From Hwangdonia lutea (GTDB lineage: Bacteria; Bacteroidota; Bacteroidia; Flavobacteriales; Flavobacteriaceae), in the NCBI RefSeq assembly GCF_032814565.1, contig NZ_CP136521.1, forward strand, positions 620,001-684,000: a stretch of 64,000 bases of DNA. The letters run 5' to 3'. The notes beneath the pieces are model-generated. The model worked only from the letters and a program-made list of their open reading frames with translations. It searched no databases and was not told the DNA's origin. This document shows positions 1 to 64,000 of the stretch, piece by piece. Each line of letters starts with the position of its first letter. Positions within the stretch are counted from its first letter, which is position 1. The translations under genes and the position numbers were made by a program.

Positions 1-3000
1 GTGCATTTTCAACCACGGTAACTTCTGCAAAGCCATCCAATTTATCAAAAAGCACATAACCCACTAAAAAGGTGTCTTCACTTTTAATTACTTGTGGTCC
101 TTGCTCATAACGAATGCTTGCCAGTGCGCTTAACGGTACCGGACTACCTTTTTCAACAGGAATATAAATTTGTTCCAAATCGGAAGGGTCTCCTCGCAGC
201 TCCCGTGGATAGCGCACACGAACCCCGTAACGCTCCCTGCCTTCAACGGTTTGCGTGATTACCATGCCACCAACAGCAACCTTTATTACATTTTGAACCT
301 CTTGAATCGTTATACCATATCTGGCAATTTTCTCTCTATCGATATCTATTAACAAATATGGCTTTCCTACTATGCGGTCTGCAAAAACAGCCTCCTGTTT
401 TACCCCTTCGGCATGTTTTAATATGTCTTCTAATTCTACTCCAAAGGCCTCTATTTGTTTTAAATCTTGCCCTTTTACTTTAATTCCCATGGGGGCGCGC
501 ATGCCCGTTTGAAGCATCACCAATCGGGTTTCAATAGGTTGTAGTTTAGGCGCGGAAGTAACTCCGGGTAATTTGGTGACTTTTACAATTTCGTTCCAAA
601 TATCGTCAGGCGATTTAATTTCTGGTCGCCAATTGCGGTAGAATTCACCGTCGTTGTCTTTAATTAATTGAGATTGTTTGATGGAATTTCCAGAAGCGAT
701 GTAACGTGTTGTTTTGTCATTCTGAACATCGTGAAGAATCCCATTGTGAGATTCCTCGTCACTCGTACCTCGTTCTGTCGGAATGACATTCGTATTCAAC
801 TCAAACAAGCCATCAGCATTAACTTTAAAGCGTTGACGTTCCCCGTTGTCATTGAGCATGTATTCCGGTTTATACTGAATGATGTTTTCATACATTGATA
901 ATGGCGCAGGATCTAAAGCCGATTCGGTTCTACCTGCTTTACCAACTACAGTTTCAATTTCTGGAATACTGGCAACTGCCATATCCAATTGCTGTAAAAC
1001 GCGTTTATTTTCTTCAACACCAGAATGCGGCATCGAGGTTGGCATCAATAAAAACGAGCCTTCGTTTAAAGAGGGCATAAACTCTTTTCCTGTATTTTTC
1101 ATAATGAAAAAGCCAGCAATCACAATAGCTGTTGGAATAGACAAGAACAACAACTTGTTGTTTAAACACCATTTTAAAATTCGTGTATAAAATTTTATGA
1201 ATAAGGAAAATACGCCCAATATCCCAAAACAAATAACGCCAACAAAAATGAGATTCCAGAAAATGCTTTTATCAACCCCTAAAGGTCGCCAATATTCTGC
1301 CAAAAGAAATACAATAGCTGCTGCAGAAATTATGATATTTATAAGATTTGCTCGCTTCGCATTAATTTTTTCTTGAGCTTTTAAAACGCCGGTAACACCA
1401 AAAGCCATCAAAATAATTCCTAGCCAATAGCCGTAAATTAAGCCTATTATTCCTGCTACTATTAAGGCTCCGTTTATAAGGAAACTAAAGCTTTTTTTAA
1501 TGCTTTTTCTTCGGAATAAAAACGCAGCAAAGGGTGGAATTAAAAACAAGGCCACCATAATGGAAGCGATTAGCGCAAAGGTTTTTGTAAAAGCTAATGG
1601 GCGGAATAATTTGCCTTCGGCACCAATCATGGTAAAAACAGGAATAAAGCTGATAATTGTTGTCATTACTGCAGTTACAATGGCACCAGATACTTCGGCT
1701 GTAGCGTTGTAAACGACGGTATTTATGGATTCTTTACCATCGTCCTCATCCAAATGCCTAATGATGTTTTCAGAGAGAATAACCCCAACATCGACCATGG
1801 TTCCAATAGCAATCGCAATTCCAGAAAGTGCGACGATATTAGCATCTACATTAAAGAGTTTCATGGCGATAAACACCATTAAAACGGCGACGGGTAACAG
1901 GCCTGAAATTAAAATGGAAGCCCGAAGATTGAATACCATAATGATAATCACCAAAATAGTAATTAAAACCTCCAAAGTTAAGGCTTCATTTAAAGTGCCT
2001 AACGTTTCTTGAATGAGTTCCGAACGATCGTAAAAAGGAACCACAGTAAGCTGTGATGTTCTTCCGTCTTTTAAAACTTTAGACGGCAATCCGGAGCTTA
2101 ATTCACTTATTTTTTCTTTAACATTGTTGATGACTTCCATCGGGTTGGCACCATAACGGGCCACCACAACACCACCAACAACTTCGGCGCCTTCTTTATC
2201 CAATATTCCTCTGCGTGCTGCAGGCCCTAATGCCACTTTGGCAATGTCTTTAATTTTGATGGATGTGAAATCTTCGGAAGTCACCACGGCATTTTCAATG
2301 TCTGAAATAGATTTTACATAACCCAAACCGCGTACTAAATATTCTGCTTTGTTAATTTCTAAGGTTTGTGCACCAATGTCTATATTACTTTCTTTAACGG
2401 CTTTTACCACTTGGTTTAAACCGATATTGTATTGGCGCATCAATTCTGGATTTACATCAATTTGATATTCCTGAACATAGCCACCAATGGAAGCGACTTC
2501 AGACACGCCACTTGCAGACGACAAGGCGTATTTTACGTAGTAGTCTTGAACACTTCGCAATTCATGTAAATCCCAACCACCAGTAACGTTTCCGTTTTCA
2601 TCTCGTCCTTCTAGGGTGTACCAATAAATTTGACCCAAACCGGTAGCATCTGGTCCCAAAGCAGGATTAACTCCTTCGGGCAATAATCCGCTTGGTAGTG
2701 AGTTGAGTTTTTCAAGGATCCGACTGCGGCTCCAGTAAAACTCAACATCTTCTTCAAAAATGATATAGATGCTCGAAAAGCCAAACATAGACGAACTACG
2801 GATGGTTTTTACTCCAGGAATCCCAAGCAAAGTTGTGGTTAGCGGATAGGTAATTTGGTCCTCAATATCTTGTGGTGAAATCCCATCCCATCGGGTAAAA
2901 ACGATTTGTTGGTTTTCTCCAATATCCGGAATGGCATCTACGGCAACAGGGTCATTGGGTAAAAATCCAGTATCCCAATTAAAAGGTGCATTTACCGTTC

Positions 3001-3079
3001 CCCAACCTATAAATAGGGCGAGTAACAGAACGGCTACGAGTTTATTTTCTATTAAAAATTTAATGCTTCTATTTAGCAT
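1..3079 (-). CDS. Heavy-metal efflux RND transporter, CusA/CzcA family (3' end outside window)
   Basis: Inner-membrane proton-driven pump of the HME-RND family, exporting metal ions through a tripartite complex. About 1026 codons are present from the start; the 3' end lies beyond the left edge. The N-terminal helix, the periplasmic segment containing GPDATGLGQIYWYTLEG, and the TM4 motif AIGTMVDVGVILSEN (Asp near residue 428) match CusA-type pumps. The single-Asp TM4 and the Met-containing porter segments (LMPTSMP, PAPLSMYEN) suggest monovalent Cu/Ag more than Co/Zn/Cd, but specificity is inferred. Oddity: residues about 763-788 are encoded by a GTCA-type palindromic repeat inserted in frame (716-787), with no stop or frameshift. 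Flavobacterial homologues may carry a fused TolC-like C-terminus, which cannot be seen here. The HYC_CC_PP gene lies 110 bp upstream on the same strand, probably one transcript. Confidence 0.93.
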   Translation of the reverse strand, partial: MLNRSIKFLIENKLVAVLLLALFIGWGTVNAPFNWDTGFLPNDPVAVDAIPDIGENQQIVFTRWDGISPQDIEDQITYPLTTTLLGIPGVKTIRSSSMFGFSSIYIIFEEDVEFYWSRSRILEKLNSLPSGLLPEGVNPALGPDATGLGQIYWYTLEGRDENGNVTGGWDLHELRSVQDYYVKYALSSASGVSEVASIGGYVQEYQIDVNPELMRQYNIGLNQVVKAVKESNIDIGAQTLEINKAEYLVRGLGYVKSISDIENAVVTSEDFTSIKIKDIAKVALGPAARRGILDKEGAEVVGGVVVARYGANPMEVINNVKEKISELSSGLPSKVLKDGRTSQLTVVPFYDRSELIQETLGTLNEALTLEVLITILVIIIMVFNLRASILISGLLPVAVLMVFIAMKLFNVDANIVALSGIAIAIGTMVDVGVILSENIIRHLDEDDGKESINTVVYNATAEVSGAIVTAVMTTIISFIPVFTMIGAEGKLFRPLAFTKTFALIASIMVALFLIPPFAAFLFRRKSIKKSFSFLINGALIVAGIIGLIYGYWLGIILMAFGVTGVLKAQEKINAKRANLINIIISAAAIVFLLAEYWRPLGVDKSIFWNLIFVGVICFGILGVFSLFIKFYTRILKWCLNNKLLFLSIPTAIVIAGFFIMKNTGKEFMPSLNEGSFLLMPTSMPHSGVEENKRVLQQLDMAVASIPEIETVVGKAGRTESALDPAPLSMYENIIQYKPEYMLNDNGERQRFKVNADGLFELNTNVIPTERGTSDEESHNGILHDVQNDKTTRYIASGNSIKQSQLIKDNDGEFYRNWRPEIKSPDDIWNEIVKVTKLPGVTSAPKLQPIETRLVMLQTGMRAPMGIKVKGQDLKQIEAFGVELEDILKHAEGVKQEAVFADRIVGKPYLLIDIDREKIARYGITIQEVQNVIKVAVGGMVITQTVEGRERYGVRVRYPRELRGDPSDLEQIYIPVEKGSPVPLSALASIRYEQGPQVIKSEDTFLVGYVLFDKLDGFAEVTVVENA
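716..787. repeat. GTCA-type imperfect palindromic repeat inside the pump gene
   Basis: The stretch begins GTCATTCTGA and ends TCGGAATGAC, with internal GAAGAATC and GATTCCTC arms, so the ends are inverted copies of each other. The same GTCATTC...GAATGAC ends occur in intergenic repeats of flavobacteria, and a relative lies at 61014-61038 in this window. Here it lies in coding sequence and keeps the pump frame open. It falls in the variable segment between the porter-domain motif PAPLSMYEN and the SPDDIWNEIVK motif. Confidence 0.75.
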
Positions 3080-3189
3080 GTGCTTTGATAATTAAACAGT
3101 TAAACATTGGTGTTAAAACAACACCGAATACAACAAATTATCCTTATAACATTATATCGCTACAGGATAACACAGTTTTCTGTTTAAAA

Positions 3190-3603
3190 TCAAATCAAAT
3201 AAGTCTCGTCAATCTTGAAGATTTGTTTTGTGACGAGTGGTGGTTTGTATTCCTCAAAGGAAGCCTCTTTTTTATCAATACCTTCAAAGCTATTGATATA
3301 AGTGTAAATGAATGAAGCGATAAATACTTGCTGCTCAAAAGAAATGGTGTCAACATGTAGTTGCAATTCGTCTTGACCATCGACAATTAATTGTTTGTCG
3401 TCGCAACAATTTTTCTTGACAATTGAGCAACCATCGGTAGAAGGTTTTTCCATGTCCATGCCGCAACCTTTTGCTTTACTGAAAATAGCGGTTTCAACTA
3501 AAGTATCGCCACAATAATGCATATTAAGGGTAAAGGACATTGTAGAGAACAACACTACAAAGGCCATTGCCAAAGATGCTATTTTATGGAATACTTTTTT
3601 CAT
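3190..3603 (-). CDS. HYC_CC_PP family protein
   Basis: Small secreted protein of 137 residues with an N-terminal signal segment (residues about 1-28, hydrophobic AMAFVVLFSTMSFTL). It carries the three motifs that name the family: HYCG near residue 30, a CC pair followed by DD near residue 67, and a PPL motif near the C-terminus. Five or more cysteines suggest metal binding or disulfides in the periplasm. The family commonly accompanies heavy-metal RND pumps in Bacteroidota, and here it sits 110 bp upstream of the CusA-like gene on the same strand. Its biochemical role is not established. Copper handling is inferred from context only. Confidence 0.8.
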   Translation of the reverse strand: MKKVFHKIASLAMAFVVLFSTMSFTLNMHYCGDTLVETAIFSKAKGCGMDMEKPSTDGCSIVKKNCCDDKQLIVDGQDELQLHVDTISFEQQVFIASFIYTYINSFEGIDKKEASFEEYKPPLVTKQIFKIDETYLI

Positions 3604-3723
3604 GCTGAATGCAAAAATACAAAATTTTTAACTAGGCAGTAACTAATTAACATGAGTTTAAGGGTTAAGTCAAAGATTTATGGGGAAAATTGATGGGCTA
3701 TTTGCTATGGATGGTTTTAAAAC

Positions 3724-3993
3724 TTATAGCCGACTAGACATTGTGGAATAGCTGCTGGCATTGCCTTTGGTGTTAGTCTGCCTTACTAACTTTTTGGTTT
3801 TAGGATCTCTGAAGGAATAATAAACGTACCAATCTTTTTTGAGGGCTTGATTTTTCTGTTTTTGAGTTAGTTTTGACCACCTACCAACATCAACACCGCC
3901 AGTAAAAATCTTGGGTTCGGAATACTGTAATTTTATATTAAAATCGTGTACTGAATCGTGTACTGACCGTAAAAATACAGAAATATTTGACAT
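3724..3993 (-). pseudogene. Truncated tyrosine integrase (N-terminal remnant)
   Basis: The 89-codon frame matches only the N-terminal Arm-DNA-binding part of flavobacterial tyrosine integrases: SEPKIFTGGVDVGRWSKL, then WYVYYSFRDPKTKKLVRQTN, TKG. The core-binding and catalytic domains are missing; translation stops right after the arm domain. It starts directly behind the terminator that follows the left tRNA-fMet 3' copy, where the integrase of an earlier element in the same att site would lie. The first residues (SVHDSVHDF) are encoded by a tandem 12-bp repeat (3943-3966), so the true start of the old gene may have been further downstream. Confidence 0.75.
3943..3966. repeat. Tandem 12-bp repeat, possible arm-type sites of the lost integrase
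   Basis: Two perfect adjacent copies of ATCGTGTACTGA. They lie beside the integrase remnant and next to the att region, as the TATTCTGTACC pairs of the resident element do; both units contain TGTAC. The role as integrase arm-binding sites is inferred from position and tandem layout. Confidence 0.5.
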
Positions 3994-4001
3994 AAAAAAT
4001 G

Positions 4002-4021
4002 GATTGTGTTTTCACAATCCG
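4002..4021 (-). terminator. Rho-independent terminator, probably the original tRNA-fMet terminator
   Basis: Perfect 8-bp stem GGATTGTG / CACAATCC with a 4-nt loop. It is followed on the minus strand by ATTTTTT. It lies just beyond the left tRNA 3' copy, as expected for the native chromosomal downstream flank of tRNA-fMet before insertion. Confidence 0.7.
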
Positions 4022-4045
4022 TTGATTTTACTAGCCTAAGGCCTT

Positions 4046-4090
4046 GTAGCGGGAACTGGACTCGAACCAGTGACCTTCGGGTTATGAGCC
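4046..4090 (-). other. Left attachment site (45-bp copy of the tRNA-fMet 3' part)
   Basis: Identical over 45 bp to 41095-41139, covering the anticodon region to the 3' end of tRNA-fMet in the same orientation. The match stops at the C following GAGCC: the left copy continues TAAAGATT, the right copy continues into the intact tRNA. This marks the left end of a tRNA-targeted integrative element of about 37 kb. Confidence 0.92.
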
Positions 4091-4402
4091 TAAAGATTAC
4101 AAAATCAATTTTACTTAAAACACCTTAAAATCAATTACTTAAATGATTAATAATTTTCCTTAATAGCAATTAATACTATCTAAAATCAAATTATTCTGTA
4201 CCTATTCTGTACCCATTTTTTAATTATTTTTATTATCTTTATACTAACATAAAATAATTTGTAAATTATAGTTAGAATAGGCATTTCCATAAAAATGTAC
4301 AACAGAATATTGGCGTCTATACTTTGTGCTTTCAAACACTTATTCTGTACCCATTTTTTAAATTATTTAAATTACACTAATACTAATTATAAAACGAGGC
4401 AT
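4091..4402. promoter_or_regulatory. Left element end: integrase arm-site region, no gene
   Basis: No coding region is supported here. It holds a tandem pair of TATTCTGTACC at 4192-4213 and a single copy at 4341-4351; two of these are followed by CATTTTTTAA. It also holds two copies of AAAATCAATT(TT)ACTTAAA (4101-4119 and 4127-4143) next to attL. Repeats of this kind beside a tyrosine integrase are typical of arm-type or excisionase binding sites. The single copy lies just upstream of the integrase start, so integrase autoregulation is possible. Confidence 0.65.
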
Positions 4403-5734
4403 ATGTCATCCATAAAAATTGTAATCCGTAAAAACAAACTGCGTAAAGATGGTACTGTACCATTAGCATTAAGAATTAGCAAAGATTACAAAACGAACTA
4501 TAGCTTTATAGGTATATATATCTATGAAAAGGATTGGGATGAAGTAAAAGGAAAAGTGAAACGAACACACCCTAATTCTCAAAAAATCAATAATTTTTTA
4601 TTAAAAAAGTTGACTGAAGCTAATGATATTTCTTTTGAAGTCAATGACAGAATTTCAAGTAAAGAAATTAAAAAAAAGGTGATTGGGCCAGGGGGTCAGA
4701 AATCTTTTTTTTCAGTTGCTGGAGAACGAATCGAGACTAAATACAATCGCGGTACATTCTCTGTTGCAAAGTCAGAATTGTCCATCCTTTATAATCTAGA
4801 AGAGTTTATTACTTTAAAACGTTCGTTAAATAAATCAGAAATAATTAGTGGTATAAAAAATCGCAGAAAGGAACGTATAAGTAATGGTAGAAAAGCTGAA
4901 TATTCCTTTATAGATGCAGTTGCCTATTTTAAGAAAAACCAAAAACTCAATTTCCAAGATATTGATGAAGCTTTTATTAAAAATTATAAAACATTTTGCA
5001 TTACTTACCTGGGACATAAAACCCGAACAATAACTAATCAACTTATTTTTATTCGTACCCTTTTCAATATCGCTATCAAAGAAAATGTCATTGATATTAA
5101 ATTTTATCCCTTTGCCAATGAAAAAGAAAAAATTAGAATAGGCTCTAGCCACAAAATCGGACTTACTATAGAAGAGATAGAACGAATTGAAAATTTGGAA
5201 TTAGAAAAATGGTCTTCTATTTGGCATACGTATAATGTATGGCTTGTAGCCTTCTATTTTGCTGGCATTCGCATTTCAGACATAGTACAATTAAAATGGT
5301 CTGACTTTAAAGATAATCGTTTGTTCTATATAATGAACAAGAATGAAAAACCCTTGAGCTTAAAAATCCCTGACAAAGCAGCTGCTATATTAAAGTTCTA
5401 TAAAAAGGAAAGTAATCAAAATAATGGTTATGTATTCCCGTTTTTAAGGAATGCTGATTGCAACAATGCTGAAGATATTTTTATAAAAACGAGAAATGCC
5501 ACAAAATTGTTCAATAAGTTTTTAAAACGTATTGCTCTGCTTTGCGATATTGATAAAAATCTCTCAAATCATATTGCTAGACATAGTTTTGGAAACATTG
5601 CTGGGGATAAGATTAATCCATTAATGCTACAGAAATTATACCGCCACAGCGATTTAAAAACAACATTAAATTATCAGGCAAATTTTATTCATAGAGATAC
5701 AGATGATGCTTTAGATAGTGTTGTTAATTTTTAA
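4403..5734 (+). CDS. Tyrosine recombinase / integrase of the element
   Basis: Site-specific recombinase that would catalyse integration and excision at the tRNA-fMet 3' end. The chosen ATG, preceded by GAGG, gives 443 residues and begins MSSIKIVIRKNKLRKDG. An in-frame ATG at 4295 adds 36 residues unlike the family and encoded across an arm-type repeat. Layout: Arm-DNA-binding domain (about 1-90), SAM-like core-binding domain (about 165-240), catalytic domain (about 250-443). Catalytic residues are visible: Arg in AGIRIS (R290), His-x-x-Arg in NHIARH (H390, R393), His in YRHSD (H415) and Tyr in TTLNYQ (Y424). All are present, so the enzyme looks functional. It reads inward from attL. Confidence 0.95.
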   Translation: MSSIKIVIRKNKLRKDGTVPLALRISKDYKTNYSFIGIYIYEKDWDEVKGKVKRTHPNSQKINNFLLKKLTEANDISFEVNDRISSKEIKKKVIGPGGQKSFFSVAGERIETKYNRGTFSVAKSELSILYNLEEFITLKRSLNKSEIISGIKNRRKERISNGRKAEYSFIDAVAYFKKNQKLNFQDIDEAFIKNYKTFCITYLGHKTRTITNQLIFIRTLFNIAIKENVIDIKFYPFANEKEKIRIGSSHKIGLTIEEIERIENLELEKWSSIWHTYNVWLVAFYFAGIRISDIVQLKWSDFKDNRLFYIMNKNEKPLSLKIPDKAAAILKFYKKESNQNNGYVFPFLRNADCNNAEDIFIKTRNATKLFNKFLKRIALLCDIDKNLSNHIARHSFGNIAGDKINPLMLQKLYRHSDLKTTLNYQANFIHRDTDDALDSVVNF

Positions 5735-5759
5735 AGAATTTTTGAACTTTTAAATTCTG

Positions 5760-6019
5760 ACTAACGGTTCTCAGCTATACGCAGGCAGGGATTTTACCCA
5801 CTGAACTACCTACGAAGAACTGCACTTTAAATTTACTACTTTCCTGTCCTACGAAGCACGAAACCCCTGCTTGCGTATAGGTGATGTTATCGGTTCGGTG
5901 TTCTTCTTCTGTCTTGGTTGTCTGTCTGTTGTGCGTTGGCTTTGCAAGCTCTTTGACAAAGCTTTGGTTGTAGCGTTGGCTCGTGGGGCTTTGGCAATGT
6001 GCTTGCAAAATGCGTTGGC
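5760..6019. repeat. Repeat region between integrase and STAND gene
   Basis: An imperfect inverted pair, CTATACGCAGGCAGGG near 5775 and its counterpart CCCCTGCTTGCGTATAGG near 5865-5882, is followed by GTTATCGGT (5886-5894). Further in are TGTGCGTTGGCTTTG and AATGTGCTTGCAAAATGCGTTGGCTT. Related strings flank the other end of the STAND gene (9487-9592). No gene is supported between 5735 and 6019. The pair of flanks suggests the STAND gene entered as a cassette. Confidence 0.5.
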
Positions 6020-9000
6020 TTATTTCAAATGGTCTTTTAATGATTTCCATATTTCAGTATTTACACATTTAATTTCTCCAAGTTGTCCTTCAATATTTTT
6101 CTTGTCAACTAAAAGAACTTCGGATTTTTTCTTTAGTTCTTCTGTAGGTATCATTTTTAAAAGTCTTGTCGCTAAAACTTTATCAACCTTTGCTAATGCA
6201 CATAAACCTGCTTTCAATTGGTAAAAAGTTAGAGAATGAATGTCTTTTTCTAACCTTGGAATGAAAGAATTAAGTAAAGTATTTACTACTTCTTTATTTA
6301 TCTTACTAAGTCTATATAGTGCATCTGCAAATTTTGCAAACTGAATTTCTCCATTATTTGCACTTACAAGGCTTTCGGAATATGTAGCAATGATATTTTC
6401 TGCTATTTTTTCATTAATGTTGAAAGCAATACTGACACTATTTATGAAGTTTTCTATGTCTGCCTCTTTAATTTTATTTTTGAAAACATTGTGTGCAAAT
6501 AGGTTATTCAATAAATCAAAAGTTTTTTCATTGTCAAGACTATATAGGGGTTTGATTGAGTTGAAAATTGGTTGAATTCTGAATTTTCTAACAAGACATT
6601 TTTTGATTATGGTAATGTTATCAATTAAGTTGTAAACCCTTTTTGCATTATCAAAATCAACATTTTTTAAGTACAAGAAAATTGAAGGTAAAGCCGTAAT
6701 TTCCGTATTGATGTCGTTGATTACTTTTATTAATTTATCGTCTGGAATAAGCTTTACCAACTTTTTACCATAGGAAGGTTCAATTTCATTTATTGCATTA
6801 ACTAACTGAACCGAATGGTTTATTTTTGAACTTTTCACCCTGCCTTCAATTATGTCAAGATTGACCCGTTTTAATAATTCTTGACCTTCCTTTCTGATAT
6901 CAAGCTGTGAAAACAAGAGGTAAAAAGTAAATAAATCAACTGTCGTAATTTTTGCAGAGTTGAGTTTATTTATAACAAACTCCTTTTCTAATGTGTGACG
7001 AATTAATTTTTGTGCTTTTGATACTCCAACTTTTTTAAATTCCTTGAGAATATGACCAAATGCAGTTAAAGGTTTATTTTCAAATAGGTTTGATAAAAAG
7101 TCAATATCTAAATCCTCAAATATTTCTTTTGAAACGGACTGGTCAATATCATACAAACGAGAAAGCCCAATTCCTATTTGCTCTATAGATGCTTTTTTAG
7201 ACTTTCTTTTAAGGACTTTAATATCAACTAAAGACAATATTTCGGAAGTTGTTGCAAAATCAATCTCTTTTAATTCACTTAATGTTTTGGTGATGTAATC
7301 AAACTTTTGATAATGAATTTTTGCGGAAACTTTTTTTACATCAACTGTTTTGAGAATTGTTGTGGCAAGTTCAGGCTTAACTTTTTTAAGTTCTGCAAGT
7401 GAATTCCCATATATGCCAAAATGAATATCAGAATTGAATTTTTGCTTCCATTCTTCAATACTCAAGACATTAATTGCTTTTGTTCTTAATTCGTTGTTTG
7501 GAAGTAACCTAATTGTTAGTGTTAGACTGTTTAAGGATGCTTTTCTAAAAACATCTTTTAATTCATCAGGTTTAAAAGGTGCTAAAACACTTTTGTTTTT
7601 TAAATCCTTGAAATTATTCTTATGCGTTTCAATGTAGGATATTGCAGAAGCGTTTTTTGTTCCTCTTTTTAAGATTTCTATTAAGTTACGATTACTGAAA
7701 TAAAGGCTATTGCAATAATCCTCAAAGCTACGCTTGGCAAAAATTCTGATTAACTGAATTAAGTTAACCAATTGGTCTGAATCCATTTGTTTGGAATCAT
7801 AAACGTATTTGAAAAACTGTTTTTTTACAGTTTCGCTCGACAAAATCTTATTAAATAGGTTAATGTTATCAGAGATTCCGATATTGTAAAGGAAACTATA
7901 AATGTTCTCAACAAAGCCGTCAGAGTCGCCAATTATATCAATCAAATAATCTTCTATGTTTTTTAAATAAAGGGCGTTTCTGTCATTTCTATATCTTGCA
8001 TTAAGTGTTGCATTAGCTCGAAAGATGGAATCAAGTAGCAACCTTGCAAACATTGAATGCATAAAGGAATGAAAATCATTTTCATTCTTAAATAAAATAC
8101 CATTTTGCTTAGATGATTCGATTTGATGAGGGTCAGCTAAAAATTCTATTTCATAAGCATATAAAGTGGCAAACTGGTGAATTTTATTTAATTCATTTTG
8201 ATTGAGCCCATCTAAATACTTTCTGTAAATGTGGTCTTCAATAGTTTTTTCAGTAATGTCTGATAGTTGAACATTATTTTCCAACCAATATTGCAACATC
8301 CAAGCAAGTTTGTAAAGATTGCCTTTTGCATTTTCGATTGCCTTTTTAATATCTCCAATTTCACGTTGTATGCCTTGACTTACAAGATAAGATTTGCAGT
8401 TTGAAATAATTCCAACTGATTTATTGTAAATATGCTGAGGGGTATTAAACGATTCTAATTTTAGATTACTTGCTTCAAGTTGCTTGAAAATATCAATGTT
8501 GTTTTGAGTATCTCGTCTAACATCTGCACTTAAAAATCGAGAAGTAATAATAAACTTGAAGGTCGGAAATTCTTCTTCTAATGTTAGTATTTCAGCTCCA
8601 AAAGTCAGATTCAAGTGTATATCTTCAATAATGAAAACAATATTTTCTTTGTCACTAAGTTTATTCAAGTCGCTTTTGAACTTATCGAAACTCAGATTTT
8701 GGGAAATATTTAGATAAAAAACTTCAAATCCTTTTTTGGTTAATTGTTGGTGTATTTTTAATGTAGAGATTGTTTTTCCTGTGGATGGATAACCTGTTAA
8801 TAGAAAATAATTATCAGAATCGGTTTTAATTCTTTCAACGCAATTGTTGATTTGCTCAACTTCTTCTTTCAAGAAAAAGTAATAATCAGCTTCCAATAAT
8901 TCAAAAGAGGGTAGAACAAACTTATCTGCATTAACTTTAAATTTTGCCTTTGCCGATTTTAAAGTTTCTAACTTTTTTAAGCTGTCAATAACAGAGTCTA

Positions 9001-9472
9001 GCTTTTTATCAATTACTTGAAGATTCTTTGAGATGTCAAAAATTCTTTCTTTGTAATTCTCTTCTACAAATAGTTTTTTTAAGTATTCATTGCTGTTTGC
9101 GTTTGTTTTGAAAAGTTCGTAAAAGCTTTCTAATTGCTCGTTGTTAGGCTCAATTATGTTTGAATTTGTCGCAAGTTCCTTTTTTAAAATGTCATTTGAA
9201 TGCCTTTTTTCATCAAATAGAATATACATTGAATAATGTTCTAAAAGAATCTGCGAATGGTAAAACGGGAATTTATTCCTGTCTTTTATTGAAGGAAACT
9301 TAGTTTCAAATTCATCAATTGTTTTGTAAATAGTCTTAGCAAGTTCTGTTTGAAAAGTGTCTTTTGGTAAAACCTTCTGGACAATTTTTTCAATACCTTT
9401 CTGAGTAGAATAATCAAAAATTTGTCCTACTAAATATGAAACTGCTGTCGTTATACCTATTTCTACTATCAT
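6020..9472 (-). CDS. STAND-type P-loop NTPase with C-terminal helical repeats, putative phage-defence sensor
   Basis: Large protein of 1150 residues. An N-terminal helical region (1-180) precedes a STAND/NACHT-like NTPase: Walker A GYPSTGKT (227-234) and Walker B NIVFIIEDIH (about 277-286), followed by FIITSRF. The C-terminal half consists of degenerate helical repeats of about 39 residues, for example units starting LAELKKVKPELATTIL, LSELKEIDFATTSEIL and LSRLYDIDQSVSKEIF, consistent with a ligand-sensing solenoid. STAND proteins of this plan (Avs and relatives) recognise phage proteins and trigger an effector. No known nuclease or TIR domain is recognisable here, so the effector may be the N-terminal helical region. 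It is a single gene flanked by repeats, in an element rich in defence genes; the defence role is inferred. Confidence 0.75.
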   Translation of the reverse strand: MIVEIGITTAVSYLVGQIFDYSTQKGIEKIVQKVLPKDTFQTELAKTIYKTIDEFETKFPSIKDRNKFPFYHSQILLEHYSMYILFDEKRHSNDILKKELATNSNIIEPNNEQLESFYELFKTNANSNEYLKKLFVEENYKERIFDISKNLQVIDKKLDSVIDSLKKLETLKSAKAKFKVNADKFVLPSFELLEADYYFFLKEEVEQINNCVERIKTDSDNYFLLTGYPSTGKTISTLKIHQQLTKKGFEVFYLNISQNLSFDKFKSDLNKLSDKENIVFIIEDIHLNLTFGAEILTLEEEFPTFKFIITSRFLSADVRRDTQNNIDIFKQLEASNLKLESFNTPQHIYNKSVGIISNCKSYLVSQGIQREIGDIKKAIENAKGNLYKLAWMLQYWLENNVQLSDITEKTIEDHIYRKYLDGLNQNELNKIHQFATLYAYEIEFLADPHQIESSKQNGILFKNENDFHSFMHSMFARLLLDSIFRANATLNARYRNDRNALYLKNIEDYLIDIIGDSDGFVENIYSFLYNIGISDNINLFNKILSSETVKKQFFKYVYDSKQMDSDQLVNLIQLIRIFAKRSFEDYCNSLYFSNRNLIEILKRGTKNASAISYIETHKNNFKDLKNKSVLAPFKPDELKDVFRKASLNSLTLTIRLLPNNELRTKAINVLSIEEWKQKFNSDIHFGIYGNSLAELKKVKPELATTILKTVDVKKVSAKIHYQKFDYITKTLSELKEIDFATTSEILSLVDIKVLKRKSKKASIEQIGIGLSRLYDIDQSVSKEIFEDLDIDFLSNLFENKPLTAFGHILKEFKKVGVSKAQKLIRHTLEKEFVINKLNSAKITTVDLFTFYLLFSQLDIRKEGQELLKRVNLDIIEGRVKSSKINHSVQLVNAINEIEPSYGKKLVKLIPDDKLIKVINDINTEITALPSIFLYLKNVDFDNAKRVYNLIDNITIIKKCLVRKFRIQPIFNSIKPLYSLDNEKTFDLLNNLFAHNVFKNKIKEADIENFINSVSIAFNINEKIAENIIATYSESLVSANNGEIQFAKFADALYRLSKINKEVVNTLLNSFIPRLEKDIHSLTFYQLKAGLCALAKVDKVLATRLLKMIPTEELKKKSEVLLVDKKNIEGQLGEIKCVNTEIWKSLKDHLK

Positions 9473-9931
9473 TTACTTCATTTTGAGCGTTGGCAAAATT
9501 CAAGCTCTTTTGGTTTTTTTCTTTGGCTTTGAGTATCGGCAAAAACCAAATGTGCTTGAATGTGCGGTTGGCTTTCTACACTGACCGATAACTCATTTAT
9601 ATACAGAACTTTTATCCTTTTATACACCCATTTTGGTCCGCTATACGGAACTTTAAACTTTTTACATATTTCTTCATTTCAATTAAAACTACGAACAAAA
9701 AATATATAAATGCTAAATGTAAATCGACTTACAAAATATTTAATGCGGAAAACCGTAAGCGTTCTGGAATAAAATGCTTAATCAATAATTAGGGAGAGGT
9801 TAAATATACTAATTAATAGTAAGTAATTACTCTATGAAAATGAAAAAAATGTGAATTTTTTAATCATTTCACACAATACAAAAATCAAGATTATTGCAAA
9901 TGCTTTACTGATAAATGAAGTTTTATAATAA
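9473..9931. repeat. Right flank of the STAND gene, repeats, no gene
   Basis: Contains GAGCGTTGGC (about 9485-9494), AATGTGCTTG followed by TGTGCGGTTGGCTTTC (9558-9576) and ACCGATAAC (9584-9592). The first two resemble strings at 5930-6017 in the same orientation. ACCGATAAC is the inverse of GTTATCGGT at 5886-5894. From 9600 to 9931 I see only AT-rich sequence without a supported gene; the STAND promoter is presumably near 9480-9560. Confidence 0.5.
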
Positions 9932-10279
9932 TTACTTTGCCAACAATAGCTTTTCTATAGCGTCATAACTCACCAATTGGGCATCTGGTAGAATACTATC
10001 TACCAAATCCAATACCGTGGCTATGGTCATTTCCTTGGAGCAATTGGACAGTCTTGGTGAGGCAAAGTCATTCTCACTGTCCAGTGCCAAGATACATGTT
10101 CTTAAAAGGCATGAAATGATATAGCGCAGTTCGCCGTTGTCGCTCACTTCGAAGGTCACCTCCTGCATGGTGGGATTGTCCTCACGCTTATAGTATTTGC
10201 GTTCTCTGGGATACAATAATCGAAGGACTGTTTCCAGTTTTTCTTTATCCGTCATATCCTTTGTGTTGTTTCTTTCCAT
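9932..10279 (-). CDS. Small helical protein, third paralogue of the HEPN-operon module
   Basis: Unrecognised protein of 115 residues. Its second half (LRYIISCLLRTCILALDSEND, then TVLDLVDSILPDAQLVSYD, EKLLLAK) aligns with the two following small proteins and with the C-terminal tail of the HEPN protein at 11107-12186. The shared pattern is L-x3-CI-x-AL-x(n)-VL-x6-LIP-x(n)-LD-x4-LL. It is the last gene of a four-gene minus-strand operon, 14 bp behind its neighbour. It is predicted to be cytoplasmic and all-alpha, with no signal peptide. Function is unknown; a role with the HEPN protein is inferred from shared sequence and order. Confidence 0.7.
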   Translation of the reverse strand: MERNNTKDMTDKEKLETVLRLLYPRERKYYKREDNPTMQEVTFEVSDNGELRYIISCLLRTCILALDSENDFASPRLSNCSKEMTIATVLDLVDSILPDAQLVSYDAIEKLLLAK

Positions 10280-10293
10280 TTCATTTTCAAATT

Positions 10294-10668
10294 TTAATTT
10301 ACACCTTCTTCTTCTTGCGAAAGCATAAGTTTTCGCATTTCATCCAAATAAATACCTTCTTCCAAGGGTATCAGGTTTTTTGCAAATTCCAAAACTCTTT
10401 TTACATCGGATTCTTTATTCTTTATGTGCAGTGTCAAGTCCTGTTGTTCTTCCAAGGCCAGAATGCATACATTGAGTGTGGATTTTAAAATAGAGAACAG
10501 TTCAGCATAATCGTAGACTCGACAGTAATTTAAGTAATAACCTTCCTGTGTGCCTTCAATGGGTCTTAACAATACAAAGTTCTCCTCGCTCAACTCCTTG
10601 ATCTTTTTCATTTTTATCAGGGTATCCTCTAAAGGCCGTTCCTCTATTTGGTCTGTTCTGTTTTTCAT
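10294..10668 (-). CDS. Small helical protein, second paralogue of the HEPN-operon module
   Basis: Unrecognised protein of 124 residues, clearly paralogous to the gene at 10733-11101. Shared blocks are GYYLNY, Y-x-EL-x3-L-x-S-x-LN-x-CI-x-AL, VLEF-x-KNLIP-x-EE and LD-x3-K. It lies 64 bp behind that paralogue and 14 bp before the third copy. No enzyme motif, membrane segment or signal peptide is visible. Tandem duplication is the simplest origin. The function is unknown. Confidence 0.72.
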   Translation of the reverse strand: MKNRTDQIEERPLEDTLIKMKKIKELSEENFVLLRPIEGTQEGYYLNYCRVYDYAELFSILKSTLNVCILALEEQQDLTLHIKNKESDVKRVLEFAKNLIPLEEGIYLDEMRKLMLSQEEEGVN

Positions 10669-10732
10669 GATTTTTAGTTTTAGACACCTAACAAGGAGTG
10701 TTATTTCCAGAAGGATTTAGTTTATGTTTTAT

Positions 10733-11101
10733 CTACTTTTTTTCATCATTTCTCAATAGTACTTTTTTGGATTTATCCAAAAACTCAAGTTCCTCATGGG
10801 GAATTAGATTCTTTGTAAATTCCAATACATCGGCAAATTGTTTGTGCGCCTCCCTGATGTCCCTTTTTTCACAATTTGGGTCATAACCGTCCAATGCCAT
10901 AATGCATATGTTTAAAATGGACTCCAACGTATATCCCAATTCTTCATAATTGTGCACATACACATAGTTGAGATAGTACCCTCCCCTAATTCTTGAGGTT
11001 GGGGTGAGCAACCTGAAGTGTTCCTGTGCTATTTTATTCAACTCTTGAAGCTTCTTACCAAGCTTCTCTTTGGATTGCTTTTTTGCTTTTTTATTTTTCA
11101 T
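10733..11101 (-). CDS. Small helical protein, first paralogue of the HEPN-operon module
   Basis: Unrecognised protein of 122 residues with a Lys-rich N-terminus (KNKKAKKQSKEKLGKK). It then has GGYYLNYVYVHNYEELGYTL, LNICIMALDG and VLEFTKNLIPHEELEFLDKS. The last two blocks match the two downstream small proteins. It follows the HEPN protein with a 5-bp gap, so translation is probably coupled. It may be an interaction partner, antitoxin-like or a scaffold; nothing in the sequence decides. Confidence 0.72.
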   Translation of the reverse strand: MKNKKAKKQSKEKLGKKLQELNKIAQEHFRLLTPTSRIRGGYYLNYVYVHNYEELGYTLESILNICIMALDGYDPNCEKRDIREAHKQFADVLEFTKNLIPHEELEFLDKSKKVLLRNDEKK

Positions 11102-11106
11102 GATTT

Positions 11107-12186
11107 CTAAGGACTTGTCTCTTTAAGGGGCAAAAGTTCTATTGCCAGTTGTAAAACTTCCATTATGTCATAGTGAAATCCATTTACTTGGACTGGTGGG
11201 GCAACATCGTCCTGTAAACAGGTCATACTTAGTACCATCAGGGACTTGGCCATACATAGCATTTCAAAGGGGGTATCGAATTCTAATTTCCGAACCAAAC
11301 TATCTGACTCATGATTGTTGGTTGGTTCTTTCAAGGGGTTTTCTGAACATGAATCCATGTCATTATGTACCATGGTTTCCATAAAAACCGATAGTTCTTC
11401 ATTGAACAGAGATTTGATTTCATTTATGAACAATGCCAGCTTTTGTGACAGTTGGTCCAGTTCCCTATCGGTTATCCTGTAGCTGTGGCTATATCTTGCA
11501 GATGAATAGGCGTCTTCCAACAGATCCAACAATCCAGTTTCTGCATCCGATTCCGGCAAAAACATACCTTGCAATTCGTTCAACGAATTCAATACATAGG
11601 TTTGGTGGTTCTTGATACTGTGGCATATCTTTGTCTTGCCACATATAAACCGCTCTAAAACCCTATAGCCCTGCTCAAAGGTCTGGTGCATCATAAAGGC
11701 ACTTTGTGATAGATCCCTTTGTGCCCTGAAAAATTGGATGCCTTTTTTAAAGGATTTCATTCGGGACATGTCCCTCTTAAAATCCTGCTTGATCTTTTCA
11801 AAAAGTTTGGTTGGTTCTTCTTTGGGATAGTTCCAGATTGAAATGTTTTGGGTGGTTTTGTAAACCAAGCTCTTTTCGTGGCAATTGTTTAGAAAATATA
11901 AATTGCCACATAGTAGTTCACTCTGGGCATAGCTAAAGGTAAAGACCCTATAACCGAAGTCTTCATAATCCAAAAAAACAGAGTTTATAACAGGCATTAT
12001 ATGTTCAATGTCTACTTTATGGGAACGTCCCATTATGATGTTGATTCGATATCTAAATGAATGATGGCAAGTCCCTTTGTTCAGATAAATACTTTCAACG
12101 TCAATAGCCTCTACTATTTTGGCAATGATTTTACAAAGCTGTTTTGGGTTATCCCCTGCTCTATTTTCAACGCTTATGGCTCCCAT
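11107..12186 (-). CDS. HEPN domain protein with degenerate nucleotidyltransferase-like N-terminus
   Basis: Protein of 359 residues. The N-terminal ~120 residues resemble an MNT-type nucleotidyltransferase fold in length and position, but the GS-x(n)-DxD signature is not present. Residues about 150-265 form a HEPN-like helical domain: FFRAQRDLSQSAFMMHQTFEQGYRVLERF followed later by ARYSHSYRIT, a typical HEPN block. The RNase motif R-x4-6-H is not evident, so this may be a non-catalytic HEPN. The C-terminal ~65 residues (SLMVLSMTCLQDD, VLQLAIELLPLKE) resemble the module in the three small downstream proteins. It is first in the operon and divergent from the XRE regulator across a 127-bp gap. 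A toxin-antitoxin or defence role is possible but unproven. Confidence 0.65.
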   Translation of the reverse strand: MGAISVENRAGDNPKQLCKIIAKIVEAIDVESIYLNKGTCHHSFRYRINIIMGRSHKVDIEHIMPVINSVFLDYEDFGYRVFTFSYAQSELLCGNLYFLNNCHEKSLVYKTTQNISIWNYPKEEPTKLFEKIKQDFKRDMSRMKSFKKGIQFFRAQRDLSQSAFMMHQTFEQGYRVLERFICGKTKICHSIKNHQTYVLNSLNELQGMFLPESDAETGLLDLLEDAYSSARYSHSYRITDRELDQLSQKLALFINEIKSLFNEELSVFMETMVHNDMDSCSENPLKEPTNNHESDSLVRKLEFDTPFEMLCMAKSLMVLSMTCLQDDVAPPVQVNGFHYDIMEVLQLAIELLPLKETSP

Positions 12187-12301
12187 GTTTTTTGTTTTAC
12201 ATAAACTAAGTGAATAAACCTTAAGTACCGAACCAACCCTCCTTGTATAATACCAATTAGAATTTGTTTTTTACCTATGGGAAAATAATTGAAAAAAAAA
12301 C

Positions 12302-12309
12302 TATATTTG
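12302..12309 (+). promoter_or_regulatory. -7 box of the XRE regulator, possibly leaderless
   Basis: TATATTTG is a perfect Bacteroidota -7 box (TAnnTTTG). It ends only 4 nt before the ATG at 12314, which would place the transcript start at or next to the start codon. No clear -33 TTG lies 19-20 nt upstream. The 127-bp region up to the divergent HEPN gene could hold operators for this regulator. Confidence 0.4.
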
Positions 12310-12313
12310 ATGT

Positions 12314-12712
12314 ATGGAAACAGCAACAAAACCAAATCACATAGGCAGAAAGATTAGCCGCATCAGGGAACTAAGGGGCATGAAACAGGAAACTTTGGCA
12401 GAAGAACTGGGCATTAGCCAACAGGCTGTATCAAATATCGAAAAATCGGAGACCATCGACGATGTGAAATTGGAAGAAATTGCAAATGCTTTGGGAGTGA
12501 CCAAGGAAGGCATCAAACAATTCAATGAAGAATCAATATTCAACTACTTCAATAGTTTCCATGACAGCAGCGCTTTTAATACGCACTGTACCTTCAATCC
12601 CTTGGACAAATTGATGGATGCACACGAAGAAAACAAAAAACTCTACGAACGTTTATTGAAAGCTGAACAAGACAAAATCACTTATTTAGAACAGCTATTG
12701 AAAGAAAAATAA
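12314..12712 (+). CDS. XRE-family transcriptional regulator
   Basis: Protein of 132 residues with an N-terminal Cro/C1-type helix-turn-helix (about residues 10-66: IGRKISRIRELRGMKQETL, ELGISQQAVSNIEKS). A C-terminal coiled coil follows (KLMDAHEENKKLYERLLKAEQDK), probably for oligomerisation. It is the only plus-strand gene between the integrase and the right end of the element. It is divergent from the HEPN operon and convergent with the mobilization genes, from which a strong bidirectional terminator separates it. It probably controls the divergent operon or transfer genes; targets are not shown. Confidence 0.88.
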   Translation: METATKPNHIGRKISRIRELRGMKQETLAEELGISQQAVSNIEKSETIDDVKLEEIANALGVTKEGIKQFNEESIFNYFNSFHDSSAFNTHCTFNPLDKLMDAHEENKKLYERLLKAEQDKITYLEQLLKEK

Positions 12713-12739
12713 ATTTACTTAATAAAAATATACTTTCGC

Positions 12740-12769
12740 AAAGGGAATCATTTAAAACTGATTCCCTTT
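12740..12769. terminator. Bidirectional terminator between XRE gene and mobilization operon
   Basis: Perfect 11-bp stem AAAGGGAATCA / TGATTCCCTTT with an 8-nt loop and flanking T-rich (plus) and A-rich sequence. It lies between the two converging transcripts. Confidence 0.85.
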
Positions 12770-12798
12770 TTTATGCTTTAAACTTTGGTGGTAATGAT

Positions 12799-14391
12799 TT
12801 AAGATTTCAATTGGAATAGTTGTCTGACCTCAAGATGAATCCGTTCAAAATTAGCCTGTATCTCGGCATCATTGTAACGATGTCTCGGTGGCGGCAAAGC
12901 CCTAGTAATGTTAGGCATTTTAAACTGGACCTTTCGATCCTTTCCGTCTGCAAACGAAATAAACTCGCCTTCCCTTAACCGAAAGAACACATCGGAACGT
13001 ATTTTACTGACTTCCTTCTCCCCCGTACTTATCCTGGAATCAAAATCCAAACTATTTTGGCTTTTGCTGATCGTGGTCGTTGGTCTTTTGACAATCTCAA
13101 AAAAGCGTTCATAATATTTGGCGGTGTCTGGGTCATTGGCTTTTCCAAAAAATTGGTAGGAGAGATTGCTCAAAATAGCACGGCTTGCCTTATCGCCATA
13201 CATCATATCATTTTGGGTTTTATCTTGCATTACATACACCGTTGAAATATCATAGCTCCGTAAGGTTGCCGGGATTCGATGCATATTGAGCAGCCTGATG
13301 GTGGGGGCTTCTTCCATAAGGATAAAAGAAGATTCCCGATGTCGTATACTCATTTGCTTTGTCATGGTATGGATAATAGTGGCAATCACCGGGGAATAAG
13401 CCGTTTCAAATTTAGGGTTGTTGACGATGGACACCACGGCTGGGTTTTTAGGATTATTGATATCCAAGGGCACTTCATCTGCAGAAAGAGTCATAAAGAT
13501 GCGTTGGGTACTGATTTTCTTTAGGGCATTCGCCAGTGTACTCATCACCCCTGCCGTTTGGCGTTCGGAATCCCTTCCTGAAATAAAAGCATTCGCCATA
13601 GCCTTAGAGGTATAATCGGAACTCAAAAAATCAATGAGGCTATCGGTATCCAAATACTGATAGGTAGCAATCAAATGAGGAAGCGTACAATATTTAGGAT
13701 GGGTGGTTTTGAGTTTCCATATAAGTCCTCCCAAAAGGCCTTCCACGGCATCATTAAAAAACTTGGAAGACCCTGAGGCGATGGATTCCCTTTGTTCCAA
13801 TAGGTTTTCCAAGAGTACCCGCGATACTTCATTGACACTTTCCTCGTCTTCCACATATCTTGGGGCAATGGGATTCACCTTGGCATAGATATCATCAAAG
13901 GAAATGATATGGAAAGGACGGTTGGATTCCTTATATAGAGGGTAAGCCATTTCGGTAATCTCAAAATGTTTGTAATCATGGATAAGACCGCAAAATTGAT
14001 ACTGCTGAAAATGCTTTAACATATTATAGACCACTGATTCGGTCTTGCCACTACCAGCAGACCCAATAACGGAGGCACCCCTACGGATGTTTCGGAGTTT
14101 TATAGTGCCATTCTTTACCTTGATTTTCATGAAATATTTTCGCTGTGTTTTAGGCTGCTCCCAAACTGGGCGAATCCAAACAAACAGGATATTTTTGATA
14201 ATTATTAGGGGCAAGAACCAATAGCCCAATAGAGCCATGAGCTTGTCAGGATGTTGGAGGTAAAGTAAATAGCCTATCATGAATAGCCCTAGGGCATGGA
14301 AGCCATAGGCGAACCGCATATAACGATAACCAATGGCCATCAAGGCAATTAAGGAGCTATAGATACTGATTATTAAAACTGGTGTTGTCAT
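12799..14391 (-). CDS. Type IV coupling protein (VirD4/TraG family) of the mobilization module
   Basis: Membrane-anchored DNA-transfer ATPase that links the relaxosome to a secretion channel. 530 residues: two or three N-terminal membrane helices (about 5-75), Walker A GSAGSGKT (110-117), a Walker B region FILMEEAP in the second half, and the family segment STVYVMQDKTQNDMMYG. The size fits the small coupling proteins of Bacteroidota mobilizable elements. It is last in the operon bfmA-like - relaxase - coupling protein, 12 bp behind the relaxase. No type IV secretion genes are found in the window, so transfer would depend on a helper element. Confidence 0.88.
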   Translation of the reverse strand: MTTPVLIISIYSSLIALMAIGYRYMRFAYGFHALGLFMIGYLLYLQHPDKLMALLGYWFLPLIIIKNILFVWIRPVWEQPKTQRKYFMKIKVKNGTIKLRNIRRGASVIGSAGSGKTESVVYNMLKHFQQYQFCGLIHDYKHFEITEMAYPLYKESNRPFHIISFDDIYAKVNPIAPRYVEDEESVNEVSRVLLENLLEQRESIASGSSKFFNDAVEGLLGGLIWKLKTTHPKYCTLPHLIATYQYLDTDSLIDFLSSDYTSKAMANAFISGRDSERQTAGVMSTLANALKKISTQRIFMTLSADEVPLDINNPKNPAVVSIVNNPKFETAYSPVIATIIHTMTKQMSIRHRESSFILMEEAPTIRLLNMHRIPATLRSYDISTVYVMQDKTQNDMMYGDKASRAILSNLSYQFFGKANDPDTAKYYERFFEIVKRPTTTISKSQNSLDFDSRISTGEKEVSKIRSDVFFRLREGEFISFADGKDRKVQFKMPNITRALPPPRHRYNDAEIQANFERIHLEVRQLFQLKS

Positions 14392-14403
14392 AGGATTGTT
14401 TTT

Positions 14404-15429
14404 TTAAATGCCGATGGAGCTTGCGTTTTTTGCCACATCGATCGTTTTTTTTAATTGTTTGAAGGCTTTCAGTGCCAATTGCACTTGGTTGGTGGGAATG
14501 TTCAGGTTGGGGACGTGTATACCCGCTTTCCCCATCATCTTAAAGGCGGCACTTTTTTCATTGGTTGGGAGTGCCATCAGGTGCGCATAGAACTTGTAAG
14601 GTTCTTTGTTGTACATTTTATGTGCCGTATAGCTTTCCACAAAATTCCGCTCGTATTTGAAGAGTTTATCAAAGGTCTTTTCTGCCTTTTCAAAAAACTG
14701 GTCGCGTTCAAAGCCCCGCTTGACTGGGCTGCCGTTCAAGATGACCTCGGAGGCTTTGTGGGAACTTCCTGGGGACAAACTGAGCGTGTTGGTTACATCC
14801 TTGCGGCTAACAATGATATGTACATGGGTCTGGAGTCCCTGCTTTTTCATTCCCTGCACGACCATCTTGCCATTGATGTGGTGTGGGGCTTCTGCCTTGA
14901 GCTGTTTGATCGTTTTTTGTATGGCTTGGCTGTTGCCCTCCAACTCCCCTCTTCTGATCTTCACCAAGTCATGTTCCAATTTTACAATTTGTGACCTAAA
15001 AGGTTGGTTCTCCTTTATTTCCCTATCAAAGCCTTTATAGGTACGTTCGTACTCTATCTTGGCATAGTATTTTATGCTGTCCACCGATACGGGCGTCTCC
15101 CTATAAAAGGAACTGGCATAGTCCTTCATAGTTTCCCTGACATACTGCCGAAGTTTTTCTGGGTCATTACCGATGTGCTTCAGTTCCCTTTGGCTTGGAC
15201 TGATGGTCAAGGAATAGAACTTAGGCTCGTTTTTTCTGAGTTTGGCGGTATTGCCATCAATGTCCTTGACGACATGTTTAGGGGATACATGGTCATGGTG
15301 CTGGTCAAAAAAGTGTTCTTGCAACTCAGGGGCTTTGTCATTGTTTTCCTTTTCCAGATAATCCACAAAATCGCCAGAGCTTTGTGAAAAGGTCGTGTCC
15401 AAATGTTGTTTGGTGATGGATATGTACAT
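14404..15429 (-). CDS. Relaxase, DUF5712 (MobB-like) family
   Basis: DNA-nicking transfer protein of 341 residues. It shows the relaxase metal motif THVHIIVSRKD (His-x-His at 202-204), and N-terminal YISITKQ and FYSLTISPSQREL strands typical of DUF5712 proteins. The nicking tyrosine is not identified with certainty; Y2 or tyrosines in the first 75 residues are candidates. It is encoded 2 bp behind the BfmA/BtgA-like gene and 12 bp before the coupling protein, as in other Bacteroidota mobilization cassettes. Base composition is visibly richer in G+C than the defence genes to the right, indicating a mosaic element. Confidence 0.85.
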   Translation of the reverse strand: MYISITKQHLDTTFSQSSGDFVDYLEKENNDKAPELQEHFFDQHHDHVSPKHVVKDIDGNTAKLRKNEPKFYSLTISPSQRELKHIGNDPEKLRQYVRETMKDYASSFYRETPVSVDSIKYYAKIEYERTYKGFDREIKENQPFRSQIVKLEHDLVKIRRGELEGNSQAIQKTIKQLKAEAPHHINGKMVVQGMKKQGLQTHVHIIVSRKDVTNTLSLSPGSSHKASEVILNGSPVKRGFERDQFFEKAEKTFDKLFKYERNFVESYTAHKMYNKEPYKFYAHLMALPTNEKSAAFKMMGKAGIHVPNLNIPTNQVQLALKAFKQLKKTIDVAKNASSIGI

Positions 15430-15431
15430 AA

Positions 15432-15983
15432 TTAACTGTTTTTTATTTTCTCTTTAAGAGCCTCATAGTCTTCCAAGGTCATATCCAATTGAAGCTTGGG
15501 TTTGCCAAAACTGCTTTTTACAATACGTACCTTGGAAAACAGAATGTCCTCAAATTGTTGTTTGGTCTCTTTTAAATCCCTTTGGAGGGTGTTCTTTTCT
15601 TTTCTCAGCTCGATAGCTTCCAATGACGTAGCAAAGAAAGGGTCAGGTTTGATGTCCTGTTTGACCTCGACCAAACGTGGTTGTTTCTGTTTGGGAGGCG
15701 TTTGTTCAAACAGCAATTGTAGCATCGCTGTGGTCGGCTGTGTCTGGTGCTTTTCGATATCCTTTACAATGGCAACCAAAGCATTTATGCGCTTTTTGAT
15801 ATTGGCTTCCATGCCCCGCATGTTTGGGCCCAGGTCGGACATGGGCGACAATTGGTAGGTATCAAAAAAGTCCATCATATGATCCAGTGTCTCGGTATAG
15901 GATCCTCCTACTTTGGCACAAAACCCCTTGAACCGTTCTACGGTGTCCTTATGGAAATTGATACTTAAAAATCGGCGTTTCAT
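15432..15983 (-). CDS. BfmA/BtgA family mobilization protein
   Basis: Relaxosome accessory protein of 183 residues. The N-terminus KRRFLSINFHKDTVERFKGFCAKVGGSYTET resembles a ribbon-helix-helix-like DNA-binding start. It is followed by helical segments ending in a coiled coil (IELRKEKNTLQRDLKETKQQF). Family members bind near oriT and help the relaxase. It is first in the operon; the 400-bp region upstream with inverted repeats is the natural place for oriT. Confidence 0.85.
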   Translation of the reverse strand: MKRRFLSINFHKDTVERFKGFCAKVGGSYTETLDHMMDFFDTYQLSPMSDLGPNMRGMEANIKKRINALVAIVKDIEKHQTQPTTAMLQLLFEQTPPKQKQPRLVEVKQDIKPDPFFATSLEAIELRKEKNTLQRDLKETKQQFEDILFSKVRIVKSSFGKPKLQLDMTLEDYEALKEKIKNS

Positions 15984-16388
15984 ATACTTTTTTATTTGAT
16001 TATGTTAATGCACCCCAGTGTTTATGCGGGTTTCCAAGGGCATTAACATAATTTCGGTGTTTGTTCCTTTGAACAAATAAAATTTCAAATTACTTAAATA
16101 ACTGATTTACAGTTATTTGTAAAAATATTAGATAACGCAATGCCGCTTTAGCGCATTGCCCTCTTGCTATACCTTTTCGTCCCGCTAGGGACAAAAATTT
16201 TCAGACGCCCAACCAAAGTCGGATGTCCTATTTTTAATTTATGGATTGGTCATTTTAGGAAAGTCAAATCAAAAAACGCAATGACCAAATGATGTTGGTA
16301 TTCAACGTTATAAAGATAAGATTTTCAATTAATTACACATAAAAAAAACCCATCATAATAAATGGGCTTGTTTGGTTCAATTTGGTGT
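15984..16388. promoter_or_regulatory. Candidate oriT / operator region with inverted repeats, no gene
   Basis: Immediately upstream of the mobilization operon is a perfect 13-bp inverted repeat, ATTATGTTAATGC (15999-16011) and GCATTAACATAAT (16040-16052), with a 28-nt spacer. Further upstream are two short hairpins: GCAATGC / GCATTGC at 16137-16159 and GTCCC-GCTA-GGGAC at 16179-16192. Location, spacing and palindromes fit an origin of transfer or an operator for the BfmA-like protein. The exact nick site cannot be named from sequence alone. No coding region is supported here. Confidence 0.5.
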
Positions 16389-16586
16389 TCATATTTTGAA
16401 AACATATTTATAATTGTATAGATTTCGTATCGCTTCTTCTTCCAACAGGGTATCGTAATTAACATCGTATTCCCTGGCATAGTTCCTTAATTGCTCCCCA
16501 AATCGCTTTTCCACATCTTTTTTTGATTTGGAAATCAAGTGTAATTGGGTATCGTTATCGAGGTTGTTGTAATTCAAATAGACCAT
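16389..16586 (-). CDS. Small hypothetical protein of mobile elements
   Basis: 65 residues: MVYLNYNNLDNDTQLHLISK and a charged helical middle, ending YNYKYVFKI. No known domain is recognised. It lies 15 bp behind the RadC-like gene on the same strand, so probably co-transcribed with ssb and radC-like in a maintenance block. Similar short proteins are often seen beside RadC-like genes in Bacteroidota elements, but the function is unknown. Confidence 0.6.
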   Translation of the reverse strand: MVYLNYNNLDNDTQLHLISKSKKDVEKRFGEQLRNYAREYDVNYDTLLEEEAIRNLYNYKYVFKI

Positions 16587-16601
16587 AATTGAGGTGTTAA
16601 A

Positions 16602-17051
16602 TCATAACATACCGTTATCTGAAAAGCTGTAATATCCACCATCGGGAGCAATGATGATATGGTCCAAAACTTTCACATCAAAAAAAGCAGCGGCGTTCTT
16701 GATTTTTTCTGTGAGTTGTTTGTCGGCTTCACTGGGCATCAATTTTCCACTCGGGTGGCTATGCGATAAAATCACCCCTACCGAAAGGGATTTCAAAATG
16801 ACGGCAAATAAAATGCGGACGTCCACCAATGTTCCGGTAATGCCACCAGTGGATAATTGATAAATCCCCTTGATTTTATTGGAGTTGTTCAATAATAGCA
16901 CCTTAAAGGATTCCTGTATGCATATGGTGTCCTTATCCCATGTCTCAAAAAGTAGTCTTCCTGCATCAGCTGAACTTTTAATGGCAGGGGATTTTGATAG
17001 CGCTATTTTCTCTTTGTAACTGATTTTTATTTCGTTAACTTTGCTTCTCAT
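16602..17051 (-). CDS. RadC-like JAB domain protein
   Basis: 149 residues covering the JAB/MPN domain of RadC proteins without the N-terminal helix-hairpin-helix half of chromosomal RadC. The metal-binding signature HSHPSG with the downstream SEAD acid is intact (ILSHSHPSGKLMPSEADKQL). The upstream segment GITGTLVDVRILF is typical of RadC. Such proteins are very common in plasmids and integrative elements near ssb; their activity is unproven. A deconjugating role for the nearby CBASS (like Cap3) is unlikely, because the sequence is of RadC type and belongs to a different transcription block. Confidence 0.88.
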   Translation of the reverse strand: MRSKVNEIKISYKEKIALSKSPAIKSSADAGRLLFETWDKDTICIQESFKVLLLNNSNKIKGIYQLSTGGITGTLVDVRILFAVILKSLSVGVILSHSHPSGKLMPSEADKQLTEKIKNAAAFFDVKVLDHIIIAPDGGYYSFSDNGML

Positions 17052-17079
17052 TGTTTTTTTCTTTAGAGATTAATAATGA

Positions 17080-17124
17080 AAAGAGGGCACACACTAATTG
17101 AAAACTGGTTTTAGTGCCCTCTTT
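17080..17124 (-). terminator. Stem-loop between ssb and the RadC-like gene
   Basis: Perfect 11-bp stem AAAGAGGGCAC / GTGCCCTCTTT enclosing 23 nt that contain a second small palindrome (AAAACTGGTTTT). It sits in the 81-bp gap behind ssb. It may terminate or attenuate the ssb transcript before radC. Confidence 0.6.
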
Positions 17125-17132
17125 ATTTTTGT

Positions 17133-17471
17133 TTACTCTTTGCCACCCAAAAGGAGTATTTCACTCACTACCACTTCGATCACATAGCGTTTTGTGCCGT
17201 TCTTGTCCTCATAACTTCTTGAGGTCAGTTTGCCCGCAATGGCAACTTCTTTCCCTTTGGTCACATATTTTTCAATAATTTTTACCGTTCTGCCCCAAGC
17301 CACAATATTGTGCCAATCCGTTTGGGTCTGTTTTTCGCCTTTGGCATTCTTGTAATGCTCATTGGTAGCCAATGGAAATTTTGCTACTATTTTTCCATTT
17401 TCCAAAGTTGTAATTGTTGGGTCTTGTCCGACGTTTCCAATTAACTGTACATGGTTTTTTAATGTTCCCAT
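17133..17471 (-). CDS. ssb: Single-stranded DNA-binding protein
   Basis: 112 residues forming an OB-fold SSB: MGTLKNHVQLIGNVGQDPTI start, TQTDWHNIVAWGRT, IAGKLTSRSYEDKNGTKRYV and EVVVSEILLLG. It lacks the long acidic C-terminal tail ending in DIPF of housekeeping SSB, which is usual for element-borne copies. It likely protects single-stranded DNA during transfer or replication of the element. It is first gene of the ssb - radC-like - small ORF block. Confidence 0.92.
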   Translation of the reverse strand: MGTLKNHVQLIGNVGQDPTITTLENGKIVAKFPLATNEHYKNAKGEKQTQTDWHNIVAWGRTVKIIEKYVTKGKEVAIAGKLTSRSYEDKNGTKRYVIEVVVSEILLLGGKE

Positions 17472-18115
17472 AATTAAATTGATTTAGTATCTACTAAAAA
17501 GCAGATGAGATTAATAATCAGTGATTTACTTATTGTATCCAGAAGCGTTTTTCTTTTTTGATTTTTTTTAGTGCCACTTCCTTTTTAGATATTTTGATAT
17601 GATTTCATAATCTGATATTTTGATTTACTTCCCGTAGAGCCGTCAGCTGTTATCTTTTTTTGATGCCTGTTGTGATCCAATATTCAGGCTTGGTAAGACG
17701 TATAAAAAAGAGCGAGGCACGAGCCTGGCTTTATGCCGTCGTCCAAGAATGAATGTTGTTGTTTTGCCGTCAAAAAAAGGTAGGACGGTGATTGCTCGGA
17801 AGTGGATTAAAAGCCTCTGTGAAATTTAAAATAGCAGGAAGTGGGACTCAAAGGAATAATGGAATTCCTATTAAGCGGACTTAAGCCCTAAGTTTGAGAT
17901 TGGGAATGTAGTATCTTGCGTTTTTCAGCAAGAATGACGGAATGGATATCCCAAACTTAGGGCTTGTGTCTAAGACTTTTTAATGAAGCGCTTTTCCCGA
18001 AATGGAGTTCACGGAATGTAGTGGTAATGGGCTGAAAAAGGTATTCCATTTAATAATTTACAATGGAAAATATTTTGCTAAGTGAAAGAAAAAATATATG
18101 CTGAAAGTGAGGATA
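17472..18115. other. 644-bp gene-free region with a nested palindrome
   Basis: No coding sequence is supported on either strand. At 17883-17896 and 17952-17965 there is a perfect 14-bp inverted repeat (AAGCCCTAAGTTTG / CAAACTTAGGGCTT). Inside its 55-nt interval is a second 6-bp hairpin TCTTGC / GCAAGA (17914-17932). Near 17585-17625 GATATTTTGAT occurs twice. The region separates the mobilization/maintenance block from the defence cargo. A structured RNA, a replication or recombination site, or a junction of acquired cargo are possible. Confidence 0.5.
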
Positions 18116-18574
18116 TTATTTTGTTAATCTATGATCAATATAAGGGTGTTCCCATTTCCCTGAAATCATATATAATTCATAATATATAAACCATTCCAGC
18201 GTCCAAGGTATTATCGTGCTATGTATATGATGCTTTTTGTTATCCCAATAAAAATCATCCGTTTTTGAGTGATATAAGCATAAGGTATTATCTTTTGGAA
18301 ACATATGTATATCATTGTTATAAACAATATCTGGTTTAATTACAAACACTTTTGGTGGAGACAAACCATCATAAATAACCTTAAATTCATATTCTTTTGA
18401 ATACTCAGTAGGCTTAGTGTGACCAAAACATATAAGCTTGTTATTTGAAATTGTACATTTTAAGAATGCATAATTTATTTCAATCAACTTTTTCTCTCTA
18501 ACTAAAATAAGTTTAGTAGAGAGAAAAGTGTTTGATTTATTAAATCTATTTCTATGAAACTTTCTAACCGCCAT
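18116..18574 (-). CDS. Stand-alone E2-like protein of short type II CBASS (Cap2-type)
   Basis: 152 residues resembling bacterial ubiquitin-conjugating (E2) domains of CBASS operons. The C-terminal signature is clear: His near residue 90, NTLCLYHSK with the probable active Cys99, then IIPWTLEWFIYYELYMISGKW. No E1 domain and no Cap3-type JAB gene are in the operon, so this is the short form in which the E2 acts alone on the CD-NTase C-terminus. Its ATG lies inside the last codons of the CD-NTase gene (11-bp overlap: ATGGCGGTTAG), so the bases encoding the CD-NTase Gly-Gly tail are also its start. It is predicted to join the CD-NTase C-terminal Gly to a target and prime signalling; this is inferred from known type II CBASS. 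Confidence 0.82.
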   Translation of the reverse strand: MAVRKFHRNRFNKSNTFLSTKLILVREKKLIEINYAFLKCTISNNKLICFGHTKPTEYSKEYEFKVIYDGLSPPKVFVIKPDIVYNNDIHMFPKDNTLCLYHSKTDDFYWDNKKHHIHSTIIPWTLEWFIYYELYMISGKWEHPYIDHRLTK

Positions 18575-19574
18575 AATTTGTATGTGGTTTATGTTTTATA
18601 CCCTCATCACAGGATGTTATTGAACCATTCTTTTGAGCATAAGCTGAACCTGCTAAGATTTTTTCTGAAATAGCTTTAAGTGATGCTTCTTTAGCATCAG
18701 TATCCTCATCTTCACCTAATGGAAATTTATCACCTAAATGTTTTCTCCATAACTTGCTTGATTTTAATTGATTTGGTTCATTGTCAACAGCTATTTTAGC
18801 ATCATCAATAAAATTATCTAAGTTGGATAAAAAATTATTTTTTCTACTATCATCATAATCTCCGAACAAATCGTCATATGGTGTTCCTGGAACAATACAC
18901 TCGAAACTATCTTCTAAGGTTTCTTGAATTTTAATCAGTGTATCTTTTAAAGCGATATCATCTCTGTCATTGAATTGCATATTATTGGCAGCCAATATTG
19001 ACATGGCCAAACCACTAGGCATTTTGTTTCTTTTATGATCGCCCCATGCTTTTAAATATTTGGTAATACGATGGAATTGTCCATTGTCATCTTTTTGAGA
19101 CTTATACCAATTTACAACTTCTTTTGGATCACTTTCTTGTAAATCCTCATTTTTAACTGCAAGCAGGGGATGATCACTTCCTTTTGGAAAATAATATATT
19201 GGATAATCAATATGATAATCGGACTGATAAATAACCCGAACACATTTTTTACGATGTTCTGGTGGTGTTGATGTTGCTCCATCTACAGCATTCTTAACCC
19301 AAGTCTGTAAAGTTGTCCCAGTTACCCCTATTTCTCTTTTAAAATAAATACCATCGTCTAAATCGCATTCATCATCTTTTGTTAAAATTGTTGTACCCAT
19401 TTTATAAGAACCCTGAATGTAAAATTCTGGTTTATACTCTGGATGATTGTCTTTAAAATACTTGCGTATTCTAGTTCTCAAAGTTTCCTTTGAATTTTTT
19501 AACCCTTCTTTTTTCTTTTTGGAGATGTTTAGATTTGCGTCAAAATCTAAGAACAATTTGTTGCAATTTGCCAT
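18564..19574 (-). CDS. CBASS CD-NTase (cyclic oligonucleotide synthase), type II
   Basis: cGAS/DncV-like nucleotidyltransferase making a cyclic nucleotide alarm after phage infection. The start chosen gives 336 residues beginning MANCNKLFLDFDANLN, the usual CD-NTase N-terminus; the frame is open to an ATG at 19658 that overlaps capV, but those 28 residues look spurious. Catalytic features: QGSYKMGT (GS at 55-56), DECDLDDG with D71 and D73, third acid in HIDYPIYY (D123). The C-terminus ends HTNYGG, a Gly-Gly tail as needed for E2-mediated conjugation. It lies 40 bp behind capV and overlaps the E2 gene by 11 bp. The CapV partner suggests a cGAMP-like product, but this cannot be proved from sequence. 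Confidence 0.88.
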   Translation of the reverse strand: MANCNKLFLDFDANLNISKKKKEGLKNSKETLRTRIRKYFKDNHPEYKPEFYIQGSYKMGTTILTKDDECDLDDGIYFKREIGVTGTTLQTWVKNAVDGATSTPPEHRKKCVRVIYQSDYHIDYPIYYFPKGSDHPLLAVKNEDLQESDPKEVVNWYKSQKDDNGQFHRITKYLKAWGDHKRNKMPSGLAMSILAANNMQFNDRDDIALKDTLIKIQETLEDSFECIVPGTPYDDLFGDYDDSRKNNFLSNLDNFIDDAKIAVDNEPNQLKSSKLWRKHLGDKFPLGEDEDTDAKEASLKAISEKILAGSAYAQKNGSITSCDEGIKHKPHTNYGG

Positions 19575-19614
19575 GTGGTTGTTTTTTAAATTATTTAATT
19601 CGTTATTATTATTT

Positions 19615-20610
19615 TTAAGCAACAGATATACTGCTGCTACAAAAGGTATCCAATACATATTTCCCTTCGTTTTGAAATTTTCTTGTCCCTATTTCTGCTA
19701 ATTTGTCAAGCTTGTTGGCGTTCGTTTCATCCATATTTACATGAAAATTATGATCAAAATCCAGATCAATTCTTTTGTATAAGAAGTCTTCATTGAATTG
19801 ACTTAAAATAGATATGGAGTTGTGAGTTAATTGGGATTGACTTTGCATAAAAAGCTCAAAAATTCTCTTTTTTGAAATCCAGAGCCAATACCATACAGAC
19901 CAAAGTTTTTTATTCTTTGCTTCAGAATACTTTAATTGCCCAGTTCCTATAGATAATAATTGAATATCCGATAACTCTTTTTCTAATCGTGTTGTAGCCT
20001 CAATTATCCCTATCATACTTGGGTTATTAGCATATATACCACCATCAACTTTATTTGAAAAAGTCTCTACTGTATCGGAATCTATTCGCTTAAATGTATT
20101 AGAATATGCATTGAAATAGGTAGGTGCTGCCGCTGTTGCCATGGCCGCCATATACATAGGTACATGCTTATCAATTAATAAATCTGTTGTATGTGGAGTT
20201 TTTAAAACCTGAGTGGCTCCATCTATTAAACTATATGTAGGAATTAATAGTTTTACTTTAGCATCAATTATTCTCGGATCTTCATTTTTTAAATGATACT
20301 TTATAAAAATATCCTTTATTAATTTCTCAAGAGGTTCATTTTTGTAAAATGGTTTTGTAAAAAAATTATAACTCTTACTACCAAATATTGTTTTGGCGTT
20401 TTTTTGATATAATTTCAAAATTTCTTTGGCTGGAATGCCTAATGATAATGCAAGGGCAATAATACCTCCTGTAGAAGTTCCACAAATTAAATCGAAATGC
20501 TTATGAATTTGACCTTCACCAATTTCTTCTTCTAGGCTAGTTAAAAATTTAGCAGGAAAAACACCTTTGATACCACCTCCATCTATTGATAGTATTTTAA
20601 ATTTATCCAT
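19615..20610 (-). CDS. capV: CBASS patatin-like phospholipase effector CapV
   Basis: 331 residues with a complete patatin hydrolase: oxyanion loop DGGGIKG (residues 10-16), nucleophile elbow GTSTG with Ser46, and catalytic Asp in VDGGIYANNP (Asp189). In CBASS such enzymes are switched on by cyclic dinucleotides and degrade membrane phospholipids, killing the infected cell. It is first gene of the capV - CD-NTase - E2 operon. Its promoter carries the palindrome shared with three other defence promoters (20638-20672). The catalytic dyad is intact, so the effector is probably active. Confidence 0.9.
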   Translation of the reverse strand: MDKFKILSIDGGGIKGVFPAKFLTSLEEEIGEGQIHKHFDLICGTSTGGIIALALSLGIPAKEILKLYQKNAKTIFGSKSYNFFTKPFYKNEPLEKLIKDIFIKYHLKNEDPRIIDAKVKLLIPTYSLIDGATQVLKTPHTTDLLIDKHVPMYMAAMATAAAPTYFNAYSNTFKRIDSDTVETFSNKVDGGIYANNPSMIGIIEATTRLEKELSDIQLLSIGTGQLKYSEAKNKKLWSVWYWLWISKKRIFELFMQSQSQLTHNSISILSQFNEDFLYKRIDLDFDHNFHVNMDETNANKLDKLAEIGTRKFQNEGKYVLDTFCSSSISVA

Positions 20611-20637
20611 ATAGTACAGTATTTAAGATTAATACTG

Positions 20638-20672
20638 CAAATATTAAACAGAATTGTGCAAGATAATTGCAC
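20638..20672 (-). promoter_or_regulatory. CBASS promoter with shared defence palindrome
   Basis: Minus strand: GTGCAA-TTATC-TTGCAC, then 10 nt (AATTCTGTTT), then AATATTTG as a -7-like box, 27 nt before the capV ATG. No TTG lies 19-20 nt upstream of the -7 box, where a -33 element belongs. The layout is identical to the promoters at 26712-26746, 29485-29519 and 38503-38537. Confidence 0.75.
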
Positions 20673-20694
20673 AGTAAAAATAAAAATGTTGTCT

Positions 20695-23600
20695 TTAGGC
20701 GTTCTGCCTGTTGTTGAAGTTTTCTAAAATATTAAAAATGACATCTGCTTGTTGTTCATTAAATACACCATCAATACCTAGGGTATGGTAATTTTTGAAA
20801 GGAGAGTCATAAAGTTTTGAAGGATCAATTTTTCCGTTAGTTGACAAGAATAATTTTAATGTATCAATAAACTGAATTTGCACAGCATTTAATTGAAAAT
20901 CATTGATAAAGTCTGCAAAAGCATTATCAACACTTTCAGCTGACAATCCCATAAGGGAGACAATAAATTGCACTAAATTGAAGGTCGTACCCATTTCAGA
21001 TTCCACAGTTTGTTTTTCTATACCATTTGAGAATAACATCTTTTCTAAAGATTTTAATTCCTTTTTGGAAATGGCTTCTCCTTTACGAATTCTATTAATA
21101 GTTAGATTATCTTTATTGGTTCTTATAATTTCTTCTAAGCGGTGGATGTTATTTGTAAAAGGTGATGCATATATTTCAGATTTTTCACTAACATAATCTT
21201 TAGTAATTACCATATTTTCATTTAAGTAATCTTGAAAATCGGTTGTGACATATTTTTGGTCTACAGGGTCAATGTATTTTGTTAAATCTCGTATACCTTT
21301 TCTAATTTTCTCAAGATGCTTGATACCATCCAATCCCCAAAAGGTTTCATCTAATGGCAATTTAATTAATCCTTCTTTCTCCTTAATTTCAGGGATGGTT
21401 GTTTTTTTTAATAGCTTTTTTGAAATTATGGCTACTTTTGTGATTGGTATAGTTAATTTTGAAATAAACTCTGGAGCATCAGGAGTTTCCAGTCTATTTA
21501 TGATAAGTGCATATAACAGCTTATCATAAAATCTAGCTAAATCGGTATCTCCCTTTTTGGGACGAATTAAGGGTGATAGAACTTCATTGATTATTTTGAT
21601 GTCTTTTTTGGTAAGATGATTCCATAATTCTCGATTCTCATTGCCATAATCTAAAACCGTTTTTATATTTATTTTAACATCAAACCGTTCAGTATTTAAG
21701 TCTGCGATTTCACCATGTAATTCGTTTAATAGGCTTAAACGATATTCCTGCAATTCTATATCACTTTGGAATTTACTTTCTTTTAGATATTGAGCTAATT
21801 GTAATTTTAGGCTAAAAACTATTTCTGATAAACTTTTTTGAACAGTTGATTCAATGCCTTCTGGGTTTTCTTTAAAAAAATCAAAATTTTCACAAAGGTC
21901 AAATATTAAAAAGCGTTCCTTATCCTTTGCAATGCCAAATAAATCAGGTCTCAAACGTGAACCACGACCAATCATTTGCCAAAATTTTGAATATGATTTT
22001 ACAGGTTTATAAAATACTAAATTAACACAACTAGGAGCATCAATACCTGTATCCATCATATCTACAGAAATAGCTATTTGAGGTAATCGTTCTTTTTCTT
22101 CATCACAAAAACGACGAATAAATTCTTCAGCTTTAGGCTCACCATGTGTAATAACTTTTACATAATCATTTCCAAATCTCTCTTTATCCAATTCCATAAA
22201 AATATCTTTAAGAAATTGAGCATGCTTTTTGTTTCGTGCAAAAATGATGGTTTTACCCAACTCATCTCCACCGCGCTTTTTGATTCCGTGTTTTAATAAA
22301 AAAATGAGTGTTTTTATGGTGGTATCTTTATTGAATAACCATTGATTTAGCTCGCTTGAAGAAATCCATTCGTTACCAGATGCTTGTTCTCCATCTAAAA
22401 TTTCATCCTCAAACTCCTCTTTTTCTTTTTCTGATAATTCATCATATTTAATGCCTTGTCTTAAAAACTTAGTAGGCACTTCAATAGAGCGGTAGGGTAC
22501 TAAATGCCTGTTTTCAACAGCTTCATCAAAGGTGTAAGCATCGGTTGGTGATTTATCTGCTAATCCAAAAACACTATAGGTATTTTTATCAATTTCCTTC
22601 TTTGGAGTTGCGGTTAAACCTAAAAATAGGGCGTCAAAATATTCAAATATTGCTTGGTATTTTTTATAAATAGAACGATGAGCTTCATCTATAATAATTA
22701 AATCAAAATGACCAACTCCATAAAAACGATGGTCGCCATCTTTTGAGCCATCAATTAAACCCATCATTGTTTGATAAGTGGAAAAAGCAAAACGAGCGTC
22801 GGGATTATCCTTTTCGATGATTAAATTGACACTAGAATGCTCTGGTAAAAATTTTACAAAATTACTTTTTGCCTGACTTACCAAACTTTTTCTATCGGCT
22901 AAAAACAGAACACGTTTTATCCAATTCGCCTCAAGTAGCATTTTACATAATGCAATAGCAGTTCTCGTTTTCCCCGTACCTGTTGCCAATACCAACAAAG
23001 CTCCCCTATTAGTGCCAATTAACTTGCCTGTTTGCTTATCGGTACCAGCAAAATGTTCAGCAATACTTTTTATTGAGCGAATTTGATAAATACGACCTGA
23101 AATAGTAGCATCAATTGCAGCAGTTCTTATATCTGCCCTATGGGTGCGGCGATACATAAGTGTTTGTAGTTCGGCTTTGGTATAAAACCCATGTACTGGT
23201 CTTGACATTTTATAAAACTGATCATCCCATAAAAAGGTTTCAAAACCGTTGGTATAATAAATAACTGGTCGACGACCGTACATTTTATCTAAAGAATCGG
23301 CATATAATTGCGCTTGATTTTCTCCCCTACTTGCACTCTCCAAGGTTTTTTTAGCTTCAACCAATGCTAAAGGCAACCCATCATCATCCCATAGCACATA
23401 GTCTACATAACCCGTTTCTGAGGTGTTGGTAGATTTTGGCATATATTGTACTTTAAATTCTTTGTCTTTTGCACCTGCTAAATCCCAACCAGCTTCTCGT
23501 AATGCCACATCTATAAAATACTTACGTGTTTCATATTCGTTACGGGGGTGTTTTACTTCATCTTGAGTGTTAGCTTCTTCTTTATTAGCATCTATTTGAG

Positions 23601-24186
23601 CCTGTAAAACTTTTATTTGCTTTCTGTAAAGCTCATTTTCTTTAGCTAAGTTTTCCTTTTCTTCATTAGCTATGGCTAATTGATGTTGAAAACCATCTAA
23701 CTCTTTATTTAATAGCTCTTTTAAATCGCCAAATTCTTTTTTAGAAAGCGCATCCTGACCTTTTTTAGGTATCGCATCCCAATTGAAAACACCTAATTCT
23801 TGACCTTGGCTTTCGCCATAAGACTTGGCAAACCATTTGGCAAAATAAAAAAGGTATTCTATAATGGTATGTGAATCTACCTCATTTACTGGTTTATTGT
23901 GAATGGCAAGATTACCCGCCTTTTTTATTAGATGTAGTTCATTGTATAGTTTGTGATTAAATTGTTCTTTAAACTGTCGCTCGGTAAGCAAACTGTTTAA
24001 AGACGTATCATAAGGAAATACCAACTCATCATCCTGCGTATACATCCAGTTTACAGAAACTTCTAAAGCCATACGTGCGTATGCTAACGATGTTCTAGGG
24101 TCTGTTATAACAAGTTGTTCTGCTTTTAACGATCGCTCGTAAAAAACAGACCATTCTTGCTGTAAAAACTGAAAGTTTGTAACCAT
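20695..24186 (-). CDS. hsdR: Type I restriction enzyme, R subunit
   Basis: DNA translocase and nuclease subunit of 1163 residues. The N-terminus carries a DUF4145-like helical domain (about 15-125), followed by a coiled coil (165-205). The nuclease domain shows D262 in YVDYVLWDDD and the EAK motif (E277, K279). The SF2 motor has ATGTGKT (401-407), IIDEAHRS and LGLTATP, and later IGRGSR. The C-terminal ~300 residues fit the HsdR C-domain that docks on the methyltransferase. It lies 17 bp behind the DUF1643 gene, so it is expressed with the DUF3825 operon rather than with hsdMS. Length and motifs are complete; the enzyme looks functional. Confidence 0.95.
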   Translation of the reverse strand: MVTNFQFLQQEWSVFYERSLKAEQLVITDPRTSLAYARMALEVSVNWMYTQDDELVFPYDTSLNSLLTERQFKEQFNHKLYNELHLIKKAGNLAIHNKPVNEVDSHTIIEYLFYFAKWFAKSYGESQGQELGVFNWDAIPKKGQDALSKKEFGDLKELLNKELDGFQHQLAIANEEKENLAKENELYRKQIKVLQAQIDANKEEANTQDEVKHPRNEYETRKYFIDVALREAGWDLAGAKDKEFKVQYMPKSTNTSETGYVDYVLWDDDGLPLALVEAKKTLESASRGENQAQLYADSLDKMYGRRPVIYYTNGFETFLWDDQFYKMSRPVHGFYTKAELQTLMYRRTHRADIRTAAIDATISGRIYQIRSIKSIAEHFAGTDKQTGKLIGTNRGALLVLATGTGKTRTAIALCKMLLEANWIKRVLFLADRKSLVSQAKSNFVKFLPEHSSVNLIIEKDNPDARFAFSTYQTMMGLIDGSKDGDHRFYGVGHFDLIIIDEAHRSIYKKYQAIFEYFDALFLGLTATPKKEIDKNTYSVFGLADKSPTDAYTFDEAVENRHLVPYRSIEVPTKFLRQGIKYDELSEKEKEEFEDEILDGEQASGNEWISSSELNQWLFNKDTTIKTLIFLLKHGIKKRGGDELGKTIIFARNKKHAQFLKDIFMELDKERFGNDYVKVITHGEPKAEEFIRRFCDEEKERLPQIAISVDMMDTGIDAPSCVNLVFYKPVKSYSKFWQMIGRGSRLRPDLFGIAKDKERFLIFDLCENFDFFKENPEGIESTVQKSLSEIVFSLKLQLAQYLKESKFQSDIELQEYRLSLLNELHGEIADLNTERFDVKINIKTVLDYGNENRELWNHLTKKDIKIINEVLSPLIRPKKGDTDLARFYDKLLYALIINRLETPDAPEFISKLTIPITKVAIISKKLLKKTTIPEIKEKEGLIKLPLDETFWGLDGIKHLEKIRKGIRDLTKYIDPVDQKYVTTDFQDYLNENMVITKDYVSEKSEIYASPFTNNIHRLEEIIRTNKDNLTINRIRKGEAISKKELKSLEKMLFSNGIEKQTVESEMGTTFNLVQFIVSLMGLSAESVDNAFADFINDFQLNAVQIQFIDTLKLFLSTNGKIDPSKLYDSPFKNYHTLGIDGVFNEQQADVIFNILENFNNRQNA

Positions 24187-24203
24187 GTCTCTAAAATACT
24201 ACT

Positions 24204-24764
24204 TTATCCTTTAGTTAGCATTTTTAAATAATTATTTGTATCAATTGTCTGCAACTTAATATTTTCTACAGGACCAACATATCTATTAATGCTTTGTTGG
24301 GCTGGATGAAAAGGATGATTCTCTTGGGTTAATTTAATACACCAATAATCCAAATCGTATTTTTTTAGAAGATCTAACATGATTGCAGCATACTTTTTTA
24401 AATAAGGATGCTGAATACTATTAATATTATTACCCCATGCAAGCAAAACACTTTTAAAATTAAATTCATTTGACAACATGATGCTCTCAAGCATATCAAT
24501 ATTCTTGGTTAATAGTGATTTGTCTTCTTCTATTGACAAATTGCAAGGGTATGGTGTTCGTTGTGGAGTTATATTCAATAGCACCCAGCCATCAAAACCA
24601 TTAACAGTTGCTATTTTCTCCACATTGCTTGTTGTACCATCGTGTTTTGATGCATCAGCTGTACTAGGATTTAAACAAATTACAAGTAAATTATTTAATC
24701 CTTTTCTTCCAAGAAGATATCTAACATCCTGATCTTTTTCTGGTATGCTTAAAAATTTGTCCAT
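24204..24764 (-). CDS. DUF1643 family protein
   Basis: 186 residues matching DUF1643: RYLLGRKGLNNLLVICLNPSTAD near the N-terminus, then GFDGWVLLNITPQRTPYPCNL, VLLAWGNNI, and HPFHPAQQ near the end. Family members occur in phages, plasmids and islands; no activity is established, though conserved N, D and H residues suggest an enzyme acting on nucleotides or nucleic acid. Its start overlaps the end of the UDG-like gene by 16 bp, and hsdR follows 17 bp later, so it is firmly embedded in the restriction operon. Confidence 0.82.
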   Translation of the reverse strand: MDKFLSIPEKDQDVRYLLGRKGLNNLLVICLNPSTADASKHDGTTSNVEKIATVNGFDGWVLLNITPQRTPYPCNLSIEEDKSLLTKNIDMLESIMLSNEFNFKSVLLAWGNNINSIQHPYLKKYAAIMLDLLKKYDLDYWCIKLTQENHPFHPAQQSINRYVGPVENIKLQTIDTNNYLKMLTKG

Positions 24765-25480
24765 TTCGTGTCTAAACTGTTAAACCCTAGCTTTGTACTT
24801 TGCAACCATTGATCCATTAGAATTCTGTTTCTTGGTGTTCCTTTTAAACCTTGACCAGAAGGAGTAAACAATTGCTTTACCTTTACATGTCTTTCGCTCA
24901 AAACCTTTTCTAAACCATATAATTCTTCCGAAAATGGACTGGTGGATTTTCTTGTAAAATAAACTTGCTTAATTTGGGGATTATAATTTATATAATCAAT
25001 CAAATGTTTGGTACTCCAACTTACTTCTCCTTTTCTATTTAATTTTGCTAAATGATTATCTTTAATTAAATCATAGTGTTCATTCTCATAAAAAATATTA
25101 TTACCAGCAATACAATTTATGTTTTTTTCCGGAAGAATCTCCATAATTAAATCAGCAAAACTGAGTTTATGTTTTTTCATAAAACCAAATACTTCTTTTA
25201 GAGTTGGGTTAAAATCAGGAGGATAAAACTTCCTTTGTTTTTCTATAACAGCTATTTTATTATGCTTAAAAATGTTAAATAAAATAGGCCAAAACCAATT
25301 TCTCCCATAAAAGAAATCTGCTGGATTAGCTTCATCATTAGTTAAGGGGTTGAATGTACCAATAAACAAGATCTCTGGTTTATAAGGCGTTTCAATTAGG
25401 ATAGCATTCTCTGTACGGAACCCTTCCCCAAAATCTTTGTGAAAAAACTTGTGTCTGACTCCCATAACTCCAATGAACAT
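24749..25480 (-). CDS. Uracil-DNA glycosylase superfamily-like protein
   Basis: 243 residues. The segment ILFIGTFNPLTNDE followed by FFYGRNWFWPIL resembles the first motif and the Y-G-x-x-x-x-FW block of Mug/hypoxanthine-DNA glycosylase-type UDG proteins. The end of the fold may be QLFTPSGQGLKGTPRN, in place of the usual PSPS-type loop. Such enzymes remove deaminated or modified bases; in a defence setting a relative could target modified phage bases, which is my inference. It is encoded 14 bp behind the CSD-DUF3825 gene and overlaps DUF1643. The family assignment rests on motif resemblance only. Confidence 0.6.
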   Translation of the reverse strand: MFIGVMGVRHKFFHKDFGEGFRTENAILIETPYKPEILFIGTFNPLTNDEANPADFFYGRNWFWPILFNIFKHNKIAVIEKQRKFYPPDFNPTLKEVFGFMKKHKLSFADLIMEILPEKNINCIAGNNIFYENEHYDLIKDNHLAKLNRKGEVSWSTKHLIDYINYNPQIKQVYFTRKSTSPFSEELYGLEKVLSERHVKVKQLFTPSGQGLKGTPRNRILMDQWLQSTKLGFNSLDTKWTNF

Positions 25481-25494
25481 TTTACTTTTTTTGA

Positions 25495-26685
25495 TTACGG
25501 GTTAAGCCACTCTCTATCAGGTTTTGCTAATAACCTAGCATTGTTATATGCCCAATCTAATGGCAAAATTGTATTGGCTCTATATATTTCATTTTCTCGG
25601 GCAACAACTAATGCTAAATCAGCTCTCTCAGGCTTTTCCAAACACAAAGGCAATAGCAATTGTATTCCTCCATTATAAAACTGAGGAATTGCTGTTTTAT
25701 AATTTCTACGAACTCTTTTTAGAGCACTTTCAATTGCAGAACGCAATCTTTCCATAATTTGGTCATCGGATAGAGATTTGAAAATATCTGGAAATCTATC
25801 TTCACGGTCATCTACAATGTGTTCAAAATCAGGAATTAATCTTCTATTAACATCATATAACAAGTCAGTGGGAGTTGAAAAATAATTAGCCAATTTTGGG
25901 CGTTCTTTAAAATGTGTCATTATTCGATCACTTTCTCTATCAAATTTTAAAAATTGCCACTTTTGTGACTCTAAATTTAAATAAGAATACGTAGGTGATG
26001 GCGGTCTATTTATTTCAAAATATGCAAATATCTCTTCTTGTTTAACAGTAACTAAACCAGTGTTAAATGCTGCATAACTATCAATTCCATTAAATTTGGC
26101 ATATTCAATTTTATTTTCCTTAACCAATTGAATGAACGTTTGATGAACATAACTATCTAGAACAGGATGTGCACCAGTTTTTTCGTCTAGATAATCCCAT
26201 TCTTCTGGTTGCGCTAAATTGGTTAAACCGTTTATTGCTTCATCCCAATTGCCAAGATAAGCAAATTTGTCTAATGGATTTCTAGTGTCAATGCAAACTA
26301 CATTTTCAGCACTTAAGCGAGTTCCATCATCCGATGGTGTCAATTCAACAGTAAAACCTTCTCTTATTTTTTTAAAACCATATTGACCAACTACTTGAGA
26401 GTGATGAAACCAATAATCTTTTGAATTTGCTTCAATCCATCCCCAACCATCAGTCATTTGGTATTCTTTAATTTTTCCTCTGACCCTTTTTTTTAATCTT
26501 TTTACCTTAATGGCGTTTAATCCCTTTTCTGTTTCTTTTGGTTCAAATTCCACTTCTTCTCCTTCGTATAAAACTTTAAAGTTTCCTTCTACCTCTGAAT
26601 TATGTACAAAATGCTCTTTTAAGTTTTCATCTAAAACTTTACCAAACCCTCTTTGGAGATTAAAAAATGATACCTTTCCTTTCAT
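25495..26685 (-). CDS. Tandem cold-shock-domain protein with DUF3825
   Basis: 396 residues. Residues 1-63 form a CSD/OB-like domain (GKVSFFNLQRGFGKVLDEN, EHFVHNSEV). Residues about 68-130 form a second one (RGKIKEYQMTDGWGWIEANSKDYWFHHSQV). The rest (about 135-396) matches DUF3825: PLDKFAYLGNWDEAINGL, IDSYAAFNTGLVT, and QFYNGGIQLLLPLCLE, ALVVARENEIYRANTIL. CSDs bind single-stranded nucleic acid; DUF3825 has no proven activity. It is first gene of a four-gene operon ending in hsdR, with its own shared-palindrome promoter. It may sense or act on phage or damaged nucleic acid; this is inference. Confidence 0.8.
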   Translation of the reverse strand: MKGKVSFFNLQRGFGKVLDENLKEHFVHNSEVEGNFKVLYEGEEVEFEPKETEKGLNAIKVKRLKKRVRGKIKEYQMTDGWGWIEANSKDYWFHHSQVVGQYGFKKIREGFTVELTPSDDGTRLSAENVVCIDTRNPLDKFAYLGNWDEAINGLTNLAQPEEWDYLDEKTGAHPVLDSYVHQTFIQLVKENKIEYAKFNGIDSYAAFNTGLVTVKQEEIFAYFEINRPPSPTYSYLNLESQKWQFLKFDRESDRIMTHFKERPKLANYFSTPTDLLYDVNRRLIPDFEHIVDDREDRFPDIFKSLSDDQIMERLRSAIESALKRVRRNYKTAIPQFYNGGIQLLLPLCLEKPERADLALVVARENEIYRANTILPLDWAYNNARLLAKPDREWLNP

Positions 26686-26711
26686 ATTGAGAATAATTTA
26701 AAATTGAATTA

Positions 26712-26746
26712 CAAATATATAAGTGTCATATGTAATATAATTGCAT
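26712..26746 (-). promoter_or_regulatory. Promoter of the DUF3825-hsdR operon with shared defence palindrome
   Basis: Minus strand: ATGCAA-TTATA-TTACAT, then 10 nt (ATGACACTTA), then TATATTTG, a perfect -7 box, 26 nt before the start of the DUF3825 gene. There is no -33 TTG at the normal distance. The spacing is the same as at the capV, hsdM and druH promoters. Confidence 0.78.
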
Positions 26747-26748
26747 AG

Positions 26749-27936
26749 CTATAACAACTCGCCCCTAAACGCCTTTTGTAATAAGCAATTAAATAAATCT
26801 TCACTTTCTTTTAATTCTTGTTTTGCTAGTATTTTTTGTTGTTCTATTAATTTTAATTTTTCTGTAAACTTTTTTTGTAGTTCTATAGGTGGATAAATTA
26901 TTGGGAATTCTTCTAAATGATTTTTATTTAATTGCCTTTTATCTATTCCTCCAACGCACACCCTACGTATATGTTCACGATATTCGTTGGTTGTTAGAAT
27001 AAATAAGACATACTCATTGATAACATTTTTCTTAAGCCTAATTAAATAAACGTGTCCATTAACATTTGCTTTATCATCCTCACCTAAGTACATTGCCGCC
27101 CTACCTAAACTGCTGTTTTCCGTATTTATTCTGCCTGTTTTGGTCATTAAAATGTCTCCATTTTTTAAACTGCTATTTTTCATTTTATCATGAGTGGCTT
27201 TATCAATATAAGCAACATCGTCAAGTAGTAAGTTGTTTTTCCACACATTCTGGCTTCTAAAGAAAGTTATTCCTTCATCTACATAAACTTTACTGCCTCC
27301 TTTGGGTGTATTTCCACTTCCTATGTTGGTTGATAACTCTTTTAGTTTATGAACCTTCCAACCTTTTTGATTGGCAACTGGGTCTCCAAAAATATCTAAA
27401 AAAATAGATTTTGCTAAAGCATTATATTCAATTAAAAGATGTTCCGTTTTATCCCTTAAATTTGCAGCACTTTCTAGAATTTCAGCAATTTGTTTCTGGA
27501 TTGTAAGAGGTAGCAAAGGAATTTTTAAGTTATTAATGTCTTCTAACCGAATACTAGGATATGCCGAATCCAAAATTAATTTTGATGGCTTAAACCAAGA
27601 AAGAAATTTAGCAAGAAAGAGGGCGTCGAAAGTCTTGTTTGGTAAAACGGCTGCCAAATGGCTAACGTAACAGGTTTCTTCTTCCGTAATATATATTCTA
27701 TTTTTTGTAGCACTCATGCCGCTTTTAGCAAATAAAATACTGTTTTTTGGAAGTCTTTTTAATCTTTTCTCTTTAATTATATCATCTGATACTTTTGGTA
27801 AAGAACATAATTTCCCTCCATTTGTCAATTCTTCTAAATGACCGGCCCTAATAAAGGGTAAACCTTCATTTGAAAATTTTTTTGGCGCAGCTTGACCTGC
27901 AGTAACTTTAGCAATATCACCTAACCTAACAATCAT
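26749..27936 (-). CDS. hsdS: Type I restriction enzyme, specificity subunit
   Basis: 395 residues with two target-recognition domains, each followed by a long conserved helix. The first half runs IVRLGDIAKVTAGQ to IPLLPLTIQKQIAEILESA. The second runs GWKVHKLKELSTNIGSGNTPKGG to PIIYPPIELQKKFTEKLKLIEQQK, and the protein ends LLQKAFRGELL. The TRDs determine the bipartite DNA target, which cannot be predicted here. Its ATG overlaps the hsdM stop codon (ATGA), and it directly follows hsdM. No truncation is evident. Confidence 0.94.
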   Translation of the reverse strand: MIVRLGDIAKVTAGQAAPKKFSNEGLPFIRAGHLEELTNGGKLCSLPKVSDDIIKEKRLKRLPKNSILFAKSGMSATKNRIYITEEETCYVSHLAAVLPNKTFDALFLAKFLSWFKPSKLILDSAYPSIRLEDINNLKIPLLPLTIQKQIAEILESAANLRDKTEHLLIEYNALAKSIFLDIFGDPVANQKGWKVHKLKELSTNIGSGNTPKGGSKVYVDEGITFFRSQNVWKNNLLLDDVAYIDKATHDKMKNSSLKNGDILMTKTGRINTENSSLGRAAMYLGEDDKANVNGHVYLIRLKKNVINEYVLFILTTNEYREHIRRVCVGGIDKRQLNKNHLEEFPIIYPPIELQKKFTEKLKLIEQQKILAKQELKESEDLFNCLLQKAFRGELL

Positions 27937-29459
27937 AACTTATTTAATTTTTCAATTAAAAGAGCTCTCTCTTTATCCAATTTTAATATTCTCTTCAAAA
28001 TCACTTGAGGTTTGTCATATTCTGTTTCCTCATAAACAATTTCTTTATATCGATTAATGGACAAATCCCAGTCGTTTTTTCGTATTTCTTTAAAAGGCAC
28101 TAAAAAAGATTGTTCGGTGCGAGCCCTCTTATCTTCGTAACGTTTTGGATACCGCGCTAGAATATCTGGCAGATTAAACTTCTTATGCAAGTTCTGTTGG
28201 TCTTCTGTTGACTCTTTTGCAAAAGTTTCACCAAAAGAAAAGGCATCAAATACATCTTCTTCTACTAAAAGATTTCTTTTATCATCTAAGCTTTTTCCAT
28301 CGGCCAACATGTCATAAAACCATACATTATCTGTGCCACCAGAGCCTGTCTTTGTGAAGATCATTATAGCAGTACTTACCCCTGCATAAGGTTTAAATAC
28401 TCCAGAAGGCAAAGATATTATAGCTTCTAATTTATTGTTGCATACAACTTCTTCTCGAATACTTTTATGTGCTTTGCTATTACCAAACAACACACCATCC
28501 GGTACAATAACAGCTGCTCGTCCACCCGTTTTTAATTGACGTAAAATTAGGGCTAAAAACAACAATTCTGTTTTTGTAGTATCTGTTACGTTCTTTAAAC
28601 CTGGAGCAATACTTTCTTTGTCTATAGTACCTTTAAATGGTGGGTTTGCTAAAACTAGTGTATAGGCATTTGTAACCTTATTATCTTTACTTACCGCATC
28701 AACATCTATAATATTAGGTTCTTCTACTCCATGTAAATAGAGGTTCATAGAAGCAATACGTAACATGGTTGCATCAAACTCGGTACCGTTAAACATGGTT
28801 TTGTTAATATGGTCTGCATGTTTATCTAGTACAGTAACCTCATAATGTTTGTCTATATATTCTTTAGCAGCCACCAAAAAACCCGCTGTACCTGCTGATG
28901 GGTCGCAAATGATATCATCAATTTTTGGTTGCATAAGTTCTACCATCATTTTAATAATGTGACGCGGCGTACGGAACTGTCCCGCAGTACCACCACCTTC
29001 TAACTTTGATAATAGATATTCGTAAATATCACCTTTAGTATCTTGGTTAGACATATCTATACGTTCCAGTTTTTCCATTACCTGATCTAACACCGCAGGT
29101 TTAGAAATTCCAAAGGTTGCCCCTTGCATGTACGTACTAAACAAGCTTTTTTCTTTACCTAAGGAGCGGATAAATGGAAAAACACCATCTACTGTATTAC
29201 TAAACACATTATGACGTGCGTTTACGTCCATTTCTTTTAAATTCTTCCAACGGAAATCTTTTTGGTTATCTCCAAAAATAGGCGTGTATTTAAATCCTCG
29301 TTTTGCTTTAAGCTCGTTTCGGGTTTCAGTTTCATCTAAATCTTTAATAAATATGAGATATGTTAATTGTTCTACTATTGTTATTGTGTTTGAAATACCT
29401 CCTGTCCAAAAGGTATTCCATATTTGGTCTATTTGGGATTTTAATTGTCCTGTGATCAT
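27933..29459 (-). CDS. hsdM: Type I restriction enzyme, methyltransferase subunit
   Basis: N6-adenine DNA methyltransferase of 508 residues. The N-terminal helical HsdM domain (1-125) is followed by the SAM-binding motif CDPSAGTAGF (185-194) and the catalytic NPPF motif (272-275). It ends in a helical tail typical of HsdM. It partners HsdS in modification, and HsdR for restriction. It is transcribed from its own shared-palindrome promoter, with hsdS overlapping by 4 bp. The motifs and length are intact. Confidence 0.95.
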   Translation of the reverse strand: MITGQLKSQIDQIWNTFWTGGISNTITIVEQLTYLIFIKDLDETETRNELKAKRGFKYTPIFGDNQKDFRWKNLKEMDVNARHNVFSNTVDGVFPFIRSLGKEKSLFSTYMQGATFGISKPAVLDQVMEKLERIDMSNQDTKGDIYEYLLSKLEGGGTAGQFRTPRHIIKMMVELMQPKIDDIICDPSAGTAGFLVAAKEYIDKHYEVTVLDKHADHINKTMFNGTEFDATMLRIASMNLYLHGVEEPNIIDVDAVSKDNKVTNAYTLVLANPPFKGTIDKESIAPGLKNVTDTTKTELLFLALILRQLKTGGRAAVIVPDGVLFGNSKAHKSIREEVVCNNKLEAIISLPSGVFKPYAGVSTAIMIFTKTGSGGTDNVWFYDMLADGKSLDDKRNLLVEEDVFDAFSFGETFAKESTEDQQNLHKKFNLPDILARYPKRYEDKRARTEQSFLVPFKEIRKNDWDLSINRYKEIVYEETEYDKPQVILKRILKLDKERALLIEKLNKL

Positions 29460-29484
29460 TTGTAATTTTATTAGTTTATCAATG

Positions 29485-29519
29485 CAAATAAAACAATTTG
29501 TTATGCAATCTATTTACAT
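29485..29519 (-). promoter_or_regulatory. hsdMS promoter with shared defence palindrome
   Basis: Minus strand: ATGTAA-ATAGA-TTGCAT, then 10 nt (AACAAATTGT), then TTTATTTG as the -7-like box, 25 nt before the hsdM ATG. It lies in the 67-bp gap behind the DruE-like gene. No -33 TTG is found at 19-20 nt. Confidence 0.72.
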
Positions 29520-29526
29520 AGTTGTA

Positions 29527-32500
29527 TTAATCTTCAATATTTATATTGTAGATAATATCGTAACCTACATCTTTTCGTATTTCAAATACTTGGTCTTCCA
29601 TCTTCATCTCATTAGAAGTCAATCTTTCTACTGGCTTTAACCCATGAGCAATACCCCCATCAATTCTTATACTGAAAGAAATCTCATTGGATGTGAACTT
29701 AAAATATCTATAATGCGGTAATCTCTCTTCTTCTATAAAGTCTATCTTAAAATCATAATTGTTTGAAAGTTCTTTAAGATCATACACATAATCATCGAGC
29801 TCTTTGTAATTATGAATTATATACTCTGGATAATTAGGCCCTCTAAAATCTGATTTGGCGAGATGTACATTTAGTTCTGAAACCTTAATAGGCCATAGCT
29901 TTTTAATCTGATTAATGAATTGTAGCATTAATCGCAATGAAAATTCAGATTGATTATACTTATCAAAGTAAACTACTTTAAATATTTGATTTGATATTCT
30001 AGATATAAAATCTTGAGCGTTATTAAGGTTAGTTATCATTAGTTTAGCAACGTCGTTACTTTGACTATTTCTTGGTAAACTACCTTTAATTCTGGATTCA
30101 AATAAATTCCATGAGGCCAAATCTGGAATTATAATATCAGAGTAATTTTCCAATTTAGTATTTTCAACTTTAAAGAATTTTTCTTTTATACCAAAAGTCC
30201 ATTTCTCATTTAAACCGTCATAATTCCCTTTTGAAATATAACTTAATGTATTATCGTTTTGAAGTGTTATTGATAAATGAATAGGATAGTCTAGAATGGT
30301 ATTTTTATTACCATGTCTTAAATTGAAATTATGAGATAATAAATATGCAGTTAGTTTTTCTTGGTTATTAGCAAAGACAATGTCGCCTTCAATCACCAAA
30401 TTGATTCCGATTCTATCTCTCTTTAAATTATTTATCCAACTTATTCTCTCTAAGTCCCACTCTGTAATCTTACTATTAACATGTATATTAATTTCTTTTA
30501 TTTCATATTGATATTTGAGAATGTTGATTTCATCATGAAGGGATCCAAAGACCAAGCTTACTTTATCACTTTCATGTTGTAATTCTTTTGGTAGTTGATT
30601 ATCCATAGTAGAACGCAACCATTCTATTGCAATAAAACGATTTAGGTCTTCAATATGCCATTGGGTGCCACGATCTATTAGACATTTAGTACAAGCTGTC
30701 TGGCAATCACAACTATCTAAAACATTTAAAGCAAGTTTCAGAATTTTTTCTGCGAATAATCTAAATTGAGAAGCATAACCTGCGCCCCCTTTTGCAGTAT
30801 CATAAATAAATATGGTTTGGTAGCCATTATATTGTTTAATACCAAAACCTAATTCTGTTTCTTCAATGGCTAGATACTCTGCTAAAGATTTAGTAAAAAT
30901 CACACCTAGTGTATAGGCTAGTTTTTTATCACTAACAAAAGATTGGATTCTATTCTTTAAGCGGATTTCTGTAAAATCTGTCTTAAATCTGTTACCTAAA
31001 ATAATATGTTCTCTTACGTTTTGAGTTGTACAGATACTTTCACCATTACTATCTCGTCCACCTCTTAACCGTCTATGTCCTTCTAGTTGCTGTCTAGAGT
31101 TTCCGACTTTACCACAATCTAGGCACAAACTGTAACCTTCGCCTTCGCCTGTATTATAAAATAGTATTTGTGTTTCCTTTTCACTCGAACTTGTCCTAAA
31201 ATCAATGAAACGATTTTGGTTGACATTCCAGGGTTCAATATTTAGAAGAAGCGGTTCTAAATATTGAGGTTTACTCTTTTCTGAAACGACTCTTGTAGGT
31301 ATACTATATAAATCAATAGAGAACCCTGCGGGCTCAATGAGCTCAGTGAAAGAGCCTTTATGCTCTCCCAGGTCTAACCCTTGGAAAGAACTGACACCAT
31401 TACATTTAGGACAATTATCTTCTATGTTTTCTTGAAGGTCAACAGTACGTTGATATCCACAGTTTTTACACCCTTGTATAACATTTCTGTCTGCAGACTG
31501 CCCCCAGATATTCTTCATAATTATACCCGAAGATTTATAATTAAGTCCATCAATTAGAATATTGTTACCTGGTGCAAACTCAGTAAGTGCTCTAGCAATA
31601 GGGTAACTTGGGTTTGACTTTAACTTGCCTTTATTGTTTTGTAAGTCAGACAATGTGATTTTTTCAAAATCTACAATTCCTGTGGGTAACCCAGCATTTG
31701 GTAAAAAACTTTCTTCAGCTAAATAATTGAGAACAAATTTCTGTAAAAACTGACCTTTTCTATAACTTATCGCTTTGTATGCCGGACTTGCATCTCCAAA
31801 CTGCTTTTTTAATTCTTCAAGTTTTCTATCATAACCATCTCTTTGAGTTCTAATTCGACCGATTATATTCTTAAAATTATCTGAAACCATGGAGATGAGT
31901 TCTTCTGGGCTGGCATCAGACAAAGGTGTATTATTAACGATGTATTCTAATTGTTTCTTGAATACATTTGCATCTATACTTTCCAACCAGTTTAGAAAGT
32001 TATGAGCTATAGTAGGCGAATCCTCATAAAAGAACTTTTCAATATTTTCTTTTACATTGAGTCCTCTGTTTTCATTTCCTTGGTGTCTAATAAATATTCC
32101 AAACAATAAAGAATTTACGTGTCTCTCTACAATATTCTTACTATCAAAAGCTAGAATTGGTGGAGCTATTTTGTGTTCTAAAGCCCATTTAGGATTGTTC
32201 ATTGTACGCAGTCCAATTGGATTAGGTGCGCAAAAAGTTAGTGCTAAAGATTTATTTTCTGCACGACGACCAGCTCGACCAGTTCTTTGTAAATAGTTTG
32301 CAGGCATAGGTGGTACATTACTCATCACTACGGCAGATATTCCACCTATATCAACACCCATTTCCATAGTTGTAGAACAGCTCAAGATGTTTATTTCTCC
32401 ATTTTCGAATTGCTCTTCTAACTCTTTGAGTCGCTTTTTATCTTGTTGTGCTGAATGTTCTCCTGCTAGATATAGTTTGTCATAATCAAATATGCGTTCA

Positions 32501-35421
32501 TGTAAATCATTCCACAACCCCTTATTTCTAGCCTCTTGGCTATTTTCTTTTAACCAAGCGTTAACTGTTTCTATATAAATAGTTTCATTATTTTCATCCT
32601 TGTGATAAGGATGTGAGTAAGATGGGAATTGATGATTTTTACTAATGTCTATTTTATAATTATTGATATTACTAGGTTCTAAATTTCCTTTAATTAAAGG
32701 GGAATATCCTCTAAAAACCTTATCAACCAACCTCTTAGTTACCGGACATAAAAACTCTTGACCAGCTATTTCAAATTGAGTACTTTCTAGGAAATCAAGT
32801 TTATATCCGTCTCCATCGGCAGTTAGTATTTTTTGTTGTAAAGTTCTCCATATTTTCTCTAATAACTCATTAAGTTGATCTTCTCTAACCTCTGTTATGT
32901 CACCTCTGTCGTGCCAGCCTAATCCTGCGCAAATCAATAAAACCAAACGTGACTGAGCAATAGAATTTGGATTGTATAATCTCCATTTTTTTGCATTGAC
33001 AATTTCGGTGTTTGATGGATATATTAATTCAGATCGATAGAACTTAGACGTGAATAATCGCATTGAATCGTCAAAAGAGAAATTGAAATTGTATCGAATA
33101 ATGTAATCTGCTGAGACTTTCAGTAGAGCTTGCCATTCCTCATTAATAATTCCAAGTTTGGTTGCTATTTCTGGCAGTATCACATTATCCAAATTTGGAT
33201 ATACCACATTAACTAATCCTAAATTTTCAAGCGATCTTTCCCTTGGTATTCTGCGTGCAAACTGATCATATAGTAAAGACTTTGCATATATCACATTTTC
33301 AGTTGCCAGATTATTGCCTCTAGCCCCTTTTTTAAAAAGTGTTTTAAAATCATTTTTTTCTTTTATATGATCTATAATCTCTTTCCAACAAGTCCTACTA
33401 TTGGATAATGAGTCTTTGTTTCCTGAGGTTAATCTAAAATTTATTTCTTCAATTTCTTTTTGAATTTTACTTTTCATAAAGGCAGGTGCCTCTTCCAACT
33501 GCTTTACATACATAGCCCTTGCTTGTAAAAGCTCATCATTAGTAGCTATTACTTGATTTTCTTTTAACTTTTTAAGCAAATAATGATATACCTGATATCG
33601 TATCCAATCACTTTCGCTATCTATATTTATTAGTGCGGAAATCTTGGCAGTTCCTTGTCTACTATCTGTAAATGAAATATACTTTCTTCCTTTGTATAAG
33701 GTTTTAGTAGTTTGATTACTTATGACCTCTGTTTGGTCTAAAACAATGTCGGATAAGATTCTATTCGTAAATGCAGATGAAATTCTAAAATGAATAGGAT
33801 TGTCATTTTGATTACCACAATGTGGACATCGACTCTCATCGGACATTAAAAAATCTTCTCCAAGATGATTAATAGTACTATCTAAGTTAATACTACATGG
33901 TAATAAAGGATTGTTCAGATCAATATGTTCTTTTCTCACAAGTCTTACCATGCGGTTGTCGACTTTTATCATGCTTTCATCTTCCTCACCCTTATCTTCG
34001 TTTTCTATGCTAAATGCCTCATAACCAACTGTTGCTTTTTGAGTGATTTTATCTTTATATCTTTCTCCTTCTAACATCATATTACCACAGCTTCTGCAGG
34101 CGATAAGTTCTAATAGAGGGTATTTACAAGAAGAACAATTTTTACCCGATATAGTATACATTGTACCTAATGCCTTATTTGGTTTTTGAGCTTTATGTTT
34201 ATCACACTTAGTATTGGTACAAACGTAAACACCCCCAATTCCTCTCGTGAAAAAATGACCCCGAACAGGAAGTAGATTTTCTCCATTTACCTTGTGTTCT
34301 GCGAGTGTATCAATTACTTCTAATTGATCCAGCCTATTATGAATGTGCAGGTACTGTCCAATTTCACTTTGAGTAATGCCTTTATTGTTTAAAAATTTAT
34401 CTCTAAGTAGTTTGATGTTATTCTGAGATAGTGTTTGAGATAATTGAGGAATATCTTCATCCGCTATTTGATTATTAACTCGCTTACCCGTAACTACTTC
34501 AATTTGATCTACCGAAATACCACAAAGATCAGACATAAATTTTTTAAGTGTTTCTATATTGTCACTCCCTACAGTAGCAGAAGTTATGGCGAATCTCAAA
34601 TCTTTTATATCTACTTCAAAGGCAGAAACAACACGCCTTATAAGTAATGCCATTTCCGCTGCTTTAGAACCAGTAAGTGTATGTGCTTCATCTAATAAAA
34701 TCCAGCGTAATGATCCTTTTGATTTTTCTAGTATTGGAACATCAGCATTACGAACCAACATATATTCTAGCATTGTAGGATTCGTAAACAAAATCTGTGG
34801 TGGTGTTTCTCTTATTTGCTCTCTTGAGATTAGTTCTGGTAGTGCATTCTTCTTTTTGTCTTTACTATTCTCTTTATTGGCTGTATCACCAGTTAGCAAT
34901 GCATACTTTACACCATCTAAAGCCGAACACCAAGCGTGCATTCTCTTTCTTTGACTAGCAATTAAAGCATTTAAAGGATACAAAAAAATAGCGTTAATAC
35001 CTTCTTTATTTTTGCTGTTTTGATGAATATCGTGAATTACTGGAAGCATAAAACATTCTGTTTTACCAGAACCAGTTCCTGTAGTAACCGCAATTGATTT
35101 ATTCTTATCAAGTAACATTTTCCAGCTTATAAGCTGGTGTTTATATGGTTTACGATCTTTAGGAAATCTAAAATCGTCGTCTTTAATTTTATCTAAGGCA
35201 TTAATAAACTCTTGTTTAAAAATAGTTGATGTTTGACCAAAAGTTAATTGATCTTGTTCCCAAGGAAATGTATTCTGGAAAACGGCATCTGCCATAATGG
35301 GCTCTTGAGATAATAAGAATTTAAAGTAGTCTTGCATTTCTTTATCACCAGTAGCCCAAAGCGATAATATAGCATCATTCAATCTATTCTCTGTTTTATT
35401 ATAAAATTCTTTAAAATTCAT
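29527..35421 (-). CDS. druE: DruE-like SF2 helicase with DUF1998 domain (Druantia type III-like)
   Basis: Very large helicase, 1964 residues. Motor motifs: GTGSGKT (115-121), LLDEAHTL near 240, ITSATVG near 280, and motif VI LQRTGRAGRR in the middle. Several zinc-knuckle pairs are seen: CSSCKYP, CRSCGN, CPHCGN, CKNCGY, CPKCNG, CLDCGK. The DUF1998 region follows with YDTAKGGAGY and the cluster CDCQTACTKCLIDRG. A further ~400 residues have no recognised domain. Size, domain order and pairing with a ~1000-residue gene directly upstream (4 bp) fit DruE of Druantia, whose type III consists of DruH and DruE. DISARM DrmA/DrmB is less likely, because helicase and DUF1998 are fused here and no methylase or PLD gene accompanies them. 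Confidence 0.75.
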   Translation of the reverse strand: MNFKEFYNKTENRLNDAILSLWATGDKEMQDYFKFLLSQEPIMADAVFQNTFPWEQDQLTFGQTSTIFKQEFINALDKIKDDDFRFPKDRKPYKHQLISWKMLLDKNKSIAVTTGTGSGKTECFMLPVIHDIHQNSKNKEGINAIFLYPLNALIASQRKRMHAWCSALDGVKYALLTGDTANKENSKDKKKNALPELISREQIRETPPQILFTNPTMLEYMLVRNADVPILEKSKGSLRWILLDEAHTLTGSKAAEMALLIRRVVSAFEVDIKDLRFAITSATVGSDNIETLKKFMSDLCGISVDQIEVVTGKRVNNQIADEDIPQLSQTLSQNNIKLLRDKFLNNKGITQSEIGQYLHIHNRLDQLEVIDTLAEHKVNGENLLPVRGHFFTRGIGGVYVCTNTKCDKHKAQKPNKALGTMYTISGKNCSSCKYPLLELIACRSCGNMMLEGERYKDKITQKATVGYEAFSIENEDKGEEDESMIKVDNRMVRLVRKEHIDLNNPLLPCSINLDSTINHLGEDFLMSDESRCPHCGNQNDNPIHFRISSAFTNRILSDIVLDQTEVISNQTTKTLYKGRKYISFTDSRQGTAKISALINIDSESDWIRYQVYHYLLKKLKENQVIATNDELLQARAMYVKQLEEAPAFMKSKIQKEIEEINFRLTSGNKDSLSNSRTCWKEIIDHIKEKNDFKTLFKKGARGNNLATENVIYAKSLLYDQFARRIPRERSLENLGLVNVVYPNLDNVILPEIATKLGIINEEWQALLKVSADYIIRYNFNFSFDDSMRLFTSKFYRSELIYPSNTEIVNAKKWRLYNPNSIAQSRLVLLICAGLGWHDRGDITEVREDQLNELLEKIWRTLQQKILTADGDGYKLDFLESTQFEIAGQEFLCPVTKRLVDKVFRGYSPLIKGNLEPSNINNYKIDISKNHQFPSYSHPYHKDENNETIYIETVNAWLKENSQEARNKGLWNDLHERIFDYDKLYLAGEHSAQQDKKRLKELEEQFENGEINILSCSTTMEMGVDIGGISAVVMSNVPPMPANYLQRTGRAGRRAENKSLALTFCAPNPIGLRTMNNPKWALEHKIAPPILAFDSKNIVERHVNSLLFGIFIRHQGNENRGLNVKENIEKFFYEDSPTIAHNFLNWLESIDANVFKKQLEYIVNNTPLSDASPEELISMVSDNFKNIIGRIRTQRDGYDRKLEELKKQFGDASPAYKAISYRKGQFLQKFVLNYLAEESFLPNAGLPTGIVDFEKITLSDLQNNKGKLKSNPSYPIARALTEFAPGNNILIDGLNYKSSGIIMKNIWGQSADRNVIQGCKNCGYQRTVDLQENIEDNCPKCNGVSSFQGLDLGEHKGSFTELIEPAGFSIDLYSIPTRVVSEKSKPQYLEPLLLNIEPWNVNQNRFIDFRTSSSEKETQILFYNTGEGEGYSLCLDCGKVGNSRQQLEGHRRLRGGRDSNGESICTTQNVREHIILGNRFKTDFTEIRLKNRIQSFVSDKKLAYTLGVIFTKSLAEYLAIEETELGFGIKQYNGYQTIFIYDTAKGGAGYASQFRLFAEKILKLALNVLDSCDCQTACTKCLIDRGTQWHIEDLNRFIAIEWLRSTMDNQLPKELQHESDKVSLVFGSLHDEINILKYQYEIKEINIHVNSKITEWDLERISWINNLKRDRIGINLVIEGDIVFANNQEKLTAYLLSHNFNLRHGNKNTILDYPIHLSITLQNDNTLSYISKGNYDGLNEKWTFGIKEKFFKVENTKLENYSDIIIPDLASWNLFESRIKGSLPRNSQSNDVAKLMITNLNNAQDFISRISNQIFKVVYFDKYNQSEFSLRLMLQFINQIKKLWPIKVSELNVHLAKSDFRGPNYPEYIIHNYKELDDYVYDLKELSNNYDFKIDFIEEERLPHYRYFKFTSNEISFSIRIDGGIAHGLKPVERLTSNEMKMEDQVFEIRKDVGYDIIYNINIED

Positions 35422-35425
35422 AGAT

Positions 35426-38400
35426 TTAGCATCTTTTAAGGGCGTGGAAAATTGTTTTGTTGTAAAAATCTGGTTTTAGATATTGACTGTATTGAATATT
35501 TCTTCTTATGACTTCTCTTTTTTCATCACCTGCCCATATAGGGTAGTCCTTCTGCCTATCACTAATAGATTCTGCAACGGCAATTGGGGCTTGTAAAAGC
35601 AATCTGACCTGATGGTGCTCTTCAACTTGAATATTATAATTTCCATTTATTTTAGGACTATTATATGGTAGCTCTCCAAGAACTCTAGTTCCTAGTTGAG
35701 ACCTCAAGTCAAGGATATTTCTTTGTAAGATTGGTTCTGATTCAATATTTGAACCACTTATAAACTTAAAGAGTTTTTGCAAGCCATTCTCACCCATATA
35801 AGAAGAAATAAGCTCAGCTATATGGCTGTAATATTTGTAATTATCGGGTTCATTAATCTCTGCTATAGCATTTCCCCAATCTGTTTTTGTTATCCAATGA
35901 AAACAAAAACCCAAATCTTTCTCCATCTCTGGTATTGCTTTTTGGATATATTCAGTTGAGTCAGATTGATTAATTCCTAAAAACAAGAAAGCTCTTGACG
36001 CAACTTCAGAACCCCTAGAAATAGCTCGTAATTGATCAAAGGTCGAAAACGGTAAATCATATTGAACACAAATCTTAAAGTACGCTAAGACCTGTTGCCA
36101 AACATCATCATTGTAAGTTGTGATTGTTAATTCTTTATGGTAGTTCTCAATACGTTCGTATTTATCTACACCAAGAAAAAAATCACCTGTATTTACAAAA
36201 CGAGGCATTAATTGTTTCCCTTCTTTTTTTGAAGAAATTATAATAAATTGATTTGAAATGTCAGTAGAGGGAATAACATATGATTCATCATTTCGCACAA
36301 GTGAAATAATTTCAATTTCATCTGCAGTACAATTTACTGGGATTGCAAATAATTCAAGATTATCATTAGAATTTAAAAGACTAACCTTGTTCCTTAATTG
36401 ATTGTCAATGTCAAGCATATGACTAAATCCTGAGATTTTATAGATTTTCTTATGCTTTCCCTCTGATAACTCAAGACAAACAGTATTTTTAAAATCCATA
36501 GCATCCGCTAGATAAAATAGTCTTACTATTTCATCTTTAAAAGAAATCACTGGCTGATTAGATTCTTTTATCTCCTTAATGATTTTTACATCTGTTTTTA
36601 GGCTGTTTTTAATTTTAAGTAAAGTCTCGGTATTAGGTGTACTAAGAATACGCATCCCATAAAGATTGGCAAGAGATAAAGGTTGATCTTCATTAATAAT
36701 TTGACCATCTTTATCTATAATCGCCATCCCTTGAAAAGGTGAAAGTAAATCGAAGAAGAGCTTCTTTTTACTAGGGAAACCTAGAGAACCTTTTATAATA
36801 GTAGGGATTTTAGAAAGCTCTGTGTTTACTTTTAAAACATAACGATTATTATCCTCTTCTATTTGTACTAATGTTGATTCATTTAGTTTACATTCAAAAT
36901 AATCAAGGTTTCTAAATTCAATTAGTGCCGAATGAATAGATTGGTTTGAATATCGGGCTTGTAGATTTCCTATATTAAAAAAAACATCGTGAGCTATTAA
37001 ATCATCTTTTTCAATTCTTAAATCAAAACATCCAGTAGAAATATAGCTTAACCTAGAAAGGTTTTCCCAAATATCTTTAGAATTGTGTTTCTTTATCCAT
37101 ACTTTAAATCGATTCCTTTTAATATCATACCCTTCATCATCATAAACTAGTATATTTGGAATTCCTTGAACAACTGGTAAGTTAGATTTCAACATCCAAA
37201 TTGGTTTTTTATTTTCTATTATCCAGTCGAAAGAACTGACACCGCTCATATATGTTTTAATCTCTTCTTCAAATTGAATATCTACTTCGCCTTCAAACGG
37301 CATCCAAAAAAAACTCTTTGTATATAATGAAATCAGGGAAGAAGGTAGGTCACATTTCCAATGAGTAGGAAACAATACGGCTGCTTCTTTATTTGAGGCT
37401 GCATAACCCTTAATTAGTCGCCATTCTTTATCGTTAAATCTGGCCCATAAACTAGGTTCTTCTAGGTTTGGAATAGTTTGTATATAATCTGGTAACTCAG
37501 TCTTCTTTTCATTGCAAATTACGTATGTGTAAGGGAGACCAGTAGAAAGATCCCATTCTTTATTCTCTTGATTATACCAGTCTGTTTTAAATTGTCCATT
37601 TGCCATTTTACGAAAAACACATACTAGATTATCATCCATAAAAAATTGATAATCTCTTTCTAGCGCTTCAAATCCTAAAATATCACTTAAAGTATCTTTA
37701 GTATAAGTATTAGCTAAACCTAGTCTCAAGAAGATATTACATTCATTATTTTTAAAACTGAGTAACCAATAATTTTTAGTTTTCGATTGTTTTATTTTTT
37801 TTGTTAGTGAAGCACTTTTAACCTTTAATGCACTTGAAATATCTTTTAGAGAGTCTTCTGATTCAAGTAATTTATCATATTCACCATCGTTATTTAAAAT
37901 TGATTTAACTATTTCAAGACAATTTTCGTATATGATATCATTTTGACTAGATTTAGGTAAGAGGTCAATTATGTGAGTTTTGAACATAAAATCTTCTATT
38001 GTTTCTGGCTGTTCTTCTAAAACAGCCTCTAAGAAAGCTTTGTAATTTCCATGATTTTCTGAAATATGCTTTAGAGGAAGCCCTCCTTGCAGCAGTAGTG
38101 TTTTGAAATAGAGGGTATTTTGTTTTTTAATCCATTTAATACCCAATATTTGTGCACCCATTCTGGCTAATTTATAAAATTCATCGTATGTTAAATTAAA
38201 CCTAATATTTCCTCCTAAAGAGTCAAAAATATCCTGTTTACTGGGAATTCCTCCGTTGTAGTTTTCTTTCCACCATTGTGCATAATAAAGTGTAACATCC
38301 CTTGGGTCTATGGTATCAATATTCCCAAATTGCAATGTAAAACTAAGTCTCTGAAATTCCTCATTGGTTAAAAGATATTTCCATAGAGGTCGACCATGAT

Positions 38401-38446
38401 GTTTAGGTATATTACGTTTATGCAGTAAAGAAGAAAAAAAACTCAT
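35426..38446 (-). CDS. druH: DruH-like large protein of the Druantia type III-like pair
   Basis: 1006 residues with no enzyme motif or membrane segment that I recognise. It begins MSFFSSLLHKRNIPKHHGRP, with WKYLLTNEEFQRLSFTLQFGN soon after; the rest is mixed alpha/beta. The identity rests on context: it is encoded 4 bp before a DruE-type helicase, as in type III Druantia (DruH + DruE), with matching size. Its promoter carries the shared defence palindrome directly behind the WYL gene. The alternative is an unnamed helicase-partner system; a profile comparison with DruH would decide. Confidence 0.55.
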   Translation of the reverse strand: MSFFSSLLHKRNIPKHHGRPLWKYLLTNEEFQRLSFTLQFGNIDTIDPRDVTLYYAQWWKENYNGGIPSKQDIFDSLGGNIRFNLTYDEFYKLARMGAQILGIKWIKKQNTLYFKTLLLQGGLPLKHISENHGNYKAFLEAVLEEQPETIEDFMFKTHIIDLLPKSSQNDIIYENCLEIVKSILNNDGEYDKLLESEDSLKDISSALKVKSASLTKKIKQSKTKNYWLLSFKNNECNIFLRLGLANTYTKDTLSDILGFEALERDYQFFMDDNLVCVFRKMANGQFKTDWYNQENKEWDLSTGLPYTYVICNEKKTELPDYIQTIPNLEEPSLWARFNDKEWRLIKGYAASNKEAAVLFPTHWKCDLPSSLISLYTKSFFWMPFEGEVDIQFEEEIKTYMSGVSSFDWIIENKKPIWMLKSNLPVVQGIPNILVYDDEGYDIKRNRFKVWIKKHNSKDIWENLSRLSYISTGCFDLRIEKDDLIAHDVFFNIGNLQARYSNQSIHSALIEFRNLDYFECKLNESTLVQIEEDNNRYVLKVNTELSKIPTIIKGSLGFPSKKKLFFDLLSPFQGMAIIDKDGQIINEDQPLSLANLYGMRILSTPNTETLLKIKNSLKTDVKIIKEIKESNQPVISFKDEIVRLFYLADAMDFKNTVCLELSEGKHKKIYKISGFSHMLDIDNQLRNKVSLLNSNDNLELFAIPVNCTADEIEIISLVRNDESYVIPSTDISNQFIIISSKKEGKQLMPRFVNTGDFFLGVDKYERIENYHKELTITTYNDDVWQQVLAYFKICVQYDLPFSTFDQLRAISRGSEVASRAFLFLGINQSDSTEYIQKAIPEMEKDLGFCFHWITKTDWGNAIAEINEPDNYKYYSHIAELISSYMGENGLQKLFKFISGSNIESEPILQRNILDLRSQLGTRVLGELPYNSPKINGNYNIQVEEHHQVRLLLQAPIAVAESISDRQKDYPIWAGDEKREVIRRNIQYSQYLKPDFYNKTIFHALKRC

Positions 38447-38502
38447 TGGCTATTAGTTAAATTGTGCTTACCAGCTTTTTATTAAAATTTATTTCAATAA
38501 TT

Positions 38503-38537
38503 CAAAATAAGTTATTAAATATGCAAAGTATTTGCAC
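38503..38537 (-). promoter_or_regulatory. Druantia-like operon promoter with shared defence palindrome
   Basis: Minus strand: GTGCAA-ATACT-TTGCAT, then 10 nt (ATTTAATAAC), then TTATTTTG as the -7-like box, 56 nt before the druH ATG. The palindrome begins 5 nt beyond the stop codon of the WYL gene. There is no -33 TTG at the usual distance. Confidence 0.75.
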
Positions 38538-38542
38538 AGACA

Positions 38543-39577
38543 CTAATTATAATACTCTTGCATTACTTCCACATGCTCTTTCATTTTACTTTTTAAACTA
38601 ACAGGTTCAATCACTTCGACATCTTTTCCATAGGAAAGTAATTGCTGAATTAACTCAAGATTAATAATAGTTTCAAAAAATACTTGATTTTCTTTGCCTT
38701 CTTCCGTAAATTCATCCCAATATGGATGAATTGGTTTGGTTTTGAAATATTGGAGACGATTTGGATTAAATCTTAAAACTACTTTTTCAGGAATTGGTTG
38801 TTCTTGAGTAATACTTTGTTTTCTTATACCTACCATTTGATTAAAAAATGAAGCCCAATCTGTATTATCGTTAATAAACTCTAACTCATGGGTAACTTCA
38901 AATTGCTTAAGTCTATCATCTAACGGAATGCTCCAATACATCTTGTTGTCGGTTTGATTGTAGCCAAATACAAACCATCTTTGATTGTATTGCTTTAATA
39001 CATAAGGATGAAATATAAATCTTTTAGGTTGTTCATCATTAAACCCTTGAAAAATGATATTCAAAACTTCTTTATTCCTTATAGCTAAGAAAATTGGTTT
39101 TAAATGGCTTAAGCCTTCATAAGCTTCATTCTTATCATAAAATAATATCTTATCATAATTCGGTATAGAAGCGACTCCTTCTTCATCTTGAAATAATACC
39201 AATGCTTCAGAAAGTTTATCATATTTCGGGTTTTCATCATAACGTTCCAATAATTGCAGAGCTGCATCTATTAGATATTGCTCATATGGCAATAGCTTTT
39301 TCTGCGCAATAGAATAGTTCTGATCTGAATAACAATACACTTCCTTACCCATATCTTTTTGCACAGATAATGGCGCTCCAAAACCCTTTTCAATATTTCT
39401 AAATAAGGCTATATCACTTCGAAGTGTTCTTACTTGGACTGATTCACCAGGATATAGCTCATCTATTCCTTCATTTACTTCAGACAGTAATTCTTCAAAA
39501 GTCATAGGCTTTTGACGTCTTCTAAAACACTTATCTAGAATATTATACCTGTAATGAGCATGTTTACTATTAGACAT
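38543..39577 (-). CDS. WYL-domain transcriptional regulator
   Basis: 344 residues. The N-terminal winged HTH region (YNILDKCFRRRQKPMTFEELL, VQVRTLRSDIALFRN) is followed by a WYL domain: FLAIRNKEVLNIIFQGF, FIFHPYVLKQYNQRWFVFGYN, then IPLDDRLKQFEV. WYL proteins bind ligands such as single-stranded DNA, and WYL regulators (BrxR, CapW) control BREX and CBASS systems. It is third in an operon with the wHTH and nucleotidyltransferase genes and directly precedes the druH promoter palindrome. It is the best candidate for the regulator that reads the four defence palindromes; this is inferred, not shown. Confidence 0.88.
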   Translation of the reverse strand: MSNSKHAHYRYNILDKCFRRRQKPMTFEELLSEVNEGIDELYPGESVQVRTLRSDIALFRNIEKGFGAPLSVQKDMGKEVYCYSDQNYSIAQKKLLPYEQYLIDAALQLLERYDENPKYDKLSEALVLFQDEEGVASIPNYDKILFYDKNEAYEGLSHLKPIFLAIRNKEVLNIIFQGFNDEQPKRFIFHPYVLKQYNQRWFVFGYNQTDNKMYWSIPLDDRLKQFEVTHELEFINDNTDWASFFNQMVGIRKQSITQEQPIPEKVVLRFNPNRLQYFKTKPIHPYWDEFTEEGKENQVFFETIINLELIQQLLSYGKDVEVIEPVSLKSKMKEHVEVMQEYYN

Positions 39578-39582
39578 TAGTA

Positions 39583-40269
39583 TTATTTAAATAGTGATTG
39601 AATTTTCGTCATTATCATTTTGTATCTAGTTTCTTGAGTTTCATAATAAAGATTCCCCAAAATAGCTTCCTGCATCCTATTTGATTCTAAAATATTTTGA
39701 AATTGTTGAAGCAAATAAGCTTTAACTTTATTATTGGCACTAATAACTATTTCATGCCAATCTGTACGATTATCTAAAATATAAATAATATCCTCAAAAT
39801 CATGACTCATCCTAGGATCATTTCCTCCTCGGTCCGCATGAGCTACAAACTTACTGGCTAAAAAGTAAGGTAATGGCATTATATTAATGGTATGTTCATC
39901 CAATTGAATTTGTTCTTTATGTTCAAAACCTAATTCAAACCAGGGATTAGCAGGCGCCCAACCTACGGGCTTAGTTCCCATAACATCTACCAAAATATTA
40001 TCAAGCTTAAATCTGCAAATCACACCTAAATCTGCTGATTGTTTAAATCCTTTTTCTACTAATTTTTCTCTAATTTCTTCTAAATGTGTTATAGATATAA
40101 TTTTGATACTGATATCAATATCTTTTGTGGGTCTAACATCATCTGCAGCTGGATCATTGATATATAAGCTGACGGTTGCTCCCCCAACATAGATAACTTC
40201 ATTGTTAAGTTCACCCAATGCTTGCGCTACTCGTTGAATGATTATTCTATTTATAATTGTGTTTTTCAA
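39583..40269 (-). CDS. MNT-like nucleotidyltransferase (AbiEii-like)
   Basis: 228 residues with a nucleotidyltransferase core: VIYVGGATVSLYIND, then RPTKDIDISIKI, giving the GG-x(n)-D-x-D arrangement, and ILVDVMGTKPVGW with a third acid. AbiEii-type toxins and related proteins share this plan and pair with a winged-HTH protein. Here the wHTH gene overlaps the start by 4 bp, and the WYL gene follows 5 bp later. A toxin-antitoxin or defence-accessory role is likely but not certain. The catalytic acids look intact. Confidence 0.75.
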   Translation of the reverse strand: MKNTIINRIIIQRVAQALGELNNEVIYVGGATVSLYINDPAADDVRPTKDIDISIKIISITHLEEIREKLVEKGFKQSADLGVICRFKLDNILVDVMGTKPVGWAPANPWFELGFEHKEQIQLDEHTINIMPLPYFLASKFVAHADRGGNDPRMSHDFEDIIYILDNRTDWHEIVISANNKVKAYLLQQFQNILESNRMQEAILGNLYYETQETRYKMIMTKIQSLFK

Positions 40270-40778
40270 TTGAAATGTTTTTCAAGTTCTAGTGTTGCAA
40301 ATTTTTGCTCCCTAACATTCCCTAAACGTATAGCATCTACTAATGCCAATAATTCATGTAGTACATGATCTTTTAATGCTGCTTTTGGTACATTTGGATG
40401 TAAGGGCTCAATAGAAAACCCTCTAACATTTCCTTCTGCATATGGCCATACATATATTTCTTCACTTTGTATAATTTCAGAAAGTGGCGGCGCACTATGT
40501 GCTGTTGGAATCCCCCTTACTAAACCGCTTGGTTGTTGTGGATACACATACTTTAATCCCGATGTTATAAATTCCACTAAAGCTTGTCTCATAACACGTT
40601 TTTTATCACTAGCAATAAGACCTGCAAGGACACTACGATTTAAAGATTCGCTTACTTCACTGTTACTAATAAAAAGCTCGTTTGCAATATCTTTCATCAA
40701 CCAATCATGATCACCCTTTGCTACTATTTTTAATAAAATAACAATATCATGTGGACGCATTCCATTATGCTTCTTCAT
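40266..40778 (-). CDS. Winged-HTH protein, partner of the nucleotidyltransferase
   Basis: 170 residues. Residues about 8-65 form a winged helix-turn-helix (PHDIVILLKIVAKGDHDWLMKDIANELFISNSEVSESL). The middle part is unlike MarR regulators, and includes YVYPQQPSGLVRGIPTAHSAPPL. It is first in an operon with the nucleotidyltransferase (4-bp overlap) and the WYL protein. A near-perfect palindrome (40793-40809) lies just before its ATG, suggesting autoregulation. This matches the layout of AbiE-type antitoxin/toxin pairs; the identity of the middle domain is not known to me. Confidence 0.72.
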   Translation of the reverse strand: MKKHNGMRPHDIVILLKIVAKGDHDWLMKDIANELFISNSEVSESLNRSVLAGLIASDKKRVMRQALVEFITSGLKYVYPQQPSGLVRGIPTAHSAPPLSEIIQSEEIYVWPYAEGNVRGFSIEPLHPNVPKAALKDHVLHELLALVDAIRLGNVREQKFATLELEKHFN

Positions 40779-40792
40779 ACTTTTTGTTTTTA

Positions 40793-40842
40793 TTTCGCGA
40801 TTCGCAAAACACGAATTTAAAATTTTTTATGTCATTATGCAA
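40793..40842 (-). promoter_or_regulatory. Promoter and operator of the wHTH-NTase-WYL operon
   Basis: Minus strand: -33 TTG (40840-40842), 20-nt spacer, -7-like TAAATTCG (40812-40819). Then comes a palindrome TTTTGCG-AAT-CGCGAAA (40793-40809) with one mismatch pair, ending 14 nt before the ATG. An operator downstream of the -7 box indicates repression, probably by the wHTH product. This promoter has the normal -33 element, unlike the four defence promoters. Confidence 0.65.
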
Positions 40843-41022
40843 GAATTACAACCAAACATTTTATAAGTAAAATCAATTAATGTGCTTTCTGGCGTAGAAT
40901 ATAATATTGAGAATGGGCTGATTGATTATAAAAAAAGTATGATTTAAGGCATAAATTCATAACTTTTAATAGGCAAAGAGGATAAATAACAACAAATATT
41001 ATGTAGAACACGAAAAAAGCAT

Positions 41023-41044
41023 TATTCTGTACCTATTCTGTACC
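41023..41044. repeat. Right-end tandem arm-type sites
   Basis: Two adjacent perfect copies of TATTCTGTACC, the same 11-bp unit and orientation as the pair at 4192-4213 and the single copy at 4341-4351. They lie 50 bp inside the right attachment site. The presence of the same tandem unit at both ends of the element supports integrase binding. Apart from this and the operator at 40793, the stretch 40843-41022 shows nothing I can name. Confidence 0.8.
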
Positions 41045-41057
41045 CATAGAAATAAAA

Positions 41058-41088
41058 CAAGGGTCTCAATCTCTTGAAACCCTTGTTT
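41058..41088 (-). terminator. Terminator behind tRNA-fMet, carried by the element
   Basis: Imperfect stem CAAGGGT-TTCA / TGAGACCCTTG followed by TTT on the minus strand, 7 nt beyond the tRNA 3' end. It lies on the element side of the junction, so the element supplies a new terminator while the original one sits at 4002-4021. Confidence 0.7.
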
Positions 41089-41094
41089 TTACTA

Positions 41095-41168
<74 letters not shown>

Positions 41169-41179
41169 ATATAGGACTG

Positions 41180-41209
41180 CAAATATACAACCCTTTTTAA
41201 TTTCTACAA
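41180..41209 (-). promoter_or_regulatory. tRNA-fMet promoter
   Basis: Minus strand: TTG (41207-41209), 19-nt spacer, TATATTTG (41180-41187), 11 nt before the tRNA 5' end. It matches the Bacteroidota housekeeping sigma consensus and serves as a reference for promoter spacing in this genome. Confidence 0.8.
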
Positions 41210-41227
41210 TAATAAATTCACAAAATA

Positions 41228-41410
41228 TTATTGCCCAATGCTATCTGCCTGAAAATGTACTAATTCTGAATTTGAAAAACGTATGGAAATTTCAATTGGG
41301 TTACAGCAAACCTCACAATCCTCTATAAAAACTTGACTGGATACAGAATTGTCTAACAACATCGAAATAGTTTCCCAACAATACGGACACGTAAAATAAT
41401 GCTCTTCCAT
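41228..41410 (-). CDS. CPXCG motif-containing cysteine-rich protein
   Basis: 60 residues with two Cys pairs: TCPYCWETI near residue 8 and DCEVCCNPIEI near residue 31, as in small CPXCG zinc-ribbon proteins. Here the first motif is CPYCW rather than CPXCG. It is cytoplasmic and of unknown role. It lies between tRNA-fMet and the LRR gene on the minus strand. Confidence 0.8.
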   Translation of the reverse strand: MEEHYFTCPYCWETISMLLDNSVSSQVFIEDCEVCCNPIEISIRFSNSELVHFQADSIGQ

Positions 41411-41430
41411 TTCTGCATAAAACTAAAAAA

Positions 41431-41461
41431 AAAATAGATAACAATAATTGCTATCTATTTT
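41431..41461 (-). terminator. Terminator of the LRR gene
   Basis: Perfect 10-bp stem AAAATAGATA / TATCTATTTT followed by a run of T on the minus strand. It lies 30 bp behind the LRR stop codon. Confidence 0.82.
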
Positions 41462-41490
41462 ACTAATTTATAAAACAAACTTTACTCTAA

Positions 41491-42318
41491 CTATTCTTTT
41501 TCAATATCCATCGTAGCCGTTGCATTCTGTAATTCTAAATGCATTAAACTCGGTGGATTCTTCCCGGAAGCGCTGATATATTCCTTGTTTAAATTATTGT
41601 CGCTTACCATAAATGTGTTCAATTTAGTTAAGTTCATAAACTCCATTGGTAAATCGCCCGAAAATTTATTGCTTGATAACAATAACTCTTGCAACTCGGT
41701 TAATTGCGCAATTTCAACTGGTATTTCGCCATCCATTCTATTGTCCATAACACTTAGCTTTTCTAATTTTGACAAAGCGTAAATTTGGTTAGGAATCGTG
41801 CCCGTTAAAAAGTTGCTCCCTAATAAAAGCTCTTTTAAATTGGTTAAACCCATCAACTCCATCGGGATATTTCCCGAAAGCTTATTGCTGTATAATTTTA
41901 ATGATTCTAGTTTTGTTAAACTTCCAAGTTCTGCTGGTATTTCACCTTCAAAACTATTCATAAACAATTCTAAAGAAGTCAGTGCTTTTAAATTTGCTAA
42001 TTCTGATGGAATTTTTCCCGTTAATTTATTAAATCCAAAATTTAATTTCTTTAAATAAACAAGGTTGCCAATTTCTTTTGGCAAATGTCCTTGAAGATTG
42101 TTAAATGGTAAATTTAATTCAACAATTTTATCATTCTCCATAGTTACACCGTACCACGAATCTACAGAAGCGTTTAAATCCCAAGTAGAGTTCCATTCGC
42201 TACCGTTTGTTGAATTATATAAAGCAATTAAAGCGTCTTTTTCATTCGAGGAAATGTTGGCAAAAGAATATGCTGATACTAGAAAGCATACAACCATAAA
42301 TTTCAAATTCTTCATCAT
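41491..42318 (-). CDS. Secreted leucine-rich repeat protein (plant-specific-type repeats)
   Basis: 275 residues. A signal peptide (about 1-20, MVVCFLVSAYSFA) precedes an LRR N-cap-like segment (EKDALIALYNSTNGSEW, WYGVTMENDKIVELNL). At least seven repeats of 24 residues follow, with the pattern LxxLxLxxNxLxGxIPxEL, for example LTSLELFMNSFEGEIPAELG. This is the plant-specific LRR class, also seen in some Bacteroidota. No T9SS C-terminal sorting domain is visible. The role may be adhesion or binding. It is followed by a strong terminator. Confidence 0.88.
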   Translation of the reverse strand: MMKNLKFMVVCFLVSAYSFANISSNEKDALIALYNSTNGSEWNSTWDLNASVDSWYGVTMENDKIVELNLPFNNLQGHLPKEIGNLVYLKKLNFGFNKLTGKIPSELANLKALTSLELFMNSFEGEIPAELGSLTKLESLKLYSNKLSGNIPMELMGLTNLKELLLGSNFLTGTIPNQIYALSKLEKLSVMDNRMDGEIPVEIAQLTELQELLLSSNKFSGDLPMEFMNLTKLNTFMVSDNNLNKEYISASGKNPPSLMHLELQNATATMDIEKE

Positions 42319-42411
42319 AAATAGATTTGGGATTAATTCACTTACGAAAATAGGCGTTATACAGATTAAATACTATTTTAATCGATGTAATACATAAAAT
42401 TTTAACATATC

Positions 42412-44322
42412 CTAATCGGTGAGTTGCTCGATTTCAAGATGGATATCTTCCCATTTTTGCATAAAACCTTCTAAATCCGTTTTCTTTTTTTGATAGTTCT
42501 CAAAGAAATTGGGTTGAGATGTTACTTCTTCATAATTGATTTCGAGCGATGCATCAATAGCTTTAATCTGGCGTTCTATTTGATTAATCTTCGACTCGAC
42601 ATTGCTCAATTTATTATTTAAAGACTTTAGCTTTTTCTGGTCTTCGTAAGTTTGTTGCTTTTTTACTTTAGGAGTTTCTTTAACCACAGTGCGTTTTTCA
42701 ACTTCGCGCAAACTCTCAACTTTACGCTGATCTAAATAATAATCGATATCGCCTAAATATTCTCTTATTTTATGGTCTTTAAATTCGTAAACCTTATTGG
42801 TCAATCCTTGTAAAAAATCACGATCGTGCGATACTAAAATCAAAGTGCCTTCAAATCGTTTTAAAGCCTCTTTCAGTACGTTTTTAGATTTAATATCCAA
42901 ATGGTTTGTAGGCTCGTCCATGATTAAAACATTAAAAGGCTGTAACATTAATTTAGCCAATGCCAAACGGTTACGCTCGCCTCCAGAAAGCACACGCACG
43001 TACTTATCAACCTCATCGCCCCTAAATAAAAACGAGCCTAAAATATCGCGCACTTTACTTCTATTGGTTTCGTTTGCGGCATCAATCATGGTATCCTGCA
43101 CCGTTTTATTGCCATCTAAATATTCGGCTTGGTTTTGCGCAAAATAGCCTATCTGTACATTATGGCCCAACTTTAAATGTCCGTTATATTTTATATCGCC
43201 AACAATAATTTTTGCTAACGTCGATTTACCTTGTCCGTTTTGCCCAACAAATGCTGTTTTACTATCGCGCTCAATAAGCAAATCAATATCTTTTAAAACT
43301 TGGTTATCACCGTAATTTTTTGATACGCCTTCAGCCTCAACCACTACTTTTCCTGGGGTTATCGAAACCGGAAAATTAAGGGTCATCACACTATTGTCGT
43401 CTTCATCAACCTCAATCCTATCAATCTTATCCAGCTTTTTTATAAGCGACTGCGCCATGGTGGCTTTTGAGGCTTTGGCCCTGAACTTCTCAATAAGTTT
43501 CTCGGTCTGTTCAATCTGTTTTTGCTGATTTTTTTGAGATGCCAATTGTTGCGTTCGCAATTCTTCACGCAATACCAAATACTTGGTATAGGGTTTGGGG
43601 TAATCGTAAATTCTACCTAGCGAAATTTCAATGGTTCTGTTGGTTACGTTATCCAAAAACATTTTATCGTGCGACACAATAACCACAGCACCAGGGTAGC
43701 CTTTTAAAAAACCCTCAAGCCAAATTATGGATTCAATATCCAAGTGATTGGTAGGCTCATCCAATAATAAAATATCATTATTCTGAAGAAGAAGCTTTGC
43801 CAATTCAATACGCATGCGCCAACCGCCAGAAAAGGTATCGGTAAGCATATTAAAATCTTCGCGTTTAAAACCCAAGCCTTGTAAAATCTTTTCGGTATCG
43901 CCTTGGTAATTGTATCCGCCTAAAATCTCGTATTGATGCTGTAGTTCGTTAATATCAACCATCAGTTGGTGGTAGCCTTCACTTTCATAATCGGTACGTT
44001 CTGCCATTTGGGTGTTTACCGTTTCCATTTTGGCTTCCAATTCTTTTATTTCGGTAAAAGCTTCGTAAGCTTCCTCGAGTACGGTTCTTCCAAAAACAAA
44101 ATCAATGTCCTGCTTTAAAAAACCGATTTTAAGTTCTTTGTCGGCTGCAATTTGCCCAGAATCGGGTTCCATTTCCTTAGATAAAATTTTTAGCATCGTC
44201 GATTTACCAGCGCCGTTTTTTCCAATAAGACCAACCCTATCGCCATTACCAAGTTTAAATGTAATGTCTTCGAATAGGTATTCGCCTTGAAACGAAATCG
44301 ATAAATTATGAATGTTCATCAT
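42412..44322 (-). CDS. ABC-F family ATPase
   Basis: 636 residues with two ATP-binding cassettes and no membrane domain. The first has GLIGKNGAGKST, TFSGGWRMRIELA and LLLDEPTNHLD. The second has AFVGQNGQGKST, LSGGERNRLALAKLML and LIMDEPTNHLD. A charged linker (about 240-300) and a C-terminal coiled coil (about 560-636) match Uup/YheS-type ABC-F proteins, which act on ribosomes. Both sites are intact. The gene is monocistronic, divergent from the DUF983 gene. Confidence 0.93.
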   Translation of the reverse strand: MMNIHNLSISFQGEYLFEDITFKLGNGDRVGLIGKNGAGKSTMLKILSKEMEPDSGQIAADKELKIGFLKQDIDFVFGRTVLEEAYEAFTEIKELEAKMETVNTQMAERTDYESEGYHQLMVDINELQHQYEILGGYNYQGDTEKILQGLGFKREDFNMLTDTFSGGWRMRIELAKLLLQNNDILLLDEPTNHLDIESIIWLEGFLKGYPGAVVIVSHDKMFLDNVTNRTIEISLGRIYDYPKPYTKYLVLREELRTQQLASQKNQQKQIEQTEKLIEKFRAKASKATMAQSLIKKLDKIDRIEVDEDDNSVMTLNFPVSITPGKVVVEAEGVSKNYGDNQVLKDIDLLIERDSKTAFVGQNGQGKSTLAKIIVGDIKYNGHLKLGHNVQIGYFAQNQAEYLDGNKTVQDTMIDAANETNRSKVRDILGSFLFRGDEVDKYVRVLSGGERNRLALAKLMLQPFNVLIMDEPTNHLDIKSKNVLKEALKRFEGTLILVSHDRDFLQGLTNKVYEFKDHKIREYLGDIDYYLDQRKVESLREVEKRTVVKETPKVKKQQTYEDQKKLKSLNNKLSNVESKINQIERQIKAIDASLEINYEEVTSQPNFFENYQKKKTDLEGFMQKWEDIHLEIEQLTD

Positions 44323-44476
44323 AGAAATGTAACTTAAATTACCAACACTTAATTATTAAAGGTTATTTTTGCTCTAAATTCCCGACTTAGCGAGAAAGAC
44401 AATTTTAAAAAGGAAATCGCGACAAAAAGTCGAGAAATGATTTTTCGATTGCGATTGCAAAAGTACATTAAAATAT

Positions 44477-44860
44477 ATGTTTAAAAAAGGATCAAAATTA
44501 TATAGCATTTTTACTGGCACCTGCCCTAAATGTCATGAAGAGCCTATGTTTAAAAACAAGAATCCGTATATACTTACAGAGGCTTTAAGCATGCACGAAA
44601 CTTGCTCGAATTGCGGCACCAAATACAAAATCGAACCGTCGTTTTTCTACGGCTCCATGTATGTAAGTTATGCCGTGGGCATTGCGTTTGCAACTGCAGC
44701 ATTTGTAGTTTCGTTTTTTATTTTCAATGCCAGCATACATAACGTTTTTATCGCCATAATAGCAACACTCATTGTTTTTATGCCTGTTATTTTAAGGCTT
44801 TCCAGAAATATTTGGATTAACCTTTTTATACATTACGACAAAAATTTGGCTAAAAAATAA
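44477..44860 (+). CDS. DUF983 family membrane protein
   Basis: 127 residues. Two zinc-ribbon-like pairs, CPKCHEEPMF near residue 16 and CSNCGTKYKIEPSFFYG near residue 45, precede two membrane helices (about 60-80 and 86-108). This is the DUF983 layout. Its function is unknown. It is convergent with the FAD oxidoreductase gene, with a palindromic repeat between them. Confidence 0.87.
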   Translation: MFKKGSKLYSIFTGTCPKCHEEPMFKNKNPYILTEALSMHETCSNCGTKYKIEPSFFYGSMYVSYAVGIAFATAAFVVSFFIFNASIHNVFIAIIATLIVFMPVILRLSRNIWINLFIHYDKNLAKK

Positions 44861-44869
44861 TGTCTTTTT

Positions 44870-44951
44870 GGGCGTTACCTAAAGGTCGGGCTTTCACTAC
44901 TCGCTTCCTCCTGCGTCGGCGAGCTCAAACATGCCGTTCAATCCCTAACGC
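44870..44951. repeat. Intergenic repeat with GCGTTA/TAACGC ends
   Basis: The stretch starts GGGCGTTACC...GGTCGGGC and ends CAATCCCTAACGC. Its terminal hexamers are inverted copies. Similar sequences are scattered between genes in many flavobacteria. It lies between two convergent genes and may help end both transcripts. Confidence 0.55.
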
Positions 44952-44963
44952 AACAACACAACT

Positions 44964-46007
44964 TTAATTGGTAAAACGTTTAATATCAACTTCATTTTCT
45001 AAAGGCACATCGTTTTCAATAAATTGGTACAGCTGCTGCGCCACATAAGGGCCAATCATAACGCCTCGTGTGCCCAACCCGTTTAAAACATACATATTTT
45101 TATAGGTGGCATGTTGGCCAACCAAGGGGCGTCTGTCTTTTACGGTCGGCCGTATTCCCGCCACTTGATTAACCACTTTAAACGGGCACCTAATTAACTT
45201 TTTAAGCTTGCTTAAAAGGGCATCTTTGGCTTTATCAGTCGTTTTATTTGTGGTATCGTCCCAGTCGTAGGTGGCACCAACAATATATAAATCATTATGC
45301 AACGGAATTAAAAACACACCAGATTTAAGCACGAAATCTATCTTTAAATCTGTTGCTTCGATTATTAAAAGTTCACCTTTTGTTGGCACCAAGGGTAAAG
45401 TATTAAAAAACGGATTTTTAACAACCCCAAAACCTTCAGCAAACACCATATGTTTTGCTTTAATGTTTTGATATGTTACACCATTTTCAATAATTTCAAT
45501 AGCCTCATAATTAAAAGTGTCTTCAAAAAATAGTTGCTCTTTTAAAAGTTCGTTTTTATAAGCATCTATTAAACATTTTACGTCAATTCTACCCGTTTGC
45601 AACACTTCGCCAAAACCAAAAGGCGCCTCAATGGCGTTATTTTCATTTTTAATAATATTTGTTGAAAGGTACTCAGCCAACAGGGGTTTATCAGTTGCTG
45701 AAAACCAATCGTTCTGTTCCTCCAGCGATGCAAATTTTCGATACACCGGAATTTTATAATCCAATTTTATGTTGAGTGTTTGCTCCAATTTGGCGTACAT
45801 GGGCAATGCCATATGTAATTGCGCTTTGCTTTTCCAAACCGATGTGAATCGTTTTAACACAATGGGATTGTACAGACCGCCCGCAACTACAGATGATTGC
45901 TGCGATTTATCATCAAAAACCACGAATGTTTTGTTATTGGCCTTTAACTGTTCGCAAAAACTAATACCTGCTAATCCGATGCCGACTATAATGTAATCTA
46001 CTTGCAT
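44964..46007 (-). CDS. FAD-dependent oxidoreductase (DAO superfamily)
   Basis: About 347 residues from the chosen start MQVDYIIVGIGLAGISF. An upstream ATG at 46046 adds 13 residues in front of the Rossmann fold and is less likely. The FAD-binding motif GIGLAG is N-terminal, and the C-terminal block LNGLGTRGVMIGPYVAQQL is typical of DAO/MnmC-C-like oxidases. Its amine substrate is not evident. It is encoded downstream of the gldN terminator on the same strand, as a separate unit. Confidence 0.85.
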   Translation of the reverse strand: MQVDYIIVGIGLAGISFCEQLKANNKTFVVFDDKSQQSSVVAGGLYNPIVLKRFTSVWKSKAQLHMALPMYAKLEQTLNIKLDYKIPVYRKFASLEEQNDWFSATDKPLLAEYLSTNIIKNENNAIEAPFGFGEVLQTGRIDVKCLIDAYKNELLKEQLFFEDTFNYEAIEIIENGVTYQNIKAKHMVFAEGFGVVKNPFFNTLPLVPTKGELLIIEATDLKIDFVLKSGVFLIPLHNDLYIVGATYDWDDTTNKTTDKAKDALLSKLKKLIRCPFKVVNQVAGIRPTVKDRRPLVGQHATYKNMYVLNGLGTRGVMIGPYVAQQLYQFIENDVPLENEVDIKRFTN

Positions 46008-46063
46008 AAGTTGCGAAGATACCATTTTGAGGGTTAAACTTTTCAATTATTTATTTAGGTTTC

Positions 46064-46090
46064 GACTGCGCTCAACCTGACACATGAGTG
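46064..46090. repeat. GTCA-type repeat behind the gld operon
   Basis: On the minus strand this reads TGTCAGGTTGAGCGCAGTCG followed by AAACC. It is one member of the dispersed family that also appears at 62411-62437 as TGTCACACTGAGCCTAGTCG. Confidence 0.55.
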
Positions 46091-46104
46091 TTTTTTTTGT
46101 ACAA

Positions 46105-46134
46105 AAAAAGACTGCTTAAATAAGCAGTCTTTTT
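46105..46134. terminator. Terminator of the gldKLMN operon
   Basis: Inverted repeat AAAAAGACTGCTTA / TAAGCAGTCTTTTT, up to 14 bp per arm, with T tracts in both directions. It lies 23 bp behind the gldN stop codon. Confidence 0.88.
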
Positions 46135-46156
46135 ACAATATTCTGTTTTGTGCGAC

Positions 46157-47047
46157 TTAATAGGTCCACATATCCAATTCGAAATCTCGAATTTTATCTT
46201 TGATACGTTCAGATTCCAACAGTTGCATTAATGCATTATCAGATACATATTCGCTAATTGTTCTATCGCCTTGTACATTTTCTTCTTTATATATATATCC
46301 GTGAAAACGTCTCGAATTCAATATATGATCGAAAGAAAAAGGGATGGAGCTGTTCTCGTTATTAAACGATTTTGCTTCGTGAAGCACCTCTCTGGCATCT
46401 GGGAAAAACACCCAAAATAGAGGTACTAAATCTGGCTCGTCCGTATCAATAAAATTCACATCGGGTGCCACTGGTGCAATGCCTAATAAACGGTATTTCA
46501 TTTCCGATTGACGCTTATCAAAATACCAAAGGCCTTTAATATGATATTCTTTAATATCAGCAGCCGTAATATCACGTCTGTTAATATACTCCGGAGACAA
46601 CTCTTCACCGGCATTTAATTGCTCGATACCCAATTCGGTTGTATCAATCATGGTTAAGGCCGCTTCAATATCTTTTAAAGTCCGCTTAGTTGTAAAGTAC
46701 GAATCATCATAAATGTTTTTTATTTTTCCGTCTTTTACGCTTTTCATAAGCACATCGTACAACGAACGTCTGTTTTTACCGATATTATTAGTATCGATAG
46801 GATAGTACAACGGAAAATTAGAACGCTCATCCAAAACAATCTTTTCCCAAACCATTTTAGCGAAAAGAACGTCTCTATCGTCAACGTAGCCATATTCCAA
46901 AGGTTTATCGTTATCGACTGCTTTTTGGGCCTCTGTTCGCACCCCAATTTCCTCAGGGCTTTTGGCGTTTAGTATATTAGCTTGTGCCATTACACCAGAC
47001 ACTGTAAAAACAGTTGTTACGGTTAATAAAAAACTTTTTAAGTTCAT
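46157..47047 (-). CDS. gldN: Gliding motility / type IX secretion protein GldN
   Basis: 296 residues with a cleavable signal peptide (1-21, ending VMAQA). GldN (PorN in Porphyromonas) is a periplasmic ring component of the type IX secretion system, working with GldK at the outer membrane. The body contains YGYVDDRDVLFAKMVWEKIVLDERSNFPLYYP, typical of the family, and ends DFELDMWTY. It is last gene of gldKLMN, 71 bp behind gldM, and is followed by a strong terminator. Confidence 0.95.
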   Translation of the reverse strand: MNLKSFLLTVTTVFTVSGVMAQANILNAKSPEEIGVRTEAQKAVDNDKPLEYGYVDDRDVLFAKMVWEKIVLDERSNFPLYYPIDTNNIGKNRRSLYDVLMKSVKDGKIKNIYDDSYFTTKRTLKDIEAALTMIDTTELGIEQLNAGEELSPEYINRRDITAADIKEYHIKGLWYFDKRQSEMKYRLLGIAPVAPDVNFIDTDEPDLVPLFWVFFPDAREVLHEAKSFNNENSSIPFSFDHILNSRRFHGYIYKEENVQGDRTISEYVSDNALMQLLESERIKDKIRDFELDMWTY

Positions 47048-47118
47048 CTTAATTTCTATTTTACAATTTAATTATTAGAGATAATCTTTCTTTTAAAGAT
47101 TATCTCTAATGGTTTTAT

Positions 47119-48681
47119 CTAGTTTGTAAGCTCAACAAATACTGGCGATACTTTTTTAAGGATCACGCTAACACCACTGGCTTTAGCTTCAATATCGAAT
47201 ATTTGAACTCCAGAACCACGTTTAGCTTTACGTAAAGCACCTTTGGCTCTACTATCTAACTTGTTTCCGTTAACATTTATTGTGGGTTGCCCAGGAACTT
47301 TAAATTTAAATCCTGTAACACGTAATGGTAATTCGAAATCGAAATCGTCAAATTTAGCACCAATAGTAGATATTTCAAGGCTGTTACGTTGCATTTTCAA
47401 TGCCCCATCTTCACCTCTTACCGTACCTGTTGGTTTTGGTAAATCCTTAATTCTGAATTTTGCGTTATCGCTTACTCTACCACCGTCTGGCAAAGTACCA
47501 GTTACGTTAATAGTAACTTCTCTTCCTTTAATTCTTGTCGCATCCATAACATAGCTACTTCCAGATTTTCTTGATAAACCTTGAGCACTTGCAGATACTT
47601 TATTATCAGGAATACCAGCAAATGAAATAGTCATTGGGTTTTTTACACCTCTATAAACCACGTTCATTTTATCAGCTGAAATAGTTGCTGCATTTGGTTT
47701 TGCAACGGTTGCGAATGATGAATTTACAGGCACTTCAATTTCTTCACCATCTTGGTCGAAAATTAATTTACCCTCAATTTTATGTTCGCCAACACCGCCG
47801 GTTCCTATTTTTAATTTCACTTTACCATCTTCAATAGTATATTGATTTTCAGATAGCGGTCTGCCGTCTAAAGTCAATTCTACTCTACTAGGTTTTGTAG
47901 AAGCATCTTTACGTCCTAACACAATTTGTCCGTCAAACTGCTCACCGTTAAAGTAAGCTGACTTTGAAGTCTCCATTAATGTGGTGTAGTTGGTCATTGA
48001 TACCTCACTGGAAAGTGTACCTTGCAACATGTTGCTTAAAACTTCAGATTCAGTTGTTTTTACATCCGCTTGAAGCTGTGTCATTTTAGTTAACGATGCT
48101 ACCAAAGGAAAGCCTTTGTAGTGGTAATCCAACCAATCTACCTTTATGCCATCTCTATTGATTTCTTGATCGGTATTGAATTTCTCCTTAACGTCTTTAA
48201 TAACGTTTTCCATTCCTTTCTTACCTTCCAATAAAGATACCACGCCTTCTCTAAAAGTATTGATTTGGCTTAAAAACTCTTGACCTTCTGGTTTTATTTT
48301 ATCGCCTTTAAAGAAATTTTGGTCAAGGTAATCGCCTTTGTCCATTATTTCGTAATCGGTAGGATCATCAACAGTGGCTTGCATTTTGCCTTTTAGCTCT
48401 GCTAAATAACTATCGAAATCCGTAGCCAACTTATGCAATTTCTCTGCATCGGCTTTTAAAGGCTCGTATTTTTCAGGCTGCTCCTCTGCTTTGAGTTTTA
48501 AACTTGCTACAAAATTATTGTTACGAGCCTCGGCGGCTTCGTTTGACTCTACAAGTCTTTCGTTCATTAATCCGAAGGCTGAAAGCACTTCTTTCGACAT
48601 ATTTAAAGCTAGCATTGCTATAAATATTAAATACATCAGATTAATCATTTTCTGTCGTGGTGATAAATTTCCTCCTGCCAT
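47119..48681 (-). CDS. gldM: Gliding motility / type IX secretion motor protein GldM
   Basis: 520 residues. The start MAGGNLSPRQKMINLMYLIFIAMLALNMSKEVL contains the single N-terminal membrane helix that inserts into the GldL pore. The rest is a long periplasmic stalk of helical and Ig-like domains. Together with GldL it forms the proton-driven rotary motor powering secretion and gliding. It lies 46 bp behind gldL and 71 bp before gldN. Full length for the family. Confidence 0.97.
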   Translation of the reverse strand: MAGGNLSPRQKMINLMYLIFIAMLALNMSKEVLSAFGLMNERLVESNEAAEARNNNFVASLKLKAEEQPEKYEPLKADAEKLHKLATDFDSYLAELKGKMQATVDDPTDYEIMDKGDYLDQNFFKGDKIKPEGQEFLSQINTFREGVVSLLEGKKGMENVIKDVKEKFNTDQEINRDGIKVDWLDYHYKGFPLVASLTKMTQLQADVKTTESEVLSNMLQGTLSSEVSMTNYTTLMETSKSAYFNGEQFDGQIVLGRKDASTKPSRVELTLDGRPLSENQYTIEDGKVKLKIGTGGVGEHKIEGKLIFDQDGEEIEVPVNSSFATVAKPNAATISADKMNVVYRGVKNPMTISFAGIPDNKVSASAQGLSRKSGSSYVMDATRIKGREVTINVTGTLPDGGRVSDNAKFRIKDLPKPTGTVRGEDGALKMQRNSLEISTIGAKFDDFDFELPLRVTGFKFKVPGQPTINVNGNKLDSRAKGALRKAKRGSGVQIFDIEAKASGVSVILKKVSPVFVELTN

Positions 48682-48727
48682 GTCTAATTAGGTTTTTGGT
48701 TAATTATTAATTGGGTTAACCCCCTAA

Positions 48728-49363
48728 TTAGTTTTTGTTCATTGCAGTTAACATACCACCGTACACGCCGTTTAACGACGATAAATTTGACGCTAAAGAT
48801 TGCATTTGCTCTTTTAATTTAGCAGCATTTTCTACAGACTCTTCGTTAATGGCTGCTTGTTTATTGATGCTTTCCAACTGTACTTTATACAGGCTGTTTA
48901 AAGACTCCATCTGTGCAGCAGCAAGGGTTAGCTCTTCACCGTACTTTTTAGAAGCTTCAACCGACTCTACCGTAGAAGATATGTTTTTTGCGGCACCTTC
49001 AAAGTTTTTAATGCTGTCGCCTAAACTAGCCATTAGTTCGCCATCAATTTTGGCATCTTTTAAAAGCTCGTCTAATTTCTTAGATAAAAGTCCCTGTGGG
49101 TTTTCTTTTTCTTTTTTATCAGCCTGTCCTCCAGCTAATTCTGGATACACTAAAGACCAATCTAAATCTTCGTCTACTGGTTCGAATGCCGATATTGCAA
49201 AAATAATTGCTTCGGTTACAAGACCCAAGGTTAACATTACGTTACCTGTTAAAGGACCTATTTCAAAGTGAATAATTTTGAACAGGGCGCCAACAATTAC
49301 AATTGATGCTCCTAATCCGTAAGCCATATTCATAAATCTTTTACTTGCTTTTGACTGTGCCAT
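48728..49363 (-). CDS. gldL: Gliding motility / type IX secretion motor protein GldL
   Basis: 211 residues with two membrane helices (about 11-30 and 36-58; MAYGLGASIVIVGALFKIIHFE, VMLTLGLVTEAIIFAISAFEP) and a long helical cytoplasmic tail. The conserved Glu in TEAIIFAIS probably takes part in proton flow. It forms a pentamer around the GldM dimer. It lies between gldK and gldM in the usual order. Confidence 0.96.
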   Translation of the reverse strand: MAQSKASKRFMNMAYGLGASIVIVGALFKIIHFEIGPLTGNVMLTLGLVTEAIIFAISAFEPVDEDLDWSLVYPELAGGQADKKEKENPQGLLSKKLDELLKDAKIDGELMASLGDSIKNFEGAAKNISSTVESVEASKKYGEELTLAAAQMESLNSLYKVQLESINKQAAINEESVENAAKLKEQMQSLASNLSSLNGVYGGMLTAMNKN

Positions 49364-49456
49364 AATTTTTCGGTTTTAAATTTTAAGTAGTAATACTTAA
49401 GTAGGTTAATTAATAGTTATTATTATTGATTTGATTTAATTAAATTTTAATTAAGG

Positions 49457-50815
49457 TTACTGACCAGTTACTTGTGTCCCCATGTAATCTTGTACGGTTC
49501 TGAAACCTATATAACTTCTTGCAGAATCTGCATATTCGTAATCTCTTGTACTTACTTGTAAAAAGTATGCCACATCTTTCCAAGAACCACCTCTAACAAC
49601 TTTACGTTGATTGTTGTTATCGTTTACACTTGGATTAATTGTTGACGTGTATTCGTATGAGTTTGGATCGTAAGATGCATTTACCCATTCTGAAACATTA
49701 CCGGCCATATTGTATAAGTTATAATCGTTAGGCTCGTAAGATTTAGCTTCTACGGTGTACAATGCTTGATCTGCTGCATAATCGCCACGAACAGGTTTAA
49801 AGTTTGCCAGAAAACAACCTCGGTCGCTTTTTGTGTAAGGCCCGCCCCAAGGGTATGTTGCCGCTTGCAGACCACCTCTGGCGGCGTACTCCCATTCTGC
49901 TTCAGATGGTAATCTGAATCTATTTACAAAGGCTGCTCCTTTAGATTTCTGATAAGCGTTTTTGTTAATGGTTCTCCACTCACAAAAGGCTTTGGCTTGT
50001 TTCCAAGTTATCCCCACAACTGGATACTCGCTATAAGCATCGTGCCAAAAATAATCGTTATGCATGGGCTCGTTATACGAATAAGCAAAATCTCTAATCC
50101 ATACTGTGGTGTCTGGATAAATAGGTAATGCTTCTTTCTTAATTACTTCACTACGTTTAACACCTCTGTTACGTGCAGCTTCTTGAATATCCATATAACT
50201 ATATTGGAACTTAAACCTTTTAACATCCCAGGTACGCTGACCATTATATGATTCCTCCAATGGCAAATACATGGTATCCATAACCTCTGTATAATACTCA
50301 TCTGGATATTCGGCCGTATCAAAAATTAAATCGACATCGTGGTTTATTTTTCTTCCCTCGTAACCTGTTGGTCCTAAACCAGTATAGTTTTCGAACATGT
50401 ATTTTTCGTAAACCGACATGTTTGCCGTATCGGCATCTTTAAAAGCATATTCTCCAATTCCTCCATCTTCTGGAATTTTTCCAACCTCATCGGCTAAAAC
50501 AGCAAGCTTCATTCTTACTATAGAATCTCTCACCCAATTTACAAATTGGCGGTACTCGCTATTAGTGATTTCGGTAGCGTCCATATATAGCGCTCTAACA
50601 GTCACTGTTTTTGCGGGAGCATCATGTATGCCGGCAAGATCGTCGTCGGCTTTACCCATTATAAATGCGCCACCAGGAACAAGTTCCATTCCATACGGCT
50701 TTTCTGGGTGCCATTTTTTACCTTTAACACCTACTAATTCACCTCTATCTTTAGAGCCACAACTAGCTAGTAATGTTAATACTGCGGTTAATAAAATAAA
50801 CTTCTTCATATCCAT
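49457..50815 (-). CDS. gldK: Gliding motility / type IX secretion lipoprotein GldK
   Basis: 452 residues. The N-terminus MDMKKFILLTAVLTLLASCGS is a lipoprotein signal with lipobox Cys19. The body is an FGE/SUMF1-like fold: PGGAFIMG, VVGITWKQAKAFCEW, RLPSEAEWEYAARGG, YNMAGNVSEWV and VVRGGSWKD. GldK (PorK) forms rings with GldN under the outer membrane. It is first gene of the operon. Upstream is a 157-bp gap with a tandem 19-bp repeat. Confidence 0.96.
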   Translation of the reverse strand: MDMKKFILLTAVLTLLASCGSKDRGELVGVKGKKWHPEKPYGMELVPGGAFIMGKADDDLAGIHDAPAKTVTVRALYMDATEITNSEYRQFVNWVRDSIVRMKLAVLADEVGKIPEDGGIGEYAFKDADTANMSVYEKYMFENYTGLGPTGYEGRKINHDVDLIFDTAEYPDEYYTEVMDTMYLPLEESYNGQRTWDVKRFKFQYSYMDIQEAARNRGVKRSEVIKKEALPIYPDTTVWIRDFAYSYNEPMHNDYFWHDAYSEYPVVGITWKQAKAFCEWRTINKNAYQKSKGAAFVNRFRLPSEAEWEYAARGGLQAATYPWGGPYTKSDRGCFLANFKPVRGDYAADQALYTVEAKSYEPNDYNLYNMAGNVSEWVNASYDPNSYEYTSTINPSVNDNNNQRKVVRGGSWKDVAYFLQVSTRDYEYADSARSYIGFRTVQDYMGTQVTGQ

Positions 50816-50900
50816 AGAAAACTCGAGGTTAATTATTTAAGCTTCATATTCGAGAGCGTAAACATATTTATATATTTTTTAAAAAACAACTTTTTTTACA

Positions 50901-50940
50901 AAAAAATTACATTTCATCGTGAAAAAATTACATTTCACCG
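50901..50940. repeat. Tandem operator-like repeat upstream of gldK
   Basis: Two copies of AAAAAATTACATTTCAYCG (50901-50919 and 50922-50940) with a centre-to-centre distance of 21 bp, that is, two helical turns. They lie about 85-125 bp upstream of gldK. They may bind a regulator in tandem; on the minus strand a weak -7-like TATGTTTA follows at about 50863-50870. Confidence 0.5.
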
Positions 50941-50972
50941 ACAAAATAGACGGTTTGACCATACTTTGTCTT

Positions 50973-52139
50973 TTAGATACAATTCTTTTGAAATGCTTTA
51001 TACCACCGTTCTGGCACCTTATTTTTGCAGGCATCCAAATAATCTTGATGCATGCAAGGTAATAACGTATGCCTTTTTAATTTATTATTGACTTCTGATA
51101 AAAAAGGAATCTCAATCCACCACCGGCCTGTTTTTACACTCTTGTAAAACACCAGTTCTTGCTCATCGACCAAAGCAATGAATTTTTGATAGCTTTTTTC
51201 ATCTGAGAAATCATCATCTTTCACTCTAAAATTAACACCTTCGATAAAGTACCAAATCATTTGGGCAATTAGGAGTGATGTAATTTCGTCGTCTTTTGAT
51301 GGTTTATATTCATAAATTCCGAACGACGACACCTTATTACTTATACCTGCATAACGTGCAATGGCACAAATTTCTTTACCATCTAAACCGTTGGGTGAAA
51401 ATTTTTGGTTGATGCTAAGCTCTGACGCTTTTACGGCGCTTAAATCGATACTTACAATATTGGCATCGCGCAGTACCGGCTCGACAATGGTTATATCGTT
51501 TGACACTTGACCCAATCTATACGATTCAAAATAAAGCTTATCCATCAAATCGATTTCTTCCTGCGAATTAAAATAGGTTTGGTAGCCTATGGTGGCATAA
51601 TTAAACAGGTTGTAGGGTTCGTCTAAAATAATCTTCCCAACAAAACTGTTGTTTTTTATGGGTTTTGCCGAATCGCCTAAATTAAATTTGCTATCTACAT
51701 TTACCACGTTAACCATGGGTATTAAGGCATCGTAAGCCCTATAATTGGCATAGGTTAAATCTTGAGAGCCACCCAAAATAAGCGGGATTATTTTCCTTTT
51801 AACCAATATGGTAATGGCTTCTTTTAATGCAAAATAAGTATCTTCAACACTTTCGCCCTTGTCTATATTACCTAAATCGGCAACAGTAGTACTCCAACTT
51901 CCGGGAAAAAGGGCATACAGCGATTTTCTGATTTCGTTAAGTTGAAATTCTTCGCCAATATAATTTACGTCGTTTCTATTTTCTAAAACACCGAGGATCG
52001 CAATATTAACACCATCTAAATCTGGGATACCATTTTGAGCAGAATGAATTCGTATTTTCCGTCCCAACGCCTGCGATGAGAGTAACTCGTTATGCGCTAC
52101 AACCAAATCTGAAACAGGTGCAAGAAAATTAAAGTTCAT
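50973..52139 (-). CDS. Arginase/formiminoglutamase-fold protein with degenerate metal site
   Basis: 388 residues with the ureohydrolase fold recognisable from IPLILGGSQDLTYANYRAY, VNVVNVDSKFNLGD and ANIVSIDLSAVKASE. In active arginases these blocks read GGDHS, DAHxD and SxDxDxxDP. Here the metal-binding His and several Asp residues are replaced (GGSQD, DSKFN, IDLSAVK), so binuclear manganese catalysis is doubtful. Annotation as formimidoylglutamase should be read as fold only. It lies between topA (4-bp gap) and gldK on the same strand. Neighbourhood with gldK suggests a link to gliding/T9SS, but this is inference. Confidence 0.82.
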   Translation of the reverse strand: MNFNFLAPVSDLVVAHNELLSSQALGRKIRIHSAQNGIPDLDGVNIAILGVLENRNDVNYIGEEFQLNEIRKSLYALFPGSWSTTVADLGNIDKGESVEDTYFALKEAITILVKRKIIPLILGGSQDLTYANYRAYDALIPMVNVVNVDSKFNLGDSAKPIKNNSFVGKIILDEPYNLFNYATIGYQTYFNSQEEIDLMDKLYFESYRLGQVSNDITIVEPVLRDANIVSIDLSAVKASELSINQKFSPNGLDGKEICAIARYAGISNKVSSFGIYEYKPSKDDEITSLLIAQMIWYFIEGVNFRVKDDDFSDEKSYQKFIALVDEQELVFYKSVKTGRWWIEIPFLSEVNNKLKRHTLLPCMHQDYLDACKNKVPERWYKAFQKNCI

Positions 52140-52142
52140 AAA

Positions 52143-54647
52143 TTATTTCTTTTTAGCTGTTGTTTTTTTCTTGGTCGTTTTCTTTTTGGCTGTTTTCTTT
52201 TTGGGTGCTTTAGCTTCAATTAAAGCCTTGGCCTCTTCCAATGTCATGTCTGACACATCAACGGTTTTTGCCAATTCTACTTTTACCTTTCCTTTTACAA
52301 CATTGTGCCTTCCCCAACGTGCTTTTTCAACACGAATGCCTTCATCTTCCCAATTATGAATGACTTTATCGATTTCTTTTTGAATTTTTGTTTCAATCAA
52401 TTCAACAATATCTTCATCAGATAAATTATCCCAATCGTATTTTTTGTTTACGTTAATAAACATATTGTTCCATTTTATAAATGGCCCAAAACGCCCTTTA
52501 CCTTTTTGCACCGGTAAATCCTTATACATATATATAGGAGCATCGGCTTTTTGTTTTTCTTTAATTAAAACAATGGCATCGTCTAGCTCTACGCTTAGCG
52601 GGTCGGTGCCTTTTGGCAACGATACAAATACGCTGCCGTGCTTAACGTAAGGCCCATAACGCCCGTTGTTAACTTGAACATCTTCACCTTCAAAAGTTCC
52701 TAAATCTTTTGGAAGCTTGAACAAATCCATGGCTTCATCGTAGGTAATGGTATTTAATTGTTGATCTGGGCTTAAGCTTGCAAATTGTGGCTTTTCGTCG
52801 TCATCAACCGTACCTATTTGCACCATAGGCCCAAACTTGCCCAATCGTACACTAACTTGCTTACCCGTTTTGGGGTCTTTACCTAAAACACGTTCACCAG
52901 ATTCTCTTTCGGCATTTTCTTTTACATCTTCAACCTGCGGATGAAAATCTTTATAAAACGATTTCATCATTTTAGTCCAATCCTCTTTACCATCGGCAAT
53001 ATCATCAAAATCGGCTTCCACTTTTGCCGTGAAATTGTAATCTAAAATCTGCTCAAAATGATTGACTAAAAAATCGGTTACAATCATTCCTATATCAGTC
53101 GGAACGAGTTTTCCTTTATCTGAACCCACTTTTTCGGTAAGTGTTTTATCTTTTATTTGTCCGCTTTTAAGAGTGAGTTGTGCATAGTTTCGTTCTTCAC
53201 CTTCAACCGTTCCTTTCTCAACGTAATTTCTGTTTTGAATGGTTGAAATGGTTGGCGCATAAGTAGACGGACGACCAATACCCAATTCTTCTAATTTCTT
53301 TACTAAAGAAGCTTCGGTGTATCTTGCTGGCGGACGCGTATAACGCTGGGTTGCTGTAATGTAATTATTAAGCAGAGTCTCGTTGGTTTTCATGGCCGGT
53401 AACATACCATCTTGCTCAACATCTTCATCATCGGTACCTTCCAAATACACTTTTAAAAAACCATCAAAAGTGATGACTTCGCCGTTTGCTGTAAAGGTTT
53501 CTTTATGTGTTGATGCACTGATTTTAACATTGGTTCGCTCCAATTCTGCTTCACTCATTTGCGAGGCAATTGAACGTTTCCAAATTAAATCGTATAACCG
53601 TGCTTGGTCATAATCGATATCAACCGAATGTGTTGCAAAATTTGTTGGACGAATAGCTTCGTGAGCCTCTTGTGCGCCTTTTGCTTTGCCTTTATAATTT
53701 CTTGGTTTACTGTATTTGTTGCCAAACGCCGCCTTAATTTCGGCCTCTGCACCTTTTCTGGCTTCGTCGGATAAATTAACGCTGTCGGTTCTCATATAAG
53801 TAATTAAACCGGCTTCGTACAGGCGCTGTGCCATCGTCATGGTTTTACTTACTGAAAAATAAAGTTTACGCGATGCTTCTTGTTGTAATGTTGATGTAGT
53901 AAACGGTGCTGCAGGTGATTTTTTAGCTGGCTTTTTTTGTAAATCGGCTACTTTAAAATCGGCTGAAGCATTTTGTTCTAAAAACTTTTGGGCTTCTTCT
54001 TTGGTTGAAAAATTCTTAGGTAGTTTGGCTTTGAAAGTTTGGCCGTCTTCGTTTGAAAACTCCGCATCAATCCTGTAGGAAGCCACCGGTTTAAACCCCT
54101 GAATTTCACGCTCCTTTTCTACAATTAATCGCACTGAAACGGATTGTACACGACCTGCCGACAAACCGCCTTTTACTTTACGCCAAAGCACTGGAGAGAG
54201 TTCGTAGCCCACAATTCTGTCTAACACGCGGCGTGCTTGCTGCGCATCAACCAAATCGTAATCGATACCTCGTGGATTATCAATGGCACGTTGAATGGCC
54301 GTTTTAGTTATTTCGTGAAAAACAATACGTTTGGTTTTTTCTTTATCCAGCTTTAAAGCTTCGGCTAAATGCCATGCAATGGCCTCACCCTCGCGATCTT
54401 CATCACTTGCCAACCAAACCATTTCTGCTTTTTTAGCTAAGTCTTTCAACTTTTTTACAACTGCTTTTTTATCTTTGGAAACTTCGTATTTTGGTTTAAA
54501 ATCACCATCAACATTAACGCCCAATTCCTTTGAAGGTAAATCGGCGATATGCCCAAAGCTCGACTCCACTTTAAAATCTTTTCCTAAAAATTTTTCAATG
54601 GTTTTCGCTTTTGCTGGTGACTCAACAATTACTAAATTCTTCGCCAT
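52143..54647 (-). CDS. topA: DNA topoisomerase I
   Basis: Type IA topoisomerase of 834 residues that relaxes negative supercoils. TOPRIM domain at the N-terminus: NLVIVESPAKAKTIEKFLG and WLASDEDREGEAIAWHL. The nucleophile Tyr lies in GLITYMRTDSVNLS. Instead of many zinc fingers, the C-terminus has repeat domains (RYGPYVKHGSVFVSLP, RFGPFIKWNNMFINV) and a Lys-rich tail of KKT repeats, common in Bacteroidota. Downstream is the degenerate arginase-like gene, 3 bp away. Confidence 0.97.
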   Translation of the reverse strand: MAKNLVIVESPAKAKTIEKFLGKDFKVESSFGHIADLPSKELGVNVDGDFKPKYEVSKDKKAVVKKLKDLAKKAEMVWLASDEDREGEAIAWHLAEALKLDKEKTKRIVFHEITKTAIQRAIDNPRGIDYDLVDAQQARRVLDRIVGYELSPVLWRKVKGGLSAGRVQSVSVRLIVEKEREIQGFKPVASYRIDAEFSNEDGQTFKAKLPKNFSTKEEAQKFLEQNASADFKVADLQKKPAKKSPAAPFTTSTLQQEASRKLYFSVSKTMTMAQRLYEAGLITYMRTDSVNLSDEARKGAEAEIKAAFGNKYSKPRNYKGKAKGAQEAHEAIRPTNFATHSVDIDYDQARLYDLIWKRSIASQMSEAELERTNVKISASTHKETFTANGEVITFDGFLKVYLEGTDDEDVEQDGMLPAMKTNETLLNNYITATQRYTRPPARYTEASLVKKLEELGIGRPSTYAPTISTIQNRNYVEKGTVEGEERNYAQLTLKSGQIKDKTLTEKVGSDKGKLVPTDIGMIVTDFLVNHFEQILDYNFTAKVEADFDDIADGKEDWTKMMKSFYKDFHPQVEDVKENAERESGERVLGKDPKTGKQVSVRLGKFGPMVQIGTVDDDEKPQFASLSPDQQLNTITYDEAMDLFKLPKDLGTFEGEDVQVNNGRYGPYVKHGSVFVSLPKGTDPLSVELDDAIVLIKEKQKADAPIYMYKDLPVQKGKGRFGPFIKWNNMFINVNKKYDWDNLSDEDIVELIETKIQKEIDKVIHNWEDEGIRVEKARWGRHNVVKGKVKVELAKTVDVSDMTLEEAKALIEAKAPKKKTAKKKTTKKKTTAKKK

Positions 54648-54731
54648 ACTTGATTTTTTGAAGCTACAAATGTATATGAAAAAAAGTTTATCTATAACTT
54701 TTTATGGATAATCTGTGAATTAATTCATAAA

Positions 54732-54767
54732 AAAAGCCTGTATTTTTATGCATAAACACAGGCTTTT
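54732..54767. terminator. Terminator between the membrane-protein pair and topA
   Basis: Perfect 10-bp stem AAAAGCCTGT / ACAGGCTTTT with a 16-nt loop, flanked by A and T runs. It lies 16 bp behind the stop codon of the gene at 54784. Confidence 0.8.
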
Positions 54768-54783
54768 ACAATGATTTTAAAAT

Positions 54784-55551
54784 TTATTCTACGCTTGTTC
54801 CTATTTCTTCAATAGCACTTGTTTCGTTAAAACCCACGGATTCCTTATAAACAAAATACGCTGGTAAATATGCAAATGATGCGGTGACGAACACCCCAAT
54901 AAAACACATAATCATTCCAACCAATTGAGCCAAAATACTGGATATAATAAGTAATCCAAAGGTTATTAACCACTTTTTATTTCCTAACTTAAATCCAACT
55001 TTTACGATATCGGAAGCGGTTAAGTCTGGATTAAAGGCATAAATGACATTGATTAATGCGATGGGCACCATAACATAAAAAACAGGCAACACACAAAGCA
55101 GCGCTGCTATTAGACTAATTCCGAAGGTCATGGCCGCCAATTTTATGGTTTTACCTAAATAGGGCTTTTTAAAGAAGTAAAAATAATCATCAGACCCCGC
55201 TTCATTTAAATCCTTTATTTTACAAATTCTATAAAATGCTGATTTTAAACCGAAAGCAATAATCATAGCAAAAAAGCTAAATACTATTGTAATAAGATAA
55301 AAAGGGATAAGCAGCGCCATATTTGGTTCTTGCCCTTGTTGCATGGCTTCGGGCTCAATAACCCCAATGGCCATCATGGGTAAAAATGTAATTAAATAAA
55401 TAGGTATCATTAATACCATAGTTAAGAGCAGCATCAACAAACCTTGCACCCAAACCTTTTTAAAAAGTTCAATGGACTTACCAAAAATATCGCCAAAATC
55501 TAAGTCTTTTGCATTTTCAATTTTTTGTAATAATGTGTTCATAGTATTCAT
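54784..55551 (-). CDS. Polytopic membrane protein, paralogue of the neighbouring gene
   Basis: 255 residues with about five or six membrane helices. Landmarks: KDLDFGDIFGKSIELFKKVWVQGL, AFYRICKIKD, DDYFYFFKKPYLGKTIKL, ADIVKVGFKLGNKKWLITFG, YLPAYFVYKESVGFNE. These blocks recur in the next gene (55574-56344), so the pair arose by duplication. No transport or enzyme motif is recognised and the function is unknown. The genes are 22 bp apart and form an operon ending in a strong terminator. Confidence 0.8.
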   Translation of the reverse strand: MNTMNTLLQKIENAKDLDFGDIFGKSIELFKKVWVQGLLMLLLTMVLMIPIYLITFLPMMAIGVIEPEAMQQGQEPNMALLIPFYLITIVFSFFAMIIAFGLKSAFYRICKIKDLNEAGSDDYFYFFKKPYLGKTIKLAAMTFGISLIAALLCVLPVFYVMVPIALINVIYAFNPDLTASDIVKVGFKLGNKKWLITFGLLIISSILAQLVGMIMCFIGVFVTASFAYLPAYFVYKESVGFNETSAIEEIGTSVE

Positions 55552-55573
55552 TTATTTTAATTTTATGGTTAGT

Positions 55574-56344
55574 TTAATAGTTTGATTCGTCGCCCATTCC
55601 TATTTGGTCTATTTCATTAATTTCCTCAAAACCCACAACCTCTTTATAAATAAAGAACACAGGTAAATAGGCAAGTGATATGGTAAAGAACAAGCCAACA
55701 ACACAAGCCAAAATCCCTAACATGGCTAAAATGCCGGTAACAAACATGGCACCAAATGTGAGCAGCCATTTTTTATTACCAAGTTTAAAACTGGCTTTGA
55801 CAATTTCGCCTTCGGTTAAATTTGGATTATTGGCAAATATGATGGAGAAATACGATAGCGGCACCAGCACATATATATATGGTATAAAAAACAGGAGTTG
55901 TGCAAGTGTTGAAATGCCAGTGTAAATTAACCCGAGCATAAACACTTTGCTAAAATATTCTTTCTTAAAAAAATAAAAGTAATCGTCGCCTTCATCCTTT
56001 CCTAAAACGTGATTTTTACATATTCTATAAAATGCCGATAAAAACGCTATAGTTAAGGTGCTTGCCAAAATAGACTGCGGAACACTATAAAGCGCATTTG
56101 CGGAATAGAAGGTTAAAAACGATTCCATTTCAAACCCATTTTCAAACAGGTAATTTTCTGGGGCCAATCCAATTAATGAAAACGTAAAAGCAATTACAAA
56201 ACCGCCAACCATTAAAAACAAAATGGCTAAAAAGCCTTTTAACCAAACTTGTTTAAACAAATCGATTGATGCTGAAATTACGTCGCCAAAATCTAAACTT
56301 TTGGCATTGTTTATCTTTTCTTCTAATTGGGGAAACGAATTCAT
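55574..56344 (-). CDS. Polytopic membrane protein, paralogue of the neighbouring gene
   Basis: 256 residues with about five or six membrane helices. It shares with the gene at 54784 the blocks KSLDFGDVISASIDLFKQVWLKG, AFYRICKN, DDYFYFFKKEYFSKV, EIVKASFKLGNKKWLLTFG and YLPVFFIYKEVVGFEEI. It is upstream in the same two-gene operon. Unknown function; the acidic C-terminal end (EINEIDQIG) is shared as well. Confidence 0.8.
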   Translation of the reverse strand: MNSFPQLEEKINNAKSLDFGDVISASIDLFKQVWLKGFLAILFLMVGGFVIAFTFSLIGLAPENYLFENGFEMESFLTFYSANALYSVPQSILASTLTIAFLSAFYRICKNHVLGKDEGDDYFYFFKKEYFSKVFMLGLIYTGISTLAQLLFFIPYIYVLVPLSYFSIIFANNPNLTEGEIVKASFKLGNKKWLLTFGAMFVTGILAMLGILACVVGLFFTISLAYLPVFFIYKEVVGFEEINEIDQIGMGDESNY

Positions 56345-56418
56345 TTTGGTTGCGGTAATATTTTGGTTAGGGTTAAAATGAAATTTTTCAGCAATATATA
56401 ACTTTATACTTTTAACAA

Positions 56419-56450
56419 AAAAAATCCTGCGTAAAAGCAGAATTTTTTTA
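56419..56450 (-). terminator. Probable terminator of the LVIVD-repeat lipoprotein gene
   Basis: Imperfect hairpin AAAAATCCTGC / GCAGAATTTTT with one mismatch and a 6-nt loop, flanked by A and T runs. It lies between the LVIVD lipoprotein gene and the membrane-protein pair, which share a strand. Confidence 0.55.
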
Positions 56451-56472
56451 TTCTATTTTAATTTTAACGGGG

Positions 56473-57726
56473 TCAATGCAACGAATACGTACTTATTAAC
56501 GTTACATCGTTGTTACTGCCATACTCGTATTGATACAAGGTTTCCCCTCCTATCATAATCAACGTATGTTCCAAAGGAATAACATCGGTGGCATGAATTT
56601 CATCAAAGGATTTTGTCAGTTCTATGTTTAGCGGATCCGATTTATCAAACAGTTTTAAGCCTGCCGTACCATCGCAAACAAAAAGCATTTGGCCTTTTAT
56701 GCCTAAGCCATACGGATTTTCCAATCCATATCGTGCCGCTAAGGCTGGCTGTGTTTTATCGCTAATATCAATAACCTCCAAAACACTTTCCTGTTGCCCG
56801 CATAAATTACCACCGCGCAGGGTTACGTAGGCATAATCGCCATCAACCACTACGGGATCACAGCTTTCCCAATGCACAAATTCTGAGACATACTCTGGTA
56901 ACGACGGATTTGCCAAACTATAAATATACATACCTCTGGTGCTGCCTAAATACAAATGATTATCGGCGTGAAACATGGTTTCAATATTGATTCCGGCGTT
57001 AATCGAATTTTCGAAAGTAGGTTGCGATAAATTACTAATATTAAAGGTTTTCATTTGAGACTCGCCCACGGTGTACAAATAATTGTTTACAATTTGAAAG
57101 CGTGCCAATGAGCCTCCTGTTCCGGTATTGGATTCGGCGCTTGGTGCAAAGTTAGAGTTTGCCAAGTCGAAATAAGGCCCGTAATAACCAGGTTGATTGC
57201 CAACTTCGCGACGCTCTAAAACCGCAGACCACCCAACAATAATGTGCTCGTTAGAATCATAATCTTTGTAACTAACAGCTTGAACATCGGCCGGAAAATC
57301 ATAATTGGGCATGGGCAAAAACATATCTTCCAAGGTTGTTGTTTTTGTTATATTATTAATATCGGATATATCAAAAACCACCAAATCAATCGAGCTATCG
57401 GCGAACAGATGATTGTCTTTTACGGCTATATCTACATTTCCAGGTATGTTTATAAATGCTTTAGCCATTGGGTTTTTCGGGTCGGTATTATCTAAAACGT
57501 GGATGCCTTTGTTTACTTCGTTTATAAAAATGAAGTTGTTGTAGGCATAAATTTTTCCTGCTTCTTTTATTGGAACGGGTGCTTCGGCTTTTACCGAATT
57601 TCTAAACGCGGTTTTGCTCATTAATTCGGGTGTTGCTACTTTTACAAACTCGTATTCAATATTATCTTTATCGCAGGACATCATGCCGAAAAAGACAAGG
57701 CTTAATAAAAGGAATTTTAATTTCAT
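56473..57726 (-). CDS. LVIVD-repeat lipoprotein
   Basis: 417 residues. The N-terminus MKLKFLLLSLVFFGMMSCDKD is a lipoprotein signal with lipobox Cys18. The rest is a beta-propeller-like chain of LVIVD-type repeats: GIHVLDNTDPKNPMAKAFINI, LVVFDISDINN, LKLFDKSDPLNIE. It is likely a cell-surface or outer-membrane-associated protein of unknown ligand. Not co-transcribed with the following genes. Confidence 0.85.
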   Translation of the reverse strand: MKLKFLLLSLVFFGMMSCDKDNIEYEFVKVATPELMSKTAFRNSVKAEAPVPIKEAGKIYAYNNFIFINEVNKGIHVLDNTDPKNPMAKAFINIPGNVDIAVKDNHLFADSSIDLVVFDISDINNITKTTTLEDMFLPMPNYDFPADVQAVSYKDYDSNEHIIVGWSAVLERREVGNQPGYYGPYFDLANSNFAPSAESNTGTGGSLARFQIVNNYLYTVGESQMKTFNISNLSQPTFENSINAGINIETMFHADNHLYLGSTRGMYIYSLANPSLPEYVSEFVHWESCDPVVVDGDYAYVTLRGGNLCGQQESVLEVIDISDKTQPALAARYGLENPYGLGIKGQMLFVCDGTAGLKLFDKSDPLNIELTKSFDEIHATDVIPLEHTLIMIGGETLYQYEYGSNNDVTLISTYSLH

Positions 57727-57749
57727 GGCGTTTTTTATTTAGTTGATTA

Positions 57750-57902
57750 ATATTTATAATTCAATGAAGATTCCAAACCTTCAATATTCAATATAATTTC
57801 TTGGTCTTTATTGATTTGCAAGGGTTTTATATTATCCACTAGGATTTTCGTAAGTAGATTCAAATTAGTAGTAAAATCACATACGGCTTGACATTTCGTT
57901 AT
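57750..57902 (-). pseudogene. Possible C-terminal gene remnant
   Basis: Between the lipoprotein genes an open frame of about 50 codons without a start encodes KCQAVCDFTTNLNLLTKILV and NIEGLESSLNYKY, then stops. The composition looks protein-like, and the frame is closed by a stop just upstream inside the end of the next gene. It may be the tail of a gene whose front was lost, or chance. Confidence 0.25.
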
Positions 57903-58390
57903 TCTTTCAGTTTAAATTTACCCGCTATATTTCTATTCTCATTTCCATAAAACGTAACGTCAATTGAAATATCCCATTCTGTTTCAGATATTTTTTCTCC
58001 ACTTATAATTCCTTTAGGTAAAAAGTCTTTATCTGGATTATTTTCAAAAACACAATAACAATATTTTGATAAAACAATTTTAGCAATAGTCAATTCTTCA
58101 TTTGTGAAATTGAATTCATCAATGCTGTCACTAATTTCAAAACGTATAAATTCAGAATATTCGTCATCTACAACATTAATTCCACCTTCAGTTGAATATT
58201 CATATTCGAAAACCAAGCTGTTCCCTTCTTTAATTTCCCCATATTTTATATAAGTTACATCGTTTGATACAATATTCAATTTTTTATTTTTAAAAAAACG
58301 ATAAGCATAAAGATCACTATTATTATCAGACTCTGAACAAGAGATAAAAATAATGCCTATTAAAACTAAAACTATTTTAAATGTTTTCAT
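57899..58390 (-). CDS. Hypothetical lipoprotein
   Basis: 163 residues with lipoprotein signal MKTFKIVLVLIGIIFISCSES (lipobox Cys18). The mature part is acidic and probably beta-rich (TYIKYGEIKEGNSLVFEYEY, ISVDVTFYGNENRNIAGKF). A CYCVF segment sits near residue 113. It belongs to no family I recognise. It lies 13 bp behind another small lipoprotein gene on the same strand. Confidence 0.7.
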   Translation of the reverse strand: MKTFKIVLVLIGIIFISCSESDNNSDLYAYRFFKNKKLNIVSNDVTYIKYGEIKEGNSLVFEYEYSTEGGINVVDDEYSEFIRFEISDSIDEFNFTNEELTIAKIVLSKYCYCVFENNPDKDFLPKGIISGEKISETEWDISIDVTFYGNENRNIAGKFKLKE

Positions 58391-58403
58391 TTATTTTTAA
58401 TTT

Positions 58404-58658
58404 TTAATGAATGTCAACTAATTGATATTCCCAAGTATTGCCATCGCAACCCGAGGCACTTACTGTAACCGTTAAACAATTTCCAGCTATTTCTGCATTG
58501 CTCAATTTAAAGCTTTCAGTATGTAAATTATCGTATTTTTCCTTATCTATTATAACCGTAAAGTCACAGTCTAAATCAACAACATCATCACTATCTTCGC
58601 ATTGCATGTTTATAAAGCAAAGGCAAATCAAAAATAAAAACAATAGTTTTTTAATCAT
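58404..58658 (-). CDS. Small hypothetical lipoprotein
   Basis: 84 residues from the chosen start MIKKLLFLFLICLCFINMQCEDS, which gives a clean lipoprotein signal; a longer frame up to 58754 would run into the preceding gene and lacks a signal. Four further Cys include NCLTVTVSASGCDGNTW. It follows the gene at 58670 by 11 bp and probably forms an operon with both neighbours. Function unknown. Confidence 0.65.
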   Translation of the reverse strand: MIKKLLFLFLICLCFINMQCEDSDDVVDLDCDFTVIIDKEKYDNLHTESFKLSNAEIAGNCLTVTVSASGCDGNTWEYQLVDIH

Positions 58659-58669
58659 AACCGTATTTT

Positions 58670-59359
58670 CTAATAGATTAACATGGGCACTCCGTTTTGG
58701 CACGTTACCCCTTTTGGCTGTTTTGGCACATCGCAGGTCGAGACAATGTCCCATTTTATATTGTATGCGTTTTCGGCTTCATTATAAGCTTCAACTTTTT
58801 GCAGAAAAGCATCCGTATCAATCTGATTTGAATACGCTATATAACCCTGTGGGCCACCACAAGCTTTGGCTCCGTAAGCTGTAAATAACCAATTGTCTGC
58901 ATTGGTGCAAGACTCGCCTATACTTAAAATGTAAATCTCGTTATACAAATCCATTAGTTTTTGGTGGTCTTTTTCCTGTTCGGTCAATTCTCTTTTTACA
59001 ATCAATTCCGTTTCGGAAACCGATACAATACGCCACGCATAATTTATTGGGTAAAACTCTTGGGCAATGGTAACCAATGTGTTTTCTAATACCCAATTAC
59101 CATTATAATCGGAATACACTAAAGGTGGCGTACCACACCAACCCGAAGAACGTTCAACAAAACCGCCATTGGCTTTAAACATAATACCAGGTCCGTTATC
59201 TGGCAAAGCAGCGGCTCTTTTAAAAACGGTTTGTTCTTCGCTGTAATTAGGCTCAACCCAACTACCAATTAATAAATTATCGGGGTCTGGAATAACATTA
59301 TCGTTGCTGTCACAAGCAAACATTAGGAGCAAAAAGATTAAAAACGTACTGATTTTCAT
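58670..59359 (-). CDS. Hypothetical lipoprotein
   Basis: 229 residues with lipoprotein signal KISTFLIFLLLMFACDSND (lipobox Cys16). The body begins LLIGSWVEPNYSEEQTVF and resembles lipocalin-like lipoproteins of Bacteroidota, which often open with a GxW motif. Later segments include WCGTPPLVYSDYNGNWVLEN. No catalytic motif is evident. It is first of three minus-strand lipoprotein genes and is divergent from miaB. Confidence 0.72.
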   Translation of the reverse strand: MKISTFLIFLLLMFACDSNDNVIPDPDNLLIGSWVEPNYSEEQTVFKRAAALPDNGPGIMFKANGGFVERSSGWCGTPPLVYSDYNGNWVLENTLVTIAQEFYPINYAWRIVSVSETELIVKRELTEQEKDHQKLMDLYNEIYILSIGESCTNADNWLFTAYGAKACGGPQGYIAYSNQIDTDAFLQKVEAYNEAENAYNIKWDIVSTCDVPKQPKGVTCQNGVPMLIY

Positions 59360-59505
59360 TATTTAAAAGGTTTATTTGATAGATGCTAAATCTATCAAAA
59401 GGTTGCGTAATTTTTAACACAAAATAACATGACATTGTGTCACTAAAATACAAATTAGTTGTATCTTTGCACACTTATTGACCGCGTAAGAGGTAGCAAT
59501 CAATT

Positions 59506-60954
59506 ATGGAAAAGATAATAGACGAAAACAAACAAGGGCAATCCTTGGTTTTAGAACAGAAAAAAGAAAACACGCGCAAGCTTTTTATTGAAAGTTATGG
59601 ATGTGCTATGAATTTTAGCGATAGCGAAATTGTAGCCTCCATTTTAACCAATGAAGGTTTTAATACGACCCAACATTTAGAAGAAGCCGATTTAGTTTTA
59701 GTAAATACTTGCTCCATTCGTGATAAAGCAGAACAAACCGTACGCAAACGTTTAGAAAAATACAACGCCGTAAAACGCGACCATAACCCGAAAATGAAAG
59801 TGGGCGTTTTAGGCTGTATGGCAGAACGTTTAAAAACAAAATTTCTTGAAGAAGAAAAAATTGTCGATTTAGTTGTTGGACCCGATGCGTATAAAGATTT
59901 ACCCAACCTTTTAGCCGAAGTTGACGAAGGTAGAGACGCCATAAACGTAATACTTTCAAAAGAAGAAACCTATGGCGATATTTCGCCCGTGCGTTTAAAC
60001 TCCAATGGTGTAACGGCCTTTGTATCGATTACCCGTGGTTGCGATAATATGTGTACGTTTTGCGTGGTGCCGTTTACGCGCGGTCGCGAACGCAGCAGAG
60101 ACCCGCAAAGCATTATTGAAGAAGTTAACGATTTATGGAACAAAGGTTTTAAAGAAATCACCTTACTTGGGCAAAATGTAGATAGTTATTTGTGGTATGG
60201 CGGCGGCCTTAAAAAAGACTTTGTAAAAGCGAGCGATTTACAAAAAGCCACTGCGGTGAGTTTTTCTAATTTGTTAGAATTGTGTGCCAAAGCACAACCT
60301 AAAATGCGTATTCGTTTTTCAACATCAAATCCGCAAGATTTAACGCTGGACGTTGTTGAAACCATGGCGAAATACGATAATATTTGTAACCATATTCATT
60401 TACCAGTGCAAAGCGGAAGCGACCGCATTTTAAAAGCGATGAACCGTTTGCATACCCGTGAAGAGTATATGAGGTTGATTGACAATATTCGCAGAATAAT
60501 ACCGAATTGCGCTATAAGTCAGGATATGATTGTTGGTTTCCCAACAGAAACCGAAGCTGATTTTAAAGACACGGTCTCGCTAATGGAATACGTAAAATAT
60601 AACTTCGGATATATGTTTACATATTCAGAACGCCCAGGCACTATGGCTGGACGAAACATGGAAGATGATGTTCCTGAAGCCACAAAAAAACGTAGACTGC
60701 AAGATATTGTAGATTTACAACGCAAACACAGTGAGATTAGAACCAAAGAATGGCTCAACACCACGGTAGAGGTATTGATTGAAAAAGAATCAAAAAAATC
60801 TGATGCACAATGGTCGGGTCGCACACCCCAAAACATCGTTTGTGTATTCCCAAAAGGTGATTTTAAAGTGGGTGATTTTGTAATCGTAAAAGTTACAGAT
60901 TGTACGAGTGCAACGTTAATTGGGGAAGCGGTTGAGTTAAGTAAAAACAATTAA
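59506..60954 (+). CDS. miaB: tRNA-2-methylthio-N6-dimethylallyladenosine synthase
   Basis: Radical-SAM methylthiotransferase of 482 residues that modifies A37 of tRNAs reading UNN codons. N-terminal UPF0004 domain Cys residues are in SYGCAMNFSDSEIV, NTCSIRDKAEQ and VLGCMAERL. The radical-SAM cluster is RGCDNMCTFCVVPFTRGRERSR. A TRAM domain closes the protein (WLNTTVEVLIEKESKK...). All six cluster cysteines are present. It is followed by the sigma-54 regulator gene after a 90-bp gap that holds a GTCA-type repeat. Confidence 0.96.
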   Translation: MEKIIDENKQGQSLVLEQKKENTRKLFIESYGCAMNFSDSEIVASILTNEGFNTTQHLEEADLVLVNTCSIRDKAEQTVRKRLEKYNAVKRDHNPKMKVGVLGCMAERLKTKFLEEEKIVDLVVGPDAYKDLPNLLAEVDEGRDAINVILSKEETYGDISPVRLNSNGVTAFVSITRGCDNMCTFCVVPFTRGRERSRDPQSIIEEVNDLWNKGFKEITLLGQNVDSYLWYGGGLKKDFVKASDLQKATAVSFSNLLELCAKAQPKMRIRFSTSNPQDLTLDVVETMAKYDNICNHIHLPVQSGSDRILKAMNRLHTREEYMRLIDNIRRIIPNCAISQDMIVGFPTETEADFKDTVSLMEYVKYNFGYMFTYSERPGTMAGRNMEDDVPEATKKRRLQDIVDLQRKHSEIRTKEWLNTTVEVLIEKESKKSDAQWSGRTPQNIVCVFPKGDFKVGDFVIVKVTDCTSATLIGEAVELSKNN

Positions 60955-61013
60955 CTGGCTGTTATTTCTGCCAAAAGCAGGAATTCACAATTTTAAAATA
61001 AAGTTTAATTAAA

Positions 61014-61038
61014 CAGATTCCTGTCTATGCAGGAATGA
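61014..61038. repeat. GTCA-type repeat between miaB and the sigma-54 regulator
   Basis: Reads AGATTCCTGTCTATGCAGG followed by AATGAC; the ends GATTCC / GGAAT are inverted copies. A partial relative (CTGCCAAAAGCAGGAATTC) lies at 60969-60987. It belongs to the same dispersed family as the repeat inside the pump gene. Confidence 0.55.
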
Positions 61039-61044
61039 CAAAAT

Positions 61045-62313
61045 ATGGAATCCGTTCAAGCAATAAAACAACGTTTTAGTATTATAGGCAATACAAAAGC
61101 ACTAAACCGCGCCATTGAAAAAGCAATTCAAGTGGCGCCCACAGATATTTCGGTTTTAGTAACTGGCGAATCCGGGGTTGGTAAGGAAAGTATTCCTAAA
61201 ATTATACATCAGTTATCGCACAGAAAACACAATAAATACATTGCGGTAAACTGTGGTGCCATTCCTGAAGGCACTATTGACAGTGAGCTTTTCGGACATG
61301 AAAAAGGGGCGTTTACAGGTGCCACACAAACACGAAGCGGCTATTTTGAAGTGGCCGATGGCGGCACTATTTTTTTAGACGAAGTTGGTGAACTCCCATT
61401 AACCACCCAAGTGCGTTTATTGCGTGTTTTAGAAAATGGCGAGTTTATAAAAGTAGGCTCCAGCAAGGTTCAAAAAACCGATGTGCGCATTGTTGCGGCA
61501 ACCAACGCAAATATGTTTCAGTCTATTCAAAAAGAAAAATTTCGCGAAGATTTATACTACAGATTAAGCACCGTAGATATTCATTTACCACCACTGCGCG
61601 AACGTCAAGAAGACATTCATTTATTGTTCAGAAAATTTGCCAGCGATTTCGCATTAAAATATAAAATGCCTACGGTAAAACTAACCGATAATGCCATTCA
61701 GGTTTTATTAAAACACCGTTGGAACGGAAATATTCGTCAGTTACGCAACGTCGCAGAACAGGTTTCTGTTTTAGAGCAAAACCGCATCATTACCGCCGAA
61801 GTGTTAAAAAGTTATTTACCAACATCGGGCAGCAATTTACCGGCCATTGTTAAAACAGCCAAATCAGAAAGCGATTTTAGTAGCGAGCGAGAGATTTTGT
61901 ATAAAGTCCTTTTTGATATGAAAAGTGATTTAAACGATCTGAAAAAACTCACCATGGAACTCATGAAAAATGGCAACATAAAAGATGTTGAAAAAGACCA
62001 CGGCAGTTTAATTCAGAAAATTTATGGCGATGATGATGACTCCGAAACAGATTACGAAGAAGCCTTGACGGAAACCGAGGTAATTTCGATTCCTGAGCAC
62101 TCAAATACGAAGACTGAAAACACAAGCAAACAAGACAAATATCACTTTGCCGAAGAAATTGAAGAAGAGGAAACCTTATCGTTACACGACAAAGAATTGG
62201 AATTAATCAAAAAATCGCTTGAGCGTCACCAAGGAAAACGTAAATTAGCCGCAGCCGAATTGGGCATTAGCGAACGCACCTTATACCGAAAGATTAAACA
62301 ATACGATCTTTAA
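61045..62313 (+). CDS. Sigma-54-dependent transcriptional activator
   Basis: 422 residues. No receiver or other sensor domain; the AAA+ domain starts near residue 15. Walker [11 protein letters not shown], the sigma-54 contact loop GAFTGAT, Walker [15 protein letters not shown] and the Arg finger region FREDLYYRL are present. A flexible acidic linker follows (about 270-380), and the C-terminus is a Fis-type HTH ([22 protein letters not shown]). It activates promoters of RpoN. The order miaB - activator - lptE is conserved in flavobacteria. Regulation must come from expression or a partner, as no sensor domain is visible. Confidence 0.94.
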
Positions 62314-62410
62314 AGGATTTTGGCAGTCGCAGTCCAGAAAGCTGTAAGGTGCGTAAAGCAGTTAAACGCAACATTAAAAAATAATAAACGTTTTACAATT
62401 AATAACTAAA

Positions 62411-62437
62411 ATGTCACACTGAGCCTAGTCGAAGTGT
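62411..62437. repeat. GTCA-type repeat upstream of lptE
   Basis: Reads TGTCACACTGAGCCTAGTCG followed by AAGTG, related to the inverted copy at 46064-46090. It lies in the gap between the activator and lptE. Confidence 0.5.
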
Positions 62438-62443
62438 TTATAA

Positions 62444-62947
62444 ATGAAACATATAAAATACATATTTTTAGCATTAACAATCGTAACATTTGAGTCCTGT
62501 GGTTTCTATGGTTTCACCCAACCCAGTTCGATAAAAGCTGACACTTTTCAGGTAAATCGTATCGAAAATAGCGCTTTATTATTTGAACCTGGATTAGATC
62601 AAGATTTTCAACGAGCCTTACAAGACAAAATAGTAGATCAAACCAATTATAAATTAGAAACCTCTAATGCTGACTTGGTATACGACGGCGAAATTACAAC
62701 TTACAGAATTTCCCCTACTACGGCAACATCAGATAACAGAGCAGCGCAAAACCGGCTCACTATAGGTGTAAAAATAAGTTTTTACAATACCAATAACGAA
62801 GAAGACAATGTAGACCAAAGCTTTTCGTTTTTTTATGATTATCCAGCCAATGCACAACTTGTTGGCGCACAAAAAGCGACCGCACACGAAGAGATTTTTG
62901 AACGTTTAACACAAGACATTATTAATGCTACTTTAGCAAAATGGTAA
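62444..62947 (+). CDS. lptE: LPS assembly lipoprotein LptE
   Basis: 167 residues. Lipoprotein signal IKYIFLALTIVTFESCGFYGF with lipobox Cys19 and the CGFYGF start usual for Bacteroidota LptE. The body includes SIKADTFQVNRIEN, DLVYDGEITTYRISPT and RLTIGVKISFYN. LptE plugs LptD in the outer membrane during lipopolysaccharide export. It lies after the sigma-54 activator and before the TPR-like gene. Confidence 0.9.
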   Translation: MKHIKYIFLALTIVTFESCGFYGFTQPSSIKADTFQVNRIENSALLFEPGLDQDFQRALQDKIVDQTNYKLETSNADLVYDGEITTYRISPTTATSDNRAAQNRLTIGVKISFYNTNNEEDNVDQSFSFFYDYPANAQLVGAQKATAHEEIFERLTQDIINATLAKW

Positions 62948-63000
62948 ATTTCAGTCCTAAGTTTGCAGTAGCAACAAGCAGTAATAAAAATTTAAAAAAG

Positions 63001-63034
63001 TTGTCATTTCGAGTGAAACGAGAAATCTCATAAT
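63001..63034. repeat. GTCA-type repeat upstream of the TPR-like gene
   Basis: Reads TTGTCATTTCGAGTGAAACG followed by AGAAATCTC. The inner TTTCGAGTGAAACGAGAAA has short inverted arms. Another member of the dispersed family. Confidence 0.5.
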
Positions 63035-63051
63035 AGAAGTCAACTTAAACA

Positions 63052-63987
63052 ATGAATAGCACCGATTTCACATACATCCTTCAAAACCCTCAAGCCATAT
63101 CACATGAGCAAACCGAGGCTATAAAATCTATTATTGATGAGTTTCCATATTTTCAATCGGCACGTGCAGTGTACCTTAAAGGCTTAAAAGACCAAAGTAG
63201 TATTAATTACAATCAAGAACTTAAAACCACGGCGGCATATACTACCGATAGGAGTATTTTATTCGATTTTATTACCTCCGAAACTTTTATTCAAAACGAA
63301 ATATCGCAATTCATCAAACAAAACACAGCGCATTTAAAAGATATTAAGGTTTCGGTTGAAGACATTTCCATAAACAAAAGCGTGGCTATTGATGAGGCCT
63401 TAAAACAACAAATTAAAGATACCGATGGTGTTTTAGACCCAGCCTTGTTTCAACCCAAGGAAGAGCGACCCAAAAAAGCCTTTGTTTTAGATGATTCCGA
63501 ACGCATTGAAAACGTTACAAAAGACACCAAAACACAAGAAGCATCGGCTACCGATATTCTAAATTTAGGAAAGCCGCTTCAGTTTGATAAAAGAGAAAGC
63601 CATTCATTTAACGAGTGGTTAAAATTAACGCGTTTTAAACCCATCAAAAGAGAAAAAACGATTTCTTTAAAAGAAGAAAAAGCTGTTTCAGAAAAAACCG
63701 AAAAGGCTAAAAAATTTGAATTAATAGACAAGTTTATCTCACAAAACCCAAAGATAAATCCAACTAAAGCCTCCTCGTCAAAAGGCAATCTCGCCAAAGC
63801 GCAAATGATACAACCCGAAGCTTTAATGACCGAGACTTTAGCACGGATTTACGTCGAGCAGAAAAACTATAAAAAGGCAATTCAATCTTACAACATTTTA
63901 AGTTTGAAATATCCAGAAAAAAGTAGTTTCTTTGCAAACCAAATTAAGGCGGTAGAACAATTACAAGAACAAAATAACACAGAATAA
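63052..63987 (+). CDS. TPR-like hypothetical protein
   Basis: 311 residues, cytoplasmic. N-terminal helical part (QTEAIKSIIDEFPYFQSARAVYLKGLKDQ), a long charged middle rich in Lys and Glu, and a single C-terminal TPR-like unit (TLARIYVEQKNYKKAIQSYNILSLKYPEKSSFFANQI). Homologues occur between lptE and secG in flavobacteria. The stop codon overlaps the next ATG by one base. Function unknown. Confidence 0.82.
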   Translation: MNSTDFTYILQNPQAISHEQTEAIKSIIDEFPYFQSARAVYLKGLKDQSSINYNQELKTTAAYTTDRSILFDFITSETFIQNEISQFIKQNTAHLKDIKVSVEDISINKSVAIDEALKQQIKDTDGVLDPALFQPKEERPKKAFVLDDSERIENVTKDTKTQEASATDILNLGKPLQFDKRESHSFNEWLKLTRFKPIKREKTISLKEEKAVSEKTEKAKKFELIDKFISQNPKINPTKASSSKGNLAKAQMIQPEALMTETLARIYVEQKNYKKAIQSYNILSLKYPEKSSFFANQIKAVEQLQEQNNTE

Positions 63988-64000
63988 TGAGTACGTTTAC
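63987..64000 (+). CDS. secG: Start of probable secG (cut by window edge)
   Basis: Only MSTFT is visible, with ATG overlapping the TAA of the preceding gene by one base. The identification as SecG, the small translocase subunit, rests on the conserved flavobacterial order lptE - TPR protein - secG and the typical MSTF start. It cannot be verified here. Confidence 0.5.

What the first reader, a model, noticed from the sequence alone, without database searches (positions are those of the whole stretch)
20638..38537. One 35-bp promoter architecture shared by CBASS, restriction, Druantia-like and DUF3825 operons
Minus-strand sites at 20638-20672 (capV), 26712-26746 (DUF3825...hsdR), 29485-29519 (hsdM) and 38503-38537 (druH) all read RTGYAA-N5-TTRCAY, then exactly 10 nt, then a -7-like box: AATATTTG, TATATTTG, TTTATTTG or TTATTTTG. 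The spacers differ in sequence, so the conservation lies in the half-sites and distances, not in a copied segment. None has a TTG 19-20 nt upstream of the -7 box, whereas the tRNA-fMet promoter (19 nt) and the WYL-operon promoter (20 nt) do. The palindrome therefore sits about where the -33 element should be. This points to one dimeric regulator switching the whole defence island, possibly as an activator replacing the -33 contact, as the WYL activator PafBC does in mycobacteria. A common regulon across four unrelated defence modules of one element is, as far as I know, not described.
Basis: partly seen in the sequence, partly recalled or inferred. Interest (0 to 1): 0.93.

Follow-up and report, generated by a model that had tools for sequence, protein, structure and literature searches.

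The report
WYL regulator's shared defence-promoter code
Four different anti-virus gene sets on one mobile DNA element share the same switch sequence at a fixed distance from the promoter, and comparison with many other genomes points to a neighbouring WYL-family protein as the switch, probably turning several defences on together.

Summary
All four minus-strand sites read RTGYAA-N5-TTRCAY, 14 nt, TTTG; the window holds no fifth perfect match, and the four other exact palindromes of the 3.9-Mb genome lack TTTG there. The same architecture sits beside WYL-domain homologues: 33 TGCA and 29 CGCA palindromes in 41 WYL sequences, none in 20 other stretches of the same genomes. In a separate set of 76 named loci, 90 TGCA palindromes carry 78 TTTG at offset 14 exactly. 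Of the proteins tested, only the WYL protein (38543-39577) is shared by the loci. One WYL clade uses a one-base-changed half-site (RCGCA), mostly before RNA-repair genes. Among 28 WYL-positive genomes examined, rtcB has the site within 1.5 kb in 26, near-matches in 2; in two WYL-negative genomes, none. TGCA targets include type I methylases, Druantia, retron-type reverse transcriptases, OLD-like ATPases and TOTE helicases. The fixed position over the -33 region resembles published DriD activator promoters, not CapW repressor sites, which overlap -10. Best reading: a homodimeric, perhaps ssDNA-sensing WYL activator with a portable operator-promoter standard. Many loci lack the exact pattern (6 of 41, 24 of 36, 16 of 76). 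Binding, activation and ligand are not shown.

The parts
20638..20672 (-). operator-promoter of the CBASS operon: GTGCAATTATCTTGCAC-N14-TTTG, 27 nt before the capV start
26712..26746 (-). operator-promoter of the DUF3825-orf243-DUF1643-hsdR operon: ATGCAATTATATTACAT-N14-TTTG, 26 nt before the start
29485..29519 (-). operator-promoter of hsdM-hsdS: ATGTAAATAGATTGCAT-N14-TTTG, 25 nt before the hsdM start; conserved before hsdM in L065
38503..38537 (-). operator-promoter of druH-druE: GTGCAAATACTTTGCAT-N14-TTTG, 56 nt before the druH start and 5 nt after the WYL gene
38543..39577 (-). WYL regulator gene, 344 aa: wHTH, helices, WYL, WCX; proposed DNA-binding homodimer
19615..20610 (-). CBASS patatin-like effector capV
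18564..19658 (-). CBASS DncV-like cyclase
18116..18574 (-). CBASS E2-like protein
25495..26685 (-). cold-shock + DUF3825 protein, first gene of the hsdR operon
24749..25480 (-). 243-aa ORF without family hit
24204..24764 (-). DUF1643 protein
20695..24186 (-). type I restriction subunit HsdR
27933..29459 (-). type I methyltransferase HsdM
26749..27936 (-). type I specificity subunit HsdS
35426..38446 (-). Druantia type III DruH
29527..35421 (-). Druantia type III helicase DruE
39583..40269 (-). AbiEii-like nucleotidyltransferase upstream of the WYL gene; matched in 0 of 76 WYL loci
41095..41168 (-). tRNA-Met; part of it is repeated at 4052-4090 beside the integrase: probable ends of the mobile element
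4052..4090 (-). repeat of the tRNA-Met 3' part (at least 39 bp; the printed list was cut), probable att site
4295..5734 (+). integrase of the element

Best explanation
The four sites are operators of the WYL protein encoded at 38543-39577. The protein binds as a homodimer, one winged helix on each RTGYA half-site. It sits at a fixed distance upstream of an nAnnTTTG -7 box, centred about 22 nt before TTTG, where the housekeeping sigma factor would otherwise read the -33 element. Most likely it activates: a signal made during phage attack or DNA damage, by analogy single-stranded DNA bound by the WYL domain, lets the dimer hold RNA polymerase on promoters without a -33 box, so CBASS, both parts of the type I R-M system and Druantia III rise together. 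WYL homologues in many Bacteroidota use the same promoter standard, so defence modules with this promoter can be served by different resident WYL proteins. A paralogous clade with one changed base per half-site runs RNA-repair genes. Shown by sequence: sites, spacing, co-occurrence, half-site switch, absence in two genomes that lack the WYL gene. Inferred: binding, dimer, activation, ligand.
For: Sites and their rarity. Matrix hits in 41 WYL sequences: 54 at score >=18 against 0.33 in Markov-simulated sequence (16 of the 54 are the seeds). 33+29 palindromes in 822 kb of WYL loci against 0+0 in 400 kb of other stretches. Spacing tested on palindromes chosen without TTTG, both sides counted: 22 at offset 14 on 31 intergenic TGCA palindromes; 20 at 14 and 8 at 15 on 28 CGCA ones; replicate of 76 loci: 78 on 90. 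WYL tree: CGCA users form one clade (100/100) nested among TGCA users (midpoint root). Locus L061 carries WYL genes of both kinds, each beside its own site class. Co-loss at rtcB. Neighbouring wHTH and NTase not shared. Operator kept before hsdM beside a WYL of another lineage. DriD and PafBC activators lead the PDB profile and Foldseek lists, ahead of CapW and BrxR. DriD sites lie on the -35 at one distance from -10 with poor -35 boxes (PMC12340889); CapW sites overlap -10 (PMC9122588).
Against: No binding or expression data. Absence of a -33 TTG is a weak test: 2 of 70 operator promoters against 6 of 56 generic TAnnTTTG sites, which are not themselves enriched. VIA-align Z for BrxR, CapW, DriD and PafBC (10.6-12.2) does not separate them, with BrxR first. 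6 of 41 discovery sequences, 24 of 36 phylum loci (my reading) and 16 of 76 replicate loci lack the pattern; in family f24 palindromes occur in 7 of 8 loci but never with TTTG at 14. Some palindromes lie just before or over the WYL start (L052, L160), which looks like autorepression. Several rtcB sites lie 300-943 nt upstream and may serve another gene. Inducing a type I R-M system together with its methylase risks self-restriction unless a basal level exists (inference).
Confidence: 0.72

Rival explanations
1. The WYL protein is the regulator but a repressor of BrxR/CapW type: the dimer covers the -33 region and blocks RNA polymerase until a ligand releases it.
For: The defence WYL regulators BrxR and CapW are repressors (PMC9122601, PMC9122588). 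Palindromes overlap the -33 region and in places the WYL start. Structure scores do not separate the types.
Against: One spacing (14; in the CGCA class also 15) on over 100 palindrome sides is stricter than steric blocking should need; CapW sites overlap -10 and the BrxR box lies downstream of a predicted -10; a -33 TTG is seen in only 2 of 70 (weak).
Confidence: 0.22
2. Another protein, such as the PDC-M21A protein 40266-40778 or an unseen host factor, binds the sites.
For: That gene heads the WYL operon in the window.
Against: It matches 1 of 76 and the NTase 0 of 76 WYL loci; no sites in the control stretches; half-site class follows the WYL clade.
Confidence: 0.04
3. The four sites are copies of one promoter spread by recombination, with no present function.
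For: Operators recur within islands; two L058 copies have identical 35-bp sites.
Against: In the window the spacers and the 10-nt gaps differ; distant WYL lineages keep half-sites and spacing, less so the flanks.
Confidence: 0.02

Closest known systems
DriD of Caulobacter (PMC12340889: abstract, Results parts 1-2 of 3, Discussion part 1 of 2, legends and passages seen)
   Same: wHTH-3HB-WYL-WCX protein; pseudo-palindromic sites over the -35 at one fixed distance from the -10; poor -35; several promoters; a bidirectional case.
   Different: DriD runs a DNA-damage regulon, not defence islands, and its site is a 20-bp pseudo-palindrome; here the WYL gene is part of a mobile defence island and often followed directly by its site.
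BrxR (PMC9122601: abstract and passages; PMC9122589: search listing only)
   Same: WYL regulator beside diverse defence systems; inverted repeats; two boxes in one island.
   Different: Repressor; box downstream of a predicted -10; the words Bacteroid and Flavobacter do not occur in that text.
CapW (PMC9122588: passages)
   Same: WYL homodimer at a palindrome before CBASS.
   Different: Repressor; palindromes overlap -10; one operon.
PafBC (PMC11804915: search listing; described in PMC12340889)
   Same: WYL activator acting near the -35 region.
   Different: Heterodimer; only PafB touches promoter DNA, around -24.
SiwR (PMC10693628: abstract and passages)
   Same: Homodimeric WYL activator with an imperfect palindrome and ssDNA ligand.
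   Different: Genotoxic-stress operon; that paper (2023) states that the identified phage-defence WYL regulators are repressors.
RptR and CapK/CapS (PMC12255303, PMC13373217: abstracts and outlines)
   Same: One regulator for a defence island, or a regulator pair found before diverse immune operons.
   Different: Unrelated proteins, repression of the adjacent operon.

Membership tests
WYL-domain transcription factors (wHTH-WYL-WCX) | WYL and WCX domains with an N-terminal winged HTH | tested here: met
   Pfam WYL and WCX above cut-off; AF2 model with N-terminal HTH-like domain 1-84, WYL about 171-229, WCX about 264-343; Foldseek hits DriD, PafBC, CapW, BrxR
DriD-type WYL activators | operator over the -35/-33 region at one fixed distance from the -10/-7 box | tested here: met
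   against the DriD description; the -7 box is inferred from TTTG, transcription starts are not mapped
DriD-type WYL activators | poor -35 element | tested here: inconclusive
   TTG at gap 21-25 in 2 of 70, generic sites 6 of 56
DriD-type WYL activators | three-helix bundle between wHTH and WYL | tested here: inconclusive
   helices 97-112, 117-137, 156-167 in the model, but block pLDDT 61-74 over 91-160; their packing was not examined
DriD-type WYL activators | ssDNA binding and transcription activation | not testable with these tools
   needs protein work
CapW/BrxR repressors | operator overlapping or downstream of the -10 | tested here: not met
   the operators with TTTG end 14 nt upstream of it; published positions; exceptions at two WYL starts (L052, L160)
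CapW/BrxR repressors | gene located with defence systems | tested here: met
PafBC | two different WYL subunits | tested here: not met
   one WYL match per sequence in 40 of 41 discovery sequences, window included (phmmer E<=1e-3); more distant WYL proteins could be missed
Druantia type III | DruH plus DruE | tested here: met
   PADLOC DruH3 3.6e-52, DruE3 E=0
CBASS | cyclase plus effector | tested here: met
   also an E2-like protein

The most novel reading that the evidence does not exclude
Bacteroidota possess a portable promoter standard for immunity: WYL activators, switched on by nucleic-acid damage signals, dock at RTGCA-N7-TGCAY exactly 14 nt before TTTG and jointly induce whatever defence modules carry that promoter (R-M, Druantia, CBASS, retron-type systems, OLD ATPases, TOTE helicases), while a sister clade with a one-base half-site switch induces RNA repair (RtcB/RlaP). 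Where the target is a retron, its msDNA could itself feed the sensor.
Probability: 0.5. Interest if true: 0.93.

Novelty: new variant of a known kind. Interest (0 to 1): 0.85.

Why it matters
How bacteria time and coordinate many defence systems is largely open, and the WYL regulators of defence in the papers I saw are repressors. A sequence-readable operator-promoter code would let one predict defence regulons over much of a phylum from DNA alone, would explain how unrelated modules can be slotted into one island and be controlled together, and would link anti-phage defence with RNA repair through one regulator family. It is directly testable in cultured strains such as Leeuwenhoekiella blandensis MED217.

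Tried and rejected
Chance palindromes: rejected by controls. Palindromes elsewhere in the genome: L006, L008, L079, L080, L083, L085, L086 lie inside open stretches of 260 codons or more, L007 at the edge of one of 160, none with TTTG at 14; L085 and the intergenic L084 have TTTA there. L084, 60 nt before a 454-aa ORF, may be real and was not followed. VIA-align could not separate BrxR from DriD. The -33 test was uninformative. Paper searches: (open-licence PMC only); none of the listings or passages that I saw describes this operator, a Bacteroidota WYL defence activator or WYL control of RtcB; most listed papers were not opened. Class labels in the tree: 21 T and 16 C rows rest on sites of that class; L056, L062, L070 (T) and L060 (C) on near matches, L070's half-sites being mixed; L075 has no site and was put in C by default. 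Four of 80 replicate loci were dropped as duplicates (L238, L240, L245, L246); L238 and L240 are Balneolaceae and match L156 and L168, which lack TTTG at 14. The control stretches were picked by me at arbitrary places on contigs of 20 of the genomes, not at random.
Full report
What is there. Four minus-strand sites end 25-56 nt before the starts of capV, the DUF3825 gene, hsdM and druH. They share RTGYAA-N5-TTRCAY, then 14 nt, then TTTG; the rest differs. The palindrome occurs 5 times in the window against 0.15 expected and at 8 places in the 3.9-Mb genome; only the four island copies have TTTG at that distance. The genes are CBASS (patatin, DncV-like cyclase, E2-like), type I R-M in two operons, and Druantia III. 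Island and WYL gene lie between the tRNA-Met gene and a repeat of at least 39 bp of its 3' part next to an integrase, so they probably travel together.

Which protein reads the sites. The WYL gene ends 5 nt before the druH site. Homologues were found in 78 of 299 family genomes. I took stretches of up to 20 kb around 40 of the best-scoring places, one of them the second WYL gene of the own genome; the choice used the WYL protein only. The 35-bp pattern came up at once. A matrix from 16 seed sites gave 54 hits at score >=18 in the 41 sequences (window included) against 0.33 in simulated sequence; many lie shortly before a gene, often directly after the WYL stop codon. Counting palindromes alone, 33 RTGCA-N7-TGCAY and 29 RCGCA-N7-TGCGY occur in 822 kb; 20 other stretches (400 kb) of 20 of these genomes contain none, and one matrix hit at >=13, none at >=15. 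35 of 41 sequences hold RTGC-N9-GCAY or RCGC-N9-GCGY with TTTG at 14 (CGCA: 14 or 15); 6 do not (L047, L056, L060, L062, L070, L075).

Spacing. Taking palindromes without regard to TTTG and counting both sides, TTTG lies at offset 14 in 22 cases on 31 intergenic TGCA palindromes, every other offset at most 2; for CGCA, 20 at 14 and 8 at 15 on 28, others at most 2. A separate scan with the alignment gave 80 named loci, the best of 573. After dropping 4 duplicates, 90 TGCA palindromes carry 78 TTTG at offset 14, with 3 at 13, 0 at 15, 1 at 16 and at most 7 anywhere else; 60 of 76 loci have the architecture, among them loci of Winogradskyella, Leeuwenhoekiella, Flavobacterium, Sphingobacterium, Chitinophaga, Flammeovirga and Bacteroidales, and 16 do not. 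The two collections may share species. In 36 further loci, 35 of them outside the family, my reading is 12 with architecture, 13 with palindrome only, 11 with none; the eight f24 loci (Balneolaceae, by overlap with L238 and L240) have no TTTG at 14. 29 of 61 replicate loci with sites have two or more site rows (imperfect TTTG allowed, a palindrome with boxes on both sides counts twice), and 22 of 37 discovery sequences have two or more with TTTG, so multi-site loci are common.

Two half-site codes. The tree of 42 WYL proteins puts the 18 CGCA-labelled rows in one clade (100/100) among the TGCA rows (label basis under Tried and rejected). Locus L061 has WYL genes of both kinds, each beside its own site class. 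Genes behind CGCA sites: a 12-member cluster of RtcB proteins (3 scanned), RlaP (2), a T4-type RNA ligase (1): RNA repair; but also a TPR protein, a barstar-like protein and two without family. Genes behind TGCA sites, as sequence clusters of both sets together: type I methylases (29), retron-type reverse transcriptases (17), TOTE/PDC-M16A helicases (12), WYL genes of both classes (12), OLD-like ATPases (6), DruH (4), DUF2130 (3 and 2); there are 61 clusters in all, many of single genes, and only representatives were scanned, several without any family hit. CBASS behind this operator was seen only in the window; a capV relative occurs in L162, which has no site.

Loss test. RtcB was found in 36 of 299 genomes and 30 loci were returned. 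Of 28 from WYL-positive genomes, 26 carry the CGCA pattern within 1.5 kb upstream, one (G193) a mixed site, and one (G028) a site with one changed base, seen by eye. The two from genomes without a WYL hit (G097, G298), with RtcB about 80% identical, have none; by eye the segment with operator and -7 box is missing. For hsdM, 0 of 8 loci from WYL-negative genomes have a site within 1.5 kb; of 9 from WYL-positive ones 5 do, two (G040, G013) have one further up the operon, G260 and G134 none; the negatives are also the more distant HsdM proteins.

Other candidates. The PDC-M21A protein upstream of the WYL gene matches 1 of 76 loci (L039) and the NTase none. In L065, druE is up to 76% identical to the window's and the available 83 residues of hsdM 83%, but the WYL protein is 29% identical and of another lineage; the hsdM operator is kept, and by eye a mixed site also stands before druH there. 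This suggests that modules can change resident regulator and keep the operator.

How it works. The model has an N-terminal HTH domain, three helices, WYL and WCX (mean pLDDT 84, pTM 0.54). Profile search of the PDB ranks DriD chains first, then PafBC, BrxR, CapW (chain names); Foldseek puts DriD and PafBC before CapW and BrxR; VIA-align does not separate them. The DriD-polymerase preprint shows sites over the -35, at one distance from the -10, with poor -35 boxes and a bidirectional case. CapW sites overlap the -10 and the BrxR box lies downstream of a predicted one. Our geometry fits the activator. A -33 TTG is seen in 2 of 70 promoters, but generic sites show only 6 of 56, so this is weak. 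Single palindromes with -7-like boxes at 14 nt on both sides occur (L061 3135/3153, L074 8734/8752; TTTA on one side). The ligand is inferred: DriD, PafBC and SiwR bind ssDNA.

Novelty. WYL regulators near defence systems are known, and those identified by 2023 were called repressors in PMC10693628. A WYL operator set at one spacing from the -7 box, shared by unrelated defence modules and by RNA repair in many Bacteroidota, was not found in the searches listed. I call it a new variant of a known kind.

Noticed in passing
own genome C1:1517679-1518677 (L047 9170-10177): A second WYL gene, 34% identical to the island's, with TGCA palindromes on both sides, one before a second hsdM-like gene; the boxes there are TTTA and ATTG.
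   Followed up: partly
L061, L064, L067-L069, L071-L072, L074, L076-L078; L190-L219: CGCA-class WYL proteins near RtcB, RlaP or RNA ligase genes: a likely WYL-controlled RNA-repair regulon in this family.
   Followed up: partly
L268 6303-7757, L275 2673-5015 (same cluster: L244, L277, L282, L292): Retron-type reverse transcriptases (L275 fused to a HisKin-conflict domain) behind TGCA operators; msDNA as a WYL ligand is an untested idea.
   Followed up: no
L040 10607-13090, L236 9080-11680: Methylase proteins of 827 and 866 aa with a C-terminal histidine-kinase-type ATPase domain (the first also HARE-HTH and Methylase_S), in the largest gene cluster behind the operator.
   Followed up: no
window 24204-26685: CSD-DUF3825, a 243-aa orphan and DUF1643 lie in a row with hsdR; a DUF1643 relative also precedes hsdR in L040.
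   Followed up: partly
window 4052-4090 and 41095-41168: Repeated tRNA-Met 3' part bounding a roughly 37-kb integrative element with integrase, coupling protein and DUF5712 gene.
   Followed up: partly
L084 1501-1517 (own genome C1:2401724-2401740): Intergenic palindrome with TTTA at offset 14 before a 454-aa ORF: possible distant target.
   Followed up: no
L052 18377-18393; L160 around 9139: Palindromes just before or over the WYL start codon, suggesting autorepression in some lineages.
   Followed up: no
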